Part shown: positions 1 to 64,000 of the stretch, piece by piece | How positions within the stretch are numbered: the stretch's first letter is position 1 | Layout: every line of letters starts with the position of its first letter | NCBI GenBank assembly: GCA_947497945.1 | Contig: CANMIP010000003.1 | Span: 186,001 to 250,000 of the forward strand | Length of the DNA: 64,000 nt | From: an uncultured Tropicimonas sp. | GTDB taxonomy: Bacteria; Pseudomonadota; Alphaproteobacteria; Rhodobacterales; Rhodobacteraceae | Direction of reading: 5' to 3' | Made by a program: the position numbers and the translations under genes | The notes under the pieces: model-generated | Database searches by the model: none | Told to the model about the DNA's origin: nothing | The model's input: only the letters and a program-made list of their open reading frames with translations

Positions 1-290
1 TGCCCCCTTGTGGATCGTTCGCGAACCGAACTTGGCCGGTCGTCGCGTAAATGTCACGCGCCGGGGGCATCAATAACGTCGGCATCATGACCTTCGACAA
101 GGTGACGATCGGCCTGATCCAGCGAATGCCGGTTCAGTCCGCGGACCGGACCATGACGGGGCCCACGATGAACATCCGGTCTTGTCTGTGCAATCGGTGT
201 CCAGACGAGATCAGGCCGGGACGCTGCGAGACAGAGAATGGCCGGAAACTCGGCCAAAAGGGCCATCCGGGAAGCGCTGCATTCCGGCAA

Positions 291-332
291 GGGAGCCGGC
301 CCGAAGGAGTCTGCCCGAAGGAGTCGGCTCCC
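291..332. repeat. Tandem 14-mer inside a hairpin
   Basis: Two tandem copies of a 14-base unit (CCCGAAGGAGTCTG at 300-313 and CCCGAAGGAGTCGG at 314-327) lie inside an 8-bp inverted repeat (GGGAGCCG 291-298 with CGGCTCCC 325-332). The structure lies just beyond the 3' end of the minus-strand peroxiredoxin-like gene. It could act as its transcript end, but there is no clear U tract. The rest of 1-363 shows no convincing gene. Confidence 0.4.
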
Positions 333-363
333 TTCGACCTGCATCGCGGCGACGTCGCCGCTC

Positions 364-882
364 TCAGGCGGTTCCGCGAACCGGGCGATTGTTGGTGATG
401 TTGAATTTCATTCCGTCCAGCAGCTCCTCCAGATCCGGACGCGCGGCCGGACCGTTGGAAATATCCGCAAGCATCAATGTCCCATCCGGACGGATTGCAA
501 AGCTTCCCGGTTCGGAAAACATCTCGGTCGTCTCCGCCTCGGAAAGTGGCTCAGAAACATAGAGGCCAAGCGCGCGCATCTGTGCCACGGTCATCCCGTA
601 ACACAGGTCGAAATCCCAGCCGAACTCAGCCTTGTCGGCCACGGCCTTCTCCCGGATATCTGCCGAGACCACGACGACATCGGCAATCTCGGTCCAGTCC
701 GCCAGGGCATCGTTCAGCTTGTTCAGGAAACGCTTGCAGCGCGGGCAGTGCCGGCCACGATAGACAAACAGCATTGTCCAGCGCTCCTTGGGCAGACCGA
801 CCGAGATTGATCCGTCGCCATCGGCAACCGGAAAGCGGAGTTCATCGACTTTGGAACCAACGCGAGGCTTAGTGGCTGTCAT
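364..882 (-). CDS. Peroxiredoxin-like (AhpC/TSA) protein
   Basis: A 172-residue thioredoxin-fold protein. The segment YRGRHCPRCKRFL near residues 41-53 is the CxxC-containing signature of the peroxiredoxin-like subfamily, and the AhpC/TSA-like order (strand, helix, then the GSFAIRPDG strand near residue 127) follows. The family is expected to reduce peroxides or act as a thiol oxidoreductase, but the substrate is unknown. There is no signal peptide, so it is cytoplasmic. The start at 882 gives the family-like N-terminus MTATKPRVG. It is a single gene, separated from fabD by the fabD terminator. The family call is fairly sure; the exact activity is not. Confidence 0.8.
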   Translation of the reverse strand: MTATKPRVGSKVDELRFPVADGDGSISVGLPKERWTMLFVYRGRHCPRCKRFLNKLNDALADWTEIADVVVVSADIREKAVADKAEFGWDFDLCYGMTVAQMRALGLYVSEPLSEAETTEMFSEPGSFAIRPDGTLMLADISNGPAARPDLEELLDGMKFNITNNRPVRGTA

Positions 883-1092
883 TTTTTGTCCTGTTCGAGT
901 TCAATGGTGACTTTTGGGATTTGGGCGGCCGCAATCTGCCGTTGTCTCTTTCCATAACGATCCGGAGACGAAACCACAAAGGCGAGCTCGGATCTGTCCC
1001 GCGCGCCCGTCCGACCGGCTCGTCCGGAAGCTGGACCGGGTGGCCCCAGATCTGACACCCGGCTCCGAGCCGTTCGCCGCAGCCATACGAAA

Positions 1093-1120
1093 ACCGCCCG
1101 CCGGTTTCCTGGCGGGCGGT
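1093..1120 (-). terminator. Rho-independent terminator of fabD
   Basis: Perfect 10-bp stem ACCGCCCGCC (1093-1102) with GGCGGGCGGT (1111-1120) and an 8-base loop. Read on the minus strand it is followed by TTTTCG, as expected for a terminator 38 bases past the fabD stop. Confidence 0.85.
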
Positions 1121-1157
1121 CAAACGGAGTGTTCTGCCAAAGGTCTGGCGGGACGGG

Positions 1158-2099
1158 TCAGCCCGCGACGGCCTCTTTCGCCTTGGCAACATCTTCGGGG
1201 GTGCCGACATTCCGGATCGCAACCGACCGATCGATCCGCCGGACCATTCCGACCAGCGCCTTGCCCGCGCCGATCTCCCAGATCTCGTCAACGCCCTGCC
1301 CGGCCATCCAGGCCACGGACTCGCGCCAGCGCACGGCGGAGGTGACCTGCTCGACCAGAAGCTTGCGGATCTCGTCCGCATCGCTCACCGCCTCGGCCCG
1401 CACATTGGCCACGACCGGCACTTTCGGCGCCTTGATCTCGACCGCTGCCAGCGCCTCGGCCATCACATCCGCGGCCGGCGCCATCAGCGCGCAATGGAAG
1501 GGCGCGGAGACCGGCAGCAGGACCGCGCGCTTGGCGCCCTTGCCCTTGGCGATCTCGACCGCCCGTTCGACCGCCGCCTTGGTGCCGGAGACGACGACCT
1601 GCGCCGGGTCGTTGTCATTGGCCGCGGCACAGACATCGCCCAGCCCGGCCTCTTCGGCCACCGCACTCACGGCCGCATAATCCAGCCCGAGGATCGCCGC
1701 CATCGCACCGACGCCCACGGGAACCGCCTTCTGCATCGCCTGCCCGCGCGTGCGCAGCAGCCGCGCCGTATCCGAGACGCTCAGCGCGCCGGCCGCGGCC
1801 AGCGCCGAATACTCGCCCAGCGAATGGCCGGCGACATAGGCCGCGCTCTCCAGCGCGATCCCCTCGGCCTCCAGCGCCCGCAGCGCTGCAATCGAGGTCG
1901 CCATCAGCGCAGGCTGGGCATTCTCGGTCAGGGTCAGCGTCTCGATCTCGCCTTCCCAGATCAGCGAGGACAGGCTCTGCCCAAGCGCCTCGTCAACCTC
2001 GTCAAAGACCGCTTTCGCCGCCGGATACGCATCGGCAAGTGCCTTGCCCATCCCGATCGCCTGCGCGCCCTGCCCTGGAAAAACGAATGCCCGGCTCAT
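1158..2099 (-). CDS. fabD: Malonyl-CoA:ACP transacylase
   Basis: 313 residues, the usual FabD length. It transfers malonyl from CoA to acyl carrier protein, the entry step for fatty acid chain extension in the cytoplasm. Seen: the N-terminal PGQGAQ motif (residues 8-13), the nucleophile elbow GHSLGE (91-96, Ser93) and the partner histidine in APFHCAL (His202). The start at 2099 is preceded by a GGAAGGGA-type ribosome site. The gene stands alone; fabG and acpP, often adjacent in other bacteria, are not next to it here. A terminator follows and a TTCCG-TTA-CGGAA inverted repeat lies upstream. Confidence 0.97.
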   Translation of the reverse strand: MSRAFVFPGQGAQAIGMGKALADAYPAAKAVFDEVDEALGQSLSSLIWEGEIETLTLTENAQPALMATSIAALRALEAEGIALESAAYVAGHSLGEYSALAAAGALSVSDTARLLRTRGQAMQKAVPVGVGAMAAILGLDYAAVSAVAEEAGLGDVCAAANDNDPAQVVVSGTKAAVERAVEIAKGKGAKRAVLLPVSAPFHCALMAPAADVMAEALAAVEIKAPKVPVVANVRAEAVSDADEIRKLLVEQVTSAVRWRESVAWMAGQGVDEIWEIGAGKALVGMVRRIDRSVAIRNVGTPEDVAKAKEAVAG

Positions 2100-2130
2100 C
2101 TTGCTGTCCCTTCCATTACATTTGTGATTT

Positions 2131-2143
2131 TTCCGTTACGGAA
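2131..2143. promoter_or_regulatory. Inverted repeat upstream of fabD
   Basis: TTCCGTTACGGAA is a perfect 5-3-5 inverted repeat 32 bases upstream of the fabD start, in the region shared by fabD (minus) and the divergent gene at 2254 (plus). Its position suits an operator. The protein that would bind it is not known from the sequence. Confidence 0.35.
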
Positions 2144-2253
2144 CCCTCTACTCCTCTGCGCTCGAAGCCACAAGCGACCAACCAAAGAACCACATTTGTT
2201 GACGGCACCCAGCGTCAGCACCAGGGCTTGCCTCGGTAAACCTTTCATAATGC

Positions 2254-2820
2254 GTGCCTATGTTCCGGTGTCTCCTCTTCAGATGCGTCGGTGTCATCGT
2301 GCCAACGGCCCTGACCGCGGACCTGTCTCAAACCAGCTCTCAGGAAGCGGATGCTATCGTTCGGTACCGCATCGACCGGACCCTTGATGACACGAGCTTC
2401 CACCCGGCTGGCATGTCCGAAGAGCATCGAAAGCGGTACCCGGTTCAGACGCACCACCCAAGCACAATTGTCGATCATGTGGCTTCGAACGCGTGCCCTC
2501 CCGATAGCGACGCCAAGGAGGATTGCACGCTCAGAGTGTGGGGGCTCAAGGGTGGGTTCGCCGACCCCACGCTCGAGGAAAAGCGCGATGCCACGCCGAC
2601 CGTCGAGCAAAGGCTGGGCGAACACAGCTTTCCCCTGCCATTGATGATCGAGGGGCGGCACCTTGTCATACGCCACAAGATCGACGCCGCGAAGGAAATA
2701 ACCATCCGGACCTATCATCGTGGCGGCGACCAGTTCCAGCTTGTGCGGTTTCGCAGGGACCTGTCCTCCGGCAACGCCCGCAGGTCCAACCATGTCGGAC
2801 GATTGTCCTGCGCCCCATAG
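2254..2820 (+). CDS. Putative exported protein of unknown function
   Basis: An open frame of 188 residues that I do not recognise. The first 22 or so residues (basic start, then a hydrophobic run LLFRCVGVIVPTALTADL) resemble a signal peptide. The rest is soluble and mixed, with cysteines near residues 78 and 88 in a CPPDSDAKEDC segment. Codon use is less G/C-biased than in the flanking housekeeping genes, which fits a recently acquired or weakly expressed gene. It diverges from fabD and precedes the rpsF operon. A minus-strand frame covers much of the same DNA (2245-2793) but has a poorer composition. Existence is moderately likely; function is unknown. Confidence 0.45.
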   Translation: MPMFRCLLFRCVGVIVPTALTADLSQTSSQEADAIVRYRIDRTLDDTSFHPAGMSEEHRKRYPVQTHHPSTIVDHVASNACPPDSDAKEDCTLRVWGLKGGFADPTLEEKRDATPTVEQRLGEHSFPLPLMIEGRHLVIRHKIDAAKEITIRTYHRGGDQFQLVRFRRDLSSGNARRSNHVGRLSCAP

Positions 2821-2911
2821 GTCCGCAGGTCGCGTTTCTTTCGTTGCTCAGACCCGCTTTCCGCCGCCGGTTCCACTTGCATTGCCCCCTCATCTGACGT
2901 AAACGCGCCCA

Positions 2912-2963
2912 TCTCCGCTAAGTGATGTGACCAGCGGCGCCTCTCGTGGACGGGCAGCGGAGA
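2912..2963 (+). promoter_or_regulatory. Leader hairpin of the rpsF operon
   Basis: Perfect 8-bp pairing of TCTCCGCT (2912-2919) with AGCGGAGA (2956-2963), ending 47 bases before the rpsF start. Many bacteria regulate this operon by binding of the S6:S18 complex to the rpsF leader. The hairpin is in the right place for that, but I could not confirm the conserved S6:S18 motif. Confidence 0.35.
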
Positions 2964-3010
2964 CCATCGCCCGCCCTATGAAGGCCGCTTTAGAAATGAC
3001 AGGAGTTCGC

Positions 3011-3367
3011 ATGCCGCTTTACGAGCATGTTTTCATCTCGCGTCAGGACTTGTCCAACGCGCAGGCCGAAGGGCTCATCGAGCACTTCTCGACCGTCCTC
3101 GCCGACAATGGCGGTCAGGTCGTCGACCAGGAATACTGGGGCGTCAAGACCATGGCCTACAAGATCAACAAGAACCGCAAGGGCCACTACGCCTTCCTCA
3201 AGACCGACGCCCCGGCGCCGGCCGTGCAGGAAATGGAGCGCCTGATGCGCCTGCATGACGACGTGATGCGCGTGCTCACCATCAAGGTGGACGAGCATGT
3301 CGAAGGCCCGTCGATCCAGATGCAGAAACGCGACGAACGCGACGATCGCCGTCGCGAGCGCCGTTGA
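3011..3367 (+). CDS. rpsF: 30S ribosomal protein S6
   Basis: 118 residues starting MPLYEHVFISRQD, the standard S6 start. The frame stays open further upstream to 2927, but the ATG at 3011 has AGGAG 8 bases upstream and matches the family N-terminus. S6 binds S18 in the central domain of the small subunit. The C-terminus is highly charged (KRDERDDRRRERR), typical of alphaproteobacterial S6. First gene of rpsF-rpsR-rplI. Confidence 0.98.
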   Translation: MPLYEHVFISRQDLSNAQAEGLIEHFSTVLADNGGQVVDQEYWGVKTMAYKINKNRKGHYAFLKTDAPAPAVQEMERLMRLHDDVMRVLTIKVDEHVEGPSIQMQKRDERDDRRRERR

Positions 3368-3396
3368 GTCGAACCCAGAGAAAAGGAGCATAAACC

Positions 3397-3624
3397 ATGG
3401 CTGCAAAACCGTTTTTCCGCCGCCGGAAGGTCTGCCCGTTCTCCGGTGAGAACGCGCCCAAGATCGACTACAAGGACACCCGTCTTCTCCAGCGCTACGT
3501 TTCCGAGCGCGGCAAGATCGTGCCCTCCCGTATCACCGCCGTCTCGGCCAAGAAGCAGCGCGAGCTGGCCCGCGCCATCAAGCGCGCCCGCTTCCTCGCC
3601 CTGCTGCCCTACGCCGTGAAATAA
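3397..3624 (+). CDS. rpsR: 30S ribosomal protein S18
   Basis: 75 residues, full length. It contains the characteristic RRRKVCPF start, the segment [18 protein letters not shown] and GRAIKRAR-like basic helix ([15 protein letters not shown]). It partners S6 on 16S rRNA. It lies 29 bases after rpsF with an AAAGGAG ribosome site and 13 bases before rplI, so the three genes form one operon. Confidence 0.98.
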
Positions 3625-3637
3625 GGAGACCGACGCA

Positions 3638-4261
3638 ATGGACGTTATCCTTCTGGAACGTGTGGCCAAGCTTGGCCAGATGGGCGAAGTCGTTTCCGTC
3701 AAGGACGGCTATGCCCGCAACTTCCTGCTGCCGCAAGGCAAGGCCCTGCGCGCCTCGGAGGCCAACAAGGCCCGTTTCGAGGCCGAGAAGGCCCAGCTGG
3801 AAGCCCGCAACCTGGAGTCGAAGAAAGAAGCCGAGACGCTTGCCGAGACCCTCGAGGGTCAGCAGTTTATCGTGATTCGCTCCGCCTCCGACGCCGGCGC
3901 CCTCTACGGCTCGGTGACCCCGCGCGACGCCGCCGAAGCAGCCACCGCCGGTGGTTTCTCGGTCGACAAGAAGCAGGTCACCACGCCGAAGCCGATCAAG
4001 GAGCTCGGTCTGCACGAGATGAACGTCACCCTGCACCCCGAGGTCCAGGTGACGATCATCATGAATGTCGCCCGCTCCCAGGAAGAGGCCGAACTTCAGG
4101 CCTCCGGCAAGTCCATCCAGGAACTGGCCGCCGAAGAGGAAGCGCAGAACGAGTTCGAGATCGCCGAGCTGTTCGACGATATCGGCTCCGCTGCCGAGGA
4201 CGACGACGATCCGCGTGGCGCCGCCGATGACGACGCGACGCATGAGCCGATCGAAGACTGA
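3638..4261 (+). CDS. rplI: 50S ribosomal protein L9
   Basis: 207 residues, longer than the roughly 150 of enterobacterial L9. The N-terminal rRNA-binding domain ([17 protein letters not shown], then [12 protein letters not shown]) is followed by the long central helix (about 45-80) and the C-terminal domain ending near 150. The extra ~55 residues are acidic ([17 protein letters not shown]), a tail seen in Rhodobacterales L9 proteins. L9 sits at the base of the L1 stalk and helps frame maintenance. Last gene of the operon, followed directly by a strong terminator. Confidence 0.97.
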
Positions 4262-4283
4262 TCTTTCCCGATAGGGAATGTTG

Positions 4284-4317
4284 AAGGGCCGCTTCTCGCA
4301 AGCGGCCCTTTTCTTTT
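4284..4317 (+). terminator. Terminator of rpsF-rpsR-rplI
   Basis: 11-bp perfect stem AAGGGCCGCTT (4284-4294) with AAGCGGCCCTT (4300-4310), 5-base loop, then TTCTTTT. A textbook intrinsic terminator 22 bases past the rplI stop. Confidence 0.95.
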
Positions 4318-4372
4318 GCGCCGGGTCCGGGCGACGCCGGCAGCCTCCAGTGGAGCGCGGCGCATCCGGCAG

Positions 4373-4548
4373 GGACTCAAGGCCGAAGGCCGCCGTCTTA
4401 TCGGGGATTGCACTGCAATGCCCCGCCTCCCGGCGAGATGGCGCTTTTTCATCCGCGCGCAATGCTCTGACCTTTTCCGGATCTGGTAGGATAAATAGCA
4501 GATCTCAGCTGTTGCTGCGCCAGCCCACGGACAGGCGCCGGCACGGCT
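4373..4548 (+). repeat. Dispersed palindromic element, copy A
   Basis: Intergenic element between the convergent rplI and priA genes. The left part (GGACTCAAGGCCGAAGGCC), core (CATCCGCGCGCAAT, then TCCGGATCTGGTAGGATAAA) and right arm (TGCGCCAGCCCACGGACAGG, then GGCACGGCT) align with the copies at 13084, 24220 (inverse) and 36475. Its left arm is the most diverged and carries its own small hairpin (GGGGATTGCA near 4403). Confidence 0.7.
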
Positions 4549-4614
4549 CCCGTTGTGGAAAATGGTATCCGCAGCGAGCGGCCTCCAACTCCCTTCCAGC
4601 CTCTCCGTCTTCCG

Positions 4615-6813
4615 TTACCAGAAGCTCTGCGGGTCGATATCCACGCTCAACCGGAAATTTGGCGGCAGCTTCACCTGTGCCAGCCAACGCGTCAGCGCCC
4701 CCTGCAGCGGCGCCCCCTTGGCGGCCTTGACCAGCAGCCGCACGCGGTGCCGCCCCCGCACCCGTGCGATGGGGGCCGGCGCCGGCCCGAAAACCTGCGC
4801 CCCCACCGCCCGCAGCGGCCCGTCCTGCCGGGCCAGCTCGGCGCCGAGATCGAAGACCTCCTGGATATCCTGCGACGACAGGATGACCCCCGCCAGCCGC
4901 CCATAGGGCGGCATCCCGACCGCCTGGCGCTGCTCGGCTTCGGTCTTCCAGAAACCCTCCTCGTCTCCAGACAGGATCGCCCGGATCACCGGATGCTCGG
5001 GCTGGTGGCTCTGTAGCAGCGCCACGCCCTGCCGCCCGGCCACGCGCCCGGCCCGCCCGGCGACCTGCCGGACGAGCTGGAAGGTCCGCTCCGCCGCGCG
5101 CAAATCCGTTCCTTGCAGCCCGAGATCGGCATCGATCACCCCCACCAGCGTCAGCAACGGAAAGTTGTGCCCCTTGGCGACAAGCTGCGTGCCGATAACG
5201 ATATCCGCCGCACCGCCGGCAATCTCCTCGATCTTCGCCTTCAGCGCCCGCGCCGAGCCGAAAAGGTCAGAAGACAGCACCGCCACCCGCGCCTCCGGGA
5301 AGCGCGCTACCACCTCCTCGGCCAGGCGCTCGACACCAGGCCCCACCGGCGCCAGCCGCCCCTCGACCTCGCAGCTCGGACAGGCCTCCGGCATCGGCTT
5401 GCTCTCGCCGCATTGATGACAGATGAGCCGCTTCTGGAACCGATGCTCCACCATCCGCGCATCGCAGAAATCGCAGCCGATCTGGTGCCCGCAGGCCCGG
5501 CAGACCGTCACCGGCGCATAGCCCCGCCGGTTCAGGAACAGCAGCGACTGCTCCCCTGCCTGGATCCGCGCATTGACCGCTGCCTCCAGCGTTTCGGAAA
5601 TCCACCGCCCGGAGGGCAGCTTCTCCGCCCGAAGGTCGATGGCCCGCATCTCGGGCATCTGCGCATCGCCGAACCGCGCGCCAAGCTCCAGCCGGTCGTA
5701 TTTCCCTGCCTCCGCATTGGCCCAGCTCTCCAGCGAAGGCGTGGCCGAGGCCAGTATGACCTGCGCATCGCAGAGCGAGGCCCGCAGCACCGACATGTCG
5801 CGGGCATTGTAGAAGACGATATCCTCCTGCTTGTAGGAGCTGTCATGTTCCTCGTCGACGACGATCAGCCCGAGATCCCGGAAGGGCAGGAAGAGCGCCG
5901 ACCGCGCGCCCACAACCAGTTCTGCGCCCCCTTCCGCGATCATCTTCCAGGTCCGCCGCCGCTCGGTCATCGTCACCCCGGAATGCCACTCCGCCGGCCG
6001 CGCCCCGAACCGCGCCTCGACGCGCGCAAGAAACTCCCCGGTCAGCGCAATTTCCGGCAGGAGCACCAGCGCCTGCCGCCCGGCGGCCAGGCACTCGGCC
6101 ACCGCCTCCAGGTAGACTTCCGTCTTGCCCGACCCCGTCACACCCCGCAAAAGCGTGGTGCCGTAGGCACCGCGCTTCACGGCGGCGCGCAGCGCCGCCG
6201 CCGCCGCCGCCTGGGCTTCGCTCAGCGGCACGCCCGCCTTGCCAGTCTCGAGACGCGGGAATGGAAGGTCGCGCGGCGTCGCCTCTTCCCGCACCGCGCC
6301 ATGCTTGACCAACCCTTTGACAACGCTGTTTGTCACCCCGGCGGCCGAGGACAGCTCCCCCATGGTGAAGGCCAGCCCGCCATAGTCTTCCAGCACCTCG
6401 AGAACGCGGCGGCGCGCATCCGTCATCCGCGTCGGCATCCCCTCGCCGCGTCGATAGACTTGGCGCATGGAGGGCGGATCGCCCAGCCCCGGCGCGCGCA
6501 GCCCCATGCGCAACATCGACGCCACCGGCGTCAGCGTGTAATCGCCGCAGCGGCGCAGGAACTCGCGCATCTCCTCGCGCAGGGGTGGCACGTCCAGAAC
6601 CCGGTCCACAGCGCGGATTTTCGAGCGGTCATAGTCGCCCGCACCCTCGCCCCAGACCACGCCAAGCACCTTGCGCGGCCCCAAGGGCACTTCGACCAGC
6701 GTGCCGGGCGCGCAGCCCTCCTCGGGCGCACGGTAATCCAGGCAGCGATCCAACGGCTGAGTCGTCAGCACCGCGACCAATTCATCCTTGGCAAACCAGC
6801 CTTTTTCCGTCAT
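4615..6813 (-). CDS. priA: Primosomal protein N' (replication restart helicase)
   Basis: 732 residues, the normal PriA length, counted from the ATG at 6813 ([16 protein letters not shown]). The frame is open far upstream but without family similarity. Seen: N-terminal 3'-DNA-binding domain (about 1-105), winged helix, Walker A GVTGSGKT (224-231), DEEH box (320-323), and a zinc-binding insert with paired cysteines (CRAC, CDFC, CHQC, CPSC, about 438-481). PriA reloads the replisome at stalled forks. It diverges from the transaldolase gene, with an 18-bp palindrome 10 bases upstream of its start codon. Confidence 0.97.
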
Positions 6814-6822
6814 CTCATTCCC

Positions 6823-6840
6823 CGGGTGGTATACCACCCG
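6823..6840. promoter_or_regulatory. 18-bp perfect palindrome, operator-like
   Basis: CGGGTGGTATACCACCCG is perfectly self-complementary over 18 bases and lies in the 90-base divergent gap between priA and the transaldolase. Its core TGGTATACCA matches the type of site bound by GntR/FCD-family repressors (for example the E. coli UxuR/ExuR core). No such regulator is encoded in the window, so the binding protein is inferred only by motif type. Confidence 0.55.
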
Positions 6841-6903
6841 CCGCCAGCTTGTACGGGCGCCATGCCGCGCCCCGGCTCCATACCCCTTTTGAGGAGGAAA
6901 CCC

Positions 6904-7557
6904 ATGAAATTCTTTGTCGATACGGCCGATGTCGAAGCCATCGCCGAGTTGAACGATCTCGGCATGGTCGATGGTGTGACCACCAACCCGTCGATCATCA
7001 TGAAATCGGGCCGTGACATCAAGGAAGTCACGAAGGAAATCTGCGACATGGTCTCCGGCCCTGTCTCCGCTGAAACCGTTGCGCTCGATGCGGACGGCAT
7101 GATCGAGGAAGGCCGCGAACTCGCGAAGATCGCCGAAAACATCGCCATCAAGGTGCCGCTGACCTGGGCCGGGCTCAAGGCCTGCAACGTGCTCTCCGGC
7201 GAGGGTCGCATGGTCAACGTGACGCTCTGCTTCTCGCCCAACCAGGCCCTTCTGGCCGCGAAAGCCGGCGCCACCTTCATCTCGCCCTTCCTCGGCCGGC
7301 TCGATGACCTGAACCTCGAAGGCACGGATCTGATCGCCGATATCCGCACGATCTATGACAATTACGGCTTCGAGACCAACATCCTCGCCGCCTCGATCCG
7401 CTCGGCCAACCACATGAAAGAGGTTGCCCTGATCGGCGCCGATGTGGCAACCGCGCCACCCAACGTGATCAAATCGATGGCGAACCACGTCCTGACCGAC
7501 AAGGGACTGGACGCCTTCATGAAGGATTGGGCAAAAACAGGTCAGAAAATTCTCTGA
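6904..7557 (+). CDS. tal: Fructose-6-phosphate aldolase-like transaldolase
   Basis: 217 residues, the short transaldolase/FSA class (TalC-like) rather than the ~320-residue TalB class. Seen: [10 protein letters not shown] start, TTNPSI (26-31) and the Schiff-base lysine in NIAIKVPLT (Lys83), with late SIRSANH. It would exchange three-carbon units between sugar phosphates in the pentose phosphate pathway. The start at 6904 has a strong GAGGAGGAAA ribosome site. The long plus-strand frame upstream of 6904 is only the antisense of priA. A palindromic operator-like site lies 64 bases upstream. Confidence 0.93.
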
Positions 7558-7607
7558 CCGGTGATCGACTTGCCGGGCGAAGTTGAAGTGGACCGGACGG
7601 GGCAGGC

Positions 7608-8321
7608 ATGAGCGATATCGCGGTGGATCTGGAAGAACTGAAAGACAAGATCATTTCGGAACCGGACGTGATCCTCGACGATCGCGACATCATGCGTGCC
7701 CTGATTTCGGCCAATGAGAAATCGCTCGGCGGCAATATCATTGACTTGCGCGGAATCGCGATGGAGCGGCTGGAAAGCCGGCTGGACCGGCTGGAAGACA
7801 CCCACCGCTCCGTTATCGCCGCGGCCTATGACAATCTCGCCGGCACCAACCAGATCCACCGCGCCATCCTGACCCTGCTCGACCCGGTCGCGTTCGAAGA
7901 GTTCCTCAAGGGGCTCGGCGGCGAAGTGGCGGCGATCCTGCGTGTGGACTGCATCAAGCTGGTGCTGGAAAGCAACGCCAATTCGGACGGCGAGATCGCC
8001 GTGCGCCGGCTCGGCGATGTGCTCAACGTGGTCCAGCCCGGATTTATCGAAGACTACCTGACCCAGGGCCGCGAGGGCATCCCGACCCGTCCGGTCACCC
8101 TGCGCCAGCTCCGCCCCGAGAGCGAGTTCCTCTACGGTGAGGCCGCCGGCTGGATCAATTCCGAAGCGCTGCTGAAACTCGATTTCGGCGCCGGCACCCT
8201 GCCCGGCATGCTGGCGCTCGGCTCCGAGGATCCGCACCAGTTCCGCCCCAACCAGGCGACCGACCTGCTGGCCTTCTTTGCCGGTGTCTTCGAACGGCAG
8301 ATGCGCCGTTGGCTGAGCTGA
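7608..8321 (+). CDS. DUF484 family protein
   Basis: 237 residues with the DUF484 layout: an N-terminal helical part (residues 1-70, including LRGIAMERLESRLDRLE) and a GAF-like C-terminal domain. The biochemical role is not established. In proteobacteria this family is often encoded directly before xerC, exactly as here, with a 13-base overlap between the genes, which suggests translational coupling. Confidence 0.85.
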   Translation: MSDIAVDLEELKDKIISEPDVILDDRDIMRALISANEKSLGGNIIDLRGIAMERLESRLDRLEDTHRSVIAAAYDNLAGTNQIHRAILTLLDPVAFEEFLKGLGGEVAAILRVDCIKLVLESNANSDGEIAVRRLGDVLNVVQPGFIEDYLTQGREGIPTRPVTLRQLRPESEFLYGEAAGWINSEALLKLDFGAGTLPGMLALGSEDPHQFRPNQATDLLAFFAGVFERQMRRWLS

Positions 8322-9247
8322 TCCATATCTCGGACGGGCTGCGGGACGCGATGTCCCGCTGGCTGGACCATCTGCGCGCCATTGACGGCGTGGCCGAGAA
8401 CACCATCACCGCCTATCAGCGCGACCTCCTCGGTTTTCTCGCCTTCCTGACGCAGCATCATGGCGACAGCCTCGGCCAGGCCCCGCTCGCCCGTCTGACC
8501 ATCTCCGACATGCGCGCCTGGATGGCGCATGAACGCGGCCGCGGGATCTCGGCCCGTTCGCTGGCGCGTGAGCTTTCCGCGGTGAAGAACTTCGCCGGCT
8601 GGATGGCCGAGCGCGACGGGTTCGACGCCACCGCGATCCTGGCTGCCCGCGCCCCGAAATACCGCCGCAAGCTGCCCCGCCCACTGGCCGAAGACGCGGC
8701 AAGGGCGGTGCTGGAAACCGTCGAATTGCAGTCCGAGGAGGACTGGATCGCAGCCCGCGACGTTGCCGTGGTGACGCTGCTCTATGGCTGCGGGTTGCGT
8801 ATCTCCGAAGCGCTCGGCTTGACGACCGATGCCCTGCCACTTGGCGAAAGCCTGCGCATTCTCGGCAAGGGCAACAAGGAGCGGATCGTCCCGCTCCTCC
8901 CCGCTGCAAGCGAGGCCGTCACCCGCTACCTCGCCCTCTCGCCCTGGCCAGTCGAGCCCGGCGCGCCGCTCTTTCGCGGCAAACGCGGCGGCGCACTCAA
9001 CCCGCGCCTGATTTCGAAAGTCATGGAGCGCACCCGCTTCCAGCTCGGCCTGCCCGCCTCGGCCACGCCGCACGCATTGCGCCACAGCTTCGCAACGCAC
9101 CTTCTCTCTGCAGGCGGCGATCTGCGTGCAATCCAGGAATTGCTCGGCCACGCATCGCTGGCTACCACCCAGGCGTACACGGCGGTCGACACCGCCCGCC
9201 TGATGGAGATCTACGAACAGGCGCACCCGCATTCGGACGCAAGGTAG
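8309..9247 (+). CDS. xerC: Tyrosine recombinase XerC
   Basis: 312 residues from a TTG start inside the end of the DUF484 gene. ATG at 8351 is a later alternative that would shorten the N-terminal core-binding domain. All catalytic residues are present: Arg164 (GLRISEA), Lys187 (GKGNKER), His255 and Arg258 (HALRHSFATH), His281 (LGHAS) and Tyr290 (TTQAYT). Together with XerD it resolves chromosome dimers at dif. The N-terminal SAM-like domain carries the usual NTITAYQRDL. No dif-like site was recognised nearby. Confidence 0.94.
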   Translation: MAELIHISDGLRDAMSRWLDHLRAIDGVAENTITAYQRDLLGFLAFLTQHHGDSLGQAPLARLTISDMRAWMAHERGRGISARSLARELSAVKNFAGWMAERDGFDATAILAARAPKYRRKLPRPLAEDAARAVLETVELQSEEDWIAARDVAVVTLLYGCGLRISEALGLTTDALPLGESLRILGKGNKERIVPLLPAASEAVTRYLALSPWPVEPGAPLFRGKRGGALNPRLISKVMERTRFQLGLPASATPHALRHSFATHLLSAGGDLRAIQELLGHASLATTQAYTAVDTARLMEIYEQAHPHSDAR

Positions 9248-9257
9248 GCCTCCCCCG

Positions 9258-9288
9258 CTCGCCCCGCCTGAGCCCCGCAAGGGGCGAG
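9258..9288 (+). terminator. Possible hairpin terminator after xerC
   Basis: CTCGCCCC (9258-9265) pairs with GGGGCGAG (9281-9288), 11 bases past the xerC stop. There is no U tract, so this is weak. The remaining sequence up to 9503 shows no gene. Confidence 0.35.
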
Positions 9289-9503
9289 GCAAAGAGAATG
9301 GCGCGGCACGCGCCGCCACCGAACAACCGGCAGGAAGGAACCGCAGCGCAAGCTCCCCCTCGGTGCTCAATGCCTTCGGCATCTCCCTCCATTGGGGCCG
9401 GGCGCGCCTTCGGCGCGTGTCTTCGGTTGCAACCCGCCCCACGCCCACCATAAGATCTCGAACCCGTGCCGATGTCCCGACCGACCTTCGCCAGAAAGCC
9501 CTC

Positions 9504-10214
9504 ATGACGCCAGAACACCGCGCCTTTTCCGTCCATCTGCTCACCGCAACCGGCGCCGTCCTCGCCATGCTCGCTCTTCTCGCGGCAGTGAATTACAATT
9601 GGCCGATGATGTTTGTCTGGCTTGTCGCCGCCTTCGCGGTGGATGGCATCGACGGACCTCTGGCGCGCCGCTACGATGTGCTTGCCAACGCCCCACAGGT
9701 CGATGGCGCGTTGCTGGACCTGATTGTCGACTATCTCACCTATGTCTTCATCCCTGCCTTCGCCCTCTACGCCTCCGGCCTCCTGCCGGGCTGGACCGGT
9801 TGGGCCGCGCTGATCGGCATCACCTTCACCTCGGCACTCTATTTCGCCTACACAGGCATGAAGACGACCGACAATTCCTTCTCCGGCTTCCCCGGCTGCT
9901 GGAACATGGTCGTGCTCGTGCTCTTCGCGCTGAAGCCGCCGGTCTGGCTTTGCATGATCTTGATCGCCGTGCTCGCCGCCGCAATGTTCACCTCGCTGCG
10001 CTTCATTCACCCGGTCCGGACGGCGCGCTGGCGGGCCATCTCCCTGCCGATGATCCTGATCTGGACCATCTGCGCGGCCTGGGCCGCCTGGGTTTCCTTC
10101 GACCCGCAGAGCTGGGCGCGAGTCGGGCTTTTCGTTTCCAGCCTCTACCTGCTCGGGGCCGGTATCGTGCAACAGGCCCTGCCGGAACGCGCGCGCAAGG
10201 CCCCCGCCTCCTGA
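9504..10214 (+). CDS. pcs: Phosphatidylcholine synthase
   Basis: 236 residues with several hydrophobic helices. The CDP-alcohol phosphotransferase motif is present in its Pcs form: D50-G51-xx-A54-R55, then G68-xxx-D72-xxx-D76, with the preceding VDGIDGPLARR typical of Pcs. It condenses CDP-diacylglycerol with choline to form phosphatidylcholine in the inner membrane, as in Rhodobacter and Sinorhizobium. The ATG at 9504 gives the expected start; the frame is open to 9363 but that part has no membrane or family character. Convergent with truA. Confidence 0.9.
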   Translation: MTPEHRAFSVHLLTATGAVLAMLALLAAVNYNWPMMFVWLVAAFAVDGIDGPLARRYDVLANAPQVDGALLDLIVDYLTYVFIPAFALYASGLLPGWTGWAALIGITFTSALYFAYTGMKTTDNSFSGFPGCWNMVVLVLFALKPPVWLCMILIAVLAAAMFTSLRFIHPVRTARWRAISLPMILIWTICAAWAAWVSFDPQSWARVGLFVSSLYLLGAGIVQQALPERARKAPAS

Positions 10215-10218
10215 GCCT

Positions 10219-10986
10219 TCAGGAGAACGGATCGTCCGCGTAGCTGACACCGGCGAGATAGAGGCCCTGCGGCGGACAGACCGGCCCGCAAGCCGATCGG
10301 TCCCGCGCCTCCAGCGCAGCCCGCACCTCCTCCGGCTCCCAGGCCCCGGCGCCCACACGCTCCAGCGTGCCGACAAAACTGCGGACCTGGTTGTGCAGGA
10401 AAGAGCGCGCGCGGACATGGAAATGGATCTCCGGGCCGAGCGGCGTCTCGACGCTACGCACATCCAGCTGGTCCAGCGTCCGCACCGGGCTGTCGGCCTG
10501 GCATTCGGAAGCGCGGAAGGTGGTGAAGTCATGCCGCCCGAGCAGGAAATCCGCCCCTGCCTGCATCCGCGCGACCTCCAGCGGATGGCCTACGCGCCAG
10601 ACCTTCCCAGCCGCCAGGGCCGCCGGCGCCCGACGGTTGAGCAAGCGGAACAGGTATCGCCGCTCCCCGGCCGAGAAGCGCGCATGCCAGTCTTCCGCCA
10701 CCGGCGCCACGTCGACAATCGCCACCGGCAGAGGCTTGAGGTGGTAGTTCACCGCTTCGGAGAGACGGAACGGCTCCCAGTCCCGCGCCATGTCGGCATG
10801 GGCAACCTGTCCGAGCGCATGGACGCCGGCATCTGTCCGTCCGGCGGCGGCAATGGTCGGGACCTCGCGCTGGAGCCGGCCGAGCGCCGCCTCCACAGCC
10901 TGCTGCACGGAAGGGTGGTCCTTCTGGCGCTGCCAGCCGGCAAAGGGCGCACCGTCATATTCGATCTTGAGGGCATAACGTGGCAT
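10219..10986 (-). CDS. truA: tRNA pseudouridine synthase A
   Basis: 255 residues from ATG 10986 ([12 protein letters not shown]), full family length. The catalytic aspartate lies in GRTDAGVHA (Asp52). Other marks are GWQRQ near 18, the [10 protein letters not shown] strand, and [13 protein letters not shown] toward the C-terminus. It makes pseudouridine at positions 38-40 of tRNA anticodon arms. The frame is open upstream to 11217 without similarity. Confidence 0.96.
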
Positions 10987-11213
10987 ATACGGCGCCTTAG
11001 CCGCTCGGGCCAGCGCTGTCCATGGATAGGCGACGAAACGATACAGGCGGCGGACGTCCGAGGCAGAAGGCGGTGCCGGCGCGCGCCTGTTCGCTCTCTT
11101 CAACACAGATCGAACTCGCCGCCCGCTTGGACGGAAGAACGCCCCGATGCACTTCACATCAGGGCGTTTCCAGCGTCGATAGACCAGTCCGGGACCCGGC
11201 AAGGGGCTTCGCG

Positions 11214-12446
11214 TCAATGCCCGGTCAGCACCAGCCCGTTGATCGGAAGCATCATCGTCTGGATGCGCAGGATGAGCGCATGCACAAGGCCAACCGTATC
11301 GACCATGTGCAGATAAAGCCCCTCCCAGAACCCGACATCTTCATTGGCCAGCTTGTCGTGATTGTCGGTGTAGAGGTTCAGGATACATTTCGAACCGGGC
11401 GCGATCCGGTCGGTCGACCCCTCGAAAACCTCCTCCACAAGCACCGGAACGGTGGCCGGACGGGCCCTGTCCTGCACATCGAGCAACTGGTCGGTGGGAC
11501 GGAACTGACCGGCGGCCAGCACCGGCGGCACCGCCTGAACCCGCATCGGCAGGATCACGAATGGCAGCGAGAGGCAGGTCATCTCGCCGATCATGCCTTC
11601 CTTGATGACCTGCGAGTTGAGCTGGTTGAAACCGGCCTGGAAGAAGCCGTCGCTGAACTCCGGCGGAACCAGCAGGCCGGCTGGACGCATGAACGGATTG
11701 ACGATATCGCCAACCTGCAGGGCAAATTGCTGCACCACGCCGTCAACCCCGGCATAGACCGTCATCTTCGAGAGCGCCGTTTCGGCCTCGACAAGACTTG
11801 CCTTTGCCGTCTCGAGCTGTGCCGGCAGGCTGACATCGATCCTGGTCTGAACAGCGAAGAGCTGCGCCTCCGCGGCCTCAAGCGCGCCTTCGCGCGAGTC
11901 CACCGTGTTCTGCAGCTTCTCCACATCGCGTGGACTGACAGCCGCGGAGCCCTCGTCGAGCAGCTGCTTGCGCACCTCGTACTCGTCGATCGCCTGCTGC
12001 AAGGCGCCCATGGCCTGATCCACGCCGCCCTTTGCGACAGCCTTGTCCGCCTCCGCCAGCGCAAACTGGGCCTCGACCTCGGTGACCCGCTTGCTGGCGC
12101 TCTCGACGGCCGCCTTCTGCGTCCTGTCGTCGAGCGTGAACAGAACATCGCCTGTCTTCACCTGGCTGTTGGTCGTCACGAAGATCTCCTTCACCCGGCC
12201 ATTGCCTTCCGGAAGGATCGACACCGTGCGGAAGAAGGACGTCACGTTGGTCGTCGAGGGATGGTAATAGAACACGACGGTGATCAGCGCGATCGTCAGC
12301 ATCAGACAGGTCGTCAGACCGATCCGAAGCTCGTACCAGACCGAGAACAGCGTGATCTCCTTGCCAAGGCGTTTGCCTTGCTTGAATCGCCGGTAGAGGT
12401 AATCGGGCAACAGCGTGAATGTCGCACAGAAGAGAAGCTCAAGCAT
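11214..12446 (-). CDS. HlyD/EmrA-family membrane fusion protein
   Basis: 410 residues from ATG 12446, which overlaps the stop of the upstream gene (ATGCTTGA). A membrane segment lies near residues 48-66 ([14 protein letters not shown]). It is followed by a biotinyl-lipoyl-like half ([21 protein letters not shown]), a long coiled coil (about 118-245) and the second half ([18 protein letters not shown]). This is the periplasmic adaptor layout of YibH/EmrA-type proteins. No transporter or outer-membrane channel is adjacent, only the small membrane protein upstream. The substrate cannot be inferred. An N-terminal extension ([26 protein letters not shown]) precedes the anchor. Confidence 0.8.
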
Positions 12447-12900
12447 CTTTCTCGCCCTCCTCGTTGCGGCCTTCCCAGGAGTCGAGATCGACATAATCGT
12501 CCCGCGATGCACGATTCCGGCGCGAAACTTCCGCCTGCTGCTCCGGTTCGGGCATTTCCGAGCCTGACATCTTCTGCAGGGACATGGCGATGGATCTCAG
12601 TGGCGTGAGGAAATCCGGTATCGAAACCGCCGCCAGAAGCAGCGCCAGGATCCAGAACGCGTTGTTATGGGTCAGCAGGCCGATCAAGGCCATGATCGCC
12701 ACCAGCTGATACTGCGCCGGGCTCTTGGAATGCGCCATCTGCTCGGGCAAGGCGTGCAGCTTGAAGTAAAAGATCCCCAACCCGAGTACCAGAAGCAGGA
12801 CGAAGATCACGACAACGACGAAAAGCACATCCGTCTGTCCCGGCGGGGTCACGTACATCGGCAGATGCACGGCGCCTTCGGCTGTTTGGGAATCGGCCAT
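12439..12900 (-). CDS. Small two-pass membrane protein paired with the fusion protein
   Basis: 153 residues. Two hydrophobic spans are visible (about 25-45, VLFVVVVIFVLLLVLGLGIFY; and about 68-92), with a hydrophilic acidic C-terminus. The order membrane protein then HlyD-type protein, with an 8-base overlap, recalls the E. coli yibI-yibH pair, whose small partner belongs to DUF3302. The segment around LHALPEQMAHSKSPAQYQ would fit that family, but I am not certain. Ribosome site AGAGAGG precedes the ATG, and the upstream DNA (12905-12950) is AT-rich, a likely promoter. Confidence 0.7.
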   Translation of the reverse strand: MADSQTAEGAVHLPMYVTPPGQTDVLFVVVVIFVLLLVLGLGIFYFKLHALPEQMAHSKSPAQYQLVAIMALIGLLTHNNAFWILALLLAAVSIPDFLTPLRSIAMSLQKMSGSEMPEPEQQAEVSRRNRASRDDYVDLDSWEGRNEEGEKDA

Positions 12901-13083
12901 GGAAACCTCTCTGTTTCATTTCTTTCTTAATACCTTAGGTTGCATATATCGCGTGGCGGGCCAACAGGCGAGCGTCCCGGACCCCGGTTGTTTCCGGCCC
13001 TGCATGATCGACCCCGGGAATCACGGCAACGTGGCCGGAGCTCCATCATGAGCGGATTGCGGTCATTGGGTTTGCGCGCTGAG

Positions 13084-13248
13084 GGGCACGGAATCAAGGC
13101 CGAAGGCCGCCGTGCCCGCGCCGGACCGTCCCGGCGGTCTGGCGCTTCTGCATCCTCGCGCAACGGATTGAACGTTTTCGGACTTGGCAGGGATCAAGTG
13201 CAGACCACAACTGTTGCGGCGCCAGACCACGGTCCGGCGCGGGCACGG
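13084..13248 (+). repeat. Dispersed palindromic element, copy B
   Basis: Best-preserved copy. Left terminal repeat CCGTGCCCGCGCCGGACCGT (13110-13129), then CCCGGC, then GGTCTGGCGC (13136-13145). The right end (13219-13248) is the exact reverse complement of both blocks, lacking only the 6-base insert. GGGCACGG at 13084-13091 repeats the right tip and can also pair with CCGTGCCC at 13110-13117. The core reads CGCGCAACGGATTGAACG and CAAGTGCAGACCAC. It lies between pntB and the membrane protein gene at 12900. The rest of 12931-13363 holds no gene. Confidence 0.85.
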
Positions 13249-13311
13249 CTTACGTTGCAACTTCTGCGAAGGACCGATCCGTCCGCTGATTGTCACCACT
13301 GGCCCTCGGCC

Positions 13312-13345
13312 AAAAAAGAAAAGGGCCCGCCGAAGCGAGCCCTTT
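13312..13345 (-). terminator. Terminator of pntAB
   Basis: On the minus strand, AAAGGGCTCGC pairs with GCGGGCCCTTT (one mismatch) around a TTCG loop and is followed by TCTTTTTTGG. It lies about 20 bases past the pntB stop. Confidence 0.9.
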
Positions 13346-13363
13346 CCAAGGATCGGGAGTTGC

Positions 13364-14794
13364 CTAGTCGATGCGGGACAGCAGGTCATCGAGGCTCTTC
13401 TTGGCATCGCCAAAGAACATCCGCGTGTTCTCCTTGTAGAAGAGCGGGTTCTCGATGCCCGAATAGCCCGTGCCCTGGCCGCGCTTCGAGACGAAGACGA
13501 CCTTGGACTTCCAGCATTCCAGAACCGGCATGCCGGCGATGGGCGAGTTGGGATCATCCTGGGCAGCCGGGTTGACGATGTCGTTGGAGCCGATGACGAT
13601 CGAGACATCCGTTTCCGGGAAGTCTTCGTTGATCTCATCCATCTCCAGCACGATGTCGTAAGGCACCTTGGCTTCGGCCAGCAGCACGTTCATGTGGCCC
13701 GGCAGGCGGCCGGCAACGGGGTGGATCGCGAAGCGAACCTCCTTGCCCTTGGCACGCAGACGGCGGGTCAGCTCGGCAACGGATTGCTGGGCCTGCGCCA
13801 CGGCGAGGCCGTAGCCCGGGATGATGACAACCGAGTCGGCATCTTCCAGAGCGGCAGCAACACCATCGGCGTCGATGGCAACCTGCTCACCGGTCACTTC
13901 AGCCGCCGGTTCGCCCGAGCCGCCGAAGCCGCCAAGGATCACCGAGACAAATTGCCGGTTCATCGCCTTGCACATGATGTAGCTGAGGATCGCACCGGAG
14001 GACCCGACCAGCGCGCCGACCACGATCAGCAGGTCGTTGCCGAGCGAGAAGCCGATAGCCGCCGCGGCCCAGCCCGAGTAGCTGTTCAGCATCGACACCA
14101 CGACGGGCATGTCGGCGCCGCCGATCCCCATGATGAGGTGGTAGCCGATGAAGAGCGCCGCCAGCGTCATCAGGAAGAGCGGGAAGAAGCCGCCCGTGTT
14201 GAAGTACCAGATCAAGCAGACAAGCGACAACGCAGCGGCAGCCGCGTTCAGCATGTGACCGCCGGGCAGCTGCTTGGGCTTGCCGTCCACGGACCCGGCA
14301 AGCTTGCCGAAAGCGACGACGGAGCCGGTGAAGGTGATCGCACCGATGAAGACGCCGAGGAACAGTTCGACCTTCAGGATGTTGACCTCGACCGGCGTCT
14401 TGTGCGCCAGCACGGCAGCGAAGCCCTCAAGCGCTTGACGTGCGCTTTCGTCCATCGCCAGCACGCGGCCCAGCTCGAAATGGGCGTTGAAGCCGACGAA
14501 GACGGCGGCAAGACCCACGAGGCTGTGCATGGCAGCAACAAGCTGCGGCATCTCGGTCATCTGGACGCGCTTGGCGACCACGACACCGATGGCGCCGCCA
14601 CCGGCAATCAGGATCAGGCTCAGGAGCCAGAAACCGGAGCCCGGTCCGATCAGCGTCGCGAAGACCGCGAGCGCCATGCCGAAGATGCCATACCAGACGG
14701 CGCGTTTTGCGCTTTCCTGGCCAGAAAGTCCCCCCAGCGAGAGGATGAAGAGGACAGCCGCGACGATATAGGCGGCAGTGGTAAAGCCTTCCAT
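13364..14794 (-). CDS. pntB: NAD(P) transhydrogenase subunit beta
   Basis: 476 residues, full length. About nine membrane helices (residues 1-260) precede the soluble NADP(H)-binding domain (about 290-476), which carries [10 protein letters not shown], the loop [16 protein letters not shown] and the C-terminal [11 protein letters not shown] with [17 protein letters not shown]. It is the proton-channel and NADPH-site subunit of the transhydrogenase, which uses proton-motive force to make NADPH. 13 bases downstream of pntA; the two form one operon ended by the terminator at 13312. Confidence 0.98.
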
Positions 14795-14807
14795 TGTCTC
14801 GCCCTCC

Positions 14808-16382
14808 TTAGGATTTCTGGAACATGGCGAGCATGCGCCGGGTGACGAGGAAACCGCCGAAGATGTTGATCCCGGCCATGAAGATCGAGAGCGCGGCGAG
14901 AAGGATGACCAACCACGAGCCCGAGCCGATCTGCATCAGCGCGCCGAGGATGATGATCGAGGAGATCGCGTTCGTGACCGCCATGAGCGGCGTGTGCAGG
15001 CTGTGCGCAACACCCCAGATGACCTGGAAGCCGACGAAGACGGCCAGCACGAAGACGATGAAGTGCTGCATGAAGCTTGCGGGCGCGTAGGCACCGACCA
15101 GCAGCAGCAGCAGGCCACCAACGGCCAGAAGCGTCACCTGGCTCTTCGTCTGGGCACGGAACTCGGCCTTTTCGATTGCCAGCTTCTCTTCGCGCGTCAG
15201 CTCTTTCGGCTTCTCCGCGGGCTTCTGTGCCGCAATCGCCTGGATCTTTGGCGGCGGTGGCGGGAAGGTGATCTCACCCTCATGGGTGATGGTGGCGCCA
15301 CGGATGACGTCATCTTCCATGTCATGATTGACCGCGCCGTCCTTCTCGGGCGTCAGGTCGGTCATCATGTGGCGGATATTGGTCGCATAGAGCGTCGAGC
15401 TCTGCGCGGCCATCCGGGAGGGGAAGTCCGTGTAGCCGACAATGGTCACGCCGTTCTCGGAGACGATCTTCTCGTCCTTGACGGTCAGCTCGCAGTTGCC
15501 GCCCCGCTCGGCGGCGAGGTCGACGATGACGGAGCCGGGCTTCATCAGCTCGACCATGTCCTTGGTCCAGAGCACCGGCGCATCCCGGTTCGGGATCAGC
15601 GCGGTGGTGATGACGATGTCCATCTCCGGGGCAAGCTCGCGGAACTTGGCCAGCTGCGCGTCGCGGAACTCAGGGCTGGACGGTGCGGCGTAACCACCCG
15701 TGGCGGCCCCGTCCGTCTGCTCTTCGTCGAATTCGAGGTAGACGAACTCGGCGCCCATGGATTCGATCTGCTCCGCCACTTCGGGGCGAACGTCGAACGC
15801 ATAGGTGATGGCGCCCAGCGAGGTGGACGTGCCGATGGCGGCCAGACCGGCCACACCGGCGCCGACGACCAGCACCTTTGCCGGCGGGACCTTGCCCGCG
15901 GCCGTTACCTGGCCGGTAAAGAAGCGGCCGAAATTGTTGCCCGCTTCGATCACCGCGCGATAGCCGGCGATATTGGCCATCGAGCTCAGCGCATCCATCT
16001 TCTGGGCGCGGGAGATCCGCGGCACCATGTCCATGGCAATGACGCTTGCGCCCTTGGACTTCGCCGCTTCCATCAGCGCCTCGTTCGAGGCAGGATAGAA
16101 GAAGGAAATCAGTGTCTTCTCCGGCGTCAGCAGTTCGATCTCTGCATCTTCCGGCGGCCGCACCTTGGCGATGATGTCGCTGGTGGCAAACAGCTCCTCC
16201 GCACTGCCAACGACCTCGACACCAGCCTCTGCGTAAAGCGCGTCCGAGAAACCGGCGAGCAAGCCCGCTCCGCTCTCGATCACACATTCATACCCGAGCT
16301 TCTGAAGCTGTACGGCAGAGTCTGGTGTCATAGCGACACGTGACTCGCCCGGGAATACCTCCCGCGGGGAACCTATCTTCAC
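14808..16382 (-). CDS. pntA: NAD(P) transhydrogenase subunit alpha
   Basis: 524 residues as one chain, the fused form (some Rhodobacterales split it into two). The NAD(H)-binding domain starts [20 protein letters not shown] and contains [28 protein letters not shown] and the dinucleotide fold [17 protein letters not shown] (about 173-189). C-terminal membrane helices lie at about 420-520. A proline-rich linker (PPPPPKIQA) joins the parts. First gene of pntAB. The sequence upstream of it (16383-16493) has no gene. Confidence 0.98.
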
Positions 16383-16493
16383 GTCTCCGTCCCTTTCGTT
16401 CGGATGTGGCGCGAGCTAGCGCGCCACAACATGGCGTTCTCCGAGGCAGTGTTTCGCACCCCGAATGCGGCTTTTCCAGCTAAATCGATAGAG

Positions 16494-16523
16494 CGCGGCG
16501 TTATGCTCAGATCCAACGCCGCG
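16494..16523 (-). terminator. Terminator overlapping the end of the methyltransferase-like gene
   Basis: CGCGGCGTT (16494-16502) and AACGCCGCG (16515-16523) form a perfect 9-bp stem. On the minus strand the 5' arm is made by the last codons of the gene and its stop codon falls in the loop; CTCTATCGATTT follows. Confidence 0.5.
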
Positions 16524-16971
16524 TCACCTTCGCCCATTGCTCGAATTGCGGGCCGAAATCCTCCCGGAGCCAGGCCTCTTCCTCGGAAATGAACCGATCC
16601 GTGATCACCCACATGAAGAGCGGGACCAGGACCAGGCTCGGCCAGGCAGACCAGTGCAGGACAAAGCCCAGCAGAACCATCGCGTCGCCGAGATAGATCG
16701 GGTTGCGCGAGCGGGCAAAGGCGCCGTTGGTCACTAGGAAACGGGCATGCTGATGTGGCACGAAGGTCGTGTGGTTCTGGCGCATCTGCACCACGGCAAC
16801 CAGCATCAGCAGCAGCCCGCCGCCGATCAGCAGTCCCGCGACCAGGTCCGCGAGCGGATGATCGATCCGCCCGACCGGCAGCCGCGTGGCCTGGATCCAG
16901 GTCAGCCCCAGAAAGAGCAGCAGCCAGGTTGGGGGGACATCCACCCATTTCACAAGTGACATCTTTGGCAT
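16507..16971 (-). CDS. Isoprenylcysteine carboxyl methyltransferase-family membrane protein
   Basis: 154 residues from ATG 16971 (MPKMSLVKWVDV). Four to five hydrophobic segments are followed by the conserved ICMT/PEMT-like C-terminal region: GAFARSRNPIYLGD near residues 84-97, then ITDRFISEEEAWLREDFG. This is the SAM-binding half of the family, so a methyltransferase role on a lipid or small molecule is likely but the substrate is unknown. The frame is open far upstream without similarity. It is a lone gene; the promoter probably lies within the long gap upstream. Confidence 0.8.
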   Translation of the reverse strand: MPKMSLVKWVDVPPTWLLLFLGLTWIQATRLPVGRIDHPLADLVAGLLIGGGLLLMLVAVVQMRQNHTTFVPHQHARFLVTNGAFARSRNPIYLGDAMVLLGFVLHWSAWPSLVLVPLFMWVITDRFISEEEAWLREDFGPQFEQWAKVTRRWI

Positions 16972-17370
16972 GAGGCGTCCCGTTTCTGTCCCTGTGTTCC
17001 AAATACCCTGTCGCAACAGATCCGCAAGCCCGAGTTGGACGGTCTCGCGCAAAGTTGCCTTCCCTGGGCAGACGTGAGACCGGTGCGGCCCCATACCAGA
17101 AGTGGACCGGGAGGATGACGCCGCACGACCCGAGCGGCAGGATCGATCCCTCCACAACCGCGCCGGACCCGGTCTCCGGAACCGTGTCGAACTGCGCCGG
17201 CACGCGGCGCTGGCCCGGCGCAGGCGTGGCGACCAGCGATCATGCCTCCCCTGCCCGGATGTGCCGCAGCACCGCCGCCTTCCGCCTCTTTCAGGCGCTC
17301 TGCTGGTCGCATCCGTCGCACCCTCGCCTTCGCGCTGGCGCCTCGCCAAGACCGTCGCTAGGGTCGCGGC
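16972..17370. other. Intergenic region, no gene recognised
   Basis: About 400 bases between the divergent methyltransferase-like gene and the ABC permease gene. Open frames exist on both strands but have no recognisable domains. This is where a transporter's binding-protein gene would often sit; no trace of one was seen. It presumably holds both promoters. Confidence 0.6.
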
Positions 17371-18318
17371 ATGGTTCGATATGCTGCCACCCGACTGATT
17401 TCGCTTGGCTTGTCGCTCATGGCGGCGAGCCTGGTGATCTTCGCGGTGGTCGAGGTGATCCCGGGAGACCCCGCCGCCTTCATGCTCGGCATGAACGCCT
17501 CGGAGGAGACCGTCGCCGCCCTGCGTGACGAGCTCGGCCTCACAGGCTCGCTGCCCGCGCGCTATCTCGGCTGGGTGACCGGCATGCTCGGCGGCGATTT
17601 CGGCACCTCCTATACGTACCGCGTCCCGGTTTCCGAGCTCATCGCGGCCCGGCTCTGGGTCTCGCTGCCACTCGCGCTCTACGCGCTCGCGCTCTCCACC
17701 CTGCTGGCCCTGCCGATCGGCATGCTGGCCGCCGCCCGGCGCGGACGGGCCACCGATTACGGCATCATGGGGCTGACGCAGCTCGGCATTGCCGTGCCGA
17801 ATTTCTGGTTCGCCATGCTGCTCGTGGTGCTGTTCGCCATCACCTGGCCGATCTTTCCCGCCGGCGGCTTTCCCGGCTGGGAGAACGGCGCCTGGCCCGC
17901 GCTCAAGGCGCTGACCCTGCCGGCCGTGGCGCTGGCGCTGCCGCAGGCCTCCATCCTTGCCCGCGTCATGCGCTCGGCCCTGATCGAGACGCTGGGGCAG
18001 GATTATATCCGCACCGCCCGCGCCAAGGGGTTGACCGAGGGACAGGCGATCCGCAATCACGGGATGCGCAACGCGATGATCCCGGTGCTGACCATTGTCG
18101 GCCTGCAATTCTCCTTCCTACTGGCCGGCGCGATCATCATCGAGAAGGTCTTCTTCCTGCCCGGCCTAGGCCTGCTGATCTTCCAGGGCATCACGCAGCG
18201 GGACCTCGTGGTGGTCGAATCCGTTGTCATGCTACTGGTCTTCGCGGTGATCCTCGTCACCTTCCTTGTCGATCTCGCCTATGCGCTGGTCGACCCCCGC
18301 CTGAGGCATACGCGATGA
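17371..18318 (+). CDS. Peptide/nickel-type ABC transporter permease (DppB-like)
   Basis: 315 residues, six predicted membrane helices, and the inner-membrane permease signature near residues 207-235 (YIRTARAKGLTEGQAIRNHG) that couples to the ATPase. The start MVRYAATRLISLGLSL is typical of DppB/OppB. First of three genes joined by ATGA overlaps, so tightly coupled. The substrate is probably a peptide or similar oligomer, but nothing in the permease fixes it. The cognate periplasmic binding protein is not encoded next to it. Confidence 0.9.
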   Translation: MVRYAATRLISLGLSLMAASLVIFAVVEVIPGDPAAFMLGMNASEETVAALRDELGLTGSLPARYLGWVTGMLGGDFGTSYTYRVPVSELIAARLWVSLPLALYALALSTLLALPIGMLAAARRGRATDYGIMGLTQLGIAVPNFWFAMLLVVLFAITWPIFPAGGFPGWENGAWPALKALTLPAVALALPQASILARVMRSALIETLGQDYIRTARAKGLTEGQAIRNHGMRNAMIPVLTIVGLQFSFLLAGAIIIEKVFFLPGLGLLIFQGITQRDLVVVESVVMLLVFAVILVTFLVDLAYALVDPRLRHTR

Positions 18319-19136
18319 GGCTCCCGGTCCAACTCGTTCTCGGCACGGTGCTGTTCGGCCTCTTCCTCGCGGCCGCCTTGCTCTCGCTCGTCTGGACACC
18401 GTTCGACGTCACCGAGCTCGACATCGCTCACAAGCTCGCCGCCCCCTCCGCCGCGCATTGGCTCGGCACCGATCATCTCGGGCGCGACATGACCGCCATG
18501 CTCATGGCCGGGGCGCGGACCTCCATCGCCGTCGCCCTGCTCGCCGTCGGCATCGGCATAACGCTCGGCGTCCCGCTCGGCCTCGCCGCCGCCGCCCGGC
18601 GCGGCTCGCTGCTTGACGAGATCATCATGCGCGGCAATGACCTGATCTTCGCCTTCCCGAGCCTCGTCATCGCCATCCTGATCACCGCCGTCTTCGGCCC
18701 CTCGGCCATCAACGCCATCCTCGCCATCGGCATCTTCAACATCCCCGTCTTCGCCCGTGTCTCGCGCGGGGCGGCGCTGACCATCTGGCCGCGCGAGTTC
18801 ATCCTCGCCGCCCGCGTCGCCGGCAAGCATTCGGCGCGGATCTCGGCCGAACATATCCTGCCCAATATCGCCAACCTGCTGGTGGTGCAGGGCACGATCC
18901 AGTTCTCCATGGGCATCCTCGCCGAAGCCGGCCTCTCCTATGTCGGCCTCGGCGCGCAGCCGCCCACACCCTCCTGGGGACGCATGCTGGCCGATGCCCA
19001 GACCTTCTTCTACGCCTATCCCCGCCTCGCGATCCTGCCCGGCCTCGCCATCGTGCTGACCGTGCTGGGGCTGAACCTCATGGGCGACGGGCTGCGCGAT
19101 CTTCTAGACCCGCGCCTTCGGAGAACCGTCCGATGA
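18315..19136 (+). CDS. Peptide/nickel-type ABC transporter permease (DppC-like)
   Basis: 273 residues. An N-terminal helix (LVLGTVLFGLFLAAALLSLVW) and the periplasmic segment HWLGTDHLGRDMTAML (about 51-66) are hallmarks of DppC/OppC. The coupling motif FILAARVAGKHSARI follows near residue 160. Start codon overlaps the previous stop by 4 bases and its own stop overlaps the next gene by 4 bases. It forms a heterodimeric channel with the preceding permease. Confidence 0.9.
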   Translation: MRLPVQLVLGTVLFGLFLAAALLSLVWTPFDVTELDIAHKLAAPSAAHWLGTDHLGRDMTAMLMAGARTSIAVALLAVGIGITLGVPLGLAAAARRGSLLDEIIMRGNDLIFAFPSLVIAILITAVFGPSAINAILAIGIFNIPVFARVSRGAALTIWPREFILAARVAGKHSARISAEHILPNIANLLVVQGTIQFSMGILAEAGLSYVGLGAQPPTPSWGRMLADAQTFFYAYPRLAILPGLAIVLTVLGLNLMGDGLRDLLDPRLRRTVR

Positions 19137-20695
19137 TCGCGCTGGAGAATATCTCGCTGCTGCTCTCGGGCATTCCCGTGCTGCGCGACGTCTCCCTGCG
19201 CATCCCGCCGGGGCAGACGCTCGGGCTGGTCGGCGAGAGCGGCTCCGGCAAGTCGATGACGGCGCTCTCGGTGATGCGGCTGTTGCCGGACGGGGCGAAG
19301 CTCTCCGGGCGGGTGCTGTTGGAAGGCCGCCCGCTGACCGACCTGACGGAGCGCAAGATGTGCGCGGTGCGCGGCGGCCAGATCGGGATGATCTTCCAGG
19401 AACCGATGACGGCGCTGAACCCGGTCCAGACCATCGGCGACCAGGTCGCCGAGACGTTGCTGGTCCATGGCGCGGCGCGGCGCTCGGAGGCGCGGGAGAT
19501 TGCAAAGGAGCGGCTGGCGCGGGTCGGGCTGGCGCCGGAGCGCTTCCCGCTCGACCGCTATCCGCATGAGCTTTCGGGCGGCCAGCGGCAGCGGGTCTGC
19601 ATCGCGCTGGCCATCGCGCTGCGGCCCAAGCTGCTGATCGCCGACGAGCCGACCACGGCGCTCGACGTAACCACCCAGGCGCAGATCCTCGAACTGCTGC
19701 GCGAGCTGGTGCGCGAGGAAGGGATGAGTTGCCTTTTCATCACCCATGACCTCGCCGTTGTCGCCGAGATGGCGGACGAGATCGCGGTGATGAAGGCCGG
19801 CGCTGTGGTGGAACAGGGGCCGACAGGCGCATTGCTGCGCGAGATGCGCCACCCTTACACGCGGGCGCTGTTCGACGCCTCGCGGCATTGCCCGGACCGG
19901 GCCCCGATCGTTCAGGACGCACCGCTGCTGGAGGTCGAGAACGCCCTGCGGGACTACCCGCTCAAGCGGCAGGGGCTGTTCGGACGCCGGGAGTATTTTC
20001 GCGCCGTGGATGGCGTGAGCTTCGAGCTGCGGCGGGGCGAAAGCCTTGGTCTCGTTGGTGAATCCGGCTGCGGCAAGTCGACCCTTACGCGGGCGATCCT
20101 TGGCCTTGAGCCGCTCCAGAGAGGGGCGATCCGGCTCGACGGCGAAGCGGTCTCGCCTGCGATGCCGGCCGATCTGCGCCGCCGCATGCAGGTGGTGTTC
20201 CAGGACCCCTACGGCTCCTTCAACCCGCGCCACAAGGTCTCCAAACTGCTCGCCGAGCCGTTCCACCTGACCGGGCGACCGGCGGATATGGAGGCACGGG
20301 TTGCCGAGGCGCTGGAGAATGTCGGGCTGCAGGCGACGGATGCCGACAAGTTCCCGCATGAGTTTTCCGGCGGCCAGCGGCAGCGGATCGCCATTGCGCG
20401 AGCGTTGATCGCCCGGCCCGAGCTGATCGTGCTGGACGAGGCGGTCTCGGCGCTGGATGTCTCGGTCCGGGCACAGGTGCTCGACCTGCTGGCAGATCTG
20501 CAGGCGCGGTTCGGCCTGTCCTACCTGTTCATCGCACATGACCTGAGTGTTGTGCGCTCGGTGACGGATCGGGTGCTGGTCATGCGCGGGGGGCAGATCG
20601 TCGAAGCCGGGGAGACGGAGGCCGTCTTCACTGCGCCGGCGGCTGTCTATACGCGCGAGCTGCTGGCGGCGGCACCTGTCCTGCCGACCGCCTGA
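19133..20695 (+). CDS. Fused dual ABC ATPase of the Dpp/Opp type
   Basis: 520 residues holding two complete ATP-binding cassettes, equivalent to DppD and DppF in one chain (as in YejF). Domain 1: Walker A GESGSGKS (about 35-42), signature LSGGQRQRV, Walker B LLIADEP. Domain 2: Walker A GESGCGKS near 310, signature [15 protein letters not shown], Walker B LIVLDEA. Both end in oligopeptide-type C-terminal tails ([19 protein letters not shown]). It powers import through the two permeases. Positions 20696-20893, downstream, show no gene. Confidence 0.93.
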
Positions 20696-20893
20696 CGCTG
20701 TTTTCTCCTGTGCCGGAAAGCGTTTCTTAACCTGTTTCGGGTCAGTTGGCTGACGCCAAGATGCGCTGGTTGAAGGATAACCCATGTATTCTGTATTCGT
20801 GCGGCTGACGGGACAACGCCAGGCCCCCTCGCCCGGGACGGACCCGGAGGCGATTGAGCACGGATTGCCGGTTTCGGCGAAATCGCCATCCCA

Positions 20894-21485
20894 TCACGGC
20901 CTTCCCGGTTCGGAACGGCCGGATTGGAGCGTTACGGCCGGAAGGGACTCGGCCGATATCCCGCAGGAGACAATCGGCCGGAAATATGCATCCGAGCCTG
21001 ATCCGAGCGAGGGCACGACCGCCGCTCCCTCCTTGGCGCGATAGCTGCGGGTCAATTCGTCCTCCCGGACCGACAGCAGGAGGAACTCGCTCTCCTGTCC
21101 CGGATAGGGCATGTGGCAGTTCCGGCTCTCCGACGGCGGCTCCGTGCCTGCCCGCGCCGCGAGATACGCCGCCGGCAGCCGGTCAATCCCCTGGCGAACC
21201 TCGGTTCCCGTCACCCGTCCATCCTGATCCCTGTCCTAGGCCGGAACGTCGAGCCAGGTCGGGTTCATTTTCCGGGCGTTTTCGGCCAGAACGTGATCGA
21301 CCACATACAAGCCAGTCTCTGCGGTCGACAGGGTGCCGGTTCTATCCCGGTCCTTGGTCTCGATCAGCTCCGTCAAAAGCCGCTCCGCGGACCGATCCCG
21401 CAGCCGCAAGGCCGTCTCGATTTCGTCCGCTGTCAGTGCCAGGCGCGCCCGCGAGACCGGCAAGCAGAAGCAGGGAAAGCAACAT
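20894..21485 (-). pseudogene. EF-hand protein broken by frameshift and in-frame amber codon
   Basis: Read on the minus strand, ATG at 21485 gives a clear signal peptide (MLLSLLLLAGLAGA). The following EF-hand sequence is in the frame shifted by +1, entering near the GGCGCGCC at about 21450. That frame carries loop 1 DRDRTGTLSTAE and then TAG at 21236-21238, after which the same frame continues with loop 2 DRDQDGRVTGTE and about 95 more residues ending at 20894. Both loops have the D-x-D-x-x-G-x-hydrophobic-x-x-x-E pattern of calcium sites. So an exported two-EF-hand protein appears to have been inactivated twice. It lies 102 bases after the vWA gene on the same strand and was probably the third gene of the sigma-factor operon. 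Confidence 0.7.
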
Positions 21486-21587
21486 GGGACAATGCTCGCC
21501 AATCGAAGATCGCCCCGACTGTGCCGGTCTTCTTGGGCAGTTCAACCGGGCGCCACCATCCGGCAGCCCCCGGTCCCAGAAGGCCCT

Positions 21588-23564
21588 TTAGCGCGACAGC
21601 GTTTCGGCCAGCCGGATCAGCCGAACGGCCTCCGCGCGATAGCCGAACGGGTCGTCGCCGCGCGCCTCGCCGGCCAGCGCGGCCGCCGCTGCGTAGTCCC
21701 ACGCGCCCAGGTAGACCGAGCCGCGCAGGAGCTCGCCGAAGCCGGCAATCGCCATGGCGAAACGGGTCTCGACCGAGGCCTCCGAGACCTCAGAGGGGAT
21801 CGGCGTCTCGATCAGCCGGCTCTCGCTGCCGCCCGGTTCCTTGTAACGCAGGCGCAGAAAACCGAGCTCCCCGCTGTCTCCCTCGGGCGCAGCGGCAGGC
21901 TGGTAGCGCAGCGGTTCGTTCAGCACTGCGGGCGAGCCAATGGGCGTGACCTCGTAGAGCGCGGTGACCTGATGCCCGGCGCCGATCTCACCGGCATCGA
22001 CCGTGTCATTGGCGAAATCCTCGCGCCGGAGCGCGCGGGTCTCGTAACCGATGAGCCGGTATTCGGCGATCTCGGCCGGGTTGAACTCGACCTGGATCTT
22101 CACGTCCTGCGCGATGGGGAAAAGTTGCCCGGTCAGCTGGTCGACCAGCACCTTCTGCGCCTCGGCGATGGTGTCGATATAGGCGGCCTGGCCGTTGCCG
22201 GCCTGTGCCAGCGCCTGCATGGTCGCGTCATCGAGATTGCCGCGCCCGAAGCCGAACACGGAGAGGAAGGCGCCGCTGTCGCGCTTGCGTGCGATGAAAT
22301 CTTCGAGCGCTGCCGGGTCATGGATGCCGACATTGAAATCGCCATCGGTGGCCAGCAGGATGCGTGAGATCTCGCCCTCGCCCGCCATGTTCTCGGCCAC
22401 CGAATAGGCCTGTTCCAGCCCTGCTTGCCCCGCAGTCGCGCCGCCCGCGTCCAGCCGGTCGAGTGCGGCGAGGATCTTGCCTCTCTCGCCGGCCGGTGTC
22501 GGCTCCAGAACCTGCCCGGCGCTGCCGGCATAGGTGACGATGGCGACCTCGTCCTCGGCGCGCAGCTCGCCCAACATCAGCCGCAGCGACTGCTTCAGGA
22601 GCGGGAGCTTGTCGGGGGTCTGCATCGAGCCGGAGGTGTCGATCAGGAAGACGAGGTTGAGCGGCGGACGATCCGCCAGCGCCGGAAGCGCGCCTTGCAG
22701 GCCGATATGCAGGATCTGCGTGTCCGGGTTCCACGGCGTGGGGCTGACGCCGAACGTGGTCTCGAACGGCGCGTCGTCCGGTTCGGGGGCCGGATAGGCA
22801 TAGGGGAAGTAGTTCACCATCTCCTCGATTCGCACGGCCCCGGCGGGCGGCAGGCTGCCATTCATCAGCGAGGAACGGATAACCGACCAGGACGCGGTGT
22901 CGACATCGACGGAGAAGGTCGAGACCGGCTGCTCGGAGACGGCGGTCACGCCGGAGGGGTCTTCATTTGCGAATGCTTCGGTATCGGCATCGACCGGCGC
23001 GGGGCGGGCATCGCTGTCGGCCGTGAGCGCGCGGGAGACCACGCTGGTCTTCGGCGCGGCGCGAGACAGCTCAAGGCGGCGCTCGACCGTCAGGGACTGG
23101 TCCACCAGGGGTGACGGCGGCGCGGCCGAAGACAAGTCCATCGCCAGCTCGGCTTCGGCGAGGACCGGTTCGTCCAGCAGGACAGGCGCCTCGGGCGCGC
23201 TGTCGATGTCCAGGTCGAGGGCGCCATCCGGGCCGGGGCCGAAGGCGGTGTCCTGCGGCAGGACGATCAGGAGTGCGAGGCCGGCGGTAACGAGGCCAGT
23301 GGTGGCGGCGAGGCCGGCGCGGGTCGTGAGGGCGTGGATCATCGAAATTCCTCCATCAATCAGGCGCCCCAAGGCGGGGCGGCTGTTGGAGGGACGCGGC
23401 TCGGCCGGCGATCCTTGGGCGGCGTCTGAAATTTCCGGAGTCTCCTCGAATGCCGAGTCGAACGCCGAGATTGCGGCGGCGAGGTCGCTTTCCCTGCGGG
23501 TCGGCTCGGCCGCCTGCGGGAGGGATTTCAGGGCGGCCCGGAGCCGCTCGAGATCGTCTGTCAT
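21588..23564 (-). CDS. von Willebrand factor A domain protein (YfbK/DUF3520 type)
   Basis: 658 residues. The N-terminal 70 are cytoplasmic in character, followed by one membrane anchor (about 84-101, AATTGLVTAGLALLIVLP). Then come a low-complexity linker, the YfbK-type N domain (STFSVDVDTASWSVIRSSL to ALPALADRP) and a vWA domain with the MIDAS motif DTSGSM near residue 306 and TDGDFNVG. The C-terminal DUF3520-like part (GHQVTALYEVTP) follows. The start overlaps the sigma factor stop by 4 bases, so both are made together. It likely sits in the inner membrane facing the periplasm and binds a partner through a divalent metal. Its function is unknown. Confidence 0.9.
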   Translation of the reverse strand: MTDDLERLRAALKSLPQAAEPTRRESDLAAAISAFDSAFEETPEISDAAQGSPAEPRPSNSRPALGRLIDGGISMIHALTTRAGLAATTGLVTAGLALLIVLPQDTAFGPGPDGALDLDIDSAPEAPVLLDEPVLAEAELAMDLSSAAPPSPLVDQSLTVERRLELSRAAPKTSVVSRALTADSDARPAPVDADTEAFANEDPSGVTAVSEQPVSTFSVDVDTASWSVIRSSLMNGSLPPAGAVRIEEMVNYFPYAYPAPEPDDAPFETTFGVSPTPWNPDTQILHIGLQGALPALADRPPLNLVFLIDTSGSMQTPDKLPLLKQSLRLMLGELRAEDEVAIVTYAGSAGQVLEPTPAGERGKILAALDRLDAGGATAGQAGLEQAYSVAENMAGEGEISRILLATDGDFNVGIHDPAALEDFIARKRDSGAFLSVFGFGRGNLDDATMQALAQAGNGQAAYIDTIAEAQKVLVDQLTGQLFPIAQDVKIQVEFNPAEIAEYRLIGYETRALRREDFANDTVDAGEIGAGHQVTALYEVTPIGSPAVLNEPLRYQPAAAPEGDSGELGFLRLRYKEPGGSESRLIETPIPSEVSEASVETRFAMAIAGFGELLRGSVYLGAWDYAAAAALAGEARGDDPFGYRAEAVRLIRLAETLSR

Positions 23565-24100
23565 TGCTCTTCCTCCGCCAGGGTGCGCAGGGCTTTCTTC
23601 ACTTCGGACATGCGCCAGGCAACCGTCCCTTCCGACAGGCCGAGCACCGTGGCGGCCTCGGCCTGCGTCAGCTCCTCCGCGAGGATCAACACGGCGGTGT
23701 CCCGCAGGTCCGGCTTGAGCCGCCCCATCGCCTGTTCGAGCCAGCCAAGCGCGTCGCAGGTCTCCGCATCGCTTGCGCGGCGCGCGATTTCCCAGTCGCC
23801 CCAGCCATCCGCCGCCTTCGCATGGGTCGCGGCCCGGCGGCGGCGGTCATGCGCGGCATTGACGGCGACACGGTAGAGCCAGGTCGTGAAACGGGCCTCG
23901 CTGCGGAAGCTCTTCAGCTTTGCCGGCAGGGCGAGGCAGATATCCTGCGTCAGGTCCTCGGCCTCGGCCCGCAGCCCGGTCAGGCGCATGGCGAAGGCGA
24001 ACAGCCTGTCGTAATGCCGCGCCAGGAGCGCGGCGAAGGCGTCCCGGTCGCCGCTTCCGGCGGCCCTTGCCAGGGCATCGTCATCGGTTGTCATGCGCAT
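23561..24100 (-). CDS. ECF-type RNA polymerase sigma factor
   Basis: 179 residues with region 2 (FAALLARHYDRLFAFAMRLTGLRAEAEDLTQDICLAL, region 2.2 near 45-55) and region 4 (LGLSEGTVAWRMSEVKKAL, a helix-turn-helix at about 150-170). Region 3 is missing, as expected for group 4 sigma factors. No anti-sigma factor with a recognisable zinc motif is adjacent; the next gene is the membrane-anchored vWA protein, whose ~80-residue cytoplasmic N-terminus could hold the sigma factor. That is inference only. Confidence 0.93.
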   Translation of the reverse strand: MRMTTDDDALARAAGSGDRDAFAALLARHYDRLFAFAMRLTGLRAEAEDLTQDICLALPAKLKSFRSEARFTTWLYRVAVNAAHDRRRRAATHAKAADGWGDWEIARRASDAETCDALGWLEQAMGRLKPDLRDTAVLILAEELTQAEAATVLGLSEGTVAWRMSEVKKALRTLAEEEQ

Positions 24101-24219
24101 GTCACCCTGTCTGACGGGCGCGAAAAGGAAATCCTTGGAGCAAGGGACCGGTTTTTCCCGGGGCGGTCAATGAGAGAGATGCGGACGTTCTTTGCACATG
24201 CAAAAAATGGGAACGGTAG

Positions 24220-24381
24220 CCATGCCAGTGCCTGCCCGTGGGGTGGCGTTACAACACCCGTGGTCTGCACTTTATCCCGGCCAAACCCGGAGAAGTTCAA
24301 TCCGTTGTGCGCGGATGACAAAACGCCAGCCCGCCGGGACGGGCAGGCGCTGGCATGGCGGCTTCGCCTTGTTTCCATGCC
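24220..24381 (-). repeat. Dispersed palindromic element, copy C (inverse orientation)
   Basis: Left arm CCATGCCAGTGCCTGCCCGT (24220-24239) and right arm ACGGGCAGGCGCTGGCATGG (24339-24358) are inverted repeats with one mismatch in 20. The inner parts GGGTGGCGTT and AACGCCAGCCC also pair. CCATGCC at 24375-24381 is the third, alternative arm. Read on the minus strand the core (CATCCGCGCACAACGGATTG, GATAAAGTGCAGACCAC) matches copies A and B. It lies between the sigma factor start and the 3' end of the MBL-fold gene. Confidence 0.85.
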
Positions 24382-24486
24382 AATAGGCGCGCAGCCCCAA
24401 TGTCCGTAAACGGCTCTTAGCGGTATCCGAGAGCCCCGCTTTCGGGCCCGGTGCCTCCTGCACCCTGGCCCAAAACCAGCCGCAGA

Positions 24487-25440
24487 CTACTCGAATTCCA
24501 TCTCCTCATAGACCCGACCCGCATTCTTCGTCGCCAGTTCCTCGAACGTATCGAGGGTCCGGTACGCCTCCTGGTCGACGTAATAGGCCTCGGCCAGGTC
24601 ACCGCCATTCTCGAGATGTTCGCCGATCTTCTCGCGCAGATGCGTCAGGTACCCATGCGTGTAGCGCCGCACCTGGTCCATATTGGTCGGATGGCCGTGT
24701 CCCGGGATCACGTAGATCGCCCCAAGCGGCTCGAACTCGTTTTCCCAGGTCTCGATCCATTCCGAGGTGACCGTGTCCGCGAAGATCGGCAACATGCGCT
24801 CATGAAAGGCGATGTCGCCGGCAATCACCAGCCCTTTCTCGGGCAGCCAGACCTGCGTGTCACCGGGACCATGGGCCGGGCCGAGATGCAGCACCTCGAT
24901 CTTCGTGTCCCCAAGCGAGGCGTCATAGCTGTCCTCGAAGGTCAGGGTCGGCCCCTGGATCTCCGTCCCCTCGGCCTTGTCCTTGTTGTAGCGGATCATG
25001 TTGTCGAGGATCTGCTGGCCATATTCCTCGACCTCATGGGCGGCATCGACATGACCGAGAATCGGCACGCCCTGTTCGGCCCAGTAGGAATTGCCGAGCA
25101 CGGCATGCCCCTGCCCGTTCTCGTTGATCACCAGCTTCACCGGCAGATCGGTCACCGCCTTGATCTCCTCGTGCAGCGCCTCGGCCAGGATCGCCGCCGC
25201 GCCACCATTGACGACGACCACGCCCTCGGAGGTCACGATGAAGCTCAGGTTGTTGTTATGCCCGGTATTTTCATAGGTCGGCGGCGCCGTCGCCCCGATC
25301 GCCGAGAACACGCCGGGGATCACCTCGACCGGCTTCGAATAAAGCGGGCTCTGCGGGTACTGGTCTGCGATATCCTCGCTGGCCGCGGCCGAAAGCGGCA
25401 CGGCGGCAAGCGTCAGCACAAGGCGCGAAATCTGATACAT
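24487..25440 (-). CDS. MBL-fold protein with replaced metal-binding motif
   Basis: 317 residues from ATG 25440, with a signal peptide (MYQISRLVLTLAAVPLSAAA), so probably periplasmic. The metallo-beta-lactamase fold is clear: NLSFIVTSEGVVVVNGG, then LHLGPAHGPGDTQVWLPEKGLVIAGD, then VIPGHGHPTN. The usual HxHxDH zinc motif is replaced: VINENGQGHAVLGN has Asn, Gln and His at the H, H and D positions and Ala at the last H. Later metal residues (His of GPAHGPGD, Asp of AGD, His of PGHGH) remain. It may bind one metal or act differently from ordinary hydrolases. Related quinoprotein-relay hydrolases are one possible affiliation. Confidence 0.8.
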   Translation of the reverse strand: MYQISRLVLTLAAVPLSAAASEDIADQYPQSPLYSKPVEVIPGVFSAIGATAPPTYENTGHNNNLSFIVTSEGVVVVNGGAAAILAEALHEEIKAVTDLPVKLVINENGQGHAVLGNSYWAEQGVPILGHVDAAHEVEEYGQQILDNMIRYNKDKAEGTEIQGPTLTFEDSYDASLGDTKIEVLHLGPAHGPGDTQVWLPEKGLVIAGDIAFHERMLPIFADTVTSEWIETWENEFEPLGAIYVIPGHGHPTNMDQVRRYTHGYLTHLREKIGEHLENGGDLAEAYYVDQEAYRTLDTFEELATKNAGRVYEEMEFE

Positions 25441-25588
25441 GAAACATCCTCCCTTTGCGCACATATTCCGATTCCGGAATTCAAAGTCCAGATAAAAGCT
25501 GTCGCAGCCGCGGCTTTGGCCCGGGCGCGCCCCTAGGCAGCGGGGCTTCGGGGCCATATGTGTTGGCCGGGCAGCGAAAGAGGGTCCT

Positions 25589-27007
25589 GTGGTTATCGGT
25601 AGATTGGCGGACGGATTGGTTCAAGGCGTCGAGGATGCAGGCGCCGCGCTGTCGGAGGCGTTGTTCGAGCCGGTGATCCGCGTCGGCGTGACCGGCTTCG
25701 CGCGGGCGGGCAAGACCGTCTTCATCACCTCGCTGGTCGCCAACCTGATGGATCGCGGCCGTATGCCCGGCCTCGCCGCCGCGGCCGAAGGCGCGATTTC
25801 CGGGGCCTGGCTGCAGCCGCAACCCGACGACACCGTCCCCCGCTTCGCTTTCGAGCAGCATCTCGCCGCGCTGACCGGTCCCGCGCCGCATTGGCCCGAA
25901 CCGACAAGCGCGGTCTCGGAGCTGCGCCTCTCGCTCAAGGTGCAACCGCGCGGCATGCTCGGCGCGCTGTCCGGCCCGCGTACAATCCATCTCGACATTA
26001 TCGACTATCCCGGCGAGTGGCTGCTGGATCTCGAACTGATGGACCAGAGCTATGACGAATGGTCCGCCGAGATCCTCGCCCGCGCCGAACCTCGCAGCGC
26101 GGCCGCGCCATTCCTGGAAACGCTGCGCGAGACCGACAGCAGCGCCGAGTTCACCGAAACCGCTGGTCAGGCGCTGGCCGAAGCCTATACCGGCTATCTC
26201 CGCGCCGCCCGCGCCGACGGGTTCTCCGACTGCACGCCGGGCCGTTTCCTGATGCCCGGCGAGATGGCCGGTTCGCCTGCACTGACCTTCGCCCCCCTGC
26301 CCCGGCCGGAAACGCGCAGCCCGCGCGGCGCGCTGCGGCGCGAGATGGAACGCCGCTACGAGGCCTATAAATCCCGCGTCGTCAAACCCTTCTTCCGTGA
26401 CCACTTCGCCCGGATCGACCGCCAGGTTGTCCTTGTTGACCTGCTCGGCGCCATCCATGCCGGGCCGGCGGCAGTCGAGGATCTCGGCCGCTCGATGAAC
26501 GACATCCTTGGCGCCTTCCGCCCCGGTCGAAATGCCTGGCTGACCCGGCTTCTGGGCCAGAAGCGTGTCGAGCGTATCCTCTTTGCTGCCACCAAGGCCG
26601 ACCATATCCACCACAGCCAGCACGGGCAGATGACCGCGATCATGGAGGCGATGCTGCGCCAGGCCCGCGACCGCGCCGACTTCGCCGGCGCCAAGACCCG
26701 CGCCATGGCCATCGCCTCGCTGCGCGCCAGCGTCGAGGAGACGCGGCAGGTCAATGGCGCAGAGCTTGGCATGGTGCGCGGGCGGCTGGAGGACGGGCGC
26801 GAGGCTGTGCTCTATCCCGGCACGTTGCCCGACGATCCGTCCCGCCTGCTCGTGCCCGCGCAGCAAGGCGCTGAACGCTGGCTCGATGGCGACTATTCGG
26901 TGATGAAATTCGGCCCCGCCGCCTCGACGCTGAAACCCGGCGAGGGCCCGCCGCATATCCGGCTCGACCGGGCGGCGGAGTTCCTGATCGGGGACAAGCT
27001 GCGATGA
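25589..27007 (+). CDS. YcjX-like P-loop NTPase (DUF463)
   Basis: 472 residues from a GTG start. Walker A GFARAGKT lies near residues 36-43, with DIIDYPGEW (about 134-142) as a switch/Walker B-like element, VLVDLLGAI near 290 and ATKADH near 332, the last giving guanine-type specificity. These mark the YcjX/DUF463 family of stress-linked GTPases. Followed after 58 bases by the YcjF-like gene, the conserved partner, so one operon. Its cellular role is not well defined; membrane stress is suggested for the family. Confidence 0.9.
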   Translation: MVIGRLADGLVQGVEDAGAALSEALFEPVIRVGVTGFARAGKTVFITSLVANLMDRGRMPGLAAAAEGAISGAWLQPQPDDTVPRFAFEQHLAALTGPAPHWPEPTSAVSELRLSLKVQPRGMLGALSGPRTIHLDIIDYPGEWLLDLELMDQSYDEWSAEILARAEPRSAAAPFLETLRETDSSAEFTETAGQALAEAYTGYLRAARADGFSDCTPGRFLMPGEMAGSPALTFAPLPRPETRSPRGALRREMERRYEAYKSRVVKPFFRDHFARIDRQVVLVDLLGAIHAGPAAVEDLGRSMNDILGAFRPGRNAWLTRLLGQKRVERILFAATKADHIHHSQHGQMTAIMEAMLRQARDRADFAGAKTRAMAIASLRASVEETRQVNGAELGMVRGRLEDGREAVLYPGTLPDDPSRLLVPAQQGAERWLDGDYSVMKFGPAASTLKPGEGPPHIRLDRAAEFLIGDKLR

Positions 27008-27065
27008 GTTGCGCCGCGCCTTTAGACGAGACATCGCCGGACGGCCGGCAGGAAGGAAGCCGCGC

Positions 27066-28100
27066 ATGAGCGAGACACCGAAAGGTCCGGTCCTGATCGA
27101 GATCGACGCGCAGGACACACCTGAGTCCACACCGATTCCCGGCCCGGCCGACGCGCCGCCTGTGCCCGACGCGGTGGAGCTGCCGCAAGGCGTGGCGATG
27201 CAACAGGCGATCACCCTCGCCAGCCGCCGCCCCTCGCGGATCGGTCGGTTCTTCTGGGCCGCAGCGCTGAGTTTCGTGACCTTCGCCGCCTCGGTCGCAG
27301 CCTGGGATTTCGTCACCTCGATGTTCGGTCGCAATTCGGCCCTCGGCACGCTGGCGCTCGGACTGTTCGGCGCGGTGCTGCTGAGTCTCCTGCTGATGGC
27401 GCTGCGCGAGGCGGCGGGGTTTTTCCGCCTGACGCGGCTCGACAAGATCCATCGCGACGCCAATGCCGCCTTGACCACCGACGATCTCGCGGCGGCGCGC
27501 AGCGTGGCGGAGCGGCTGGACGGTCTATATGCGGGACGCCGCGAGCTGGACCTTGCACGCGAGCGTTTCAAGACCCGGGCGAGCGAGCAGTTCGACGCCG
27601 ATGCGCTGCTGGGCCTCGCAGAGACAGAATTGCTGGCGCCGCTGGACGAGGCGGCGCGGCGCGAGGTCGAAACCGCGGCCCGCCAGGTCGCCACGGTGAC
27701 CGCCATCGTGCCGCTGGCGCTGGCCGATGTCGTGACCGCGCTCCTGTCGACCACGCGCATGATCCGGCGGGTCGGGGAAATCTATGGCGGACGCGCGGGC
27801 ACGCTTGGCAGCCTGCGCCTGACGCGCTCGGTGCTGACCCATCTCGTTGCCACCGGCGCTGTTGCCGTGGGGGACGACCTGATCTCCTCGATGGCCGGCG
27901 GCGGGCTGCTCAGCAAGCTGTCGCGGCGCTTCGGCGAAGGCGTCGTGAATGGCGCGCTGACGGCCCGCGTGGGCGTGGCCGCCATCGAGGTCTGCCGGCC
28001 GCTACCCTTCCACAGAGCGCAAAAGCCGTCCGTCTCGCGCATCATCAAGCGTGCGCTGGCCGGATTGTTCGGCTCGGGAGAAAAGGCCGACGAAGGCTGA
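27066..28100 (+). CDS. YcjF-like membrane protein (TIGR01620/DUF697)
   Basis: 344 residues from ATG 27066, which has a GGAAGGAAG ribosome site. Two membrane helices (about 68-88 and 98-118) follow a proline-rich cytoplasmic start. The C-terminal part (ATVTAIVPLALADVVTALLSTTRMIRRVGEIYGGR) is the DUF697 region. It partners the YcjX-like GTPase upstream. The frame is open to 27009, but the later ATG has the ribosome site and the family-like start. Confidence 0.88.
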   Translation: MSETPKGPVLIEIDAQDTPESTPIPGPADAPPVPDAVELPQGVAMQQAITLASRRPSRIGRFFWAAALSFVTFAASVAAWDFVTSMFGRNSALGTLALGLFGAVLLSLLLMALREAAGFFRLTRLDKIHRDANAALTTDDLAAARSVAERLDGLYAGRRELDLARERFKTRASEQFDADALLGLAETELLAPLDEAARREVETAARQVATVTAIVPLALADVVTALLSTTRMIRRVGEIYGGRAGTLGSLRLTRSVLTHLVATGAVAVGDDLISSMAGGGLLSKLSRRFGEGVVNGALTARVGVAAIEVCRPLPFHRAQKPSVSRIIKRALAGLFGSGEKADEG

Positions 28101-28190
28101 CCCCAAGGGCTTCCTGACACTACCGGAATTCCTGCGAATGCGGACTGCGCCAAGGGGAGCCCTGACAGCCTCGCGATCTCGCTCCGAAGC

Positions 28191-28613
28191 CTATTGCTTC
28201 GGCGGGATCGAATAGGTCAGCGAGGCCCGCGCGACCGGGGCCGGCTCGCCTGCCGAAAACACGAGCCCGTCACCAACCGCCAGAACGCGCCCCAGCTTGA
28301 GCAGGCGCAGCTCGCAGAGCAGGTCGCGCCCCGCCGCCGGCTTGCGCATGAAGTCGATGGCGCAATTGGTCGTCACCGTCAGCGCCTCTGCGCCAATCCG
28401 GCTCATCACCGCGAGATACATCGCGCAATCGGCCAGCGTGAAGATCGACGGCCCGGAGACCGTCCCGCCCGGACGAAGATGTTTCTCCCCGATCCGCAGC
28501 CGCAGGACGATCCCATCCTCCGTCAGCCGCTCGACGTCGAAATCCCCGGCCACCTGGGGAAATATCTCCGCCAGTAGCGCTTCGAGCTGCCTTTCGTCGA
28601 GAACTGCCCGCAT
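28191..28613 (-). CDS. PaaI-type hotdog thioesterase
   Basis: 140 residues from ATG 28613 (MRAVLDERQLEALL). The hotdog fold signature is seen in LRPGGTVSGPSIFTLADCAMYLAVMSRIG, with the PaaI-like GGTVSGP helix start, then the strands VTTNCAIDFMRKP. It probably hydrolyses an acyl- or aryl-CoA; substrate unknown. 52 bases upstream of it, on the same strand, ends the next membrane protein gene, so the two may be co-transcribed. The frame is open to 28676, but those residues do not match the family. Confidence 0.85.
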   Translation of the reverse strand: MRAVLDERQLEALLAEIFPQVAGDFDVERLTEDGIVLRLRIGEKHLRPGGTVSGPSIFTLADCAMYLAVMSRIGAEALTVTTNCAIDFMRKPAAGRDLLCELRLLKLGRVLAVGDGLVFSAGEPAPVARASLTYSIPPKQ

Positions 28614-28665
28614 CGTCCCTCTCTCGTGAAATCCTGAAAAACCGCGAATGCCGCCGGTCACCGGC

Positions 28666-29184
28666 TCAGAGCACACCCAATGTCATGTTCTGCCACATCC
28701 CCCAGAAGGCGGTCACGAAGATCGAGACCATGCCAAGCACCTGGGTCAGGAAGCGATGCATCTGGAGTTTCTGGTGGAGCCCCGCGCCATCGGCGTCGCG
28801 AATCTTCTTCGCGGTGCGCACCGACAGCCAGGTCAGCAGCCCCATCGGCGCTGTCAGAAAGAACACGGCCTGGGCGAATTCGACACCATAGGCAAAGCCG
28901 AGCAGCGCCAGCACCGTCAGGCCGAAACAGCCGATCGCGATGATCCAGATCCCCGCCGTGTCCATGATATAGAGAATGCGATTGACATTGACCCGCACGA
29001 TATCGTGCAGATCCGCCTCCGCTTCGCCACCGAAACGCCGGGCGCGTGTGATCATGTCGAAGGGGACGCCGATGACCCAATGGCTGGAGGTCGACCAGAG
29101 AACAGCCAGCGCAATCCAGTACCACAGGTTCGAGAAGGACCGCATGTCGATCAGTTCGAACGCCGTCTGATACCAGTCCTGCAC
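28666..29184 (-). CDS. Conserved Rhodobacterales membrane protein
   Basis: 172 residues with about four membrane helices (roughly 18-38, 75-92, 94-114, 148-168). The start MQDWYQTAFELIDMRSFSNLW and the segment HWVIGVPFDMITRARR are strongly conserved in this order of bacteria, where the protein is sometimes labelled a component of the SufBCD complex. Nothing in the sequence (no metal or Fe-S motif) supports that label, so I leave function open. Divergent from hemB. Confidence 0.75.
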   Translation of the reverse strand: MQDWYQTAFELIDMRSFSNLWYWIALAVLWSTSSHWVIGVPFDMITRARRFGGEAEADLHDIVRVNVNRILYIMDTAGIWIIAIGCFGLTVLALLGFAYGVEFAQAVFFLTAPMGLLTWLSVRTAKKIRDADGAGLHQKLQMHRFLTQVLGMVSIFVTAFWGMWQNMTLGVL

Positions 29185-29305
29185 CGGATAGCTCCTGTCG
29201 ATACCGCGACCCGCCGGACCCTTTCCGCCTGCGCGTAGCCTGACCTAGCTTTCCTTGCGAAGCGGCGCAAGCCAGCCCGGCCACCGCGCGCTTGGGAACC
29301 CTTGA

Positions 29306-30385
<1,080 letters not shown>

Positions 30386-30467
30386 ACCGCCGACCGGAGC
30401 GCGTTCAGCGGTTTGCAGCCCCGGAATAGCGATGAACCGGCCCGAAGCCTAGAAGCGGCATGGCCTT

Positions 30468-30545
30468 GGCATGGAATCGAGACCGAAGGCTGCCCTCTCT
30501 CGGCCCCAGCCCGCGCTCTTCGGCCCGTCGCGGCGGACCAGCGCC
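30468..30545 (+). repeat. Degenerate fragment of the palindromic element (copy E)
   Basis: GGCATGGAATCGAGACCGAA followed by GGCTGCC aligns with the left hairpin of copy B (GGCACGGAATCAAGGCCGAA). Further on CCCGTCGCGGCGGACCAGCG resembles the inner left terminal repeat. The core and right arm are not clear, so this is probably a decayed copy. The remainder of 30386-30745 shows no gene. Confidence 0.4.
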
Positions 30546-30745
30546 CTGTTGACGCAAGCGCCCCCCGGTTGATGTTGCCGAACACGTTGCCACGGGGCGC
30601 GGCTGCCAAGTCCTTTCCCGGCACAGGCAGCGGTCCCCCGTTCCGTCCGCAAGACCGCCGATTTCCTGCGCAGATCGAGGGCGCCCCCACTGCCGGTGTT
30701 GCATCCGACATTGAGAACAAAACATGAACGCACTATACTCCCCCC

Positions 30746-31372
30746 ATGTCCAGCCATGCCGCCCTGCTCTCCCGCGCACCGCATTCCGGTCGCCCCGCCC
30801 TGCCCATCCTGGGCGAGATGTCCCTGACGCTGGCGCGGGTGCACGAGCTCTGCGGCGCGGCGCGGCGGAGCCTGGCGCTGGAGGTGGCCGCTGCACGCAC
30901 AGGCCCGGTTCTCTGGATCGTGCCGGGCTGGGGCGCGGAATGGCTCAATGGCGAGGGGCTCTGCGAACGGGTCGATCCCGGCCGGCTTCTGATACTGCGC
31001 GCGCAACGCGCCGAGGATCTGCTCTGGACCATGGAGGAAGCGCTGCGCAGCGGGGCGGTGCCGCTGGTCGTGGCCGAACTGCCCGTCCCTCCGGCACTGA
31101 CGCCGGTGCGCCGGCTGCATCTCGCGGCCGAGACCGGTGCCGATTCCGGGACCGGCCTGCCCGCCCCGATCGGCCTGCTGCTGACCCCGGGAGAGGGTGG
31201 CGCGCCGGGGATCGAAAGCCGCTGGTCATTTGCGCCCGCCCATGCCCCCGGCCGATCCGCCTGGACCCTGGACCGCCTACGCAGCCGCATCGCCCCCCCG
31301 GCGCGCTGGCAGATACAGGAAGGCCCGCCGGACCGGGACGGTCGGCGCCGCCTCCAGCCGGCCCCGCGCTGA
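30746..31372 (+). CDS. ImuA-like RecA-superfamily protein
   Basis: 208 residues. The core [21 protein letters not shown] followed by [15 protein letters not shown] and [39 protein letters not shown] follows the ImuA/SulA-RecA layout, but no canonical Walker A is visible. [14 protein letters not shown] is the conserved late helix. ImuA normally helps the ImuB-DnaE2 mutagenic polymerase; neither partner is nearby, so the role here is uncertain. The true start could also be the ATG at the internal MSLTL (about 30818). Confidence 0.7.
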
Positions 31373-31414
31373 AAAGCCATCGCCTCGCAAGGGCTTCGCC
31401 CCCGGAACGAAACC

Positions 31415-31437
31415 GGGCGGCGCCATCGGCACCGCCC
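31415..31437. terminator. Hairpin between convergent imuA-like and bactofilin genes
   Basis: GGGCGG-C-GCC ATC GGC-A-CCGCCC forms a 9-bp stem with one internal mismatch in the 112-base gap between converging genes. There is no U tract; it may end transcripts from either side. Confidence 0.4.
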
Positions 31438-31484
31438 ATTCAAACTGATTTACAAACCCGTCGCCTGCAGCGCAGGCGGAAAGA

Positions 31485-31997
31485 TCACGTCTCGGCGTCC
31501 GGAGTCGCCTCAGGCACGATCGGCTTGGGAAGCGCCTTGCTGCCAGCGCCGCTCAGCGGATCGTCCTGGCGCTGCACGGAGCCTTCGAAATGCGCGCCGC
31601 TCTCGATGGCGATGGTCTTGTGGATGATGTCGCCCTCGACCTTGGCCGTCGAGGTCAGGCGGACCTTCAGGCCCCGCACGCGACCGGCGATATGACCGTT
31701 GATCACCACGTCATCCGCGACGCATTCGCCCCGGATCGTCGCATTCTCGCCGATCGTCAGCAGATGAGCGCGGATATCGCCCTCGACCGTTCCCTCGACC
31801 TGGATGTCTCCAGAGGTCTTGAGATTGCCGACAATGGTCAGGTCCGAGGAAAGCACGGATGCCGGCGGTTTCGCCTTGGGCATGCTCGGCTTCGTGTCCA
31901 GACCCGGCACAGCCGGCTTCTTGGCGGCCTCGGGCACCTTGGAGGTTTCGGGTTCCTTTGCCGGGCCGGGCTCGTTGATTCGGCTCTTAGAAAACAT
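31485..31997 (-). CDS. Bactofilin (polymer-forming cytoskeletal protein)
   Basis: 170 residues. A proline/lysine-rich N-terminal tail (1-48) precedes the beta-helix core, with repeating short strands such as LTIVGNLKTSGDIQVEGTV and ATIRGECVADDVVINGHI (about 49-145), and a second disordered tail. Bactofilins polymerise without nucleotide and position cell-wall enzymes. The 11-base overlap with the upstream M23 peptidase gene repeats the well-known bactofilin-peptidase pairing. Confidence 0.92.
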   Translation of the reverse strand: MFSKSRINEPGPAKEPETSKVPEAAKKPAVPGLDTKPSMPKAKPPASVLSSDLTIVGNLKTSGDIQVEGTVEGDIRAHLLTIGENATIRGECVADDVVINGHIAGRVRGLKVRLTSTAKVEGDIIHKTIAIESGAHFEGSVQRQDDPLSGAGSKALPKPIVPEATPDAET

Positions 31998-33309
31998 CTT
32001 TGGCTGCCTTGATAAAGTTCATCGGGTTCACAGCCGTTCCGTTCACGCGCACTTCGTAGTGCAGATGCGTGCCGGTCGACCGTCCGGTGTTCCCCATATC
32101 ACCTATCCGCTGGCCTTTCGAGACCCTTTGACCTTCCGACACCCGCAGCTTGGACATATGGGCATACCAGGTTTCGATCCCGAACTCGTGCCGGATCTTG
32201 ACCATGCGGCCGAAGCCGGAGTGCCAACCCGCTTTCACAACAACACCATCCGCAGTCGAATAGATCGGCGTGCCGTGGCCGGCCGCGAAATCGGTGCCGT
32301 TATGCATCCGCCCCCAACGCGGCCCGAAGCCCGATGTAAAGCGGAAGCTGCTCTTCAGCGGCATCGCGAAAGGCGCCTTCTCGGCGGCGATTCGGTACAG
32401 GTTCATCCGGTCCAGCCCCTTCAGAAGGGAGTTGGCGCGGGACTCGTCCGCCGTCGGCTCCATGCCCTTGGTAGAGAAGGTGATCGGTGTCAGCGGGCCG
32501 CCCTGGCCGGAATAGCCGCGCTTGACCGTGTCCAGCAGCCGCGAGGGCGGCAGGCCGGCCTTGGTGAACATCTTCTCGAGCGGCGCGACGGAAACGGTCA
32601 GCGCCTCTTCGAGCTGGGTAAAGATCCTGTCGTTGCGATCGAGGATCATGTCGCGCTCGAACCTGGCCTCCTCGGCCTCCTCCAGCGCCAGCTCGGCCCG
32701 TGCGAACATGCTGTCGCGCTCCTCGGCGGTGCGCTCCAGCGCCTCGTTGAGGAAGGCGACCGTCGTGTCGACCTCGGCCAGCGAATTCCGCTCGGCCTCC
32801 GCCTCGGCGCGTCCTTCAAGGATAGCCACCGCCTGCTCGACCTCGCCGCGCGCGCCGTCGCGTTCTTTCATGGTCCGGCGCAGGGTGCTCTGGATCACGC
32901 CGATGCCGGTTTCCAGTTCGCGGCGGCGATCCTCGGATGTCAGCAATTGCGACTGCATGTCGGAGATCTGGTTCAGCGCGGCGTTGAAACGCTCATGCGC
33001 GGCCAGCGCCTCGACCTCGGCCGATTCCCGGGCCAGCGACAACGCGTTGAGCCGCTCCTCGTAGAGCGCCTGGTCGCGCTGTGCCTGCTCGCGCGCATTG
33101 CCCGCGCCGATGCTCTCCATCAGCAGGACGGAAGAGGCCAGGATGGCCCAGGCGATCGTCGCCGCAGAGCCGAACAGGACCAGTGCCTGCGTGCCTGGCC
33201 GCAGCCGGATAAAGCGCGTCTGTTCGCTTTCCGAACGCAGGAATAGTCGCTGCTCCGGAAACCATCGTTCGAAAAAGCTGTGAATTCGGTCACTCGGTCG
33301 CGTACGCAA
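31987..33309 (-). CDS. M23-family peptidoglycan endopeptidase
   Basis: 440 residues. One membrane anchor (about 44-64) is followed by a long coiled coil (70-220) and a C-terminal LytM domain with the zinc motifs HNGTDF (near 334) and HLHYE (near 418) and the GFGPRWGRMHNGTD stretch. All four expected ligand positions look intact, so it should be an active DD-endopeptidase. It is translationally linked to bactofilin, which probably localises it for cell shape or division. The upstream region 33310-33592 contains no gene and presumably its promoter. Confidence 0.93.
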   Translation of the reverse strand: MRTRPSDRIHSFFERWFPEQRLFLRSESEQTRFIRLRPGTQALVLFGSAATIAWAILASSVLLMESIGAGNAREQAQRDQALYEERLNALSLARESAEVEALAAHERFNAALNQISDMQSQLLTSEDRRRELETGIGVIQSTLRRTMKERDGARGEVEQAVAILEGRAEAEAERNSLAEVDTTVAFLNEALERTAEERDSMFARAELALEEAEEARFERDMILDRNDRIFTQLEEALTVSVAPLEKMFTKAGLPPSRLLDTVKRGYSGQGGPLTPITFSTKGMEPTADESRANSLLKGLDRMNLYRIAAEKAPFAMPLKSSFRFTSGFGPRWGRMHNGTDFAAGHGTPIYSTADGVVVKAGWHSGFGRMVKIRHEFGIETWYAHMSKLRVSEGQRVSKGQRIGDMGNTGRSTGTHLHYEVRVNGTAVNPMNFIKAAKDVF

Positions 33310-33592
33310 AGGCCCGTCCCGTCCCCTGGATCTCTTGTTTTTTTGTCAGCCGGTTCACGCCGTCCCCATCGGCAACCTGCTTACAGGGGCTTAGGACCTG
33401 TGCAGAATTCGTGCAAGAAATTTGAAGCTTTTCTATTGTCGCACCCGGGGTGCTGCCGCGAATCGGCAAGTTTTCGCCGATTCCTTTCGCGTTATCAGGT
33501 AATTCGGAGCGGTTTCGCGCCACGCGCTCAACCTATGGGATAATTCCTGCTCAAAACGCGACCGGTGCAGGAATTCACGCTTCATGCGTCAT

Positions 33593-34819
33593 TCACTCCC
33601 GCCGGTCGCGATGGCGGCGCATCAGGCGGCCGATGGTGAAGGAGGTGCGCGGCGCATAGACATAGGGCGTCCGCTCCTCGACGGTCGGACGCGCGCGCAT
33701 CCGGGCAAGGCCGAAAACGACCAGCGTCGCATGGGCGATTGCGATCATGACGAAGAGCGCGGCCGGACCGTAGGCCGCGATGAGGGTCGAGGAGAGAAGC
33801 GGCGCGCCGATCGCACCAAGGGCGAAGAAGAACATCAGCGCGGCAGAGAGCTCGACCCGCTGGTGGCTCTCGGCGAAGTCATGCGCGTGGGCGGCGGAGA
33901 CCGAAAAGATCGGGAAGGAGACCAGCCCGAAGACGAAGGCATTGCCGAAGATGACCGCATCGGAGGCGGTGCCGATGGAGACGGTCGCGAAACAGGAGCC
34001 GATGGCGGCGACCGAGAGCCCGATCAGGACCCAGCGTCGGTCGAACTTGTCGGCGAGCCATCCGACGGGGAACTGCGCCAGCGCGCCGCCGAGCACCCAG
34101 GCCGCGAGGAACCAGGCGATCTGGCTCGGCAGCAGACCGACCTCCTGCCCGTAGACCGGCCCGATCATCCGGAAGGAGGCCGAGGAAACGGCAGCAACCA
34201 CGACGCCGGCCGCCGAGAGCGGCGAGAGGCGCAAGGCAAGCCCGGGGCGCAGGCGCGGCGCCGTCGGCGTGCTGGGCTGACGCACGGTGGACAGGGTGAT
34301 CGGGAAGATCGCCGCGCAACAGATCAGCGCCAGCAGGTTGTAGGAGAGATAGGCCGCCGGGGCGAGCACGCCGATGAGCAGCTGCGCCCCCAGGTTTCCC
34401 ATCGTGTCGACCACGCGATAGATCCCCATGACGCGGCCACGATTGGCATTGCGCAGCTTCGATTGCAGCCAGGCTTCGATGACAGTGTAGGCGCCGGCAA
34501 CGCAGAGGCCGGTGGCGATCCGCATCCCAGCCCAGGCAAGCGGGTGGACCAGCATCATATGCGCGAGCAGGCCGATGGCGCCGGTTGCGGTGAAGGCGGC
34601 AAAGGCGCGGGAATGGCCGACCGACCCAATCAGCCGCGGCGCCCACCAGCAGCCGATGAAGAAGCCGATAAAATGGGCCGAGCCAAGCAGGCCGATCTGG
34701 GCGGTGCTGAAACCGAGTTGCAGGCCCGACAACGCATCCAGCGGGCCGACGCCCCCCGACGAGAGTTGCATCAGGAGGACAGACAGGAAGAGGGCAGCGA
34801 AGGAGATGAGCAGGCGCAT
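33593..34819 (-). CDS. MFS transporter (YcaD-like)
   Basis: 408 residues with 12 predicted membrane helices. The MFS motif-A-like loop GWLADKFDRRWV near 255-266, a first-half GCWWAPRLIGSVGHSR, and GLCVAGAYTVIEAWLQSKL near 97-115 resemble the YcaD group of small-solute permeases. Substrate unknown. Divergent from the TTG-started gene at 35050 across about 230 bases. Confidence 0.85.
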   Translation of the reverse strand: MRLLISFAALFLSVLLMQLSSGGVGPLDALSGLQLGFSTAQIGLLGSAHFIGFFIGCWWAPRLIGSVGHSRAFAAFTATGAIGLLAHMMLVHPLAWAGMRIATGLCVAGAYTVIEAWLQSKLRNANRGRVMGIYRVVDTMGNLGAQLLIGVLAPAAYLSYNLLALICCAAIFPITLSTVRQPSTPTAPRLRPGLALRLSPLSAAGVVVAAVSSASFRMIGPVYGQEVGLLPSQIAWFLAAWVLGGALAQFPVGWLADKFDRRWVLIGLSVAAIGSCFATVSIGTASDAVIFGNAFVFGLVSFPIFSVSAAHAHDFAESHQRVELSAALMFFFALGAIGAPLLSSTLIAAYGPAALFVMIAIAHATLVVFGLARMRARPTVEERTPYVYAPRTSFTIGRLMRRHRDRRE

Positions 34820-35049
34820 TGGGAGATTCGGCTTGGGGTCGCTTCGGGGTGGCGTCTTGCCGGCCCCGGGTCTGGTCCGTTCGCGACTTGATTGCGCAAA
34901 TGCGTCATGTTTCTGTGCTCGAAAGATCGCCCCTCCCCGAGACGCATTGTGTTGTGTAATCAGAACGACAGGTGACGGACCTCGCCTTGCGGTGGAAGAA
35001 CCTCAGCGTGGCCCTGTGTTCCGGTGCCGGAGGTTGAAAGGAGCCCCCC

Positions 35050-35448
35050 TTGCCTGTTGTCGCGAAGATCCTTCCGAAGGCCAATCTTGTCTATGCACGA
35101 TATTCCGGGACAGTGCTCCTTGACGAGATCCGCGCAGAAATGGCCCGGACATTCGGCGACCCGGCCTATCATCCGTCGATGAACGAGATCGGTGACCTGC
35201 GCCAGACCGAGGAGATCGATCTCCGCTTCCCCCAGATGCTGGCCCATGCAAATGCGGTCGTGGCGTTGAATGAGCGCAGCAAGACGCGCAAGTCGCTCCT
35301 GCTCGTCGCCGATAGCAGTCTGCGCTATGGAATGGCCCGCATGTTCCAGAGCCTTGCCGAACGGGACGGCGCGAACCTGCAGGTGCATGTCGTGACCACG
35401 CTGACCGAAGCCGAACGCATCCTCGGCCTCGACCCGCTTGGTTTCTGA
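35050..35448 (+). CDS. Conserved Rhodobacterales protein, possible STAS/SpoIIAA-like fold
   Basis: 132 residues from a TTG start preceded by AAAGGAG. The pattern MPVVAKILPKANLVYARYSGTVLLDEI, then NEIGDLRQTEEIDLRFPQM, then SLLLVADSSLRYGMARMFQSL, alternates strands and helices like SpoIIAA/STAS-type proteins. Similar short proteins are common in this order. No function is assigned. Confidence 0.7.
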   Translation: MPVVAKILPKANLVYARYSGTVLLDEIRAEMARTFGDPAYHPSMNEIGDLRQTEEIDLRFPQMLAHANAVVALNERSKTRKSLLLVADSSLRYGMARMFQSLAERDGANLQVHVVTTLTEAERILGLDPLGF

Positions 35449-35513
35449 AGGCGACACGGTCTCCCCCCCGTGGCGGGCCCCGAGCGGATCGCCCCGGCGC
35501 GGACCCGTGACCT

Positions 35514-36293
35514 TCACTCCGGGTGGATCAACGCGCGTCGGTAGAGATGCCAGGTCGCATGTCCGAGAACCGGCAGGGCAATGAAGAGGCCGAGAAAGGC
35601 CGGGATCATCGCCAGCACCACGTAGACCGCGATGATGATCGCCCAGAGGAACATGACGGCGAAATTCTCCCTTACCGCCTCGAAGCTCAGCAGCATGGCT
35701 GTCATGAAGTCAATTTCCTTGTCGACAAGCAGCGGCAGCGAAAAGGCCGTCAGGCCGAAGAGGATGAAGCCCAACACGCCGCCCACGGCCATCTCCACCG
35801 CGATCATTGTCAGCCCGTTCGCGGTCAGGAAGACCTCGAACGACGACGTCACGTTGGTCATGACCGAAAGCCCCATGAAGAGCGCGAAGATCATGTGGGC
35901 GAGGAAGGAATAGAACAGGAAATAGATCACGATGATCGCGCCGATCCAGGGGATCTGGCGGTCCTTCTCTTTCCAGATCACGCCGAAGATCTGGTAGAGA
36001 TCCAGCGGCTTGCCAAGCTCGATACGCCGGCTCGTCTCGTAGAGCCCGACAGCGGCGAAGGGCGCGAGCAGCGGAAAGCCGAGCGCCAGGATCAGCGTCT
36101 GGGAAACGAAGCCGCCCGAGACGAAGAGCAGGATCAACCCGCCCAGCACGTAGACACCGCTGAAAACCAGGCCAAAGCCGGGTGCGCGGCGAAAATCCTT
36201 CCAGCCCATGTCGAGCGCGTAGAGAATGTCGGAACGGTCGAGCTCCGCGATATCCGGGCGCGGTGACGCCTGGATCCCGGTTGTGTCTGTCAT
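35514..36293 (-). CDS. DUF2189 family integral membrane protein
   Basis: 259 residues with about six membrane helices. It begins with a hydrophilic DIAELDRSDILYALDMGWKDFRRAPG, the conserved DUF2189 entry, followed by GLVFSGVYVLGGL and PLLAPFAAVGLYETSRRIELG. Role unknown; in some genomes it neighbours respiratory genes but not here. The 481-base region upstream (36294-36774) holds element copy D and no gene. Confidence 0.85.
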   Translation of the reverse strand: MTDTTGIQASPRPDIAELDRSDILYALDMGWKDFRRAPGFGLVFSGVYVLGGLILLFVSGGFVSQTLILALGFPLLAPFAAVGLYETSRRIELGKPLDLYQIFGVIWKEKDRQIPWIGAIIVIYFLFYSFLAHMIFALFMGLSVMTNVTSSFEVFLTANGLTMIAVEMAVGGVLGFILFGLTAFSLPLLVDKEIDFMTAMLLSFEAVRENFAVMFLWAIIIAVYVVLAMIPAFLGLFIALPVLGHATWHLYRRALIHPE

Positions 36294-36474
36294 GTCGGGC
36301 CTCCCCTCCCGGCTTTGGCAGGCAATGACGGCCAGAATGCCGCAGATCGCTCAGGATGCACGTGTTTTTTTTGCCGGAATTGGAATTTTTCGCGCAACGC
36401 GCCGCGTCTTCGATCTCTTCGCTGCGCTGGACGCTCGGCTTTTGGCCGTGGAGGAAACCGGGCGAAGCCTTGAT

Positions 36475-36640
36475 GGGCACGGAGTCGAGCCGGAGGCGCC
36501 GTGCCAGCACCGGACCGTCCCGGCGGTCTGGCGCTTTGCCAGCCTTGTGCAACGCTCCGGTCTTCTTCGGGCCTGGTCTGGATAAAACGCGCTGTACAGA
36601 TGTTGCGGCGCCAGCCCACGGTCCGACGCTTGCAAGGCTC
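36475..36640 (+). repeat. Dispersed palindromic element, copy D
   Basis: GGGCACGG (36475-36482) pairs with CCGTGCC (36499-36505). The left arm CCGTGCCAGCACCGGACCGT, then GGTCTGGCGC, mirrors the right arm GCGCCAGCCCACGGTCCGAC (36609-36628). Long stretches (CCGGACCGTCCCGGCGGTCT) are identical to copy B. The core is shorter and diverged. It lies between the DUF2189 start and the 3' end of metG. Confidence 0.85.
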
Positions 36641-36774
36641 CTGGTGTGTTCCGTCTCCGGCGCACAGACCGATGGCGCAGTCCTCGACTGTTCGCCGCCC
36701 CCTTACGGACATTTGCGCCATGGGGTCGCAAGACGGAAGACCAGCACCTGAAAGCGCCGGTTTCCGTCTCGTCG

Positions 36775-38493
36775 TCAACTCCGGATGCCGGAAAACCGCT
36801 CGGCCCAGTCGGCCCGTTCCTCGTCGCCGATCTTGGCGAAAAGCGTCTCCGGTACGACGAATCCATGCCCCGCCGGCAGGATCGCAACAGCGGTGGCCAT
36901 GTCCTCGGGCCAGTCGGTCGCATCCGTGCGCATCGCTTCGAGCAAGGTGGCGGACGCATCCGGCAGGAAGGGCGCCGAGATGACCGCATAGACGCGGATC
37001 AGGTTGAGCGCGAGACGGATGTCGGCCGCCGCCCGATCCGGATCGGTCTTGAAGGAGGTCCAGGGCGCAGCCCCTTGCAGGAATTCGTTTCCCGCCGCCC
37101 AGATCGCCCGCAATTCGGCCGCCGCCTTGCGCACGTCGATCGCGTCCATATGGGCGGTATAGCTCTTCAGCCGCTGGTCGAGCTCTTCCACCAACCGTTG
37201 CCCCTCGTCCGTCAACGTGCCGCCGGCCGGGATTTCCTCACCGAATTTCGATCGGCAGAACTTGGTCACGCGCGAGACGAAATTACCCAGAACATCCGCG
37301 AGATCCTTGTTCACCCCGCCCTGGAATTTCTCCCAGGTGAACTCGCTATCCGAGGTCTCCGGCGCATTGGAGAGCAGCCACCAGCGCCAGTAATCGGCCG
37401 GAAGGATCTCCAGCGCCTGGTCCATGAAGACCCCACGCCCCTGGCTGGTCGAGAACTGCCCGCCATCATAGTTCAGGTAGTTGAAGCTCTTGATATAATC
37501 GACCAGCTTCCACGGCTCCTGGCTGCCCATGATCGTCGCCGGGAAGGAGAGCGTGTGGAAAGGCACGTTGTCCTTGCCCATGAACTGGACATAACGCACG
37601 TCCTCGGCGCCGGAATCGGTCCGCCACCAGCGCCACCAGTCAGCCTCTTCCAGCCCTTGCGCCTCGGCCCATTCGGCCGCGCAGGCGATATATTCGATCG
37701 GCGCGTCAAACCAGACATAGAAGACCTTGCCCTCCATGCCCGGCCAGTCCTCGTCGCCCTTCTTCACCGGGATGCCCCAGTTGAGATCCCGCGTGATGCC
37801 GCGATCCTGAAGGCCGTCGCCGTCATGCAGCCATTTCTTGGCGATGGACGTGGTCAGGATCGGCCAGTCGGCCTTGCTGTCGATCCAGGCGTCAAGATCG
37901 TCCTTGAGCGCCGATTGGCGCAGGTAGAGATGCTTGGTCTCGCGGACTTCCAGATCGGTCGAGCCGGAAATGGCCGAGCGCGGATCGATCAGGTCGGTCG
38001 GGTCGAGCTGCTTGGTGCAGTTCTCGCACTGGTCGCCACGGGCCTTGTCATATCCGCAATTCGGGCAAGTGCCTTCGATATAGCGGTCCGGCAGGAAGCG
38101 GCCATCGGCATGGGAATAGACCTGCTTTTCGGACACTTCCTCGATAAGGCCATTCTCCGCAAGCTTGCCTGCGAAATACTGGGTCAGCCGGTGGTTCTGC
38201 GCAGAGGAAGACCGACCGAAATGATCGAAACTGAGCCGGAAACCGGCGGCCAGCTTGGCTTGGGTACGGTGCATCTGGGTGCAATACTCATCCACTGGCA
38301 TGTCTGCCTTGGCCGCGGCGAGTTCGGCCGGGGTGCCGTGCTCGTCCGTGGCGCACAGAAAGAGCACCTCGTTGCCGCGCGCGCGCATGTAACGGGCGAA
38401 AAGGTCTGCGGGAAGCTGGCTTCCGACAAGGTTCCCGAGATGCTTGATCCCGTTGATATAGGGGATGGCCGAAGTGATGAGAATGCGCGGCAT
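36775..38493 (-). CDS. metG: Methionyl-tRNA synthetase
   Basis: 572 residues, full length for the class without a C-terminal tRNA-binding extension. The HIGH-type motif [11 protein letters not shown] lies at 11-21. The zinc knuckle has Cys143, Cys146, Cys156 and Cys159. The KMSKS-type loop is the variant QFSTSQGRG (346-354), as in several MetRS enzymes of this form, and the anticodon-binding helical domain follows from about 400. Single gene. Confidence 0.98.
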
Positions 38494-39193
38494 GCGTGGC
38501 GTGCTCCGTTTCTTTTGCGGCAGCCTTTAGCCGATGCCGGACGAAAGCACCAGCACGCAGACCGAAGCGGGCGGCCAGACGGGCCCGGTGGATCAGACCT
38601 CTCGTTCGCCACCGCAGAGGGGCGAAGATGACCCGGATCGTTGAAACGCCCCGATGCGCCAAAGGTTTCTGGCCGACAGTGGCGAAACCCCATGTGACAG
38701 GACACCAAATCCAACCGACCTTCCCCCGGGGCCCGAGGGTGGGCGGATCGGATGGTTCCAGGCAAAGGCGGGGATTGGCAGGACCGGTCGGCCACTATCC
38801 GGGCGCAGAGACGGCAACCGGTTTTAGGCACCTCCGAGGACCAGGCCTTCTCTTGGGCCGCAGGTCGAGTTGCGTCCGGTCTCGACCTGCAATTCGGCGT
38901 GATCGACATCTTCCTTCGTCGAGGCTGGAGAATTCCCTCAGGGCCACAAGGTCCTTGAGACTATCGGCCACCGGCTCCGACGACCATCATTGCAAGACAG
39001 AAAGCAAACCGAAGGTCGCCCTCACCAAGGACCGCGCAAAAGGTTCCGAAACCCCGGGCACGAGACCATTGGACGGAAAAGAGACATCACTTCGCGCCGT
39101 ATTGTCCCAGAAATTCGACTTCTCCATGGAACTGGAAGACCGTCATGATTGCCACGGTTTCTCCCGCTTCGAGGTCTCGGGGGTCTCCTGCTG
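38494..39193. other. 700-base region without a recognisable gene
   Basis: Between metG (start) and cheD (end). Base composition is less G/C-rich than the flanks and open frames in it (for example one on the plus strand from 38496) show no domain, signal peptide or membrane segment. It must contain the metG promoter. No RNA gene or repeat was recognised. Confidence 0.6.
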
Positions 39194-39721
39194 TCAGAAC
39201 AGTTCCACTTCCGAGCCGGAAGTCTTCGTCTCCACTGGGGGAGGAGCTACCTCTGGAATCTCGGAGACGTTCATCAATGTCTGCTGCCGGGCCTTGCCGG
39301 TCACCGGCCAGAACTGAATGCGCCGTCCCGCATCTCCCCTCAGGCTTGACGCGACACAGGGGATGTTTTCGCGGTGACAGAACTCCTCGACGAATACGGA
39401 GTTGGCCTCGCCAATATCACTCAATCCGGCAATCATCCGCGCGCCGCCAAACAGCTTGGCTTTCAACCTCTCCCGCTCGGCGCCGCGGCGCAGAAGGGCG
39501 TTGATCAGGAGCTCCATTGCGTTCGTTCCATGCGATTTGGAGATCAGATCGCCACCACGCCCATCCGGCAGAAGGATATGGTTCATTCCTCCCAGACCGG
39601 AGACCGGATCCCAGAAACATGACGCCACGCAGGATCCAAGAACCGTTGTGATCATGGTCTCTGGGCAATCAGAAACCGCATATTCGCCTTGAGTGATATG
39701 CAACACCCGTCCTCTTTTCAC
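39194..39721 (-). CDS. cheD: Chemoreceptor glutamine deamidase CheD
   Basis: 175 residues from a GTG at 39721 that overlaps the cheB stop as GTGA; GGAG lies about 11 bases upstream. The frame is open to 39961 but that part lies inside cheB. Active-site motifs: TVLGSCVASC (Cys31) and GGMNHILLP (His48), then FGGARMI near 87-93. It deamidates glutamines on methyl-accepting receptors and can pair with CheC. The C-terminal tail (EVAPPPVETKTSG) is unstructured. Confidence 0.93.
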   Translation of the reverse strand: MKRGRVLHITQGEYAVSDCPETMITTVLGSCVASCFWDPVSGLGGMNHILLPDGRGGDLISKSHGTNAMELLINALLRRGAERERLKAKLFGGARMIAGLSDIGEANSVFVEEFCHRENIPCVASSLRGDAGRRIQFWPVTGKARQQTLMNVSEIPEVAPPPVETKTSGSEVELF

Positions 39722-40761
39722 GATCTCTTCACTCCGGATGGATTGTTCTTTCGATTGCTCGATTTTTCCAGAATTGCAGCTGCGATCTTGTCCAATGGGA
39801 GGACCTGTTCGACCCCTCCGATTTCTGCAGCCACCCTCGGCATTCCATAGACAACAGAACTGCTCTCGTCCTGAGCGATGGTATGCGCCCCTGCCTTGCG
39901 CAGATCCAGCATCCCGTGCGCCCCGTCGCGGCCCATCCCGGTCAACTGGACTGCAACGCATTGGCCTGCGAAACCCGCCGCAGACCGATATAGCATGTCA
40001 ACGGACGGACGGTGCCCGGAAACCTTTTTTCCTGGCGTCAGCCTGCTGGACAGGCGATCGCTTCGCTTGACGATCCCCAGATGGCAATCTCCGCCGGGCG
40101 CGATCCGAACCATCCCCTGAAGCAACACTTCGCCATCCCGCGCCAGGGCGACATCCGGCTCCACGCGCTTTGCAAGCCGGTCGGAAAAGCTCTCCAGGAA
40201 TGTCTCGGGCATATGTTGTGTGATTAGGGTCGGCGGGCAGTTTGCCGGGTATCCGGCCAGCAGACGTTCCAGCGCGTCGACCCCCCCCGTTGAGGCCCCG
40301 ATCAGAACCACGCGGCCATTCCACTGAAACTCCGAAGGCGGCTTGGAAACTGGCCCATTCCCGCCAGGCACACGCGCGTTGGACGCGACATAGACGCGTT
40401 CGGCGAGGGACAGGATCGTATCCGGAGACGTCGCCGTCGGCTTTCCAATACAGTCGATCGCTCCAATCGACAGCGCCTCGATCGCAGCGACGCTGCCCTT
40501 GTGGGTCTCGGTGGAGAACATAACGACCGGAAGAGGCCTGAGGCGCATGATCTTCTCAAGAAAGGACAGCCCGTCCATTCGAGGCATCTCGACATCAAGC
40601 GTGAGAACATCCGGGTTTGTCCGCTTGATGACGTCGCGCGCCTCGTAAGGATCCGCAGCCTCACCAACGACCGTGAAACGACCATCATCCAGCAAGTGTT
40701 TTCGGACAAGCGCTCTCATCACTGCAGAATCGTCTACGACCACCACGCTTTTCTTTGTCAT
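39718..40761 (-). CDS. cheB: Protein-glutamate methylesterase/deamidase CheB
   Basis: 347 residues. Receiver domain (1-120) with the phospho-acceptor Asp56 (LTLDVEMPRMDG) and acidic pair DD10-11. The methylesterase domain (about 150-340) has Ser157 (IGASTGG), His183 (TQHMP) and Asp279 (GMGRDGAHG). It resets receptor methylation during chemotaxis. The pair cheB-cheD stands alone here: no cheA, cheW, cheR or receptor gene in the window, so its partners lie elsewhere. Confidence 0.97.
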   Translation of the reverse strand: MTKKSVVVVDDSAVMRALVRKHLLDDGRFTVVGEAADPYEARDVIKRTNPDVLTLDVEMPRMDGLSFLEKIMRLRPLPVVMFSTETHKGSVAAIEALSIGAIDCIGKPTATSPDTILSLAERVYVASNARVPGGNGPVSKPPSEFQWNGRVVLIGASTGGVDALERLLAGYPANCPPTLITQHMPETFLESFSDRLAKRVEPDVALARDGEVLLQGMVRIAPGGDCHLGIVKRSDRLSSRLTPGKKVSGHRPSVDMLYRSAAGFAGQCVAVQLTGMGRDGAHGMLDLRKAGAHTIAQDESSSVVYGMPRVAAEIGGVEQVLPLDKIAAAILEKSSNRKNNPSGVKRS

Positions 40762-40808
40762 CTTTCGAATATCCTTGCTCTACCAATCCTGCTTCGGAGC
40801 CAGGCAAA

Positions 40809-41204
40809 TCATGCCGCCATCCGCCCGTCCTGATCCCTTCGATCCGCTTGCGGAACCGGGGGATCGAGCGCACCATTCAAACGGGTATCCCAGCGCGCGC
40901 CCGGTTCGATTCTCCCTGCGCGATTGCAGTTCCAGACCGACAAACACCCGGTACAGAGCCCCGCACAGGCACCGGCCGCCCTTGCGGCGGAAAGGACGCT
41001 CCGCCCTTGCCCGTCCTCCCCCGGGAAATCCGCCGCTCCGGCAATTGCGGTTGCCGGGTCAGGCCGGGTTTCGGCATACCCGATCAATAGCGCCCCCATC
41101 TCCGACGCGGCCCGGACCGCCGGTGCCACACGCGCGTCCGCGCCCACAATTGCCGTCCACAGAGGCTGCGACACCGGTCGCCTACGAGTCTTGATCACGC
41201 GCAT
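40809..41204 (-). CDS. Doubtful small hypothetical protein
   Basis: A 131-codon frame ending 47 bases before cheB on the same strand. Residues 1-60 (MRVIKTRRRPVSQPLWTAIV onward) read like a protein, the rest is arginine/glycine-rich and unconvincing. No domain recognised. It may be a gene, a remnant, or chance. If it is not real, the 715-base gap 40762-41476 has no gene. Confidence 0.25.
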   Translation of the reverse strand: MRVIKTRRRPVSQPLWTAIVGADARVAPAVRAASEMGALLIGYAETRPDPATAIAGAADFPGEDGQGRSVLSAARAAGACAGLCTGCLSVWNCNRAGRIEPGARWDTRLNGALDPPVPQADRRDQDGRMAA

Positions 41205-41476
41205 GTCCCCTGGCCTCCAAACTCGATTTGCCCGATCCGGAGCCGGACGGGCCCTGCGGCCCCGAAAATGCGAGACCGCACGTGATTTCCGCCCACAATT
41301 GCGCCGAGGCGTGAATTTTCGCTTAAGTCACACCGGCATTTCAGCGCCCCTGTGTCACAGGTTGACATGGATCATGCCCCGCGCATCGAACCAGTCGCTA
41401 GGATCGGTTGCAGCCATGCGTGTCCCTCATCCAACCCAGCGTGCCGCACGGTGTATCGCCAAGACCTGGAGCCACC

Positions 41477-41935
41477 ATGAACCGGATTGAAGAACTGCTC
41501 GCCGATCATCCCGACTTCCATGCTTTCGACGATTCGGAGCGCGCGAAACTGGCCCGGCATGCCCGGGTGGAGAGTTTCCCCGCCGGCAGCACGATCTTCC
41601 AGGAGGAAGACGAGGCCGAGGAGGTGATCCTGCTGCTGAGCGGCGAGGTCGCGGTGCAGAACACCCTCCCCGGACGTGATCCGGTCCGGATCGAGACCCT
41701 GAGCGATGGCGACATCCTCGGCTGGGCATGGCTGATGCCGCCCTTCCGGCGCATGTCCGACGCGATCGCCCTGAGCGATGTCCGGGCCGTCGCGTTGGAC
41801 GCGGTCGGCGTGCGCGCGCTCTGCAACGCGCATCCCGAGCTCGGCTACCGCCTGTATCAACGTTGGCTGCCGCACCTGGCCGACCGTTTCCGGGCGCAAA
41901 GGCTGCAATTGCTCAGCGCCCTGAGCGGTGGCTGA
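41477..41935 (+). CDS. Cyclic-nucleotide-binding-domain protein
   Basis: 152 residues from ATG 41477, consisting of a single CRP-type cNMP-binding domain (about 12-125; RVESFPAGSTIFQEEDEAEEV, GEVAVQN, LSDGDILGWAWLMPP) and a short helical tail. There is no helix-turn-helix, so unlike Crp/Fnr it cannot bind DNA itself. The phosphate-binding cassette is not canonical (no RxS pair is evident), so cyclic nucleotide binding is doubtful. Role unknown. Confidence 0.85.
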   Translation: MNRIEELLADHPDFHAFDDSERAKLARHARVESFPAGSTIFQEEDEAEEVILLLSGEVAVQNTLPGRDPVRIETLSDGDILGWAWLMPPFRRMSDAIALSDVRAVALDAVGVRALCNAHPELGYRLYQRWLPHLADRFRAQRLQLLSALSGG

Positions 41936-41937
41936 GC

Positions 41938-41971
41938 GCGCCGGCCATGCCGGGACCAACCGGTCCGGCGC
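41938..41971. terminator. Hairpin between convergent genes
   Basis: GCGCCGG (41938-41944) pairs with CCGGCGC (41965-41971) within the 39-base gap between the converging cNMP-domain and hydrolase genes. A possible bidirectional terminator without a U tract. Confidence 0.4.
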
Positions 41972-41974
41972 AGG

Positions 41975-42685
41975 TCAGGCCAGGCAGTCCAGGATCTGCG
42001 CCACGAGCTGGTCCGGTACGGAGAGCTGCGGGAAATGTCCGCTGTCCAGCTCGAGCACCCGCCGGCAGCGGGATTGCTCGCTCATCATGCGCTGAAGCTC
42101 CGGCGTCACCGTTCGATCCGCGCGACACAGGATATAGTCCCGCAGGATCCGGCCAAACCGGCCATCGCTCAGCCGGACGGGTTCGGTCTGGGCCGCATTC
42201 GCCTGTGGCCCAAGAAGCGCCAGCGCCGCCGCCTGCCGGGCCGGGGCGAGGTCCTGGAACAGGATGTCGCGCGCGATCTCCGGGTCGAGCATGGTTGTGC
42301 CCTTCTGGGCGCCCGGCCGAACCGCCGGGCCGATCGTCTCCGGCTCCTGGCGCTTGAGCGAGAGCAGGCTCTCGCCATCGCGCGGCAGGAACGCCGCGAC
42401 ATAGATCAGGTGCGAAACCTTTTCCGGCGCCCGTTCGGCCGCTGCGGAAATCGCCATCCCGCCCATCGAATGACCGACCAGCGCCGCCGGCGGCCCGGGG
42501 CGCAGCCGCGCGGCCAGCGCCTCGGCATAGTGGCTCAGCGTGACCTCGCCGGGCGGGGTCGGGTCGGCGCCATGCCCCGGCAGATCGACCGCCTCGACAT
42601 CATGTCCCGCCGCCGAAAGCATCGCCGGCACGATGCCCCATCCAGCCGCCTGCCCCCAGGCGCCATGTACAAGAATGATCCGCAT
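41975..42685 (-). CDS. Alpha/beta hydrolase
   Basis: 236 residues. Oxyanion segment LVHGAW (5-10), nucleophile elbow VGHSMGG (Ser near 96), and a C-terminal ELDSGHFPQLSVPDQL carrying the catalytic histidine. The layout resembles salicylate-esterase/EstC-like small esterases. No signal peptide. Substrate unknown. Divergent from the DUF2478 gene. Confidence 0.88.
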   Translation of the reverse strand: MRIILVHGAWGQAAGWGIVPAMLSAAGHDVEAVDLPGHGADPTPPGEVTLSHYAEALAARLRPGPPAALVGHSMGGMAISAAAERAPEKVSHLIYVAAFLPRDGESLLSLKRQEPETIGPAVRPGAQKGTTMLDPEIARDILFQDLAPARQAAALALLGPQANAAQTEPVRLSDGRFGRILRDYILCRADRTVTPELQRMMSEQSRCRRVLELDSGHFPQLSVPDQLVAQILDCLA

Positions 42686-42780
42686 TGCTCCCCCGATCGC
42701 GATTGCTTCAAACCCGGCCTTCTGCCGGCCCCGCCATTCGTGCTAGGTCTTGTCGAGATCCAAGACAAGCGGCGGAGCCC

Positions 42781-43296
42781 ATGCGACTGGCCCATATTCA
42801 ATCCGAGACGCCCGGCGAGATGAACGCAACCCTGCGCGCACTGGCCCGTACGATGTCCGATGGCGGGGCGCGGGTCGTCGGCGCGGTGCAGGTCAACACC
42901 GCTGCTGCGGCAGAGGATGCGCCCATCGACATGGACCTGGAGCTGCTCCCGGACGGAGAGGTCATCCGCATCTCCCAGCGGCTTGGCCCCGGATCGAGCG
43001 GCTGCCGCCTCGATCCCGCCCAGCTGGAGACGGCGGTCGGCATCTGCAGCCGCCGGCTCGCCAGCGGCGCGGACCTGCTGATTGTCAACAAGTTCGGCGC
43101 CCATGAAGCCGAGGGGCGCGGCTTTCGCGACCTGATCGGCGCCGCGCTGGCCGAAGGTGTTCCGGTCGTGGTCGGGGTCGCCCCTGCGAAATTGTCGGCT
43201 TTCCAGGAGTTCGCCGGAGAGTTGTCGCAGGAAATACCGTGCGAGACGGAGGCGCTTCGGAACTGGTGCCTCGAAGACGCAAGTTCCGCCCAATAA
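42781..43296 (+). CDS. DUF2478 family protein
   Basis: 171 residues from ATG 42781 (MRLAHIQSETPGEMNATLRAL). The family signature VNKFGAHEAEGRGFRDLIG lies at about 102-120. DUF2478 proteins have a P-loop-like fold and are frequently encoded with molybdenum uptake genes. Here the gene precedes the nitrate cluster, whose reductase needs molybdenum. That link is suggestive, not shown. Confidence 0.85.
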   Translation: MRLAHIQSETPGEMNATLRALARTMSDGGARVVGAVQVNTAAAAEDAPIDMDLELLPDGEVIRISQRLGPGSSGCRLDPAQLETAVGICSRRLASGADLLIVNKFGAHEAEGRGFRDLIGAALAEGVPVVVGVAPAKLSAFQEFAGELSQEIPCETEALRNWCLEDASSAQ

Positions 43297-43423
43297 TCCA
43301 GCAGCAGCGCACAAGAAACCGGCAGCCGACCCGCCAGCCGGGGCAATGCCGCTCCTGACCCCGCGCTCCGGTTGAAAGCGGCTGCCCACTGGCAGAGCGA
43401 GGGATCAAATCAGCCGGAATACC

Positions 43424-44008
43424 ATGCCAGATCGCCTCTCAATCGTTGTCGTCGAACAGGATCGCGAACGCGCGCTCCTGATCGTGGATTCCCTGCGCGC
43501 CTCGGGGGATCACGAGATCCATGTCATCTCGGAGCGTCACGGGCTCGCCCGGCTGATCTCCGAGCGCAACCCGGATGTCGTGCTGGTCGATATCGCCTCG
43601 CCCTCGCGCGACATGCTGGAAGAGCTGACCCTCGCCTCCTCGCCGCTTGACCGCCCCGTCGCGATGTTCGTCGATCAATCCTCCGACAGCCTCACCCGCG
43701 CCGCCATCGAGGCCGGCGTCTCGGCCTATGTGGTCGATGGAATGGCGCCGGGCCGCATCAAGCCGGTGCTCGACGCCGCCATCACCCGGTTCCACATGTT
43801 CCAGTCCATGCGCGCCGAGCTTGCCGCCACCAAGCGCGCGCTGGAGGAACGCAAGATCATCGACCGCGCCAAGGGCGTGCTGATGAAGGCGCGTGGTCTC
43901 TCCGAGGACGAGGCCTACGCACTGCTGCGCAAGACGGCGATGGACCAGGGCAAGAAGATGGTCGATGTCGCCGAAGCGCTGGTTACGGCCGCGGGGCTGC
44001 TTTCATGA
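43424..44008 (+). CDS. nasT: ANTAR-domain antiterminator NasT
   Basis: 194 residues: a receiver-like domain (about 5-120; the acceptor site reads VLVDIASPS) and a C-terminal ANTAR RNA-binding domain (about 132-190; ERKIIDRAKGVLMKARGLSEDEAYALLRKTAMDQGKKMVDVAEALV). NasT binds leader RNA and prevents early termination of the nitrate operon; without nitrate it is held by NasS. It overlaps nasS by ATGA, the expected two-gene unit. The target leader lies directly downstream of nasS. Confidence 0.95.
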   Translation: MPDRLSIVVVEQDRERALLIVDSLRASGDHEIHVISERHGLARLISERNPDVVLVDIASPSRDMLEELTLASSPLDRPVAMFVDQSSDSLTRAAIEAGVSAYVVDGMAPGRIKPVLDAAITRFHMFQSMRAELAATKRALEERKIIDRAKGVLMKARGLSEDEAYALLRKTAMDQGKKMVDVAEALVTAAGLLS

Positions 44009-45180
44009 GCCTGACACCGCTGACCCTCGGCTATATCCCGCTCGTCGACGCCGCCCCGCTGATCATCGCCCGCGAACTTGGCTTCGCAGAGCAGGAAGGG
44101 CTGGCGCTCTCCCTACGCGCGGCGCCCTCCTGGTCGACCCTGCGCGACCTCGTGGCGCTCGGCCAGATCGAGGGCGCGCATATGCTGGCGCCCGTGCCCG
44201 TCGCCACGGCGCTCGGCCTCGGCGGACTGCCAACACGGCTCGACGCGCTCTGCGTCCTCTCCGTGGGCGGCAACACGGTCGGCGTCTCGACCGCACTGGC
44301 CGACCAGATGCGCAAGGCAGGTCACGGCTTCGACTTCGCGGATGCCACCGCCGCCGGCACCTCCCTGATCGCCGCCGCCGGCCAGACCCTGCGGATCGGC
44401 GTCCCCTTCCCTTTCTCGATGCATGCCGAGCTGCTCTATTACTGGCTCGGCGCGCTCGGGCTCGAAGCCCCGCAGGCGCTCGACGTGCGCACCCTGCCGC
44501 CGCCGCTGATGGCCGAAGCGCTCGCCGCCGGCGATATCGACGCCTTCTGCGTTGGCGCGCCCTGGGGTTCCATCGCGGTCGAGAACGGCTCCGGTGAGCT
44601 GCTGTTGCCGACCTCCGCCATCTGGTCCTTCGCGCCGGAAAAGGTGCTGGCCACCCGCCATGACTGGGCCGAGAGCGAACCCGATCTCGCCGCCCGGCTG
44701 ATCCGCACCATGTGGCGCGCCTGTCGCTGGCTCGCCGAGCCCTCGAACCGAATGACCGCCTCCGAAATTCTCGCCCGCCCGGACTATCTCAACCTGCCTG
44801 CCGAGATGCTCGAACGTTCGCTTTCCGGCGCATTGGTGATCTCTCCCCGTGGCGACCAGCGCATGACACCGGGTTTTCTTCATTTCCACGCGGGCGCGGC
44901 GACCTTCCCCTGGCGCAGCCAGGCCGGCTGGATCGCCGCTCGTCTCGCCGCGCGTACAGGGCTGGATCGCGACGCCGCCCAGCGCGCCGCCAAGCAGGTC
45001 TTTCGCTCCGATCTCTACCGCGATGCGCTCGCCAGTACGGCGGCGCCCCTGCCCGGCGCCTCGGAGAAACTCGAAGGCGCGCTTGACGCGCCGACAGAGG
45101 TCACGACCCAATCCGGCTCCCTGGTTCTCCAGCCCGACCGTTTCTTCGACGGACAGATCTTCGACCCCGCCGCACCATAG
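44005..45180 (+). CDS. nasS: Nitrate/nitrite sensor NasS
   Basis: 391 residues, homologous to NrtA/CmpA binding proteins (LTLGYIPLVDAAPLIIARELGF, then LPPPLMAEALAAGDIDAFCVGAPWG) but with no signal peptide, so cytoplasmic. In Paracoccus and Azotobacter this form binds nitrate or nitrite and releases NasT. The short size and lack of an export signal separate it from the transporter subunit at 45817. Confidence 0.93.
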   Translation: MSLTPLTLGYIPLVDAAPLIIARELGFAEQEGLALSLRAAPSWSTLRDLVALGQIEGAHMLAPVPVATALGLGGLPTRLDALCVLSVGGNTVGVSTALADQMRKAGHGFDFADATAAGTSLIAAAGQTLRIGVPFPFSMHAELLYYWLGALGLEAPQALDVRTLPPPLMAEALAAGDIDAFCVGAPWGSIAVENGSGELLLPTSAIWSFAPEKVLATRHDWAESEPDLAARLIRTMWRACRWLAEPSNRMTASEILARPDYLNLPAEMLERSLSGALVISPRGDQRMTPGFLHFHAGAATFPWRSQAGWIAARLAARTGLDRDAAQRAAKQVFRSDLYRDALASTAAPLPGASEKLEGALDAPTEVTTQSGSLVLQPDRFFDGQIFDPAAP

Positions 45181-45642
45181 CGCCAGTTTGCGTCCGGACA
45201 TCGCGTCCAGAATGATTTGCCGTTACGCCCTATCGTTTCTCGGGCCGTCCCCGGCTTCGTCTCTTTCCCGATCCACAAGTTGTGGACGGAACGGCCCCTC
45301 GCTGCATGTGCAAGCAAGCGCGATGCAAGCCGTGCCACTAAATGCGCGCCCTCAAATGACCGCTACACGCTCGGAATTGCTGTCCGGATCCAGACAGTTC
45401 GCAGACGGCTCAGCTTTCCAACCAGCATGCCCCGCACCCGACTGCGAAACCCGGCCGCCTGCCACCAACCGATTCTTCACGCCCGCCGCCCCATCGATGA
45501 GCAGATTTTCAACCCGACCGCAAAATGCCGCCCGCAAATTGAGCAGCCGACAAATCCGCACCGAAATCACCGGGAAAAAACCCGCTAGCCGCAGCGCAGC
45601 ATTGACCCGTCCGGCCCGACCCGCCCAAATATACCTGTCTCC

Positions 45643-45658
45643 GGGGCAAGGGCGTCCC
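45643..45658 (+). promoter_or_regulatory. Candidate ANTAR-target hairpin
   Basis: GGGGC and GTCCC (one G-U pair) enclose the hexaloop AAGGGC, with A at position 1 and G at position 4, the feature required for ANTAR proteins. An outer pair TGTCTC (45636-45641) with GAGACA (45663-45668) extends it. The next hairpin (CATCG TCC CGATG, 45667-45679) lacks a hexaloop, so the usual two-hexaloop motif is incomplete. Confidence 0.45.
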
Positions 45659-45697
45659 ACCAGAGACATCGTCCCGATGATCCGGGGCAATCAGAGC

Positions 45698-45770
45698 AAA
45701 GCCGCTTGAGCTTCCAGTTGCGCATCCTCCTCCCGTGCAACGTGAATCTCACGCGGCTTTTTGGTTTTCT
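45698..45770 (+). terminator. Attenuator terminator before nrtA
   Basis: AAAGCCGC (45698-45705) pairs with GCGGCTTT (45753-45760), which runs into TTTTTGGTTTTCT. Two inner hairpins are possible (GTTGC/GCAAC and CGTGA-ATC-TCACG). The 3' end lies 47 bases before the nrtA start codon, so read-through must be allowed for operon expression. Confidence 0.65.
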
Positions 45771-45816
45771 CGGCGCCCTCACCTCCCGAAACGCGCCACC
45801 GAACACTGAGGTAGAC

Positions 45817-47187
45817 ATGAAAAAGACACTTGCCCTGGCTCTCGCCACATCCACGGCCCTGACCGCCCCGACCTTCGCCGAGATGCTGGATGTGGAGAAG
45901 GACGAGCTGACCTTCGGTTTCATCAAGCTGACCGACATGGCCCCACTCGCCGTGGCCTATGAGAAGGGCTATTTCGAGGATGAAGGCCTCTTCGTGACGC
46001 TCGAAGCCCAGGCCAACTGGAAAGTGCTGCTCGACGGCGTGATCGGCGGCCAGCTCGACGGCGCCCATATGCTCGCCGGACAGCCGCTCGCCGCCACGAT
46101 CGGCTTCGGCACCGAGGCGCATATCATCACCCCCTTCTCCATGGACCTCAACGGCAACGGCATCACCGTCTCCAACGAGATTTGGGCGTTGATGAAGGAA
46201 CATGTCGAGCATGATGCCGACGGCAAGCCGGTCCACCCGATCCCGGCCACGGCGCTGAAGCCGGTCGTCGAAGCCTTCGCCGATGAGGGCAAACCGTTCA
46301 ACATGGGCATGGTCTTCCCGGTCTCCACCCACAATTACGAGCTGCGCTACTGGCTCGCCGCTGGCGGCATCAAGCCGGGCTACTACTCCCCCGAGGACGT
46401 GACCGGTCAGATCGACGCCGAGGTTCTGCTCTCCGTCACCCCGCCGCCGCAGATGCCCGCCACGATGGAAGCCGGCACGATCTACGGCTACTGCGTCGGC
46501 GAGCCGTGGAACCAGCAGGCCGTGTTCAAGGGCATCGGCGTTCCGGTCATCACCGATTACGAGCTCTGGAAGAACAACCCGGAGAAGGTCTTCGGCATCT
46601 CGGCTGCCTTCCAGGAAGAGAACCCGCAGACGACCATCGCCGTGACAAAGGCGCTGATCCGCGCCGCCATGTGGCTCGACGAGAACGACAACGCCAACCG
46701 TCCGGAAGCCGTGGAGATCCTCTCCCGCTCCGAATATGTCGGCGCCGATTATGACGTGATCGCCAACTCCATGACCGGCACGTTTGAGTACGAAAAAGGC
46801 GACAAGCGCGAAGTCCCCGATTTCAACGTGTTCTTCCGCTACAACGCGACCTACCCCTACTATTCCGACGCCATCTGGTACCTGACCCAGATGCGCCGCT
46901 GGGGCCAGATCGCCGAAGCCAAGCCGGATAACTGGTACGACGAGGTCGCCAAGTCGGTCTACAAGCCGGAAATCTACCTCGCCGCCGCGGAAAGCCTCAT
47001 CGATGACGGCCTTGCCACCAAGGACATGTTCGACTTCGACACCGATGGCTACAAGGCCCCGACCCCTGCCGAGGATGTCATCGACGGCATCGGTTATGAC
47101 GGCAAGGCCCCGAACGCCTATCTCGACAGCCTGCCGATCGGCCTGAAAGGCGAGCAGAAAGTCGTCGGCAACGCCGTCGAGGGCTAA
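45817..47187 (+). CDS. nrtA: Nitrate ABC transporter substrate-binding protein
   Basis: 456 residues from ATG 45817. The signal peptide [22 protein letters not shown] is followed by [28 protein letters not shown] and the family marks [10 protein letters not shown] and [10 protein letters not shown]. It captures nitrate (possibly nitrite) in the periplasm. The frame is open to 45706 through the attenuator, but the later ATG has the signal peptide. Followed after 194 bases, containing stable hairpins, by the permease gene. Confidence 0.95.
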
Positions 47188-47204
47188 CCCCCGCCTGACC
47201 ATCC

Positions 47205-47289
47205 CCGGCCCCACGACTCCCAGGGGCCGGATCCGGGATGGCGGGCGGGGCGATGTTCCGCAGGAACCAGCGTCCGACCCGCCATCCCG
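47205..47289 (+). promoter_or_regulatory. Stable hairpins between nrtA and nrtB
   Basis: Hairpin 1: CCGGCCCC (47205-47212) with GGGGCCGG (47223-47230). Hairpin 2: CGGGATGGCGGG (47234-47245) with CCCGCCATCCCG (47278-47289), a perfect 12-bp stem, with an inner GTTCC-GCA-GGAAC. No U tract follows. Such structures often protect the upstream binding-protein mRNA so that NrtA is made in excess. Confidence 0.6.
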
Positions 47290-47381
47290 ACCGCAGACAG
47301 ATCAAAGCCAAGCCATTCCCGAGCCCGCCCGTCGCCCCCACGGCCAGACGCCAGCTCCCCGCCAGACCGAGGACCCGCAAG

Positions 47382-48467
47382 ATGACCGCCATCGACCCAG
47401 ATACCCTGAGCGCCGACGAGGCCCGCGAAGCCCGCAAGGCAAAGCTCTTCACCCGCATCAACAAGGCCGATTCCTGGTTCAAGGTGCTCGGCCTGTCCTT
47501 TGTGACCCCGCTCCTGAAGGCCGCCGCCGGGGACAACCCGAAAGCCCAGTTGAAGGAAATCTGGCTGCTGCTCGGCGTCCCTGTCCTCGCCATCTGCTGC
47601 TTCCTGGCCCTGTGGGCCAATCTCGCTCCGAAAGTTCAGACATCGCTTGGCGCCGTCCCCGGCCCGGCCCAGGTCTGGGAACAGGTGATCAACCTCAACG
47701 AGGACGCCAAGCGCGAAAATCAGAAGGAAGCGGATTTCTACCAGCGCCAGGATGAGCGCAACGCCAAGCTGGAGGCTGCTGGCAAATCCGACAAGATCAA
47801 GCACCGCCAGTATACCGGCAAGCCGACCTATTACGACCAGATCTGGACCTCGATCCAGACGGTGTTCTTCGGCTTCCTGCTGGCCTCCGCCATCGCCATC
47901 CCGCTCGGCATCGTCGCCGGCCTCTCGCGCGCCGGCGAAGCGGCCCTCAACCCGGTCATCCAGATCTTCAAGCCGGTCTCGCCGCTGGCCTGGCTGCCCA
48001 TCGTAACCATGATCGTCTCGGCCACCTACACGACCAATGACGGCATGTTCACCAAGTCCTTCCTGATCTCGGCCATCACCGTGACGCTCTGCTCGCTCTG
48101 GCCGACGCTGATCAACACCTCGCTCGGCGTTGCCTCCATCGACAAGGATCTCGTCAACGTCTCCAAGGTCCTGAAGATGAACACCTGGACCAAGATCACC
48201 AAGCTGGTGCTGCCCTCCGCCCTGCCGCTGATCTTCACCGGCCTGCGTCTCTCGCTCGGTGTCGGCTGGATGGTCCTGATCGCCGCCGAAATGCTGGCCC
48301 AGAACCCGGGTCTCGGCAAATTCGTCTGGGACGAGTTCCAGAACGGCTCCAGCCAATCGCTCGCCAAGATCATGGTCGCGGTCTTCACCATCGGCATTAT
48401 CGGCTTCCTGCTCGACCGCCTGATGTTCGCGCTGCAATCCCTCTTCACCTTCTCGAACAATCGGTGA
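47382..48467 (+). CDS. nrtB: Nitrate ABC transporter permease
   Basis: 361 residues from ATG 47382. One N-terminal helix (about 62-80) and a charged periplasmic stretch (about 100-150) precede the five-helix permease domain with the coupling motif near 260 (INTSLGVASIDKDLVNVSKVL). The fold matches NrtB/TauC/SsuC permeases. Its stop overlaps the GTG start of the ATPase gene. The frame is open upstream to 47238, but the ATG after GAGGACCCGCAAG fits best. Confidence 0.93.
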   Translation: MTAIDPDTLSADEAREARKAKLFTRINKADSWFKVLGLSFVTPLLKAAAGDNPKAQLKEIWLLLGVPVLAICCFLALWANLAPKVQTSLGAVPGPAQVWEQVINLNEDAKRENQKEADFYQRQDERNAKLEAAGKSDKIKHRQYTGKPTYYDQIWTSIQTVFFGFLLASAIAIPLGIVAGLSRAGEAALNPVIQIFKPVSPLAWLPIVTMIVSATYTTNDGMFTKSFLISAITVTLCSLWPTLINTSLGVASIDKDLVNVSKVLKMNTWTKITKLVLPSALPLIFTGLRLSLGVGWMVLIAAEMLAQNPGLGKFVWDEFQNGSSQSLAKIMVAVFTIGIIGFLLDRLMFALQSLFTFSNNR

Positions 48468-50173
48468 CCCAGATGAGCATCCTCAAGTTCGAAAACGTTT
48501 CCAAGAGCTTCGGTGAAGGCACGGCGAAAACCGATATTCTCAAGAATATCAATCTCGATGTCGCGGAAGGCGAGTTCCTCGTCCTCCTTGGCTTCTCCGG
48601 CACCGGCAAGACCACGCTGATCAACCTCATGGCCGGGCTCGAGTTCCCGACCAAGGGCGCGGTCACCTTCAAGGGCGCTCCCATCACCGGCCCCGGCCGC
48701 GAGCGTGGCGTGATCTTCCAGAACTACTCGCTGATGCCCTGGCTCACGGTTGCCGGAAACGTCAAGCTCGCCGTGGACACCGTCTTCCCCAAGATGCCGG
48801 GCGCCGAGAAAGAGGCCCTCGTCGACAAATACGTGCGTATGGTCGGCCTCTCCCACGCCGCCGCCCGCCGCCCCGCCGAGCTGTCCGGCGGCATGCGCCA
48901 GCGGGTGAACGTGGCCCGTGCGCTGGCCATGTCCCCGGAGCTGCTGCTGCTCGACGAGCCGCTCTCCGCACTGGACGCGCTGACCCGCGCCAATCTCGCC
49001 GACGAGATCGAGCATATCTGGGAAGCGGACAAGAAGACCTGTGTCCTGATCACCAATGACGTCGACGAGGCCATCATCCTCGCCGACCGCATCATCGCCC
49101 TGAACCCGGACGGGACGCTGGGCGAGGAGTTCCGCGTCAACATCCCCCGCCCGCGCGACCGTGGCGAGATGAACCATGACGAGGAGTTCAAGCGCCTGCG
49201 CGGTGTCGTCACCAAATACCTGATGGATGCCGGCATCGAGGCCAAGGCCGAGGAAACCCGCGAGCTTCCCAATGTCACCGCCATCCATAACGAGCTGCCC
49301 CCTGCCGCGCTGAAAGCGGCCCAGGCCGGCGGCAGGATCGACAAATACCTGGAGTTTTCCCAGCTCCACAAGATCTACCCCACGCCGAAAGGCCCGCTCA
49401 CCGTCGTCGAGGATTTCAATCTCAAGATGAACAAGGGCGAGTTCATCTCCCTGATCGGCCATTCCGGCTGCGGCAAGTCCACGGTCCTGACCATGGCCGC
49501 CGGCCTCAACGACATCTCCAAGGGCGTCATCAATCTCGACGGCCGCGGCGTTGTCGGCGCCGATCCGGAGCGCGCGGTGGTCTTCCAGTCCCCCTCGCTC
49601 TTCCCCTGGCTCACCGCCAAGGAAAACGTCGCCGTCGGCGTGGAAAAGGTCTATCCCCGCGCCTCGCGTGCCGAGCGGCAGGACATCATCGAGTATTACC
49701 TCGAACGCGTTGGCCTCGGCGACAGCATGGACAAGGCGGCCGTGGATCTCTCCAACGGCATGAAGCAGCGCGTCGGCATCGCCCGTGCCTTCGCCCTCAG
49801 CCCCAAGCTGCTGCTGCTCGATGAACCCTTCGGCATGCTCGACAGCCTGACCCGCTGGGAGTTGCAGGAAGTCCTCATGGAAGTCTGGTCCCGCACCAAG
49901 GTCACCGCGATCTGCGTCACCCATGACGTGGACGAGGCGATCCTGTTGGCCGACCGCGTCGTCATGATGACCAACGGCCCGCAAGCCACCATCGGCCGCA
50001 TCGTCGACGTCGACCTGCCCCGCCCTCGTACCCGCAAGGCGCTGCTGGAGCACCCGGATTACTATCTCTACCGCGAGCAGGTCCTCTCCTTCCTCGAGGA
50101 ATACGAGCACGGCGCCACGCCGAAGCCCAAGCCGGAAGCCCCCAAGGCTGAAGAGAAGAGCGAGGCGGCCTGA
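48464..50173 (+). CDS. nrtC: Fused nitrate ABC transporter ATPases
   Basis: 569 residues from GTG 48464 (an ATG three codons later is possible). Two cassettes: Walker A GFSGTGKTT near 45 and GHSGCGKST near 336, signatures LSGGMRQRV and LSNGMKQRVGIARA, and matching Walker B LLLLDEP in both. It corresponds to NrtC-core plus NrtD joined by a linker (about 270-300), without the NrtA-like regulatory domain found in cyanobacterial NrtC. In the second signature Gly-Gly is replaced by Asn-Gly. Its stop overlaps the next start as TGATG. Confidence 0.93.
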   Translation: MTQMSILKFENVSKSFGEGTAKTDILKNINLDVAEGEFLVLLGFSGTGKTTLINLMAGLEFPTKGAVTFKGAPITGPGRERGVIFQNYSLMPWLTVAGNVKLAVDTVFPKMPGAEKEALVDKYVRMVGLSHAAARRPAELSGGMRQRVNVARALAMSPELLLLDEPLSALDALTRANLADEIEHIWEADKKTCVLITNDVDEAIILADRIIALNPDGTLGEEFRVNIPRPRDRGEMNHDEEFKRLRGVVTKYLMDAGIEAKAEETRELPNVTAIHNELPPAALKAAQAGGRIDKYLEFSQLHKIYPTPKGPLTVVEDFNLKMNKGEFISLIGHSGCGKSTVLTMAAGLNDISKGVINLDGRGVVGADPERAVVFQSPSLFPWLTAKENVAVGVEKVYPRASRAERQDIIEYYLERVGLGDSMDKAAVDLSNGMKQRVGIARAFALSPKLLLLDEPFGMLDSLTRWELQEVLMEVWSRTKVTAICVTHDVDEAILLADRVVMMTNGPQATIGRIVDVDLPRPRTRKALLEHPDYYLYREQVLSFLEEYEHGATPKPKPEAPKAEEKSEAA

Positions 50174-51114
50174 TGTCCGACGCGCAAACCCTCTCCCCCT
50201 CCAGCCAATCCGCCGCGCCGACCTTCATCCGCGTGACGGAAGTCTGGGTCCCGAATGAGGACGGCACCAGACTGGTCCTCAAGGACGGCCTCTACGGCGC
50301 CCTCGACGGCTTCGCCGAAACCTCCCGCGCCGAGAGCTTCGCCTTCGGCGAGGGCCTGCCCGGCAAGGCCTGGGCCGAGAAGCGCCCGGTGGTGCTGAAC
50401 GGTCTCAGCGGCACCTATTTCAAACGCGCCGCCGCCGCGGAAGCGGCCGGCCTGACCGCTGGCATCGCGCTCCCGGTCTTTGCCGGAAACGAGCTGCGTG
50501 GCGTCATGACCTTCTTCTTCGGCGACGACGCTGAGCATGTCGGCGCGGTGGAAGTCTGGGCCAGCCCCGGCGACCATACCGACCCGCTGAAACTCGATGA
50601 CGGCTATTTCGGCACGGCCGAGCATTTCGGTTGGATCTCCCGCCATACCGAGTTCCCGCATGGCCAGGGCCTGCCGGGCCAGACCTGGGCCTCCGGACGC
50701 GCGGTCCTCTTCGAAGATCTCGGCGCCTCGCACAAGTTCCTGCGCGCCGAAAGCGCGGCCAAGGCAGGGATGACCGCCGGCCTCGGCCTTCCTGTCGCCG
50801 CACCGAACACGCAGCCCCATGTCGTCACGCTCCTCTCCGCGCTGGACACCCCCATCGCCCGGCGTTTCGAGATCTGGGAAGGCAGCGCCGAGACCGGCTT
50901 CACCCGCATCAGCGGCGCCGACGAACACGGCAAGCCCCTGCCCGCGCCCGCCGATCCGCCGCGTTTCGAGACCGGTGCCGGCGTGCTCGGCACGGTCGCG
51001 GCCACGGCCATTCCCGCTGCGGTCGAGATGGCCTCCACCGCCGGCAATTCCATCGTCGCCCTGCCGATCCTCGCGGATGGCAAGGTGGTCCAGATCGCCG
51101 CCTGGTATTTCTGA
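50173..51114 (+). CDS. Protein of three GAF-like repeats in the nitrate operon
   Basis: 313 residues with no signal peptide or catalytic domain. Three internal repeats of about 85-100 residues are visible (18-117, 122-223, 229-313). Each runs x-EVW/EIW, a loop, F-x-x-G-x-G-(L)-x-G, then a hydrophobic GLPV/ALPI strand set; compare FGEGLPGKAWAEKRPVVL with FPHGQGLPGQTWASGRAVLF and FETGAGVLGTV. The third is the most degenerate. These read as GAF-like sensory domains. Being translated with the transporter and reductases, it may sense nitrate, nitrite, nitric oxide or redox state. No output domain is present, so a partner is likely. Function unproven. Confidence 0.75.
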   Translation: MSDAQTLSPSSQSAAPTFIRVTEVWVPNEDGTRLVLKDGLYGALDGFAETSRAESFAFGEGLPGKAWAEKRPVVLNGLSGTYFKRAAAAEAAGLTAGIALPVFAGNELRGVMTFFFGDDAEHVGAVEVWASPGDHTDPLKLDDGYFGTAEHFGWISRHTEFPHGQGLPGQTWASGRAVLFEDLGASHKFLRAESAAKAGMTAGLGLPVAAPNTQPHVVTLLSALDTPIARRFEIWEGSAETGFTRISGADEHGKPLPAPADPPRFETGAGVLGTVAATAIPAAVEMASTAGNSIVALPILADGKVVQIAAWYF

Positions 51115-51125
51115 GAGGACGCGAG

Positions 51126-51548
51126 ATGAACGAGACCCAGATCACCCTGATCCAGGAAAGCTTCGCCAAGGTCGTCCCGATCAAGCAGCAGGCCGGCGAA
51201 ATCTTCTACGCGAAGCTCTTCGAGATCGCCCCCGAGGTGCGCCCGCTCTTCAAGGCGGATGTGACCGAACAGGCCGGCAAGCTGATGACCATGCTCGGAA
51301 CGGTCGTCAACGGGCTGCGTGACCTCGACAAGATCGTCCCCGTCGCTCAGCGGATGGCGGTCGAGCATGCCGGTTTCGGCGTCGAGCCTGCCCATTACGC
51401 CCCCGTCGGCGCCGCCCTGATCGCCACGCTCGAAACCGGGCTCGGCGAGGATTTCACCCTTGAGACCCGCGAAGCCTGGGTCGCCGCCTACGAGATCCTG
51501 TCCAACGTGATGATCGACGCGGCTTCCGCCCAAGGAGACACAGAATGA
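51126..51548 (+). CDS. Single-domain globin
   Basis: 140 residues from ATG 51126, the size of a bacterial haemoglobin without the flavin reductase part. The helix pattern is clear: IQESFAKVVPIKQQAGEIFYAKLFEIAPEVRPLF (A-C, with CD1 Phe), distal Gln in TEQAGKLM, and the proximal histidine in AVEHAGFGVEPAHYAPVG (near 78). It probably binds oxygen or nitric oxide, and in this operon could remove NO formed from nitrite. Its stop overlaps the nirB start by 4 bases, so it is coupled to nitrite reductase. Confidence 0.9.
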   Translation: MNETQITLIQESFAKVVPIKQQAGEIFYAKLFEIAPEVRPLFKADVTEQAGKLMTMLGTVVNGLRDLDKIVPVAQRMAVEHAGFGVEPAHYAPVGAALIATLETGLGEDFTLETREAWVAAYEILSNVMIDAASAQGDTE

Positions 51549-53992
51549 CCAAGCAGAAACTCGTCGTCATCGGCGCCGGCATGGCCTCCGGCCGAGCGCT
51601 GGAACAGCTCTTCGACGCAGATCCCGACGGTTGGGACGTGACCCTCTTCAACGCCGAACCGCGCGGTAACTATAATCGCATCATGCTCTCGCCGGTCCTG
51701 TCGGGCGAAAAGGAATTTCCCGAGATCGTCACCCATGATGATGCATGGTATGAAGAACATGGCGTAACCTGCCGATTTGGCGAGAAAATCACCAAGATCG
51801 ACCGGGACGCAAAAACCGTCACCGGCGAGAGCGGCGCGCCGCTTGCCTATGACAAGCTTCTGGTCGCCACCGGCTCCAACCCTTTCATCATCCCGCTGCC
51901 GGGCCATGATCTCGACGGCGTCATCGCCTATCGCGATCTCGAAGACACCAACACAATGATCGACGCCGCCGCCATTCCCGGCAGCAAGGCGGTGGTGATC
52001 GGCGGTGGCCTGCTCGGACTGGAGGCGGCCGCCGGCCTCAAGCTGCGCGGCATGGACGTGACGGTCGTCCACCTGATGGGTCACCTCATGGAGCGCCAGC
52101 TCGACGAGGCCGCCGGTTACCTGCTCCGCAAGGCGCTGGTGGATCGGGACATCAACGTGATGTGCTCGGCAAATTCGAAGGAAATCAAAGGTGAAGACGG
52201 CAAAGTTAAAGCGCTCCTGCTTGAAGACGGCACCGAGCTTCCCTGCGATATCCTCGTCATGGCCGTCGGCATCCGCCCGAACACGGCGCTCGGGCAAGAG
52301 GCCGGTCTCGCCACCGGTCGCGGCATCCATGTCGACCATCACATGGTCACTTCTGATGAGGACATCCTCGCCGTCGGCGAATGCGTCGAACATAACGGCG
52401 CGGTTTTCGGCCTCGTCGCCCCGCTCTATGACCAGGCGAAAGTCGTCGCCCAGACGCTGCTTGGCGAAAAGGCGCATTTCGTCCCGAAAGAGGTCTCGAC
52501 AAAGCTCAAGGTTACTGGCTGCGACCTCTTCTCGGCGGGCGATTTCGCCGATGGCGACGACCGCGAGGACATCGTCTTCCGCGACCCCGCCCGCGGCGTC
52601 TACAAGCGCCTGATCCTCAAGGAGAACAAGATCATCGGCGCCGTCATGTATGGCGACACCGCCGACAGCTCCTGGTTCTTCGGGTTGATGAAGGACGAGG
52701 AGGACATCTCGGAGATGCGCGAGACGCTCATCTTTGGCCCCGCCTACCAGGGGGGTGACCCGCTGGACCCTATGGCGGCCGTTGCAGCCTTGCCGGCTGA
52801 CGCAGAAATCTGTGGTTGCAACGGCGTTTCCAAGGGCGACATTGTCGCCGCCATCGAAGGTGGGGCGACCGACCTCGCCGCCGTGCGCGCGACGACCAAG
52901 GCGTCCGGCTCCTGCGGCACCTGCACCGGGTTGGTCGAGCAAGTTCTCGGTGTCACGCTGGGCGACGCTTTCGTCATCCCAGCCGCGCAGAGCATCTGTG
53001 GCTGCACCGAGCACAGCCATGAAGATGTCCGCCGCCTGATCAAGTCCCAGGAGCTGAAAAGCCAGGCCGCCGTCTGGCAGGAACTCGGCTGGAAGTCGAA
53101 AGATGGCTGCCATGTCTGCCGCCCGGCGGTGAACTATTACCTGCTCGCCGACTGGCCGATCCAATATCAGGACGACCCGCAGAGCCGCTTCATCAACGAG
53201 CGCAAGCACGCCAACATCCAGAAGGACGGCACCTTCTCCGTCGTGCCACGCATGTTCGGCGGCATGACCACGCCGGACGAACTGCGCGCCATCGCCGATG
53301 CGGCGGACAAATACGACGTCCCCACAGTGCACGTGACCGGCGGCCAGCGCATCGACCTGCTGGGCGTGAAGGGCGAAGACCTGCCCGCCATCTGGGCCGA
53401 TCTGAACAAGGCCGGGCTGGTCTCGGGCCACGCCTATTCCAAGGGCCTGCGCACGGTGAAGACCTGTGTTGGCACCAATCACTGCCGCTTCGGTACGCAG
53501 GACAGCACCGGGCTCGGCATCAAGCTCGAACAGAAGCTCTGGGGCGCCTGGTCGCCGCACAAGTTCAAGCTCGCCGTCTCTGGCTGCCCGCGCAATTGCG
53601 CCGAGGCCACCTGCAAGGATCTCGGTGTCGTCTGCGTCGATAGCGGCTACCAGGTCGGCGTCGGCGGCGCGGCCGGAATGGATCTGCGCGAGACCGACCT
53701 GCTGGCACAAGTCCCCACCGAGCAGGAAGCCATCGACGTCACCGTCGCCTTCTACCAGCTCTACCGCGAGCACGCGAAATATCTCGACCGCCCCTATAAA
53801 TGGATCGCCAAGGTCGGGCTGGACTGGGTCAAGGAGCGCGTCATCGACGATCTCGACAACCGCAAGGCCCTGATCGAGCGTTTCGAGCTTTCCCAGACCG
53901 TCTACCAGAAGGACCCCTGGGCCGAGCATGCCGAAGAGCGCGCCGAAACCTACCAGCCGCTCGCCGATCTCGTCCCTCAGGCCGCCGAATAG
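51545..53992 (+). CDS. nirB: NADH-dependent assimilatory nitrite reductase, large subunit
   Basis: 815 residues. FAD/NAD(P)H domain (1-400; VVIGAGMASGRAL and VVIGGGLLGLEAA), two BFD-type [2Fe-2S] units (CGCNGVSKGD with CGTCTG, about 419-460; and CGCTEHSHED with CHVC, about 482-530), then the sirohaem/[4Fe-4S] domain with TCVGTNHCRFGTQDS and SGCPRNCAEATC (about 640-700). It reduces nitrite to ammonium. In Paracoccus the equivalent NasB also passes electrons through the Rieske protein to nitrate reductase. Needs sirohaem, matching the synthase gene downstream. Confidence 0.97.
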   Translation: MTKQKLVVIGAGMASGRALEQLFDADPDGWDVTLFNAEPRGNYNRIMLSPVLSGEKEFPEIVTHDDAWYEEHGVTCRFGEKITKIDRDAKTVTGESGAPLAYDKLLVATGSNPFIIPLPGHDLDGVIAYRDLEDTNTMIDAAAIPGSKAVVIGGGLLGLEAAAGLKLRGMDVTVVHLMGHLMERQLDEAAGYLLRKALVDRDINVMCSANSKEIKGEDGKVKALLLEDGTELPCDILVMAVGIRPNTALGQEAGLATGRGIHVDHHMVTSDEDILAVGECVEHNGAVFGLVAPLYDQAKVVAQTLLGEKAHFVPKEVSTKLKVTGCDLFSAGDFADGDDREDIVFRDPARGVYKRLILKENKIIGAVMYGDTADSSWFFGLMKDEEDISEMRETLIFGPAYQGGDPLDPMAAVAALPADAEICGCNGVSKGDIVAAIEGGATDLAAVRATTKASGSCGTCTGLVEQVLGVTLGDAFVIPAAQSICGCTEHSHEDVRRLIKSQELKSQAAVWQELGWKSKDGCHVCRPAVNYYLLADWPIQYQDDPQSRFINERKHANIQKDGTFSVVPRMFGGMTTPDELRAIADAADKYDVPTVHVTGGQRIDLLGVKGEDLPAIWADLNKAGLVSGHAYSKGLRTVKTCVGTNHCRFGTQDSTGLGIKLEQKLWGAWSPHKFKLAVSGCPRNCAEATCKDLGVVCVDSGYQVGVGGAAGMDLRETDLLAQVPTEQEAIDVTVAFYQLYREHAKYLDRPYKWIAKVGLDWVKERVIDDLDNRKALIERFELSQTVYQKDPWAEHAEERAETYQPLADLVPQAAE

Positions 53993-54024
53993 GCATCCTT
54001 TTTCCGGAAATATCCTCGGGGGGA

Positions 54025-54059
54025 GCGCGGCTCGCCGCGCGGGGGGCAGACAGCCCCCC
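54025..54059 (+). promoter_or_regulatory. Paired hairpins between nirB and nirD
   Basis: GCGCGG-CTCG-CCGCGC (54025-54040) is immediately followed by GGGGGGC-AGACA-GCCCCCC (54041-54059). The 94-base gap is unusual in an operon otherwise joined by overlaps. Without a U tract the hairpins more likely set mRNA stability than end transcription. Confidence 0.5.
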
Positions 54060-54086
54060 TCCCCGCCTCAACACAGGAACCGCCCC

Positions 54087-54422
54087 ATGACCAACTGGAT
54101 CGACATTGGCGCGCTCGAAGACATTCCCACCCGCGGCGCCCGCGTGGTGAAGACCGCCCTCGGCTGTGTGGCCATCTTCCGTACCGGCGAGGATGAGGTC
54201 TACGCCCTCGAAGATCGCTGCCCCCACAAGGGCGGCCCGCTCTCCGAAGGCATCGTCCACGGCGCCTCGGTCACCTGCCCACTGCATAACTGGGTCTTCA
54301 GCCTCGACACCGGCCTCGCACAAGGCGCCGATGAGGGCTCCGTCCCGACCTATCCCGCCCGCGTCGAACAGGGACGCATCCTGCTCGACGCCGCCCGCCT
54401 CGAGCGCCGGAGCGCCGCGTGA
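54087..54422 (+). CDS. nirD: Rieske-type nitrite reductase small subunit / NasG-like ferredoxin
   Basis: 111 residues from ATG 54087 (MTNWIDIGALEDIP). Rieske [2Fe-2S] ligands: CPHKGG near 45-50 and CPLHNW near 65-70, so the cluster is intact (many NirD proteins have lost it). It is likely the electron shuttle between the NADH-oxidising NirB and the nitrate reductase encoded next, as shown for NasG of Paracoccus denitrificans. The stop overlaps the next start. Confidence 0.95.
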   Translation: MTNWIDIGALEDIPTRGARVVKTALGCVAIFRTGEDEVYALEDRCPHKGGPLSEGIVHGASVTCPLHNWVFSLDTGLAQGADEGSVPTYPARVEQGRILLDAARLERRSAA

Positions 54423-57097
54423 TGATGGATGGCGCCACAAGCCCCGCAAAGCTGCTTCAGGTCGAGGGTCGCCTCACCGCCTGCACGACCTGCCCCTATT
54501 GCGGCGTCGGCTGTGGCGTCAATGCGGTCCCGGACGGTCTGGGCGGGCTCACAATTTCCGCCGACAGGACTCACCCCGCAAATCAGGGCCGGCTCTGCTC
54601 CAAGGGCACGGCCCTTGGCGAGACCACCTCGCTAGACGACCGCCTGCTCGCGCCGCAAGTGCACGGGCGTGAGGCGGGCTGGTCCGACGCTCTGGACCTC
54701 GTGGCGACGAAATTCCGCAAGGCGATCGAACAGCACGGACCGGATTCCGTCGCCTTCTACGTCTCCGGCCAGCTCCTGACCGAGGATTACTACGTCGCCA
54801 ACAAGCTGATGAAAGGTTTCATCGGCTCGGCCAATATCGACACCAATTCGCGCCTCTGCATGGCGTCCTCCGTGGCCGGCCACCGTCGCGCCTTCGGCAC
54901 AGACACCGTGCCCGGCCTCTACGAGGATTTCGACCAGGCCGAACTCGTCGTCCTCACCGGTTCCAACCTCGCCTGGTGCCACCCGGTCCTCTTCCAACGC
55001 CTCGTGGCCGCCAAGAAGGCCAACCCGAAGCTCAAGGTGGTCAATATCGACCCCCGCCGCACCGCGACCTCCGAACTCGCTGATCTCCACCTCGCCATCG
55101 CCCCGGGCGGTGACGTGGCGCTGTTCAACGCGCTTCTGGCCTATCTCGCGGACACGAACCGGCTCGACACGGGATATGTCAGCGCCAATGTGAACGGCTT
55201 CGAGGAGGCGCTGGCCGCCGCCCGCGCCGACGATCCCGCCGCCTCCGGCCTGACGGACGAAGAGATCGCCGGTTTCCTCGCCCTCTGGGCCGGCACCGAA
55301 AAGACCGTCACGATCTATTCGCAAGGCGTCAACCAGTCCTCCGCCGGCACGGACAAGGTGAACGCGATCCTCAATTGCCACCTGGCGACCGGCCGCATCG
55401 GCAAGCCCGGCATGGGTCCCTTCTCGGTCACCGGCCAGCCCAACGCCATGGGCGGGCGCGAGGTCGGGGGGCTGGCCAATATGCTTGCCTGCCATCTCGA
55501 TATCGAGAATGCCGAGCACCGCGCCGCAGTGAAGGAATTCTGGGACGCGCCGCAAATGCCGGACGGTCCCGGCCTCAAGGCGGTGGACATGTTCCGCGCC
55601 GTCGAGGCGGGCGAGATCAAGGCGCTCTGGATCATGTGCACCAACCCGGCTGTCTCCATGCCGGACGCCGATCGGGTCGCCGCCGCCATCGAGAATTGCG
55701 ACTTCACCGTCGTCTCCGACCTGACCGCCGAGACCGACACCGCGCGCCTCGCCGATGTGCTCCTGCCCGCCACCGGCTGGGCCGAGAAGGACGGCACGGT
55801 GACCAATTCCGAACGTTGCATTTCGCGCCAGCGCGCCATCCTGCCGCCGCCCGGATCGGCGCGTCACGACTGGCAGATCATCTGCGATGTCGCCGAGCGC
55901 ATGGGCCACGGCGCCGCGTTCGACTTCGCCTCCCCGGCCGAGATCTTCCGCGAATATGCCGCGCTTTCCGGTGTCGCCGGCAAGCTCGGCCGCGACTTTG
56001 ACATCTCGGACCTGAGCGACCTCAACGACCATGATTTCGACGAGCTGGAGCCTTTCCACTGGCCCCGTGCCGGGGACCGCCAGGGCGGCCGTTTCTTCGC
56101 CCAAGGCGGGTTCTACCATGCCGATGGCAAGGCGAAGATGTTCGCCGTCTCGCACCGCGCCCCGGCTTCCGTGCCGAGCGAAACCTACCCGTTCCGCCTC
56201 AATACCGGCCGCGTCCGCGACCACTGGCACACCATGACCCGCACGGCGAAATCCGCGCGCCTGAGCCAGCATATCGCCGAGCCCTTCCTCGAGATCCACC
56301 CGCAGGACGCAACGGCGCTCGGCCTTGCGCCCGCCTCCGTTGCCGAGGTGACGAGCCCGCATGGCCGCGCCCTGCTGCGCGTGCTGACCAGCCCCCGCAT
56401 CCGCCCCGGACAGGTCTTCGCACCGATGCACTGGACCGGGCAGACCGCCCCTTGCGGCCGCATCGATGCGCTTGTCGCGCCAAATACCGATCCTTTCTCC
56501 GGCCAGCCCGAGAGCAAGGCCAGCGTGGTTGCCATCCGCCCGATGGACGCGGCCTGGTACGGCTTCGCCGTCTCCACCCGGGATTTCACCCCCGAGACCG
56601 ATTACTGGGCCCGCGCCCGGACCCGCGATGGCTGGCGCGCGGAACTGGCCTGCGCCCGCCTGCCCGACGATTGGGAAGACGAGGCCCGCGCGCTTTTCGA
56701 CCTCGGTGCCGGGGCCCAGGCGCTCACCATGATCGATCCCGGGCGCGGCGCCGCCCGCCTCGCCTTCCTCGAAGAAGGCCGGCTTGTCGCTGCGCTCTTC
56801 GCCGGGCCCGCCCCGGTTGGCGTTGCGCGCAACTTCCTGGCCGGGCAGGTCGGCGCCGAGACCGATGGCGCGATTCTCTCCGGCCTGCCCGGCGCGGAGC
56901 GTCCCGATCCGGGGGCCACTGTCTGCGCCTGTTTCGATGTCGGCCAGAACACGATCCTGGAGGCGATCCGCGCCCGGAAGCTCGCCTCTGTCGAACAGAT
57001 CGGCGCCGCCCTGCAGGCTGGCTCCAATTGCGGCTCCTGCAAGCCTGAGCTTCAGGCCCTGCTTGACGCCGCCACGACCCCGGTCGCCGCCGAATGA
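54419..57097 (+). CDS. nasA: Assimilatory nitrate reductase, molybdenum catalytic subunit
   Basis: 892 residues from a GTG (or the adjacent ATGs). N-terminal [4Fe-4S] ligands in CTTCPYCGVGCG and GRLCSKG (about 22-62), the bis-MGD molybdopterin domain (to about 590), the MopB dinucleotide-binding domain (NTGRVRDHWHTMTRT near 595-610), and a C-terminal BFD-like [2Fe-2S] domain (VCACFDVGQNTILEAI with SNCGSCKPE, about 840-885). It is cytoplasmic (no Tat signal), as expected for assimilation. No separate reductase partner is encoded, so NirD/NirB probably supply electrons. Confidence 0.96.
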   Translation: MMMDGATSPAKLLQVEGRLTACTTCPYCGVGCGVNAVPDGLGGLTISADRTHPANQGRLCSKGTALGETTSLDDRLLAPQVHGREAGWSDALDLVATKFRKAIEQHGPDSVAFYVSGQLLTEDYYVANKLMKGFIGSANIDTNSRLCMASSVAGHRRAFGTDTVPGLYEDFDQAELVVLTGSNLAWCHPVLFQRLVAAKKANPKLKVVNIDPRRTATSELADLHLAIAPGGDVALFNALLAYLADTNRLDTGYVSANVNGFEEALAAARADDPAASGLTDEEIAGFLALWAGTEKTVTIYSQGVNQSSAGTDKVNAILNCHLATGRIGKPGMGPFSVTGQPNAMGGREVGGLANMLACHLDIENAEHRAAVKEFWDAPQMPDGPGLKAVDMFRAVEAGEIKALWIMCTNPAVSMPDADRVAAAIENCDFTVVSDLTAETDTARLADVLLPATGWAEKDGTVTNSERCISRQRAILPPPGSARHDWQIICDVAERMGHGAAFDFASPAEIFREYAALSGVAGKLGRDFDISDLSDLNDHDFDELEPFHWPRAGDRQGGRFFAQGGFYHADGKAKMFAVSHRAPASVPSETYPFRLNTGRVRDHWHTMTRTAKSARLSQHIAEPFLEIHPQDATALGLAPASVAEVTSPHGRALLRVLTSPRIRPGQVFAPMHWTGQTAPCGRIDALVAPNTDPFSGQPESKASVVAIRPMDAAWYGFAVSTRDFTPETDYWARARTRDGWRAELACARLPDDWEDEARALFDLGAGAQALTMIDPGRGAARLAFLEEGRLVAALFAGPAPVGVARNFLAGQVGAETDGAILSGLPGAERPDPGATVCACFDVGQNTILEAIRARKLASVEQIGAALQAGSNCGSCKPELQALLDAATTPVAAE

Positions 57098-57315
57098 CCC
57101 GACTGCCATCCGTTCTGTTTCCGGCCTGGGCGCGGCGTCTGCTTCGCACGCGCGAGACCGCTGCGGCGCCGGCATCGCAGGCGCGGCCGGGCCTGTCGCC
57201 GGGCCTCTCGTTCGGCCCGTTCCCTATCGAGGTTTCCGTTCCACATGTTGCGGCCGGATCCGGTATGATCGCTGTCACCCGTACAGACAGAGCAGAGCCG
57301 GAGACCGCAAGATGA
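57094..57315 (+). CDS. 73-codon ORF coupled on both sides
   Basis: Its ATG overlaps the nasA stop (ATGA at 57094-57097) and its stop overlaps the next start (ATGA at 57312-57315), the same pattern as true operon members. The product is arginine/proline-rich (FPAWARRLLRTRETAAAP and PGLSPGLSFGPFP) with no recognised domain. It fills the whole 214-base space between nasA and the TrpD2-like gene. Either a small coupled protein or a chance frame that keeps ribosomes moving. Confidence 0.4.
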   Translation: MTRLPSVLFPAWARRLLRTRETAAAPASQARPGLSPGLSFGPFPIEVSVPHVAAGSGMIAVTRTDRAEPETAR

Positions 57316-58295
57316 GCCTCAAGGAATATGTCCGCGCCATGGGACGCGGCCCCAGCCGTGGCCGTTCGCTGACACAGGCGGAAGCGCAGGACGCAATGGC
57401 GCAGATCCTTGCCGGCACGGCCGCGCCCGAGGCGGTCGGCGCGCTCCTGATGCTCATGCGCTATCGCGGCGAGACCCCGGAGGAACTCGCAGGCTTCACC
57501 CTCGCCCTGCGCGCCTCCCTGCCGGCCTGGCGCGGCCCGGCCCCGGCGCTGGACTGGCCGAGCTTCGCCGCCGGGCGCACGCGCGGCCTGCCCTGGTTCC
57601 TGCTCTCCGCCCGCTTGCTGGCCGAGGCCGGGATGCCGGTCCTGCTGCATGGCTGGAACTCGCACCAGGGCGTGGCCGCCTCTGTCACCGCCGCCCTGCC
57701 CCATGCCGGCATCGCCCGGGCCTGCAGTCTCGATGAAGCCGCAACACGGGTCGCCGAGCGCGGCATCGCCTATATCTCGCTGGCCGATTACGCCCCGCGC
57801 GGGCTGGACCTGCTCAAGCTGCGCGATGTGCTCGGCCTGCGCTCGGCGATGAACACCGTCCTGCGCCTGACCAACCCGGCCGGCGCCCCGGCCGCTGTTC
57901 AGGGCGTCTTCCACCCGCCCTACCTGGCGCTGCAATCTGAGGCCGCGCTGCTGCTCGGGCTTGAGAGCTCCTGCGTCATCAAGGGCGGTGGCGGCGAATT
58001 CGAGCGCAACCCGGGCAAGGCGGTGCCGCTCTCCGGCATCGTGGCCGGCGCGCTGCGCGACGACACCGCCCCGGCCCTGCTCGGCGAGACCCATGCCCGG
58101 CTCGCCGATGGTCCGGAGCTGCCCGCCGCACCGGAGGCGCTCGCCGCGCTCTGGTCGGGCGCGGCCCGGGACAGCTTCGCCGAAGCCATCGTCACCGGCA
58201 CCGCCGCCCTCGCCCTCTTGACCGCGGGGCGCGCCGCGACCGCCGCGCAAGCCGATGCCGAAGCCAGCCGCCTCTGGGCCGCACGCAGCACATAA
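57312..58295 (+). CDS. TrpD2/YbiB-like phosphoribosyltransferase-fold protein
   Basis: 327 residues from ATG 57312 with GGAGACC upstream. It has the anthranilate phosphoribosyltransferase fold: N-terminal helical domain (YVRAMGRGPSRGRSLTQAEAQDAMAQIL, about 5-65), then PVLLHGWNSHQGVAASV (about 113-129), LRSAMNTVLRLTNP and VVIKGGGGEFERNPGK-like SSCVIKGGGGEFERNPGK near 220. The glycine-rich PRPP loop of true TrpD (GTGGD) is not kept, as in the YbiB/TrpD2 group that binds nucleic acid. Such genes recur in nitrate clusters, but the role there is unknown. Confidence 0.8.
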   Translation: MSLKEYVRAMGRGPSRGRSLTQAEAQDAMAQILAGTAAPEAVGALLMLMRYRGETPEELAGFTLALRASLPAWRGPAPALDWPSFAAGRTRGLPWFLLSARLLAEAGMPVLLHGWNSHQGVAASVTAALPHAGIARACSLDEAATRVAERGIAYISLADYAPRGLDLLKLRDVLGLRSAMNTVLRLTNPAGAPAAVQGVFHPPYLALQSEAALLLGLESSCVIKGGGGEFERNPGKAVPLSGIVAGALRDDTAPALLGETHARLADGPELPAAPEALAALWSGAARDSFAEAIVTGTAALALLTAGRAATAAQADAEASRLWAARST

Positions 58296-58306
58296 AGGAT
58301 TGCCCG

Positions 58307-59356
58307 ATGAAGACATTCCCGATGTTCCTCAAGATGCAGGGCCGCCGCGTCGTCATTGCCGGCGGCGGCGAACAGGCTGCACAGAAGGCCCGCCTGATCC
58401 TCAAGACCGAGGCCGAGATCGTCCTGCTCGCGCCCGAGCTTGACGAGGAGCTGACCGATCTGGTCGCCGCCGGGCGTGCTCGCCAGGAGACCGCCGCCCC
58501 CACCGTCGACAGCTTTGCCGGCGCGGCGCTTGTCTTCATCGCCACCGGCTGCGTCGGGCTCGACAGCGCCCTGCAGACGCTCGCCCGCGAGGCCGGCGCT
58601 GTGGTCAACGTGGTCGACCAGCCCGATCTCTGCGACGCCTACACCCCGTCCATCGTCGACCGCGACCCGGTTGTCGTCGCCATCGGCACGGAGGGCACCG
58701 CGCCAGTGCTCGGGCGCATGCTGAAGACACAGGTCGAAGAGATGCTGGAGCCCCGCCTCGGCGACCTGGCCCGTCTCGCCGGCCGGTTGCGCGACTCGGT
58801 CGCCGCCCATGTGCCCGCCGAGGGTCGGCGCGGCTTCTGGCGCTGGATGTTTGGCGCCGAACCCCGCCAGCTCCACGCCCGCGGCTCCGACCACCGCGCT
58901 GCCCGACTGCTGAAATCCGCCATCGCTGCCGGTGGCGCGCCCGATGCCCGCGACGGCGGCGCCATCTGCCTGATCGGCGCCGGGCCGGGAGCCGCCGACC
59001 TGCTCACCCTGCGCGCCGTGCAACGCCTGCAGGAGGCGGATGTCATCTTCACTGCGCCGGGCGTTGACCCCGCCGTTCTGGAACTCGCCCGTCGCGACGC
59101 CGAGCGGGTCACGGAAACTGCGCAGGGCGCGGCACTCCCCTGGCCCGCCGGCTGCTTGGACACCCGTATCGTGGCCGAAGCCCGCCGTGGCCGCAGCGTC
59201 GTCCGCCTGCTGCCAGGGGCCGTCACCAAGGCGGAAACGAACGCGTTCGAGCGCCTTTGCGGCGACGGCATCGAGCTTGAGACGGTGCCCGGAATCGCCT
59301 CTGCCGCCGACGACGAGGCACAGCTCTCCCCATGCCGGGAAAGCGCTGCGTTTTGA
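58307..59356 (+). CDS. cysG: Siroheme synthase, dehydrogenase/ferrochelatase part with shortened SUMT domain
   Basis: 349 residues against about 460 for full CysG. Residues 1-205 form the CysG N-terminal (precorrin-2 dehydrogenase/sirohydrochlorin ferrochelatase) module: VVIAGGGEQAAQKARLIL and NVVDQPDLCDAYTPSIVDR. From 218 a SUMT-like N-subdomain begins (ICLIGAGPGAADLLTLRAVQ). The GGDP SAM motif is replaced by LPGAVTKAET, and the chain stops soon after VPGIASA, so the second SUMT subdomain is absent. It should finish sirohaem for NirB but needs uroporphyrinogen methylation by another enzyme. Confidence 0.9.
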   Translation: MKTFPMFLKMQGRRVVIAGGGEQAAQKARLILKTEAEIVLLAPELDEELTDLVAAGRARQETAAPTVDSFAGAALVFIATGCVGLDSALQTLAREAGAVVNVVDQPDLCDAYTPSIVDRDPVVVAIGTEGTAPVLGRMLKTQVEEMLEPRLGDLARLAGRLRDSVAAHVPAEGRRGFWRWMFGAEPRQLHARGSDHRAARLLKSAIAAGGAPDARDGGAICLIGAGPGAADLLTLRAVQRLQEADVIFTAPGVDPAVLELARRDAERVTETAQGAALPWPAGCLDTRIVAEARRGRSVVRLLPGAVTKAETNAFERLCGDGIELETVPGIASAADDEAQLSPCRESAAF

Positions 59357-59409
59357 CCTGCGCCTGTTCCGTGCTACCGTTACGTCACGCACGAACAGGG
59401 AGACATTCC

Positions 59410-59577
59410 ATGCGACCGACTGCCATTGCCGCCGCCCTCCTGCTCACCCTTCTGCCCGCCGCCGCGCTGGCCGAAGGCTGTTCCTGGGAGCATCGCGACC
59501 AGAGCGTGAGCCAGTGCCCCGAGGGCCATATGCAGGATGCCACCACCGGCGCCTGCGTGAAGCAGACGACAAGCTGA
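59410..59577 (+). CDS. Tiny exported cysteine-containing protein
   Basis: 55 residues from ATG 59410. A clear signal peptide (MRPTAIAAALLLTLLPAAALA) leaves a mature part of about 34 residues with three cysteines (EGCSWEHRD, SQCPEGHMQD, GACVKQ). The C-x-E/S-G-x-x-x-D-x-x-x-x-x-C spacing resembles small secreted chitin-binding-like peptides common in this order. Function unknown. It lies 53 bases after the sirohaem synthase and may share its transcript. Confidence 0.75.
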   Translation: MRPTAIAAALLLTLLPAAALAEGCSWEHRDQSVSQCPEGHMQDATTGACVKQTTS

Positions 59578-59641
59578 TCAGGACAGGTCCCCGGTAACTC
59601 AGCCTTAAGCCTGATGCGCCTAATCTGCCGTCGAGACAGAC

Positions 59642-60763
59642 GTGCAGGAGATGGATTTGGCCAGCGACCTGACCCCGATTCCCGTAGCAATTCCCATGGC
59701 CACGCCGATGGCCTTGGGTTCTGTGGTCCCGTCCTCCCCGGACCGCCCCCCCGCGAAGGCCCGCATTCAGCTGTCACGGCAGCAGAAAGCGGCCGTGATC
59801 GTGCATCTTCTGGCCTCCGAGGGCGCAGAACTGCCGCTGGCGGACCTGCCTGAAGACATCCAGGCCGAAATCACGAAGATCCTGGGCGGAATGCGAACCA
59901 TCGACAGGGACACCCTGCAATCGGTGGTCGAGGAATTCGTCAGCGAGATGGACGGAATCGGCCTGACCTTCCCGGGCGGGATCGAAGGCGCGCTCGGACT
60001 TCTCGAGAACCACATGAGCCCGTCGACCTCTGCGCGTTTGCGGCGCGAGGCCGGTGTGGCTGCGCGGGGCGACCCGTGGGAACGAATCTCCGGCCTTGCC
60101 GCCGAGCGGCTGGTCAAGGTTCTTGAGGAAGAGAGCACGGAGGTCGGCGCGGTCATGCTGTCGAAGCTCTCGGTGTCGCAATCGGCAACGCTTCTGAGCA
60201 TGTTGCCGGGCCACCGGGCGCGCGAGCTCTCCTACGCGATCTCGCGAACCGGACATGTCCAGCCGGAGACGGTACAACGAATCGGCCTGTCCCTCGCTGC
60301 CCAGCTCGACGCCGAGCCCGTCAGCGCCTTCGCAGACGGGCCGGTGCAGCGCGTCGGGGCGATTCTCAACTACAGCCGCGCGGCCACGCGCGACGACGTG
60401 CTCGAAGGGCTGGACGAGACGGACGCGGAATTCGCCGCCGAGGTCCGGCGTGCGATCTTTACCTTCGCCAATATCCCCGGCCGGATCACCGAGCGCGACA
60501 TCCCCCGCATCGTGCGCGGGATCGATCAGGCCGTTCTCGTCAAGGCGCTTGGCTTTTGCGAGGGCGATGCAGGCATGGAGAAAGCCCGGGATTTCATTCT
60601 CGAGAACATGTCCAAGCGCATGGCCGAGGCCTTGCGCGAGGAGATGGGCGAGGCCGGCAAGGTCCCCGCTGCCGATGGCGAGGAGGCCATGAACGCCATT
60701 GTCGGAGAGATCCGTCGACTGGTCGAGGAAGGTGAACTCCTGCTCGTGGCGGAGGATGGCTGA
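59642..60763 (+). CDS. fliG: Flagellar motor switch protein FliG
   Basis: 373 residues if the GTG at 59642 is used; ATG at 59651 or TTG at 59657 (AGGAG six bases upstream) are alternatives. After a proline-rich start, the N domain begins RQQKAAVIVHLLASEG (about 47-62). The middle part includes LSMLPGHRARELSYAISR and the C domain includes AIFTFANIPGRITERDIPRIVRGID and VLVKALGF, typical of FliG. It forms the C ring and contacts MotA. It is a lone gene here, away from any flagellar operon. Confidence 0.9.
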   Translation: MQEMDLASDLTPIPVAIPMATPMALGSVVPSSPDRPPAKARIQLSRQQKAAVIVHLLASEGAELPLADLPEDIQAEITKILGGMRTIDRDTLQSVVEEFVSEMDGIGLTFPGGIEGALGLLENHMSPSTSARLRREAGVAARGDPWERISGLAAERLVKVLEEESTEVGAVMLSKLSVSQSATLLSMLPGHRARELSYAISRTGHVQPETVQRIGLSLAAQLDAEPVSAFADGPVQRVGAILNYSRAATRDDVLEGLDETDAEFAAEVRRAIFTFANIPGRITERDIPRIVRGIDQAVLVKALGFCEGDAGMEKARDFILENMSKRMAEALREEMGEAGKVPAADGEEAMNAIVGEIRRLVEEGELLLVAEDG

Positions 60764-61157
60764 CGCCGAAGCCGGTCGCAACGCGCGCCAAGCACCAGGG
60801 ACCGCACAATTCCGACCTTTTCCGCAGCTCTCCCCCGGGGGGCAGCCGCAGGGACCGGAAGACGCGGCGGCCGTTCGGCGAGGACTCAATTGATCAAGCC
60901 ATTGGAGCACCGGAAAAAACCCGTTCTTCGAGACAGTCATCCGGTCATCCGACCACGAGCCTGCAGGGCAGGATCACCGTCAGGCAAAACCAGAACGGCG
61001 CCTTTCGGCGCGACCGATCGCATGTCGGTTCCGTCCCGCGTCATCGCGACCCCGGCCGTCGCGTGCAGCGCTGCGCGTGTCTGGCCTTGCAGCGGACAAA
61101 GGCGGGCTTGAGATCGGGCGCTGGCTTGCCTATGTCTTCTCGTCGCGAGAGGACCAA
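60764..61157. other. 394-base region without a gene
   Basis: Between fliG and the acyltransferase gene. Small frames exist but lack support. Presumably holds the acyltransferase promoter; no terminator-like hairpin after fliG was clear. Confidence 0.5.
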
Positions 61158-62120
61158 ATGGCAGCGACTTCCACATCCCCTACAGAGCCGACCGGAACCA
61201 GGTCGCAATGGCTGCAGGACCGTGCCTTTCGGTCCGCGCTCTGGGTGGCGCGACGCCTGCCCTATGAGCGGCGTATCCCGATGTTCGGCGCCCTGGCCCG
61301 CGCGGCAGCCGGTCCGCACACTGCCATTCGCCAACGAATGCTCGACAATCTCGACCATGTCTGGCCTGAAAAGACTCTCCAGGAAAAAAGGGCCATCGCG
61401 CGCGCGGCAGCGGACAATACCGGGCGTGCCACGATCGAACACTACTCGATGCAGGAACTCGCGAGCCGCCTGGCTTCGGTGCAGCCAGAGGGTCCTGGCT
61501 GGAACGTATTGCGGCAATCGCAATCCGCGGGACGGCCTGTCGTTCTGATAACGGGCCATTACGGAAACTATGAAGCGGCCCGAAGCTGTCTGATTTCAAA
61601 CGGTATAAATCTCGGCGGCCTCTATCGGCCGATGAAGAACCAATATGTGAACCGACATTATGTCGAGGCCATCGCATCCCTCGGCGGCGGGCCGCTCTTC
61701 GCGCAGGGCCGCAACGGCATGGGGCTGCTTCTGCGGCATCTCAAATCCGGCGGTGCGGCGATGATCCTCAACGATCTCTATGTCGGCGGCGGGATCGAGA
61801 TGGATTTTCTCGGGCGTCCGGCACGCACGGCGCTCTCGACGGCCGAACTCGCTCTTCGCATGAAGGCCGACCTGATCCCCTTCTACGGCATCCGCCAACC
61901 AGACGGGCTGAGCTTCCGGACTGTCCTTGAAGCGCCGATCCCGGCAGCCGATGCGGAAACGATGACCGCTGCGTTCAACCGCTCCATCGAAGCGCGGATT
62001 TCCGAGGATCCCGGCCAATGGTTCTGGCTGCATCGTCGCTGGAAACGCAAGTGGCAGGGCGGCGCCGGCATGGTGCCCGGCCTGCACCCGGCAGAGCTTC
62101 CGCGCCAGAAATCCCGCTGA
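61158..62120 (+). CDS. Lysophospholipid/lipid A acyltransferase (LpxL/HtrB-like)
   Basis: 320 residues from ATG 61158 with AGAGGA upstream. The family block VVLITGHYGNYEAARSCL (about 133-150) carries the HxxxxE catalytic pair, followed by LYRPMKNQYVNRHY and later ILNDLYVGGGIEMDFLGRPARTALSTAELAL. It would add a secondary acyl chain to lipid A or acylate another lysolipid at the inner membrane. The frame is open to 61077 without similarity. Convergent with the DUF1223 gene, separated by 2 bases. Confidence 0.88.
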   Translation: MAATSTSPTEPTGTRSQWLQDRAFRSALWVARRLPYERRIPMFGALARAAAGPHTAIRQRMLDNLDHVWPEKTLQEKRAIARAAADNTGRATIEHYSMQELASRLASVQPEGPGWNVLRQSQSAGRPVVLITGHYGNYEAARSCLISNGINLGGLYRPMKNQYVNRHYVEAIASLGGGPLFAQGRNGMGLLLRHLKSGGAAMILNDLYVGGGIEMDFLGRPARTALSTAELALRMKADLIPFYGIRQPDGLSFRTVLEAPIPAADAETMTAAFNRSIEARISEDPGQWFWLHRRWKRKWQGGAGMVPGLHPAELPRQKSR

Positions 62121-62122
62121 GA

Positions 62123-62833
62123 TCAAGGCAGTTGCGCGGCCCCGACAATCGGGCCGAACCCGTCATGCTGGACAATAACCGCCGCCTCTTCCGGTCCGGA
62201 AAGCTGCAGGTCCAGCGCGAGCGGCTCGGCGCCGGTCCAGGCGCCCAGGGTTTCCCAGTCGGTGACGATGTTCGTGTAGCGCAATGTCTTGCCGGCGTTT
62301 TCGCCGCGCGTGATCGCCACTTCCCGCTCCTTGACGAAGCGCACGAGATCGATCCGGTAGCGCCCGGCATCGGCCAGCGCCGGCGCGGTCACCTCCACGG
62401 TCTCGCCGTCCCGGCGCGCCGTGAGCCGGACGGGTTGGCCGGCACTCTGGTGTCGCATCAACGCATCGGCCAGTTCCATCGGCCGCGTTCCGACGATCTG
62501 CTCGGTCCCGGCGACGACCATCTGCGGCGTGTAGATCGTACGGGACCCGGCGACATGGGCGTAGGATTTCTGTCGCTTGGTATGTTCAGGGCGCGCAAAC
62601 CCGTCAGCCCAACCAATATAGTCCCAGTAATCGACATGCAGCGCGAGCGGGAGAATATCGGCGCGCTCGGCCAGCCGGTCCAACAGCGCGTCGGCCGGCG
62701 GACAGGAGGAACAGCCTTGCGAGGTGAACAGCTCCACCACGATCGGACCAGTCCCCTCGGCCTGTGCCGACAGCACCTGGCCCAGCAGCGCCCCAGCCGT
62801 CACAATTCCCGCAATTACGCTCTTAACACTCAT
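62123..62833 (-). CDS. DUF1223 thioredoxin-like exported protein
   Basis: 236 residues with a signal peptide (MSVKSVIAGIVTAGALLGQVLSAQA). The thioredoxin-like motif VVELFTSQGCSSCPPAD (about 31-47; CSSC) starts the DUF1223 domain; HVDYWDYIGWADGFARPE and YTPQMVV follow. Probably a periplasmic thiol oxidoreductase; partners unknown. Confidence 0.9.
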   Translation of the reverse strand: MSVKSVIAGIVTAGALLGQVLSAQAEGTGPIVVELFTSQGCSSCPPADALLDRLAERADILPLALHVDYWDYIGWADGFARPEHTKRQKSYAHVAGSRTIYTPQMVVAGTEQIVGTRPMELADALMRHQSAGQPVRLTARRDGETVEVTAPALADAGRYRIDLVRFVKEREVAITRGENAGKTLRYTNIVTDWETLGAWTGAEPLALDLQLSGPEEAAVIVQHDGFGPIVGAAQLP

Positions 62834-62942
62834 CCGCGCCTCTTTTCGCCTCGCTGACGAAACACTTAACCGCCGTAGCTTTCAACAGCCAATCAAGAAC
62901 CCGTGGGCGCTCCGTAACAGTAAGCCCGACCCTGGAAACGGA

Positions 62943-63392
62943 TCAGTCCGGCTCGGGATGGTAGATATGCCGATACGGGTCGGGGATGCCGCCGACGCCG
63001 TATTTGTCGTTCCAGTCCTTGGGAATTCCCCCCGAGGCGCGGGCATAGCTGTCGGCGGGAATGGCAGCCATCAGCGGCGCGACCAGCTTGCGGATCTCGG
63101 CACGCCGGCTGACCCCCAGCTTGGACATGACCGAATCGACCCAGGCCGCCACGCGGGTCTCGTCGACGTCGAGGCAGACCGAGATCTCGTGGTTGGAGCG
63201 GTTGTCCAGCAGCATCTGCAGCGCGACATGCTCGGCCGGCGACATCCCGTGCAGCGCCGCGACCAGCCGCGGCGGCAGCCCGGCCGCGATATCGCCAAGC
63301 GCGTCGTAAAGCCCGAGCATCCGGTCGAGCTTCTGTTCGATCCTGTCGAGCTGCGCCTGAAGCGTGGATTCGTCGCCCGCCTGTTCCGCCAT
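62943..63392 (-). CDS. LuxR-type helix-turn-helix protein
   Basis: 149 residues from ATG 63392. A short coiled coil (LQAQLDRIEQKLDRMLGLYDAL, about 11-32) precedes a GerE-like DNA-binding domain (about 55-110): MSPAEHVALQMLLDNRSNHEISVCLDVDE, then VMSKLGVSRRAEI. No sensor domain is present, so it is a stand-alone regulator. An inverted repeat TTCCACC-N5-GGTGGAA lies about 100 bases upstream, in the gap shared with acnA. Targets unknown. Confidence 0.8.
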   Translation of the reverse strand: MAEQAGDESTLQAQLDRIEQKLDRMLGLYDALGDIAAGLPPRLVAALHGMSPAEHVALQMLLDNRSNHEISVCLDVDETRVAAWVDSVMSKLGVSRRAEIRKLVAPLMAAIPADSYARASGGIPKDWNDKYGVGGIPDPYRHIYHPEPD

Positions 63393-63487
63393 CCTGTCCT
63401 CCCGTCCTGCATGCGACTCACCCGGGGCCATTGCCGCCTGCCGCAGTCCCCGTCTTTTTGTGACAGCATGGCCGGCGGCGCAATCCC

Positions 63488-63506
63488 TTCCACCCCACCG
63501 GTGGAA
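63488..63506. promoter_or_regulatory. Inverted repeat between the HTH gene and acnA
   Basis: TTCCACC (63488-63494) and GGTGGAA (63500-63506), 5-base spacer, in the 303-base divergent gap. Size and position suit an operator for one or both genes. No other feature was recognised in 63393-63695. Confidence 0.35.
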
Positions 63507-63695
63507 AATCATGTGCCGCAACGAGAAATCGTCACCAACGCCACCCCGGCGAAACATGCAACCGCGAGCGCGCCCCGGTGCCGGCAAAGATCGGCTTGCG
63601 CCGGCGCACGCCCCATTGATCTTCCTGTCCCTGCGGTGCTTTGGTCTTGATATGGCGAAATAGCGAACCCCTGACCCTGAAAGGGAGGCCAAGAC

Positions 63696-64000
63696 ATGCC
63701 GATCAAAGTAGGCAGTGACACCGCCAGGACCCGCAAGGATCTTGCCATCGGCGGACAAACCTATTCCATCTACTCCATTCCCGCTGCACAGCGCGCCGGC
63801 CTGGGCGATTTCTCCAGGCTGCCGGCTGCTCTGAAGGTCGTTCTGGAGAACCTGCTGCGCTTCGAGGATGGAGGCTTCACGGTCTCTGTCGACGACATCA
63901 AGGCCTTTGCCGAATGGGGCGCCAATGGCGGCCGGAACCCGCGCGAGATCGCCTATCGCCCGGCCCGCGTGCTGATGCAGGATTTCACCGGCGTTCCCGC
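63696..64000 (+). CDS. acnA: Aconitate hydratase AcnA (N-terminal part, cut by window end)
   Basis: ATG 63696 with AAGGGAGG upstream. The 101 complete codons visible read MPIKVGSDTARTRKDLAIGG onward and include SRLPAALKVVLENLLRFEDG and YRPARVLMQDFTGVP, the standard AcnA start. The enzyme isomerises citrate to isocitrate with a [4Fe-4S] cluster whose cysteines lie beyond the window. Confidence 0.93.
   Translation, partial: MPIKVGSDTARTRKDLAIGGQTYSIYSIPAAQRAGLGDFSRLPAALKVVLENLLRFEDGGFTVSVDDIKAFAEWGANGGRNPREIAYRPARVLMQDFTGVP

Follow-up and report, generated by a model that had tools for sequence, protein, structure and literature searches.

The CIR elements, reportedly described by Chen and Shapiro in 2003, are among the known systems that come closest to the repeat analysed here. 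These CcrM-associated intergenic repeats of Caulobacter, about 110 bp long, are described as two inverted-repeat arms with a linker and a GANTC site in a loop; their mechanism of mobility is given as unknown, and a role of the CcrM methyltransferase as speculation (PMC2229807, PMC10969869). REP sequences measure 20-40 bp, and their CGTC families, with stems of 8-9 bp, are characterized as mostly alphaproteobacterial and as having no dedicated transposase in the account used here (PMC3733652). ERIC, NEMIS and RUP are MITE-like repeats of about 105-155 bp, palindromic and largely intergenic, which are described as forming one end-to-end stem-loop, and for ERIC and NEMIS the RNA is described as influencing how stable mRNA is or how it is processed (PMC2229807). 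The Rhodobacterales motifs HRC-8-4, uORFC-8-2 and SAM/SAH are presented as tied to particular genes (PMC8632094, PMC2864571).

The stretch of 64,000 nucleotides analysed here (the window) contains four copies, A to D, of a repeat that an earlier note had described as a family of MITE-like palindromes (Table 1). The covariance model places all four in one family, and the coordinates proposed for them were right within a few bases. The core words thought to be common to them are found only in copies B and C, where C carries the first of them with one mismatch; A and D differ there. The complementary ends seen in copy B are indeed an exact 20-bp inverted repeat (13110-13129/13229-13248), continued by GGTCTGGCGC/GCGCCAGACC six bases further in on one side. 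Like CIR, the repeat is alphaproteobacterial and intergenic, with inverted-repeat arms, a linker and, in some copies, a GANTC in a loop. Compared with CIR by description, it differs in its length of 165 nt, in a further arm that pairs alternatively, and in the GANTC, which lies in an internal loop and in about half of the copies.

Table 1. Coordinates of the repeat copies in the window and of their recognizable parts
Feature	Position	Strand	Remarks
Copy A core, decayed, 180 nt	4368..4547	+	between convergent L9 and priA genes; R1 90.2 bits
Nested palindrome GGGGATTGCACTGCAATGCCCC in copy A	4403..4424	.	similar inserts in other genomic copies: L232, L242, C3:134096
Copy B core, 165 nt	13085..13249	+	3' of pntB, past the pntB intrinsic terminator; R1 185.3 bits
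Copy B outer 5' end	13050..13068	+	2 mismatches to searched pattern (C3:199050-199068)
Copy B arm0	13085..13091	+	partner of the first part of arm1 (hairpin P1)
GAATC (GANTC, CcrM-type site) in copy B	13091..13095	+	P1 internal loop
Copy B arm1	13110..13129	+	arm with two alternative partners
Copy B arm2	13135..13145	+	pairs locally with the later half of arm1 (hairpin P2)
Copy B linker motif GGATCAAG, consensus GGATAAAG	13191..13198	+	
Copy B arm4	13229..13248	+	long-range 20-bp partner of arm1 (rod)
Copy B outer 3' end	13268..13288	+	4 mismatches to searched pattern; read against consensus
Copy C core, 163 nt	24219..24381	-	after a metallo-beta-lactamase-fold gene, before an ECF sigma factor gene, both minus strand; R1 192 bits
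Copy C outer 5' end	24398..24416	-	1 mismatch (C3:210398-210416)
Copy D core, 163 nt	36476..36638	+	between metG 3' end and DUF2189 gene; R1 149.3 bits

The four copies are a small part of a much larger set. In the covariance model the 165-nt core is the conserved unit of a folding DNA repeat, and the search with model R1, trained on 29 copies (28 genomic loci including B and C, plus copy D, with copy A outside the set), returned 118 matches. They merge into at least 95 places across a genome of 5.79 Mb, and 75 of these places score no less than 61.8 bits; the count is a lower bound, since 150 of 7298 candidates were scored. Copies outside the training set reach up to 168 bits. BLAST with copy B gave non-self matches down to E 1.7e-80, 39 of them at E 3e-26 or better, and three other genomic copies are 94-97% identical to it. 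In the same bacterial family (Rhodobacterales), 69 of 198 genomes carry matches, with at most 14 candidates scored per genome; Salipiger, Pacificitalea and Thioclava are among the named genera, and within the genus the hits per genome range from 0 to at least 72. In two class-wide samples neither R1 nor R2 matched any genome outside the family, a result that bears also on the comparison with the Caulobacter elements. Chance similarity of GC-rich intergenic sequence, which the earlier note had named as a refuting outcome, could draw on the weak fold of single copies A (z -0.26) and D (z -1.40), neither in clear excess over shuffled sequence, while B (z -6.85) and C (z -4.03) are; however, the genome-wide search, the scores of non-training copies and the confinement of the matches to one family in these samples contradict it, and its probability is practically nil.

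Rfam gave 0 matches at the gathering score in the window, and the Twister-sister (17.8 bits, E 0.28) and Bcj14 (15.9 bits, E 1.1) similarities on copy B were rejected as sub-threshold and at chance level. An Rfam search with ten other loci, whose listing ended above such low scores, neither repeats nor excludes these two. One strict P2 pattern had no exact match in viral contigs. A description of the family was not found in the literature searched, which is weak evidence of absence because most subscription papers lay outside the search. The copies show no sign of coding for protein: in 32 of them the 82-nt linker lacks three-base periodicity and every reverse-strand frame is interrupted by stops in some of them, so that a protein-coding reading of the linker is unsupported on that strand. 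Gene calls overlap 2 of 111 elements, both in relatives.

The fold of the element is conserved more than its sequence. The core comprises hairpin P1 (arm0 with arm1a), hairpin P2 (arm1b with arm2), a linker with GATAAA, in which ATAAA is the best conserved stretch, and arm4, which pairs alternatively with the whole of arm1; unexpectedly, compensatory changes have preserved for arm1 two partners that exclude each other. Out of 109 copies, 57 were chosen by hand to be diverse and were aligned with MAFFT. In this alignment pairing reaches 93.8% for P1 and P2 together, where 13 of 22 pairs show two-sided changes, and 92.8% for the 20-bp rod, where 16 of 20 do; slid controls pair at 44.7% at most. 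The compensating arm changes proposed from the window copies are real among copies at large, and they support a conserved fold. When arms were swapped across all groups, a copy's own arms paired better in P1 (96/106), P2 (90/106) and the rod (97/106), and for arm2-arm3 in 58/106; inside groups the corresponding numbers were 94, 78, 93 and 61 of 106. This test covered 106 of 110 matches, one reverse-strand shadow and three of odd length being left out. Within this genome and within the relative G016, P2 covaries weakly, own arms being the better partners in 32/47 and 13/22 (p 0.056) copies, respectively. In 104 copies, folding without restriction is on average more stable, by 13.5 kcal/mol on one strand and 16.5 kcal/mol on the other, than folding limited to local hairpins with a span of at most 45. 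ERIC, NEMIS and RUP are likewise palindromic and largely intergenic but are described as forming a single end-to-end stem-loop, whereas here one arm can pair with either of two partners, and the fold persists across subfamilies whose arm sequences are strongly different.

Such an arrangement might suggest a switch. Across at least five genera, in copies whose arms differ greatly in sequence, the complementarity of arm1 to both exclusive partners is kept, and it could therefore be argued that the element is a selected two-state device, a family-wide bistable nucleic-acid switch acting, for example, bidirectionally at 3' ends. P1 and P2 would form while RNA polymerase is still on the element and the rod once arm4 has been made, and the cell could treat read-through from two convergent genes differently. 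We regard this reading as doubtful. A multicopy structured RNA read from the plus strand, whether sRNA-like or a cis RNA switch that alternates between P1+P2 and the rod, appears distinctly improbable. Covariation of both exclusive folds, the conserved linker motif and direct same-strand tandem arrays in relatives (G002, G016 and a Pacificitalea plasmid; period mostly 204-235 bp), of which none was found in this genome, agree with it, but the orientation of the elements relative to tandem neighbours is not biased (in this genome 8 point the same way and 15 the opposite way; over all genomes the numbers are 21 and 28), copies lie at different places between species, and no Rfam family matches.

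The elements lie mostly at the 3' ends of genes, in either orientation. Gaps that bear one are convergent in 52, tandem in 48 and divergent in 8 of 108 cases, as against 37, 143 and 70 of 250 control gaps without an element, an enrichment of convergent gaps with Fisher p 1e-10; in tandem gaps the gene 3' end is the nearer one in 41 of 48. These 108 gaps come from 111 elements or arrays, each tandem array counted once, in home-made gene calls, and the sets consist mostly of best-scoring copies (53 of at least 95 places in this genome). The intergenic position, mostly after genes, that had been noticed in the window is supported for the family, and siting at gene 3' ends in convergent and tandem gaps is of the REP/BIME type. 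The likeness to REP/BIME elements (GTAG, CGTC) extends to high copy number and palindromic structure (PMC3733652), while the 165-nt length and the 20-bp rod fall outside the REP size of 20-40 bp. An intrinsic-terminator role was rejected: in this genome, such a terminator lies between gene and element about as often as it follows control ends (15/72 vs 14/74). The pntB and L9 genes have their own terminator already ahead of the element, and the T-runs 3' of P2 are short.

In the light of these data, we favour, with a probability of roughly one half, a non-autonomous palindromic repeat of Rhodobacterales, similar to REP/BIME and CIR elements, that acts as a two-way barrier at 3' ends. It would be spread by an enzyme or by recombination supplied in trans, and would survive where strong hairpins are harmless or helpful, just after genes. 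Whichever strand is transcribed, local hairpins could form co-transcriptionally and then give way to the more stable rod, which as a transcript-end stem may limit read-through into the convergent neighbour and, by analogy with what is proposed for REP/BIME elements, slow 3' exonucleases. The siting could, however, reflect tolerance rather than function. The terminator counts, the terminators already present after pntB and L9, the short T-runs, the mixed signs of the strand counts given below, the weak covariation of P2 within this genome and G016, the lack of tandem arrays here and the failure to find a clean empty site or target duplication also speak against this reading.

The same location, independent of orientation as it is, would also suit a DNA-level site, bound by or extruded for a nucleoid or cell-cycle protein (gyrase/IHF or CcrM), that relieves supercoils at convergent transcription; gyrase and IHF bind at BIMEs. 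No single transcribed strand is indicated by the G-U versus A-C counts on the fixed structure in 104 copies of 150-175 nt, which have mixed signs (35 GT and 16 AC in P2, 9 and 22 in P1, 37 and 80 in the rod), and 53 of 109 copies have GANTC at the internal loop of P1, as against 2.5% of shuffled copies; window copies A, B and D have it too. The site is missing from that place in the other 56, though, and the commonest variants of the site in this genome have the T changed (8 copies) or the N (4), so that GANTC may be only ancestral sequence. A protein-binding site of this kind seems to us unlikely.

A separate problem is how the repeat has spread. In this genome the core often lies inside an element of 240-270 bp with recurrent ends, whose consensus, read by eye from many copies, contains a short shared inverted piece, TTTGCGGAC / GTCCGCAAA; about 9 bp are common, the ends are variable, and the strongest inverted repeats are internal. 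If the repeat were a classical MITE, derived from an IS by deletion and moved by the transposase of that IS through the outer ends, the fold would be a by-product. The 3'-end pattern has 18 genomic matches versus 0 for the reversed control, 16 by a model match and two in core-less or altered forms; the 3' end of copy B is missing from them because of its mismatches to the pattern. At up to one mismatch the 5' pattern gives 15 matches, 12 adjoining a model match and one (C15:73181) a truncated copy. Shorter forms, about 92-152 bp long, that keep these ends while the core is deleted (C15:45708-45859, C7:144006-144156, C6 near 73941) and the near-identical relatives of copy B point the same way. 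On the other hand, all 18 3'-end matches lie in short elements, none gene-carrying; the 5' pattern at two mismatches (53 matches) is hardly above its control (44); copies from G016 and G022/G018 have the core, but no outer ends were seen in 45 nt of their flanking sequence; and compensatory change in two alternative helices is unexpected for passive debris. Target-site duplications, empty sites in relatives and a transposase with matching ends were all looked for. No duplication was found, and the direct repeats of arm0 and arm4 were rejected as one, since each of them covaries with arm1 and the arm4 end is missing from the Pacificitalea copies. In this genome no transposase with matching ends was found. 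The Y1 transposase (PF01797) has 0 matches here and is present in 5 of 14 control genomes, on which ground REP/RAYT identity was rejected; this sets the family apart from GTAG-type REPs with RAYT. We hold a classical MITE to be rather unlikely.

Element sites mostly differ between species in a comparison of 74 loci (two overlapping others) with 50 of this genome's at least 95 places, a sampling by which shared sites are undercounted. After pntB, a model match at E below 0.001 occurs in 3 of 80 loci of named genomes (L142, L116, L106), and none of the 7 testable congeners has the element in this spacer; only in G003 can the neighbour on the far side be recognized as the same, and the seven spacers are too diverged for a clean empty site to be found. 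From these patterns we infer that the family is mobile. The label MITE-like is thus partly right: recurrent ends, shorter forms, near-identical copies and unshared sites speak for it, while target duplication, clean empty site and matching transposase were not found, and a MITE in the strict sense finds partial support.

The host bacterial family is large and common in the sea. The repeat, absent from Rfam matches and from the literature searched, occurs in about a third of the sampled genera (69/197) and is sited at gene ends where transcription from neighbouring genes collides. The arm with two complementary partners makes it directly testable whether such elements are selfish debris or are maintained for the control of RNA 3' ends or of supercoiling, and the copies form a natural set of variants for assays.

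The four copies A to D in the window belong to a repeat family that is real and abundant, of the intergenic palindromic kind and with a conserved fold. That the four are related, as the earlier note had proposed, was confirmed with R1, a covariance model built from an alignment of 29 copies including B, C and D, which retrieved all four from the window at 90 to 192 bits, copy A being the only one of them outside the training set. When R1 was run on the whole genome of origin, at least 118 matches were obtained at E ≤0.01 (best 150 of 7298 candidates scored); since the near-palindrome scores on the reverse strand too, these reduce to at least 95 non-overlapping places, 75 of them at 61.8 bits or more, and the further copies that the note had asked for are therefore present. 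BLAST with copy B as query gave at least 40 matches there at E 3e-26 or better, the query itself counted (best 40 of 123 candidates scored), and no pair of R1 places in this genome is closer than 1 kb. A weak R1 match in the window (22.8 bits, E 0.007), falling in the gap between one gene call that ends at 16953 and another that starts at 17371, may be a decayed copy.

About 165 nt make up the conserved unit, whose arm1 has two alternative partners, taking part either in the local hairpins P1 and P2 or in a long-range rod. GANTC occurs in the P1 loop of 53 of 109 copies, as compared with 2.5% by shuffling.

Parts of the conserved core and positions of the repeat copies and neighbouring features
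Feature	Position or pairing	Sequence or remark
Copy A	window 4368-4547 (+)	between convergent L9 and priA genes
Copy B	window 13085-13249 (+)	downstream of pntB
Copy C	window 24219-24381 (-)	
Copy D	window 36476-36638 (+)	
Weak R1 match	window 17151-17255	
153-aa gene	window 12439-12900 (-)	downstream of pntB
Nested palindrome	window 4403-4424; L232; L242; G000 C3:134096	in arm1; GGGCATTGCA...TGCAATGCCC type
Copies with replaced linker	G000 C8:136378-136518; C2:227862-228004	...CCAATGGCGCTCCCAATGGCGCC...
arm0	core 5' start	GGCACGG in consensus
Internal loop	after arm0	AATCAA
Small stem	inside P1	GGC-GAA-GCC; length and sequence covary among copies
arm1	followed by loop	CCGTGCC AGCGCC TGCCCGT
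arm2		CGGGC TGGCGCT
Linker	between arm2 and arm3	~70 nt; GGATAAA is the best-kept part
arm3	between linker and arm4	
arm4		ACGGGCAGGCGC TGGCACGG
Hairpin P1	arm0 with arm1a	
Hairpin P2	arm1b with arm2	
Rod	arm1 with arm4	20 bp

Both pairings were assessed in a MAFFT alignment of 57 copies, picked by hand for diversity from the genome of origin, six others and one plasmid. Standard pairs amount to 93.8% in P1 and P2 together and to 92.8% in the rod, values that are biased towards both folds by the derivation of the structures from one copy, as against at most 44.7% when the partners are shifted by 1-3 columns. Two-sided changes, which that derivation does not explain and whose counts are inflated by kinship among the copies, were found at 13 of the 22 pairs of P1 and P2 and at 16 of the 20 pairs of the rod, in agreement with the earlier view that compensating changes keep the fold. 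None of 500 shuffles reached the covariation score, and the count of further pair types was reached by 13 of 500 in P1 and P2 and by none of 500 in the rod. Own arms were also compared with those of other copies, 106 of 110 matches being used: across all groups they were better in 96 (P1), 90 (P2), 97 (rod) and 58 (arm2-arm3) of the 106 cases, and within groups in 94, 78, 93 and 61, respectively. Within the genome of origin and within G016, P2 ranks lowest among the three helices, its own arms being better in 32 of 47 and 13 of 22 copies, respectively. At a site common to the former and the congener G003, arm1, arm2, arm4 and the small P1 stem all differ yet pair, which may mean either that the arms were compensated where they stand or that another copy has taken over the site. 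With pairing unrestricted, predicted folds were on average 13.5 and 16.5 kcal/mol more stable than the local hairpins alone on the two strands, respectively (104 copies). Counts of G-U against A-C pairs, directed at the strand that would act as RNA, pointed in conflicting directions in P1, P2 and the rod.

Many copies in the genome of origin share an additional 5' flank, GAGCCGNTNGCGGACNTTG..., and 3' flank, ...GAAGGTCCGCTCCGTCCGCAA, which extend the unit to about 240-270 bp. With up to 3 mismatches allowed, the 3' pattern had 18 genome matches and its reversed control none; 16 adjoin an R1 match, the other two being forms that lack the core or are altered. The 5' pattern hardly rose above its control at up to 2 mismatches (53 vs 44); when no more than one mismatch was allowed, 15 matches remained, of which 12 adjoin an R1 match, two have none near and the last is a truncated copy. 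Neither flank was seen in the 45-nt flanks of copies from G016 and G022/G018; thus, it is the core, not the ends, that is conserved across genera. The description of the elements as MITE-like fits only in part: the ends are weak, and no transposase with the same ends was found in the genome of origin. Deletion forms of about 92-152 bp on contigs C15, C7 and C6 look as if the direct repeats arm2/arm4 (C15, C7) or arm0/arm4 (C6) had recombined. Other copies, A among them, carry a different small palindrome nested inside arm1, indicating insertion of one repeat into another or recombination between them. Two copies show yet another, third kind of replacement inside the element: in both, the linker has given way to the same foreign central palindrome.

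Genomic context was counted from gene calls made in this analysis for the genome of origin and six relatives, with control gaps of at least 30 bp. Convergent, tandem and divergent gaps number 52, 48 and 8 among the 108 that bear an element, and 37, 143 and 70 among the 250 without one, a convergent excess (Fisher p 1e-10) to be read against controls that vary from 6/82 at own loci and 10/72 at relatives' loci to 21/96 in seven congeneric pntB stretches. In 41 of the 48 tandem gaps the element stands closer to the 3' end of the gene before it than to the start of the gene that follows, so the location noted earlier, between genes and mostly after them, stands. Two annotated plasmid records fit this picture: in Salipiger sp. 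CCB-MM3 the core follows fdhF after 13 bp and is separated from a convergent gene by 24 bp, and in Pacificitalea a gap between convergent genes is taken up by three direct copies. The elements show no preferred direction with respect to tandem neighbours (8 same and 15 opposite in the genome of origin; 21 and 28 overall). A recognisable intrinsic terminator separates gene from element in 15 of 72 cases and follows 14 of 74 control genes in the genome of origin, which makes the element neither a clear substitute for terminators nor their companion; copies B and A lie beyond those of pntB and the L9 gene, respectively. The 153-aa gene downstream of pntB had no NCBIfam or Pfam match at E 0.001; a counterpart similar by eye stands beside pntB in G003.

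In the samples searched, the repeat is confined to one bacterial family. R1 matched 14 of 40 genomes (that of origin counted), all 14 from this family, to which 24 of the 40 belong. The proposed search of relatives found it in 69 of 198 genomes from 197 genera of the family (best 14 or fewer candidates scored per genome), and in one of 190 genomes from a class-wide sample, namely that of origin. R2, a more diverse model, matched two of 289 class genomes, both of the same family (best 9 or fewer candidates per genome). Judged by the pntB relatives, by blastn matches of 74-78% identity on five Salipiger plasmids and one of Pacificitalea, and by model matches in Thioclava loci, the bacterial family is Rhodobacterales; the window itself may come from Salipiger or a close relative. 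Within the genus, three genomes have no R1 match and the others up to 24, vs at least 72 in the genome of origin. Behind pntB, the spacer is free of the element in all seven judgeable congeners, G002, where a contig end cuts it off, not being among them. In G003 (L250/L258) the place of copy B is occupied by a different palindromic sequence (...GCCTCCGGCGGGGATATTTTGAGAAAGATG...) that may represent another intergenic repeat family of the same group. When 74 element loci of other genomes were compared with 50 of the 95 places, two congeneric loci clearly shared a site (L070/L233 and L217/L227), so that the places occupied mostly differ between species. In G002, G016 and Pacificitalea, copies also stand in direct tandem arrays, mostly repeating every 204-235 bp.

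The most likely reading, on analysis of these sequences, is a non-autonomous palindromic repeat that works like REP/BIME and CIR elements; it would be moved in trans and might act as a two-way 3'-end stem. CIR elements, compared here by their description in a review, are about 110 bp long, with two arms, a linker and GANTC in a loop (PMC2229807); GANTC in the P1 loop is the point of contact, about half of our copies being without it. REP elements measure 20-40 bp and carry a GTAG or CGTC tag, the CGTC type likewise lacking a transposase (PMC3733652); our repeat shares their location, but at 165 nt not their size. No description of the family was found in the literature searched, most subscription papers being outside its reach. 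The unusual part of the family is the doubly complementary arm1, and what is new is a variant of the known intergenic palindromic repeats in which one arm is kept complementary to two partners.
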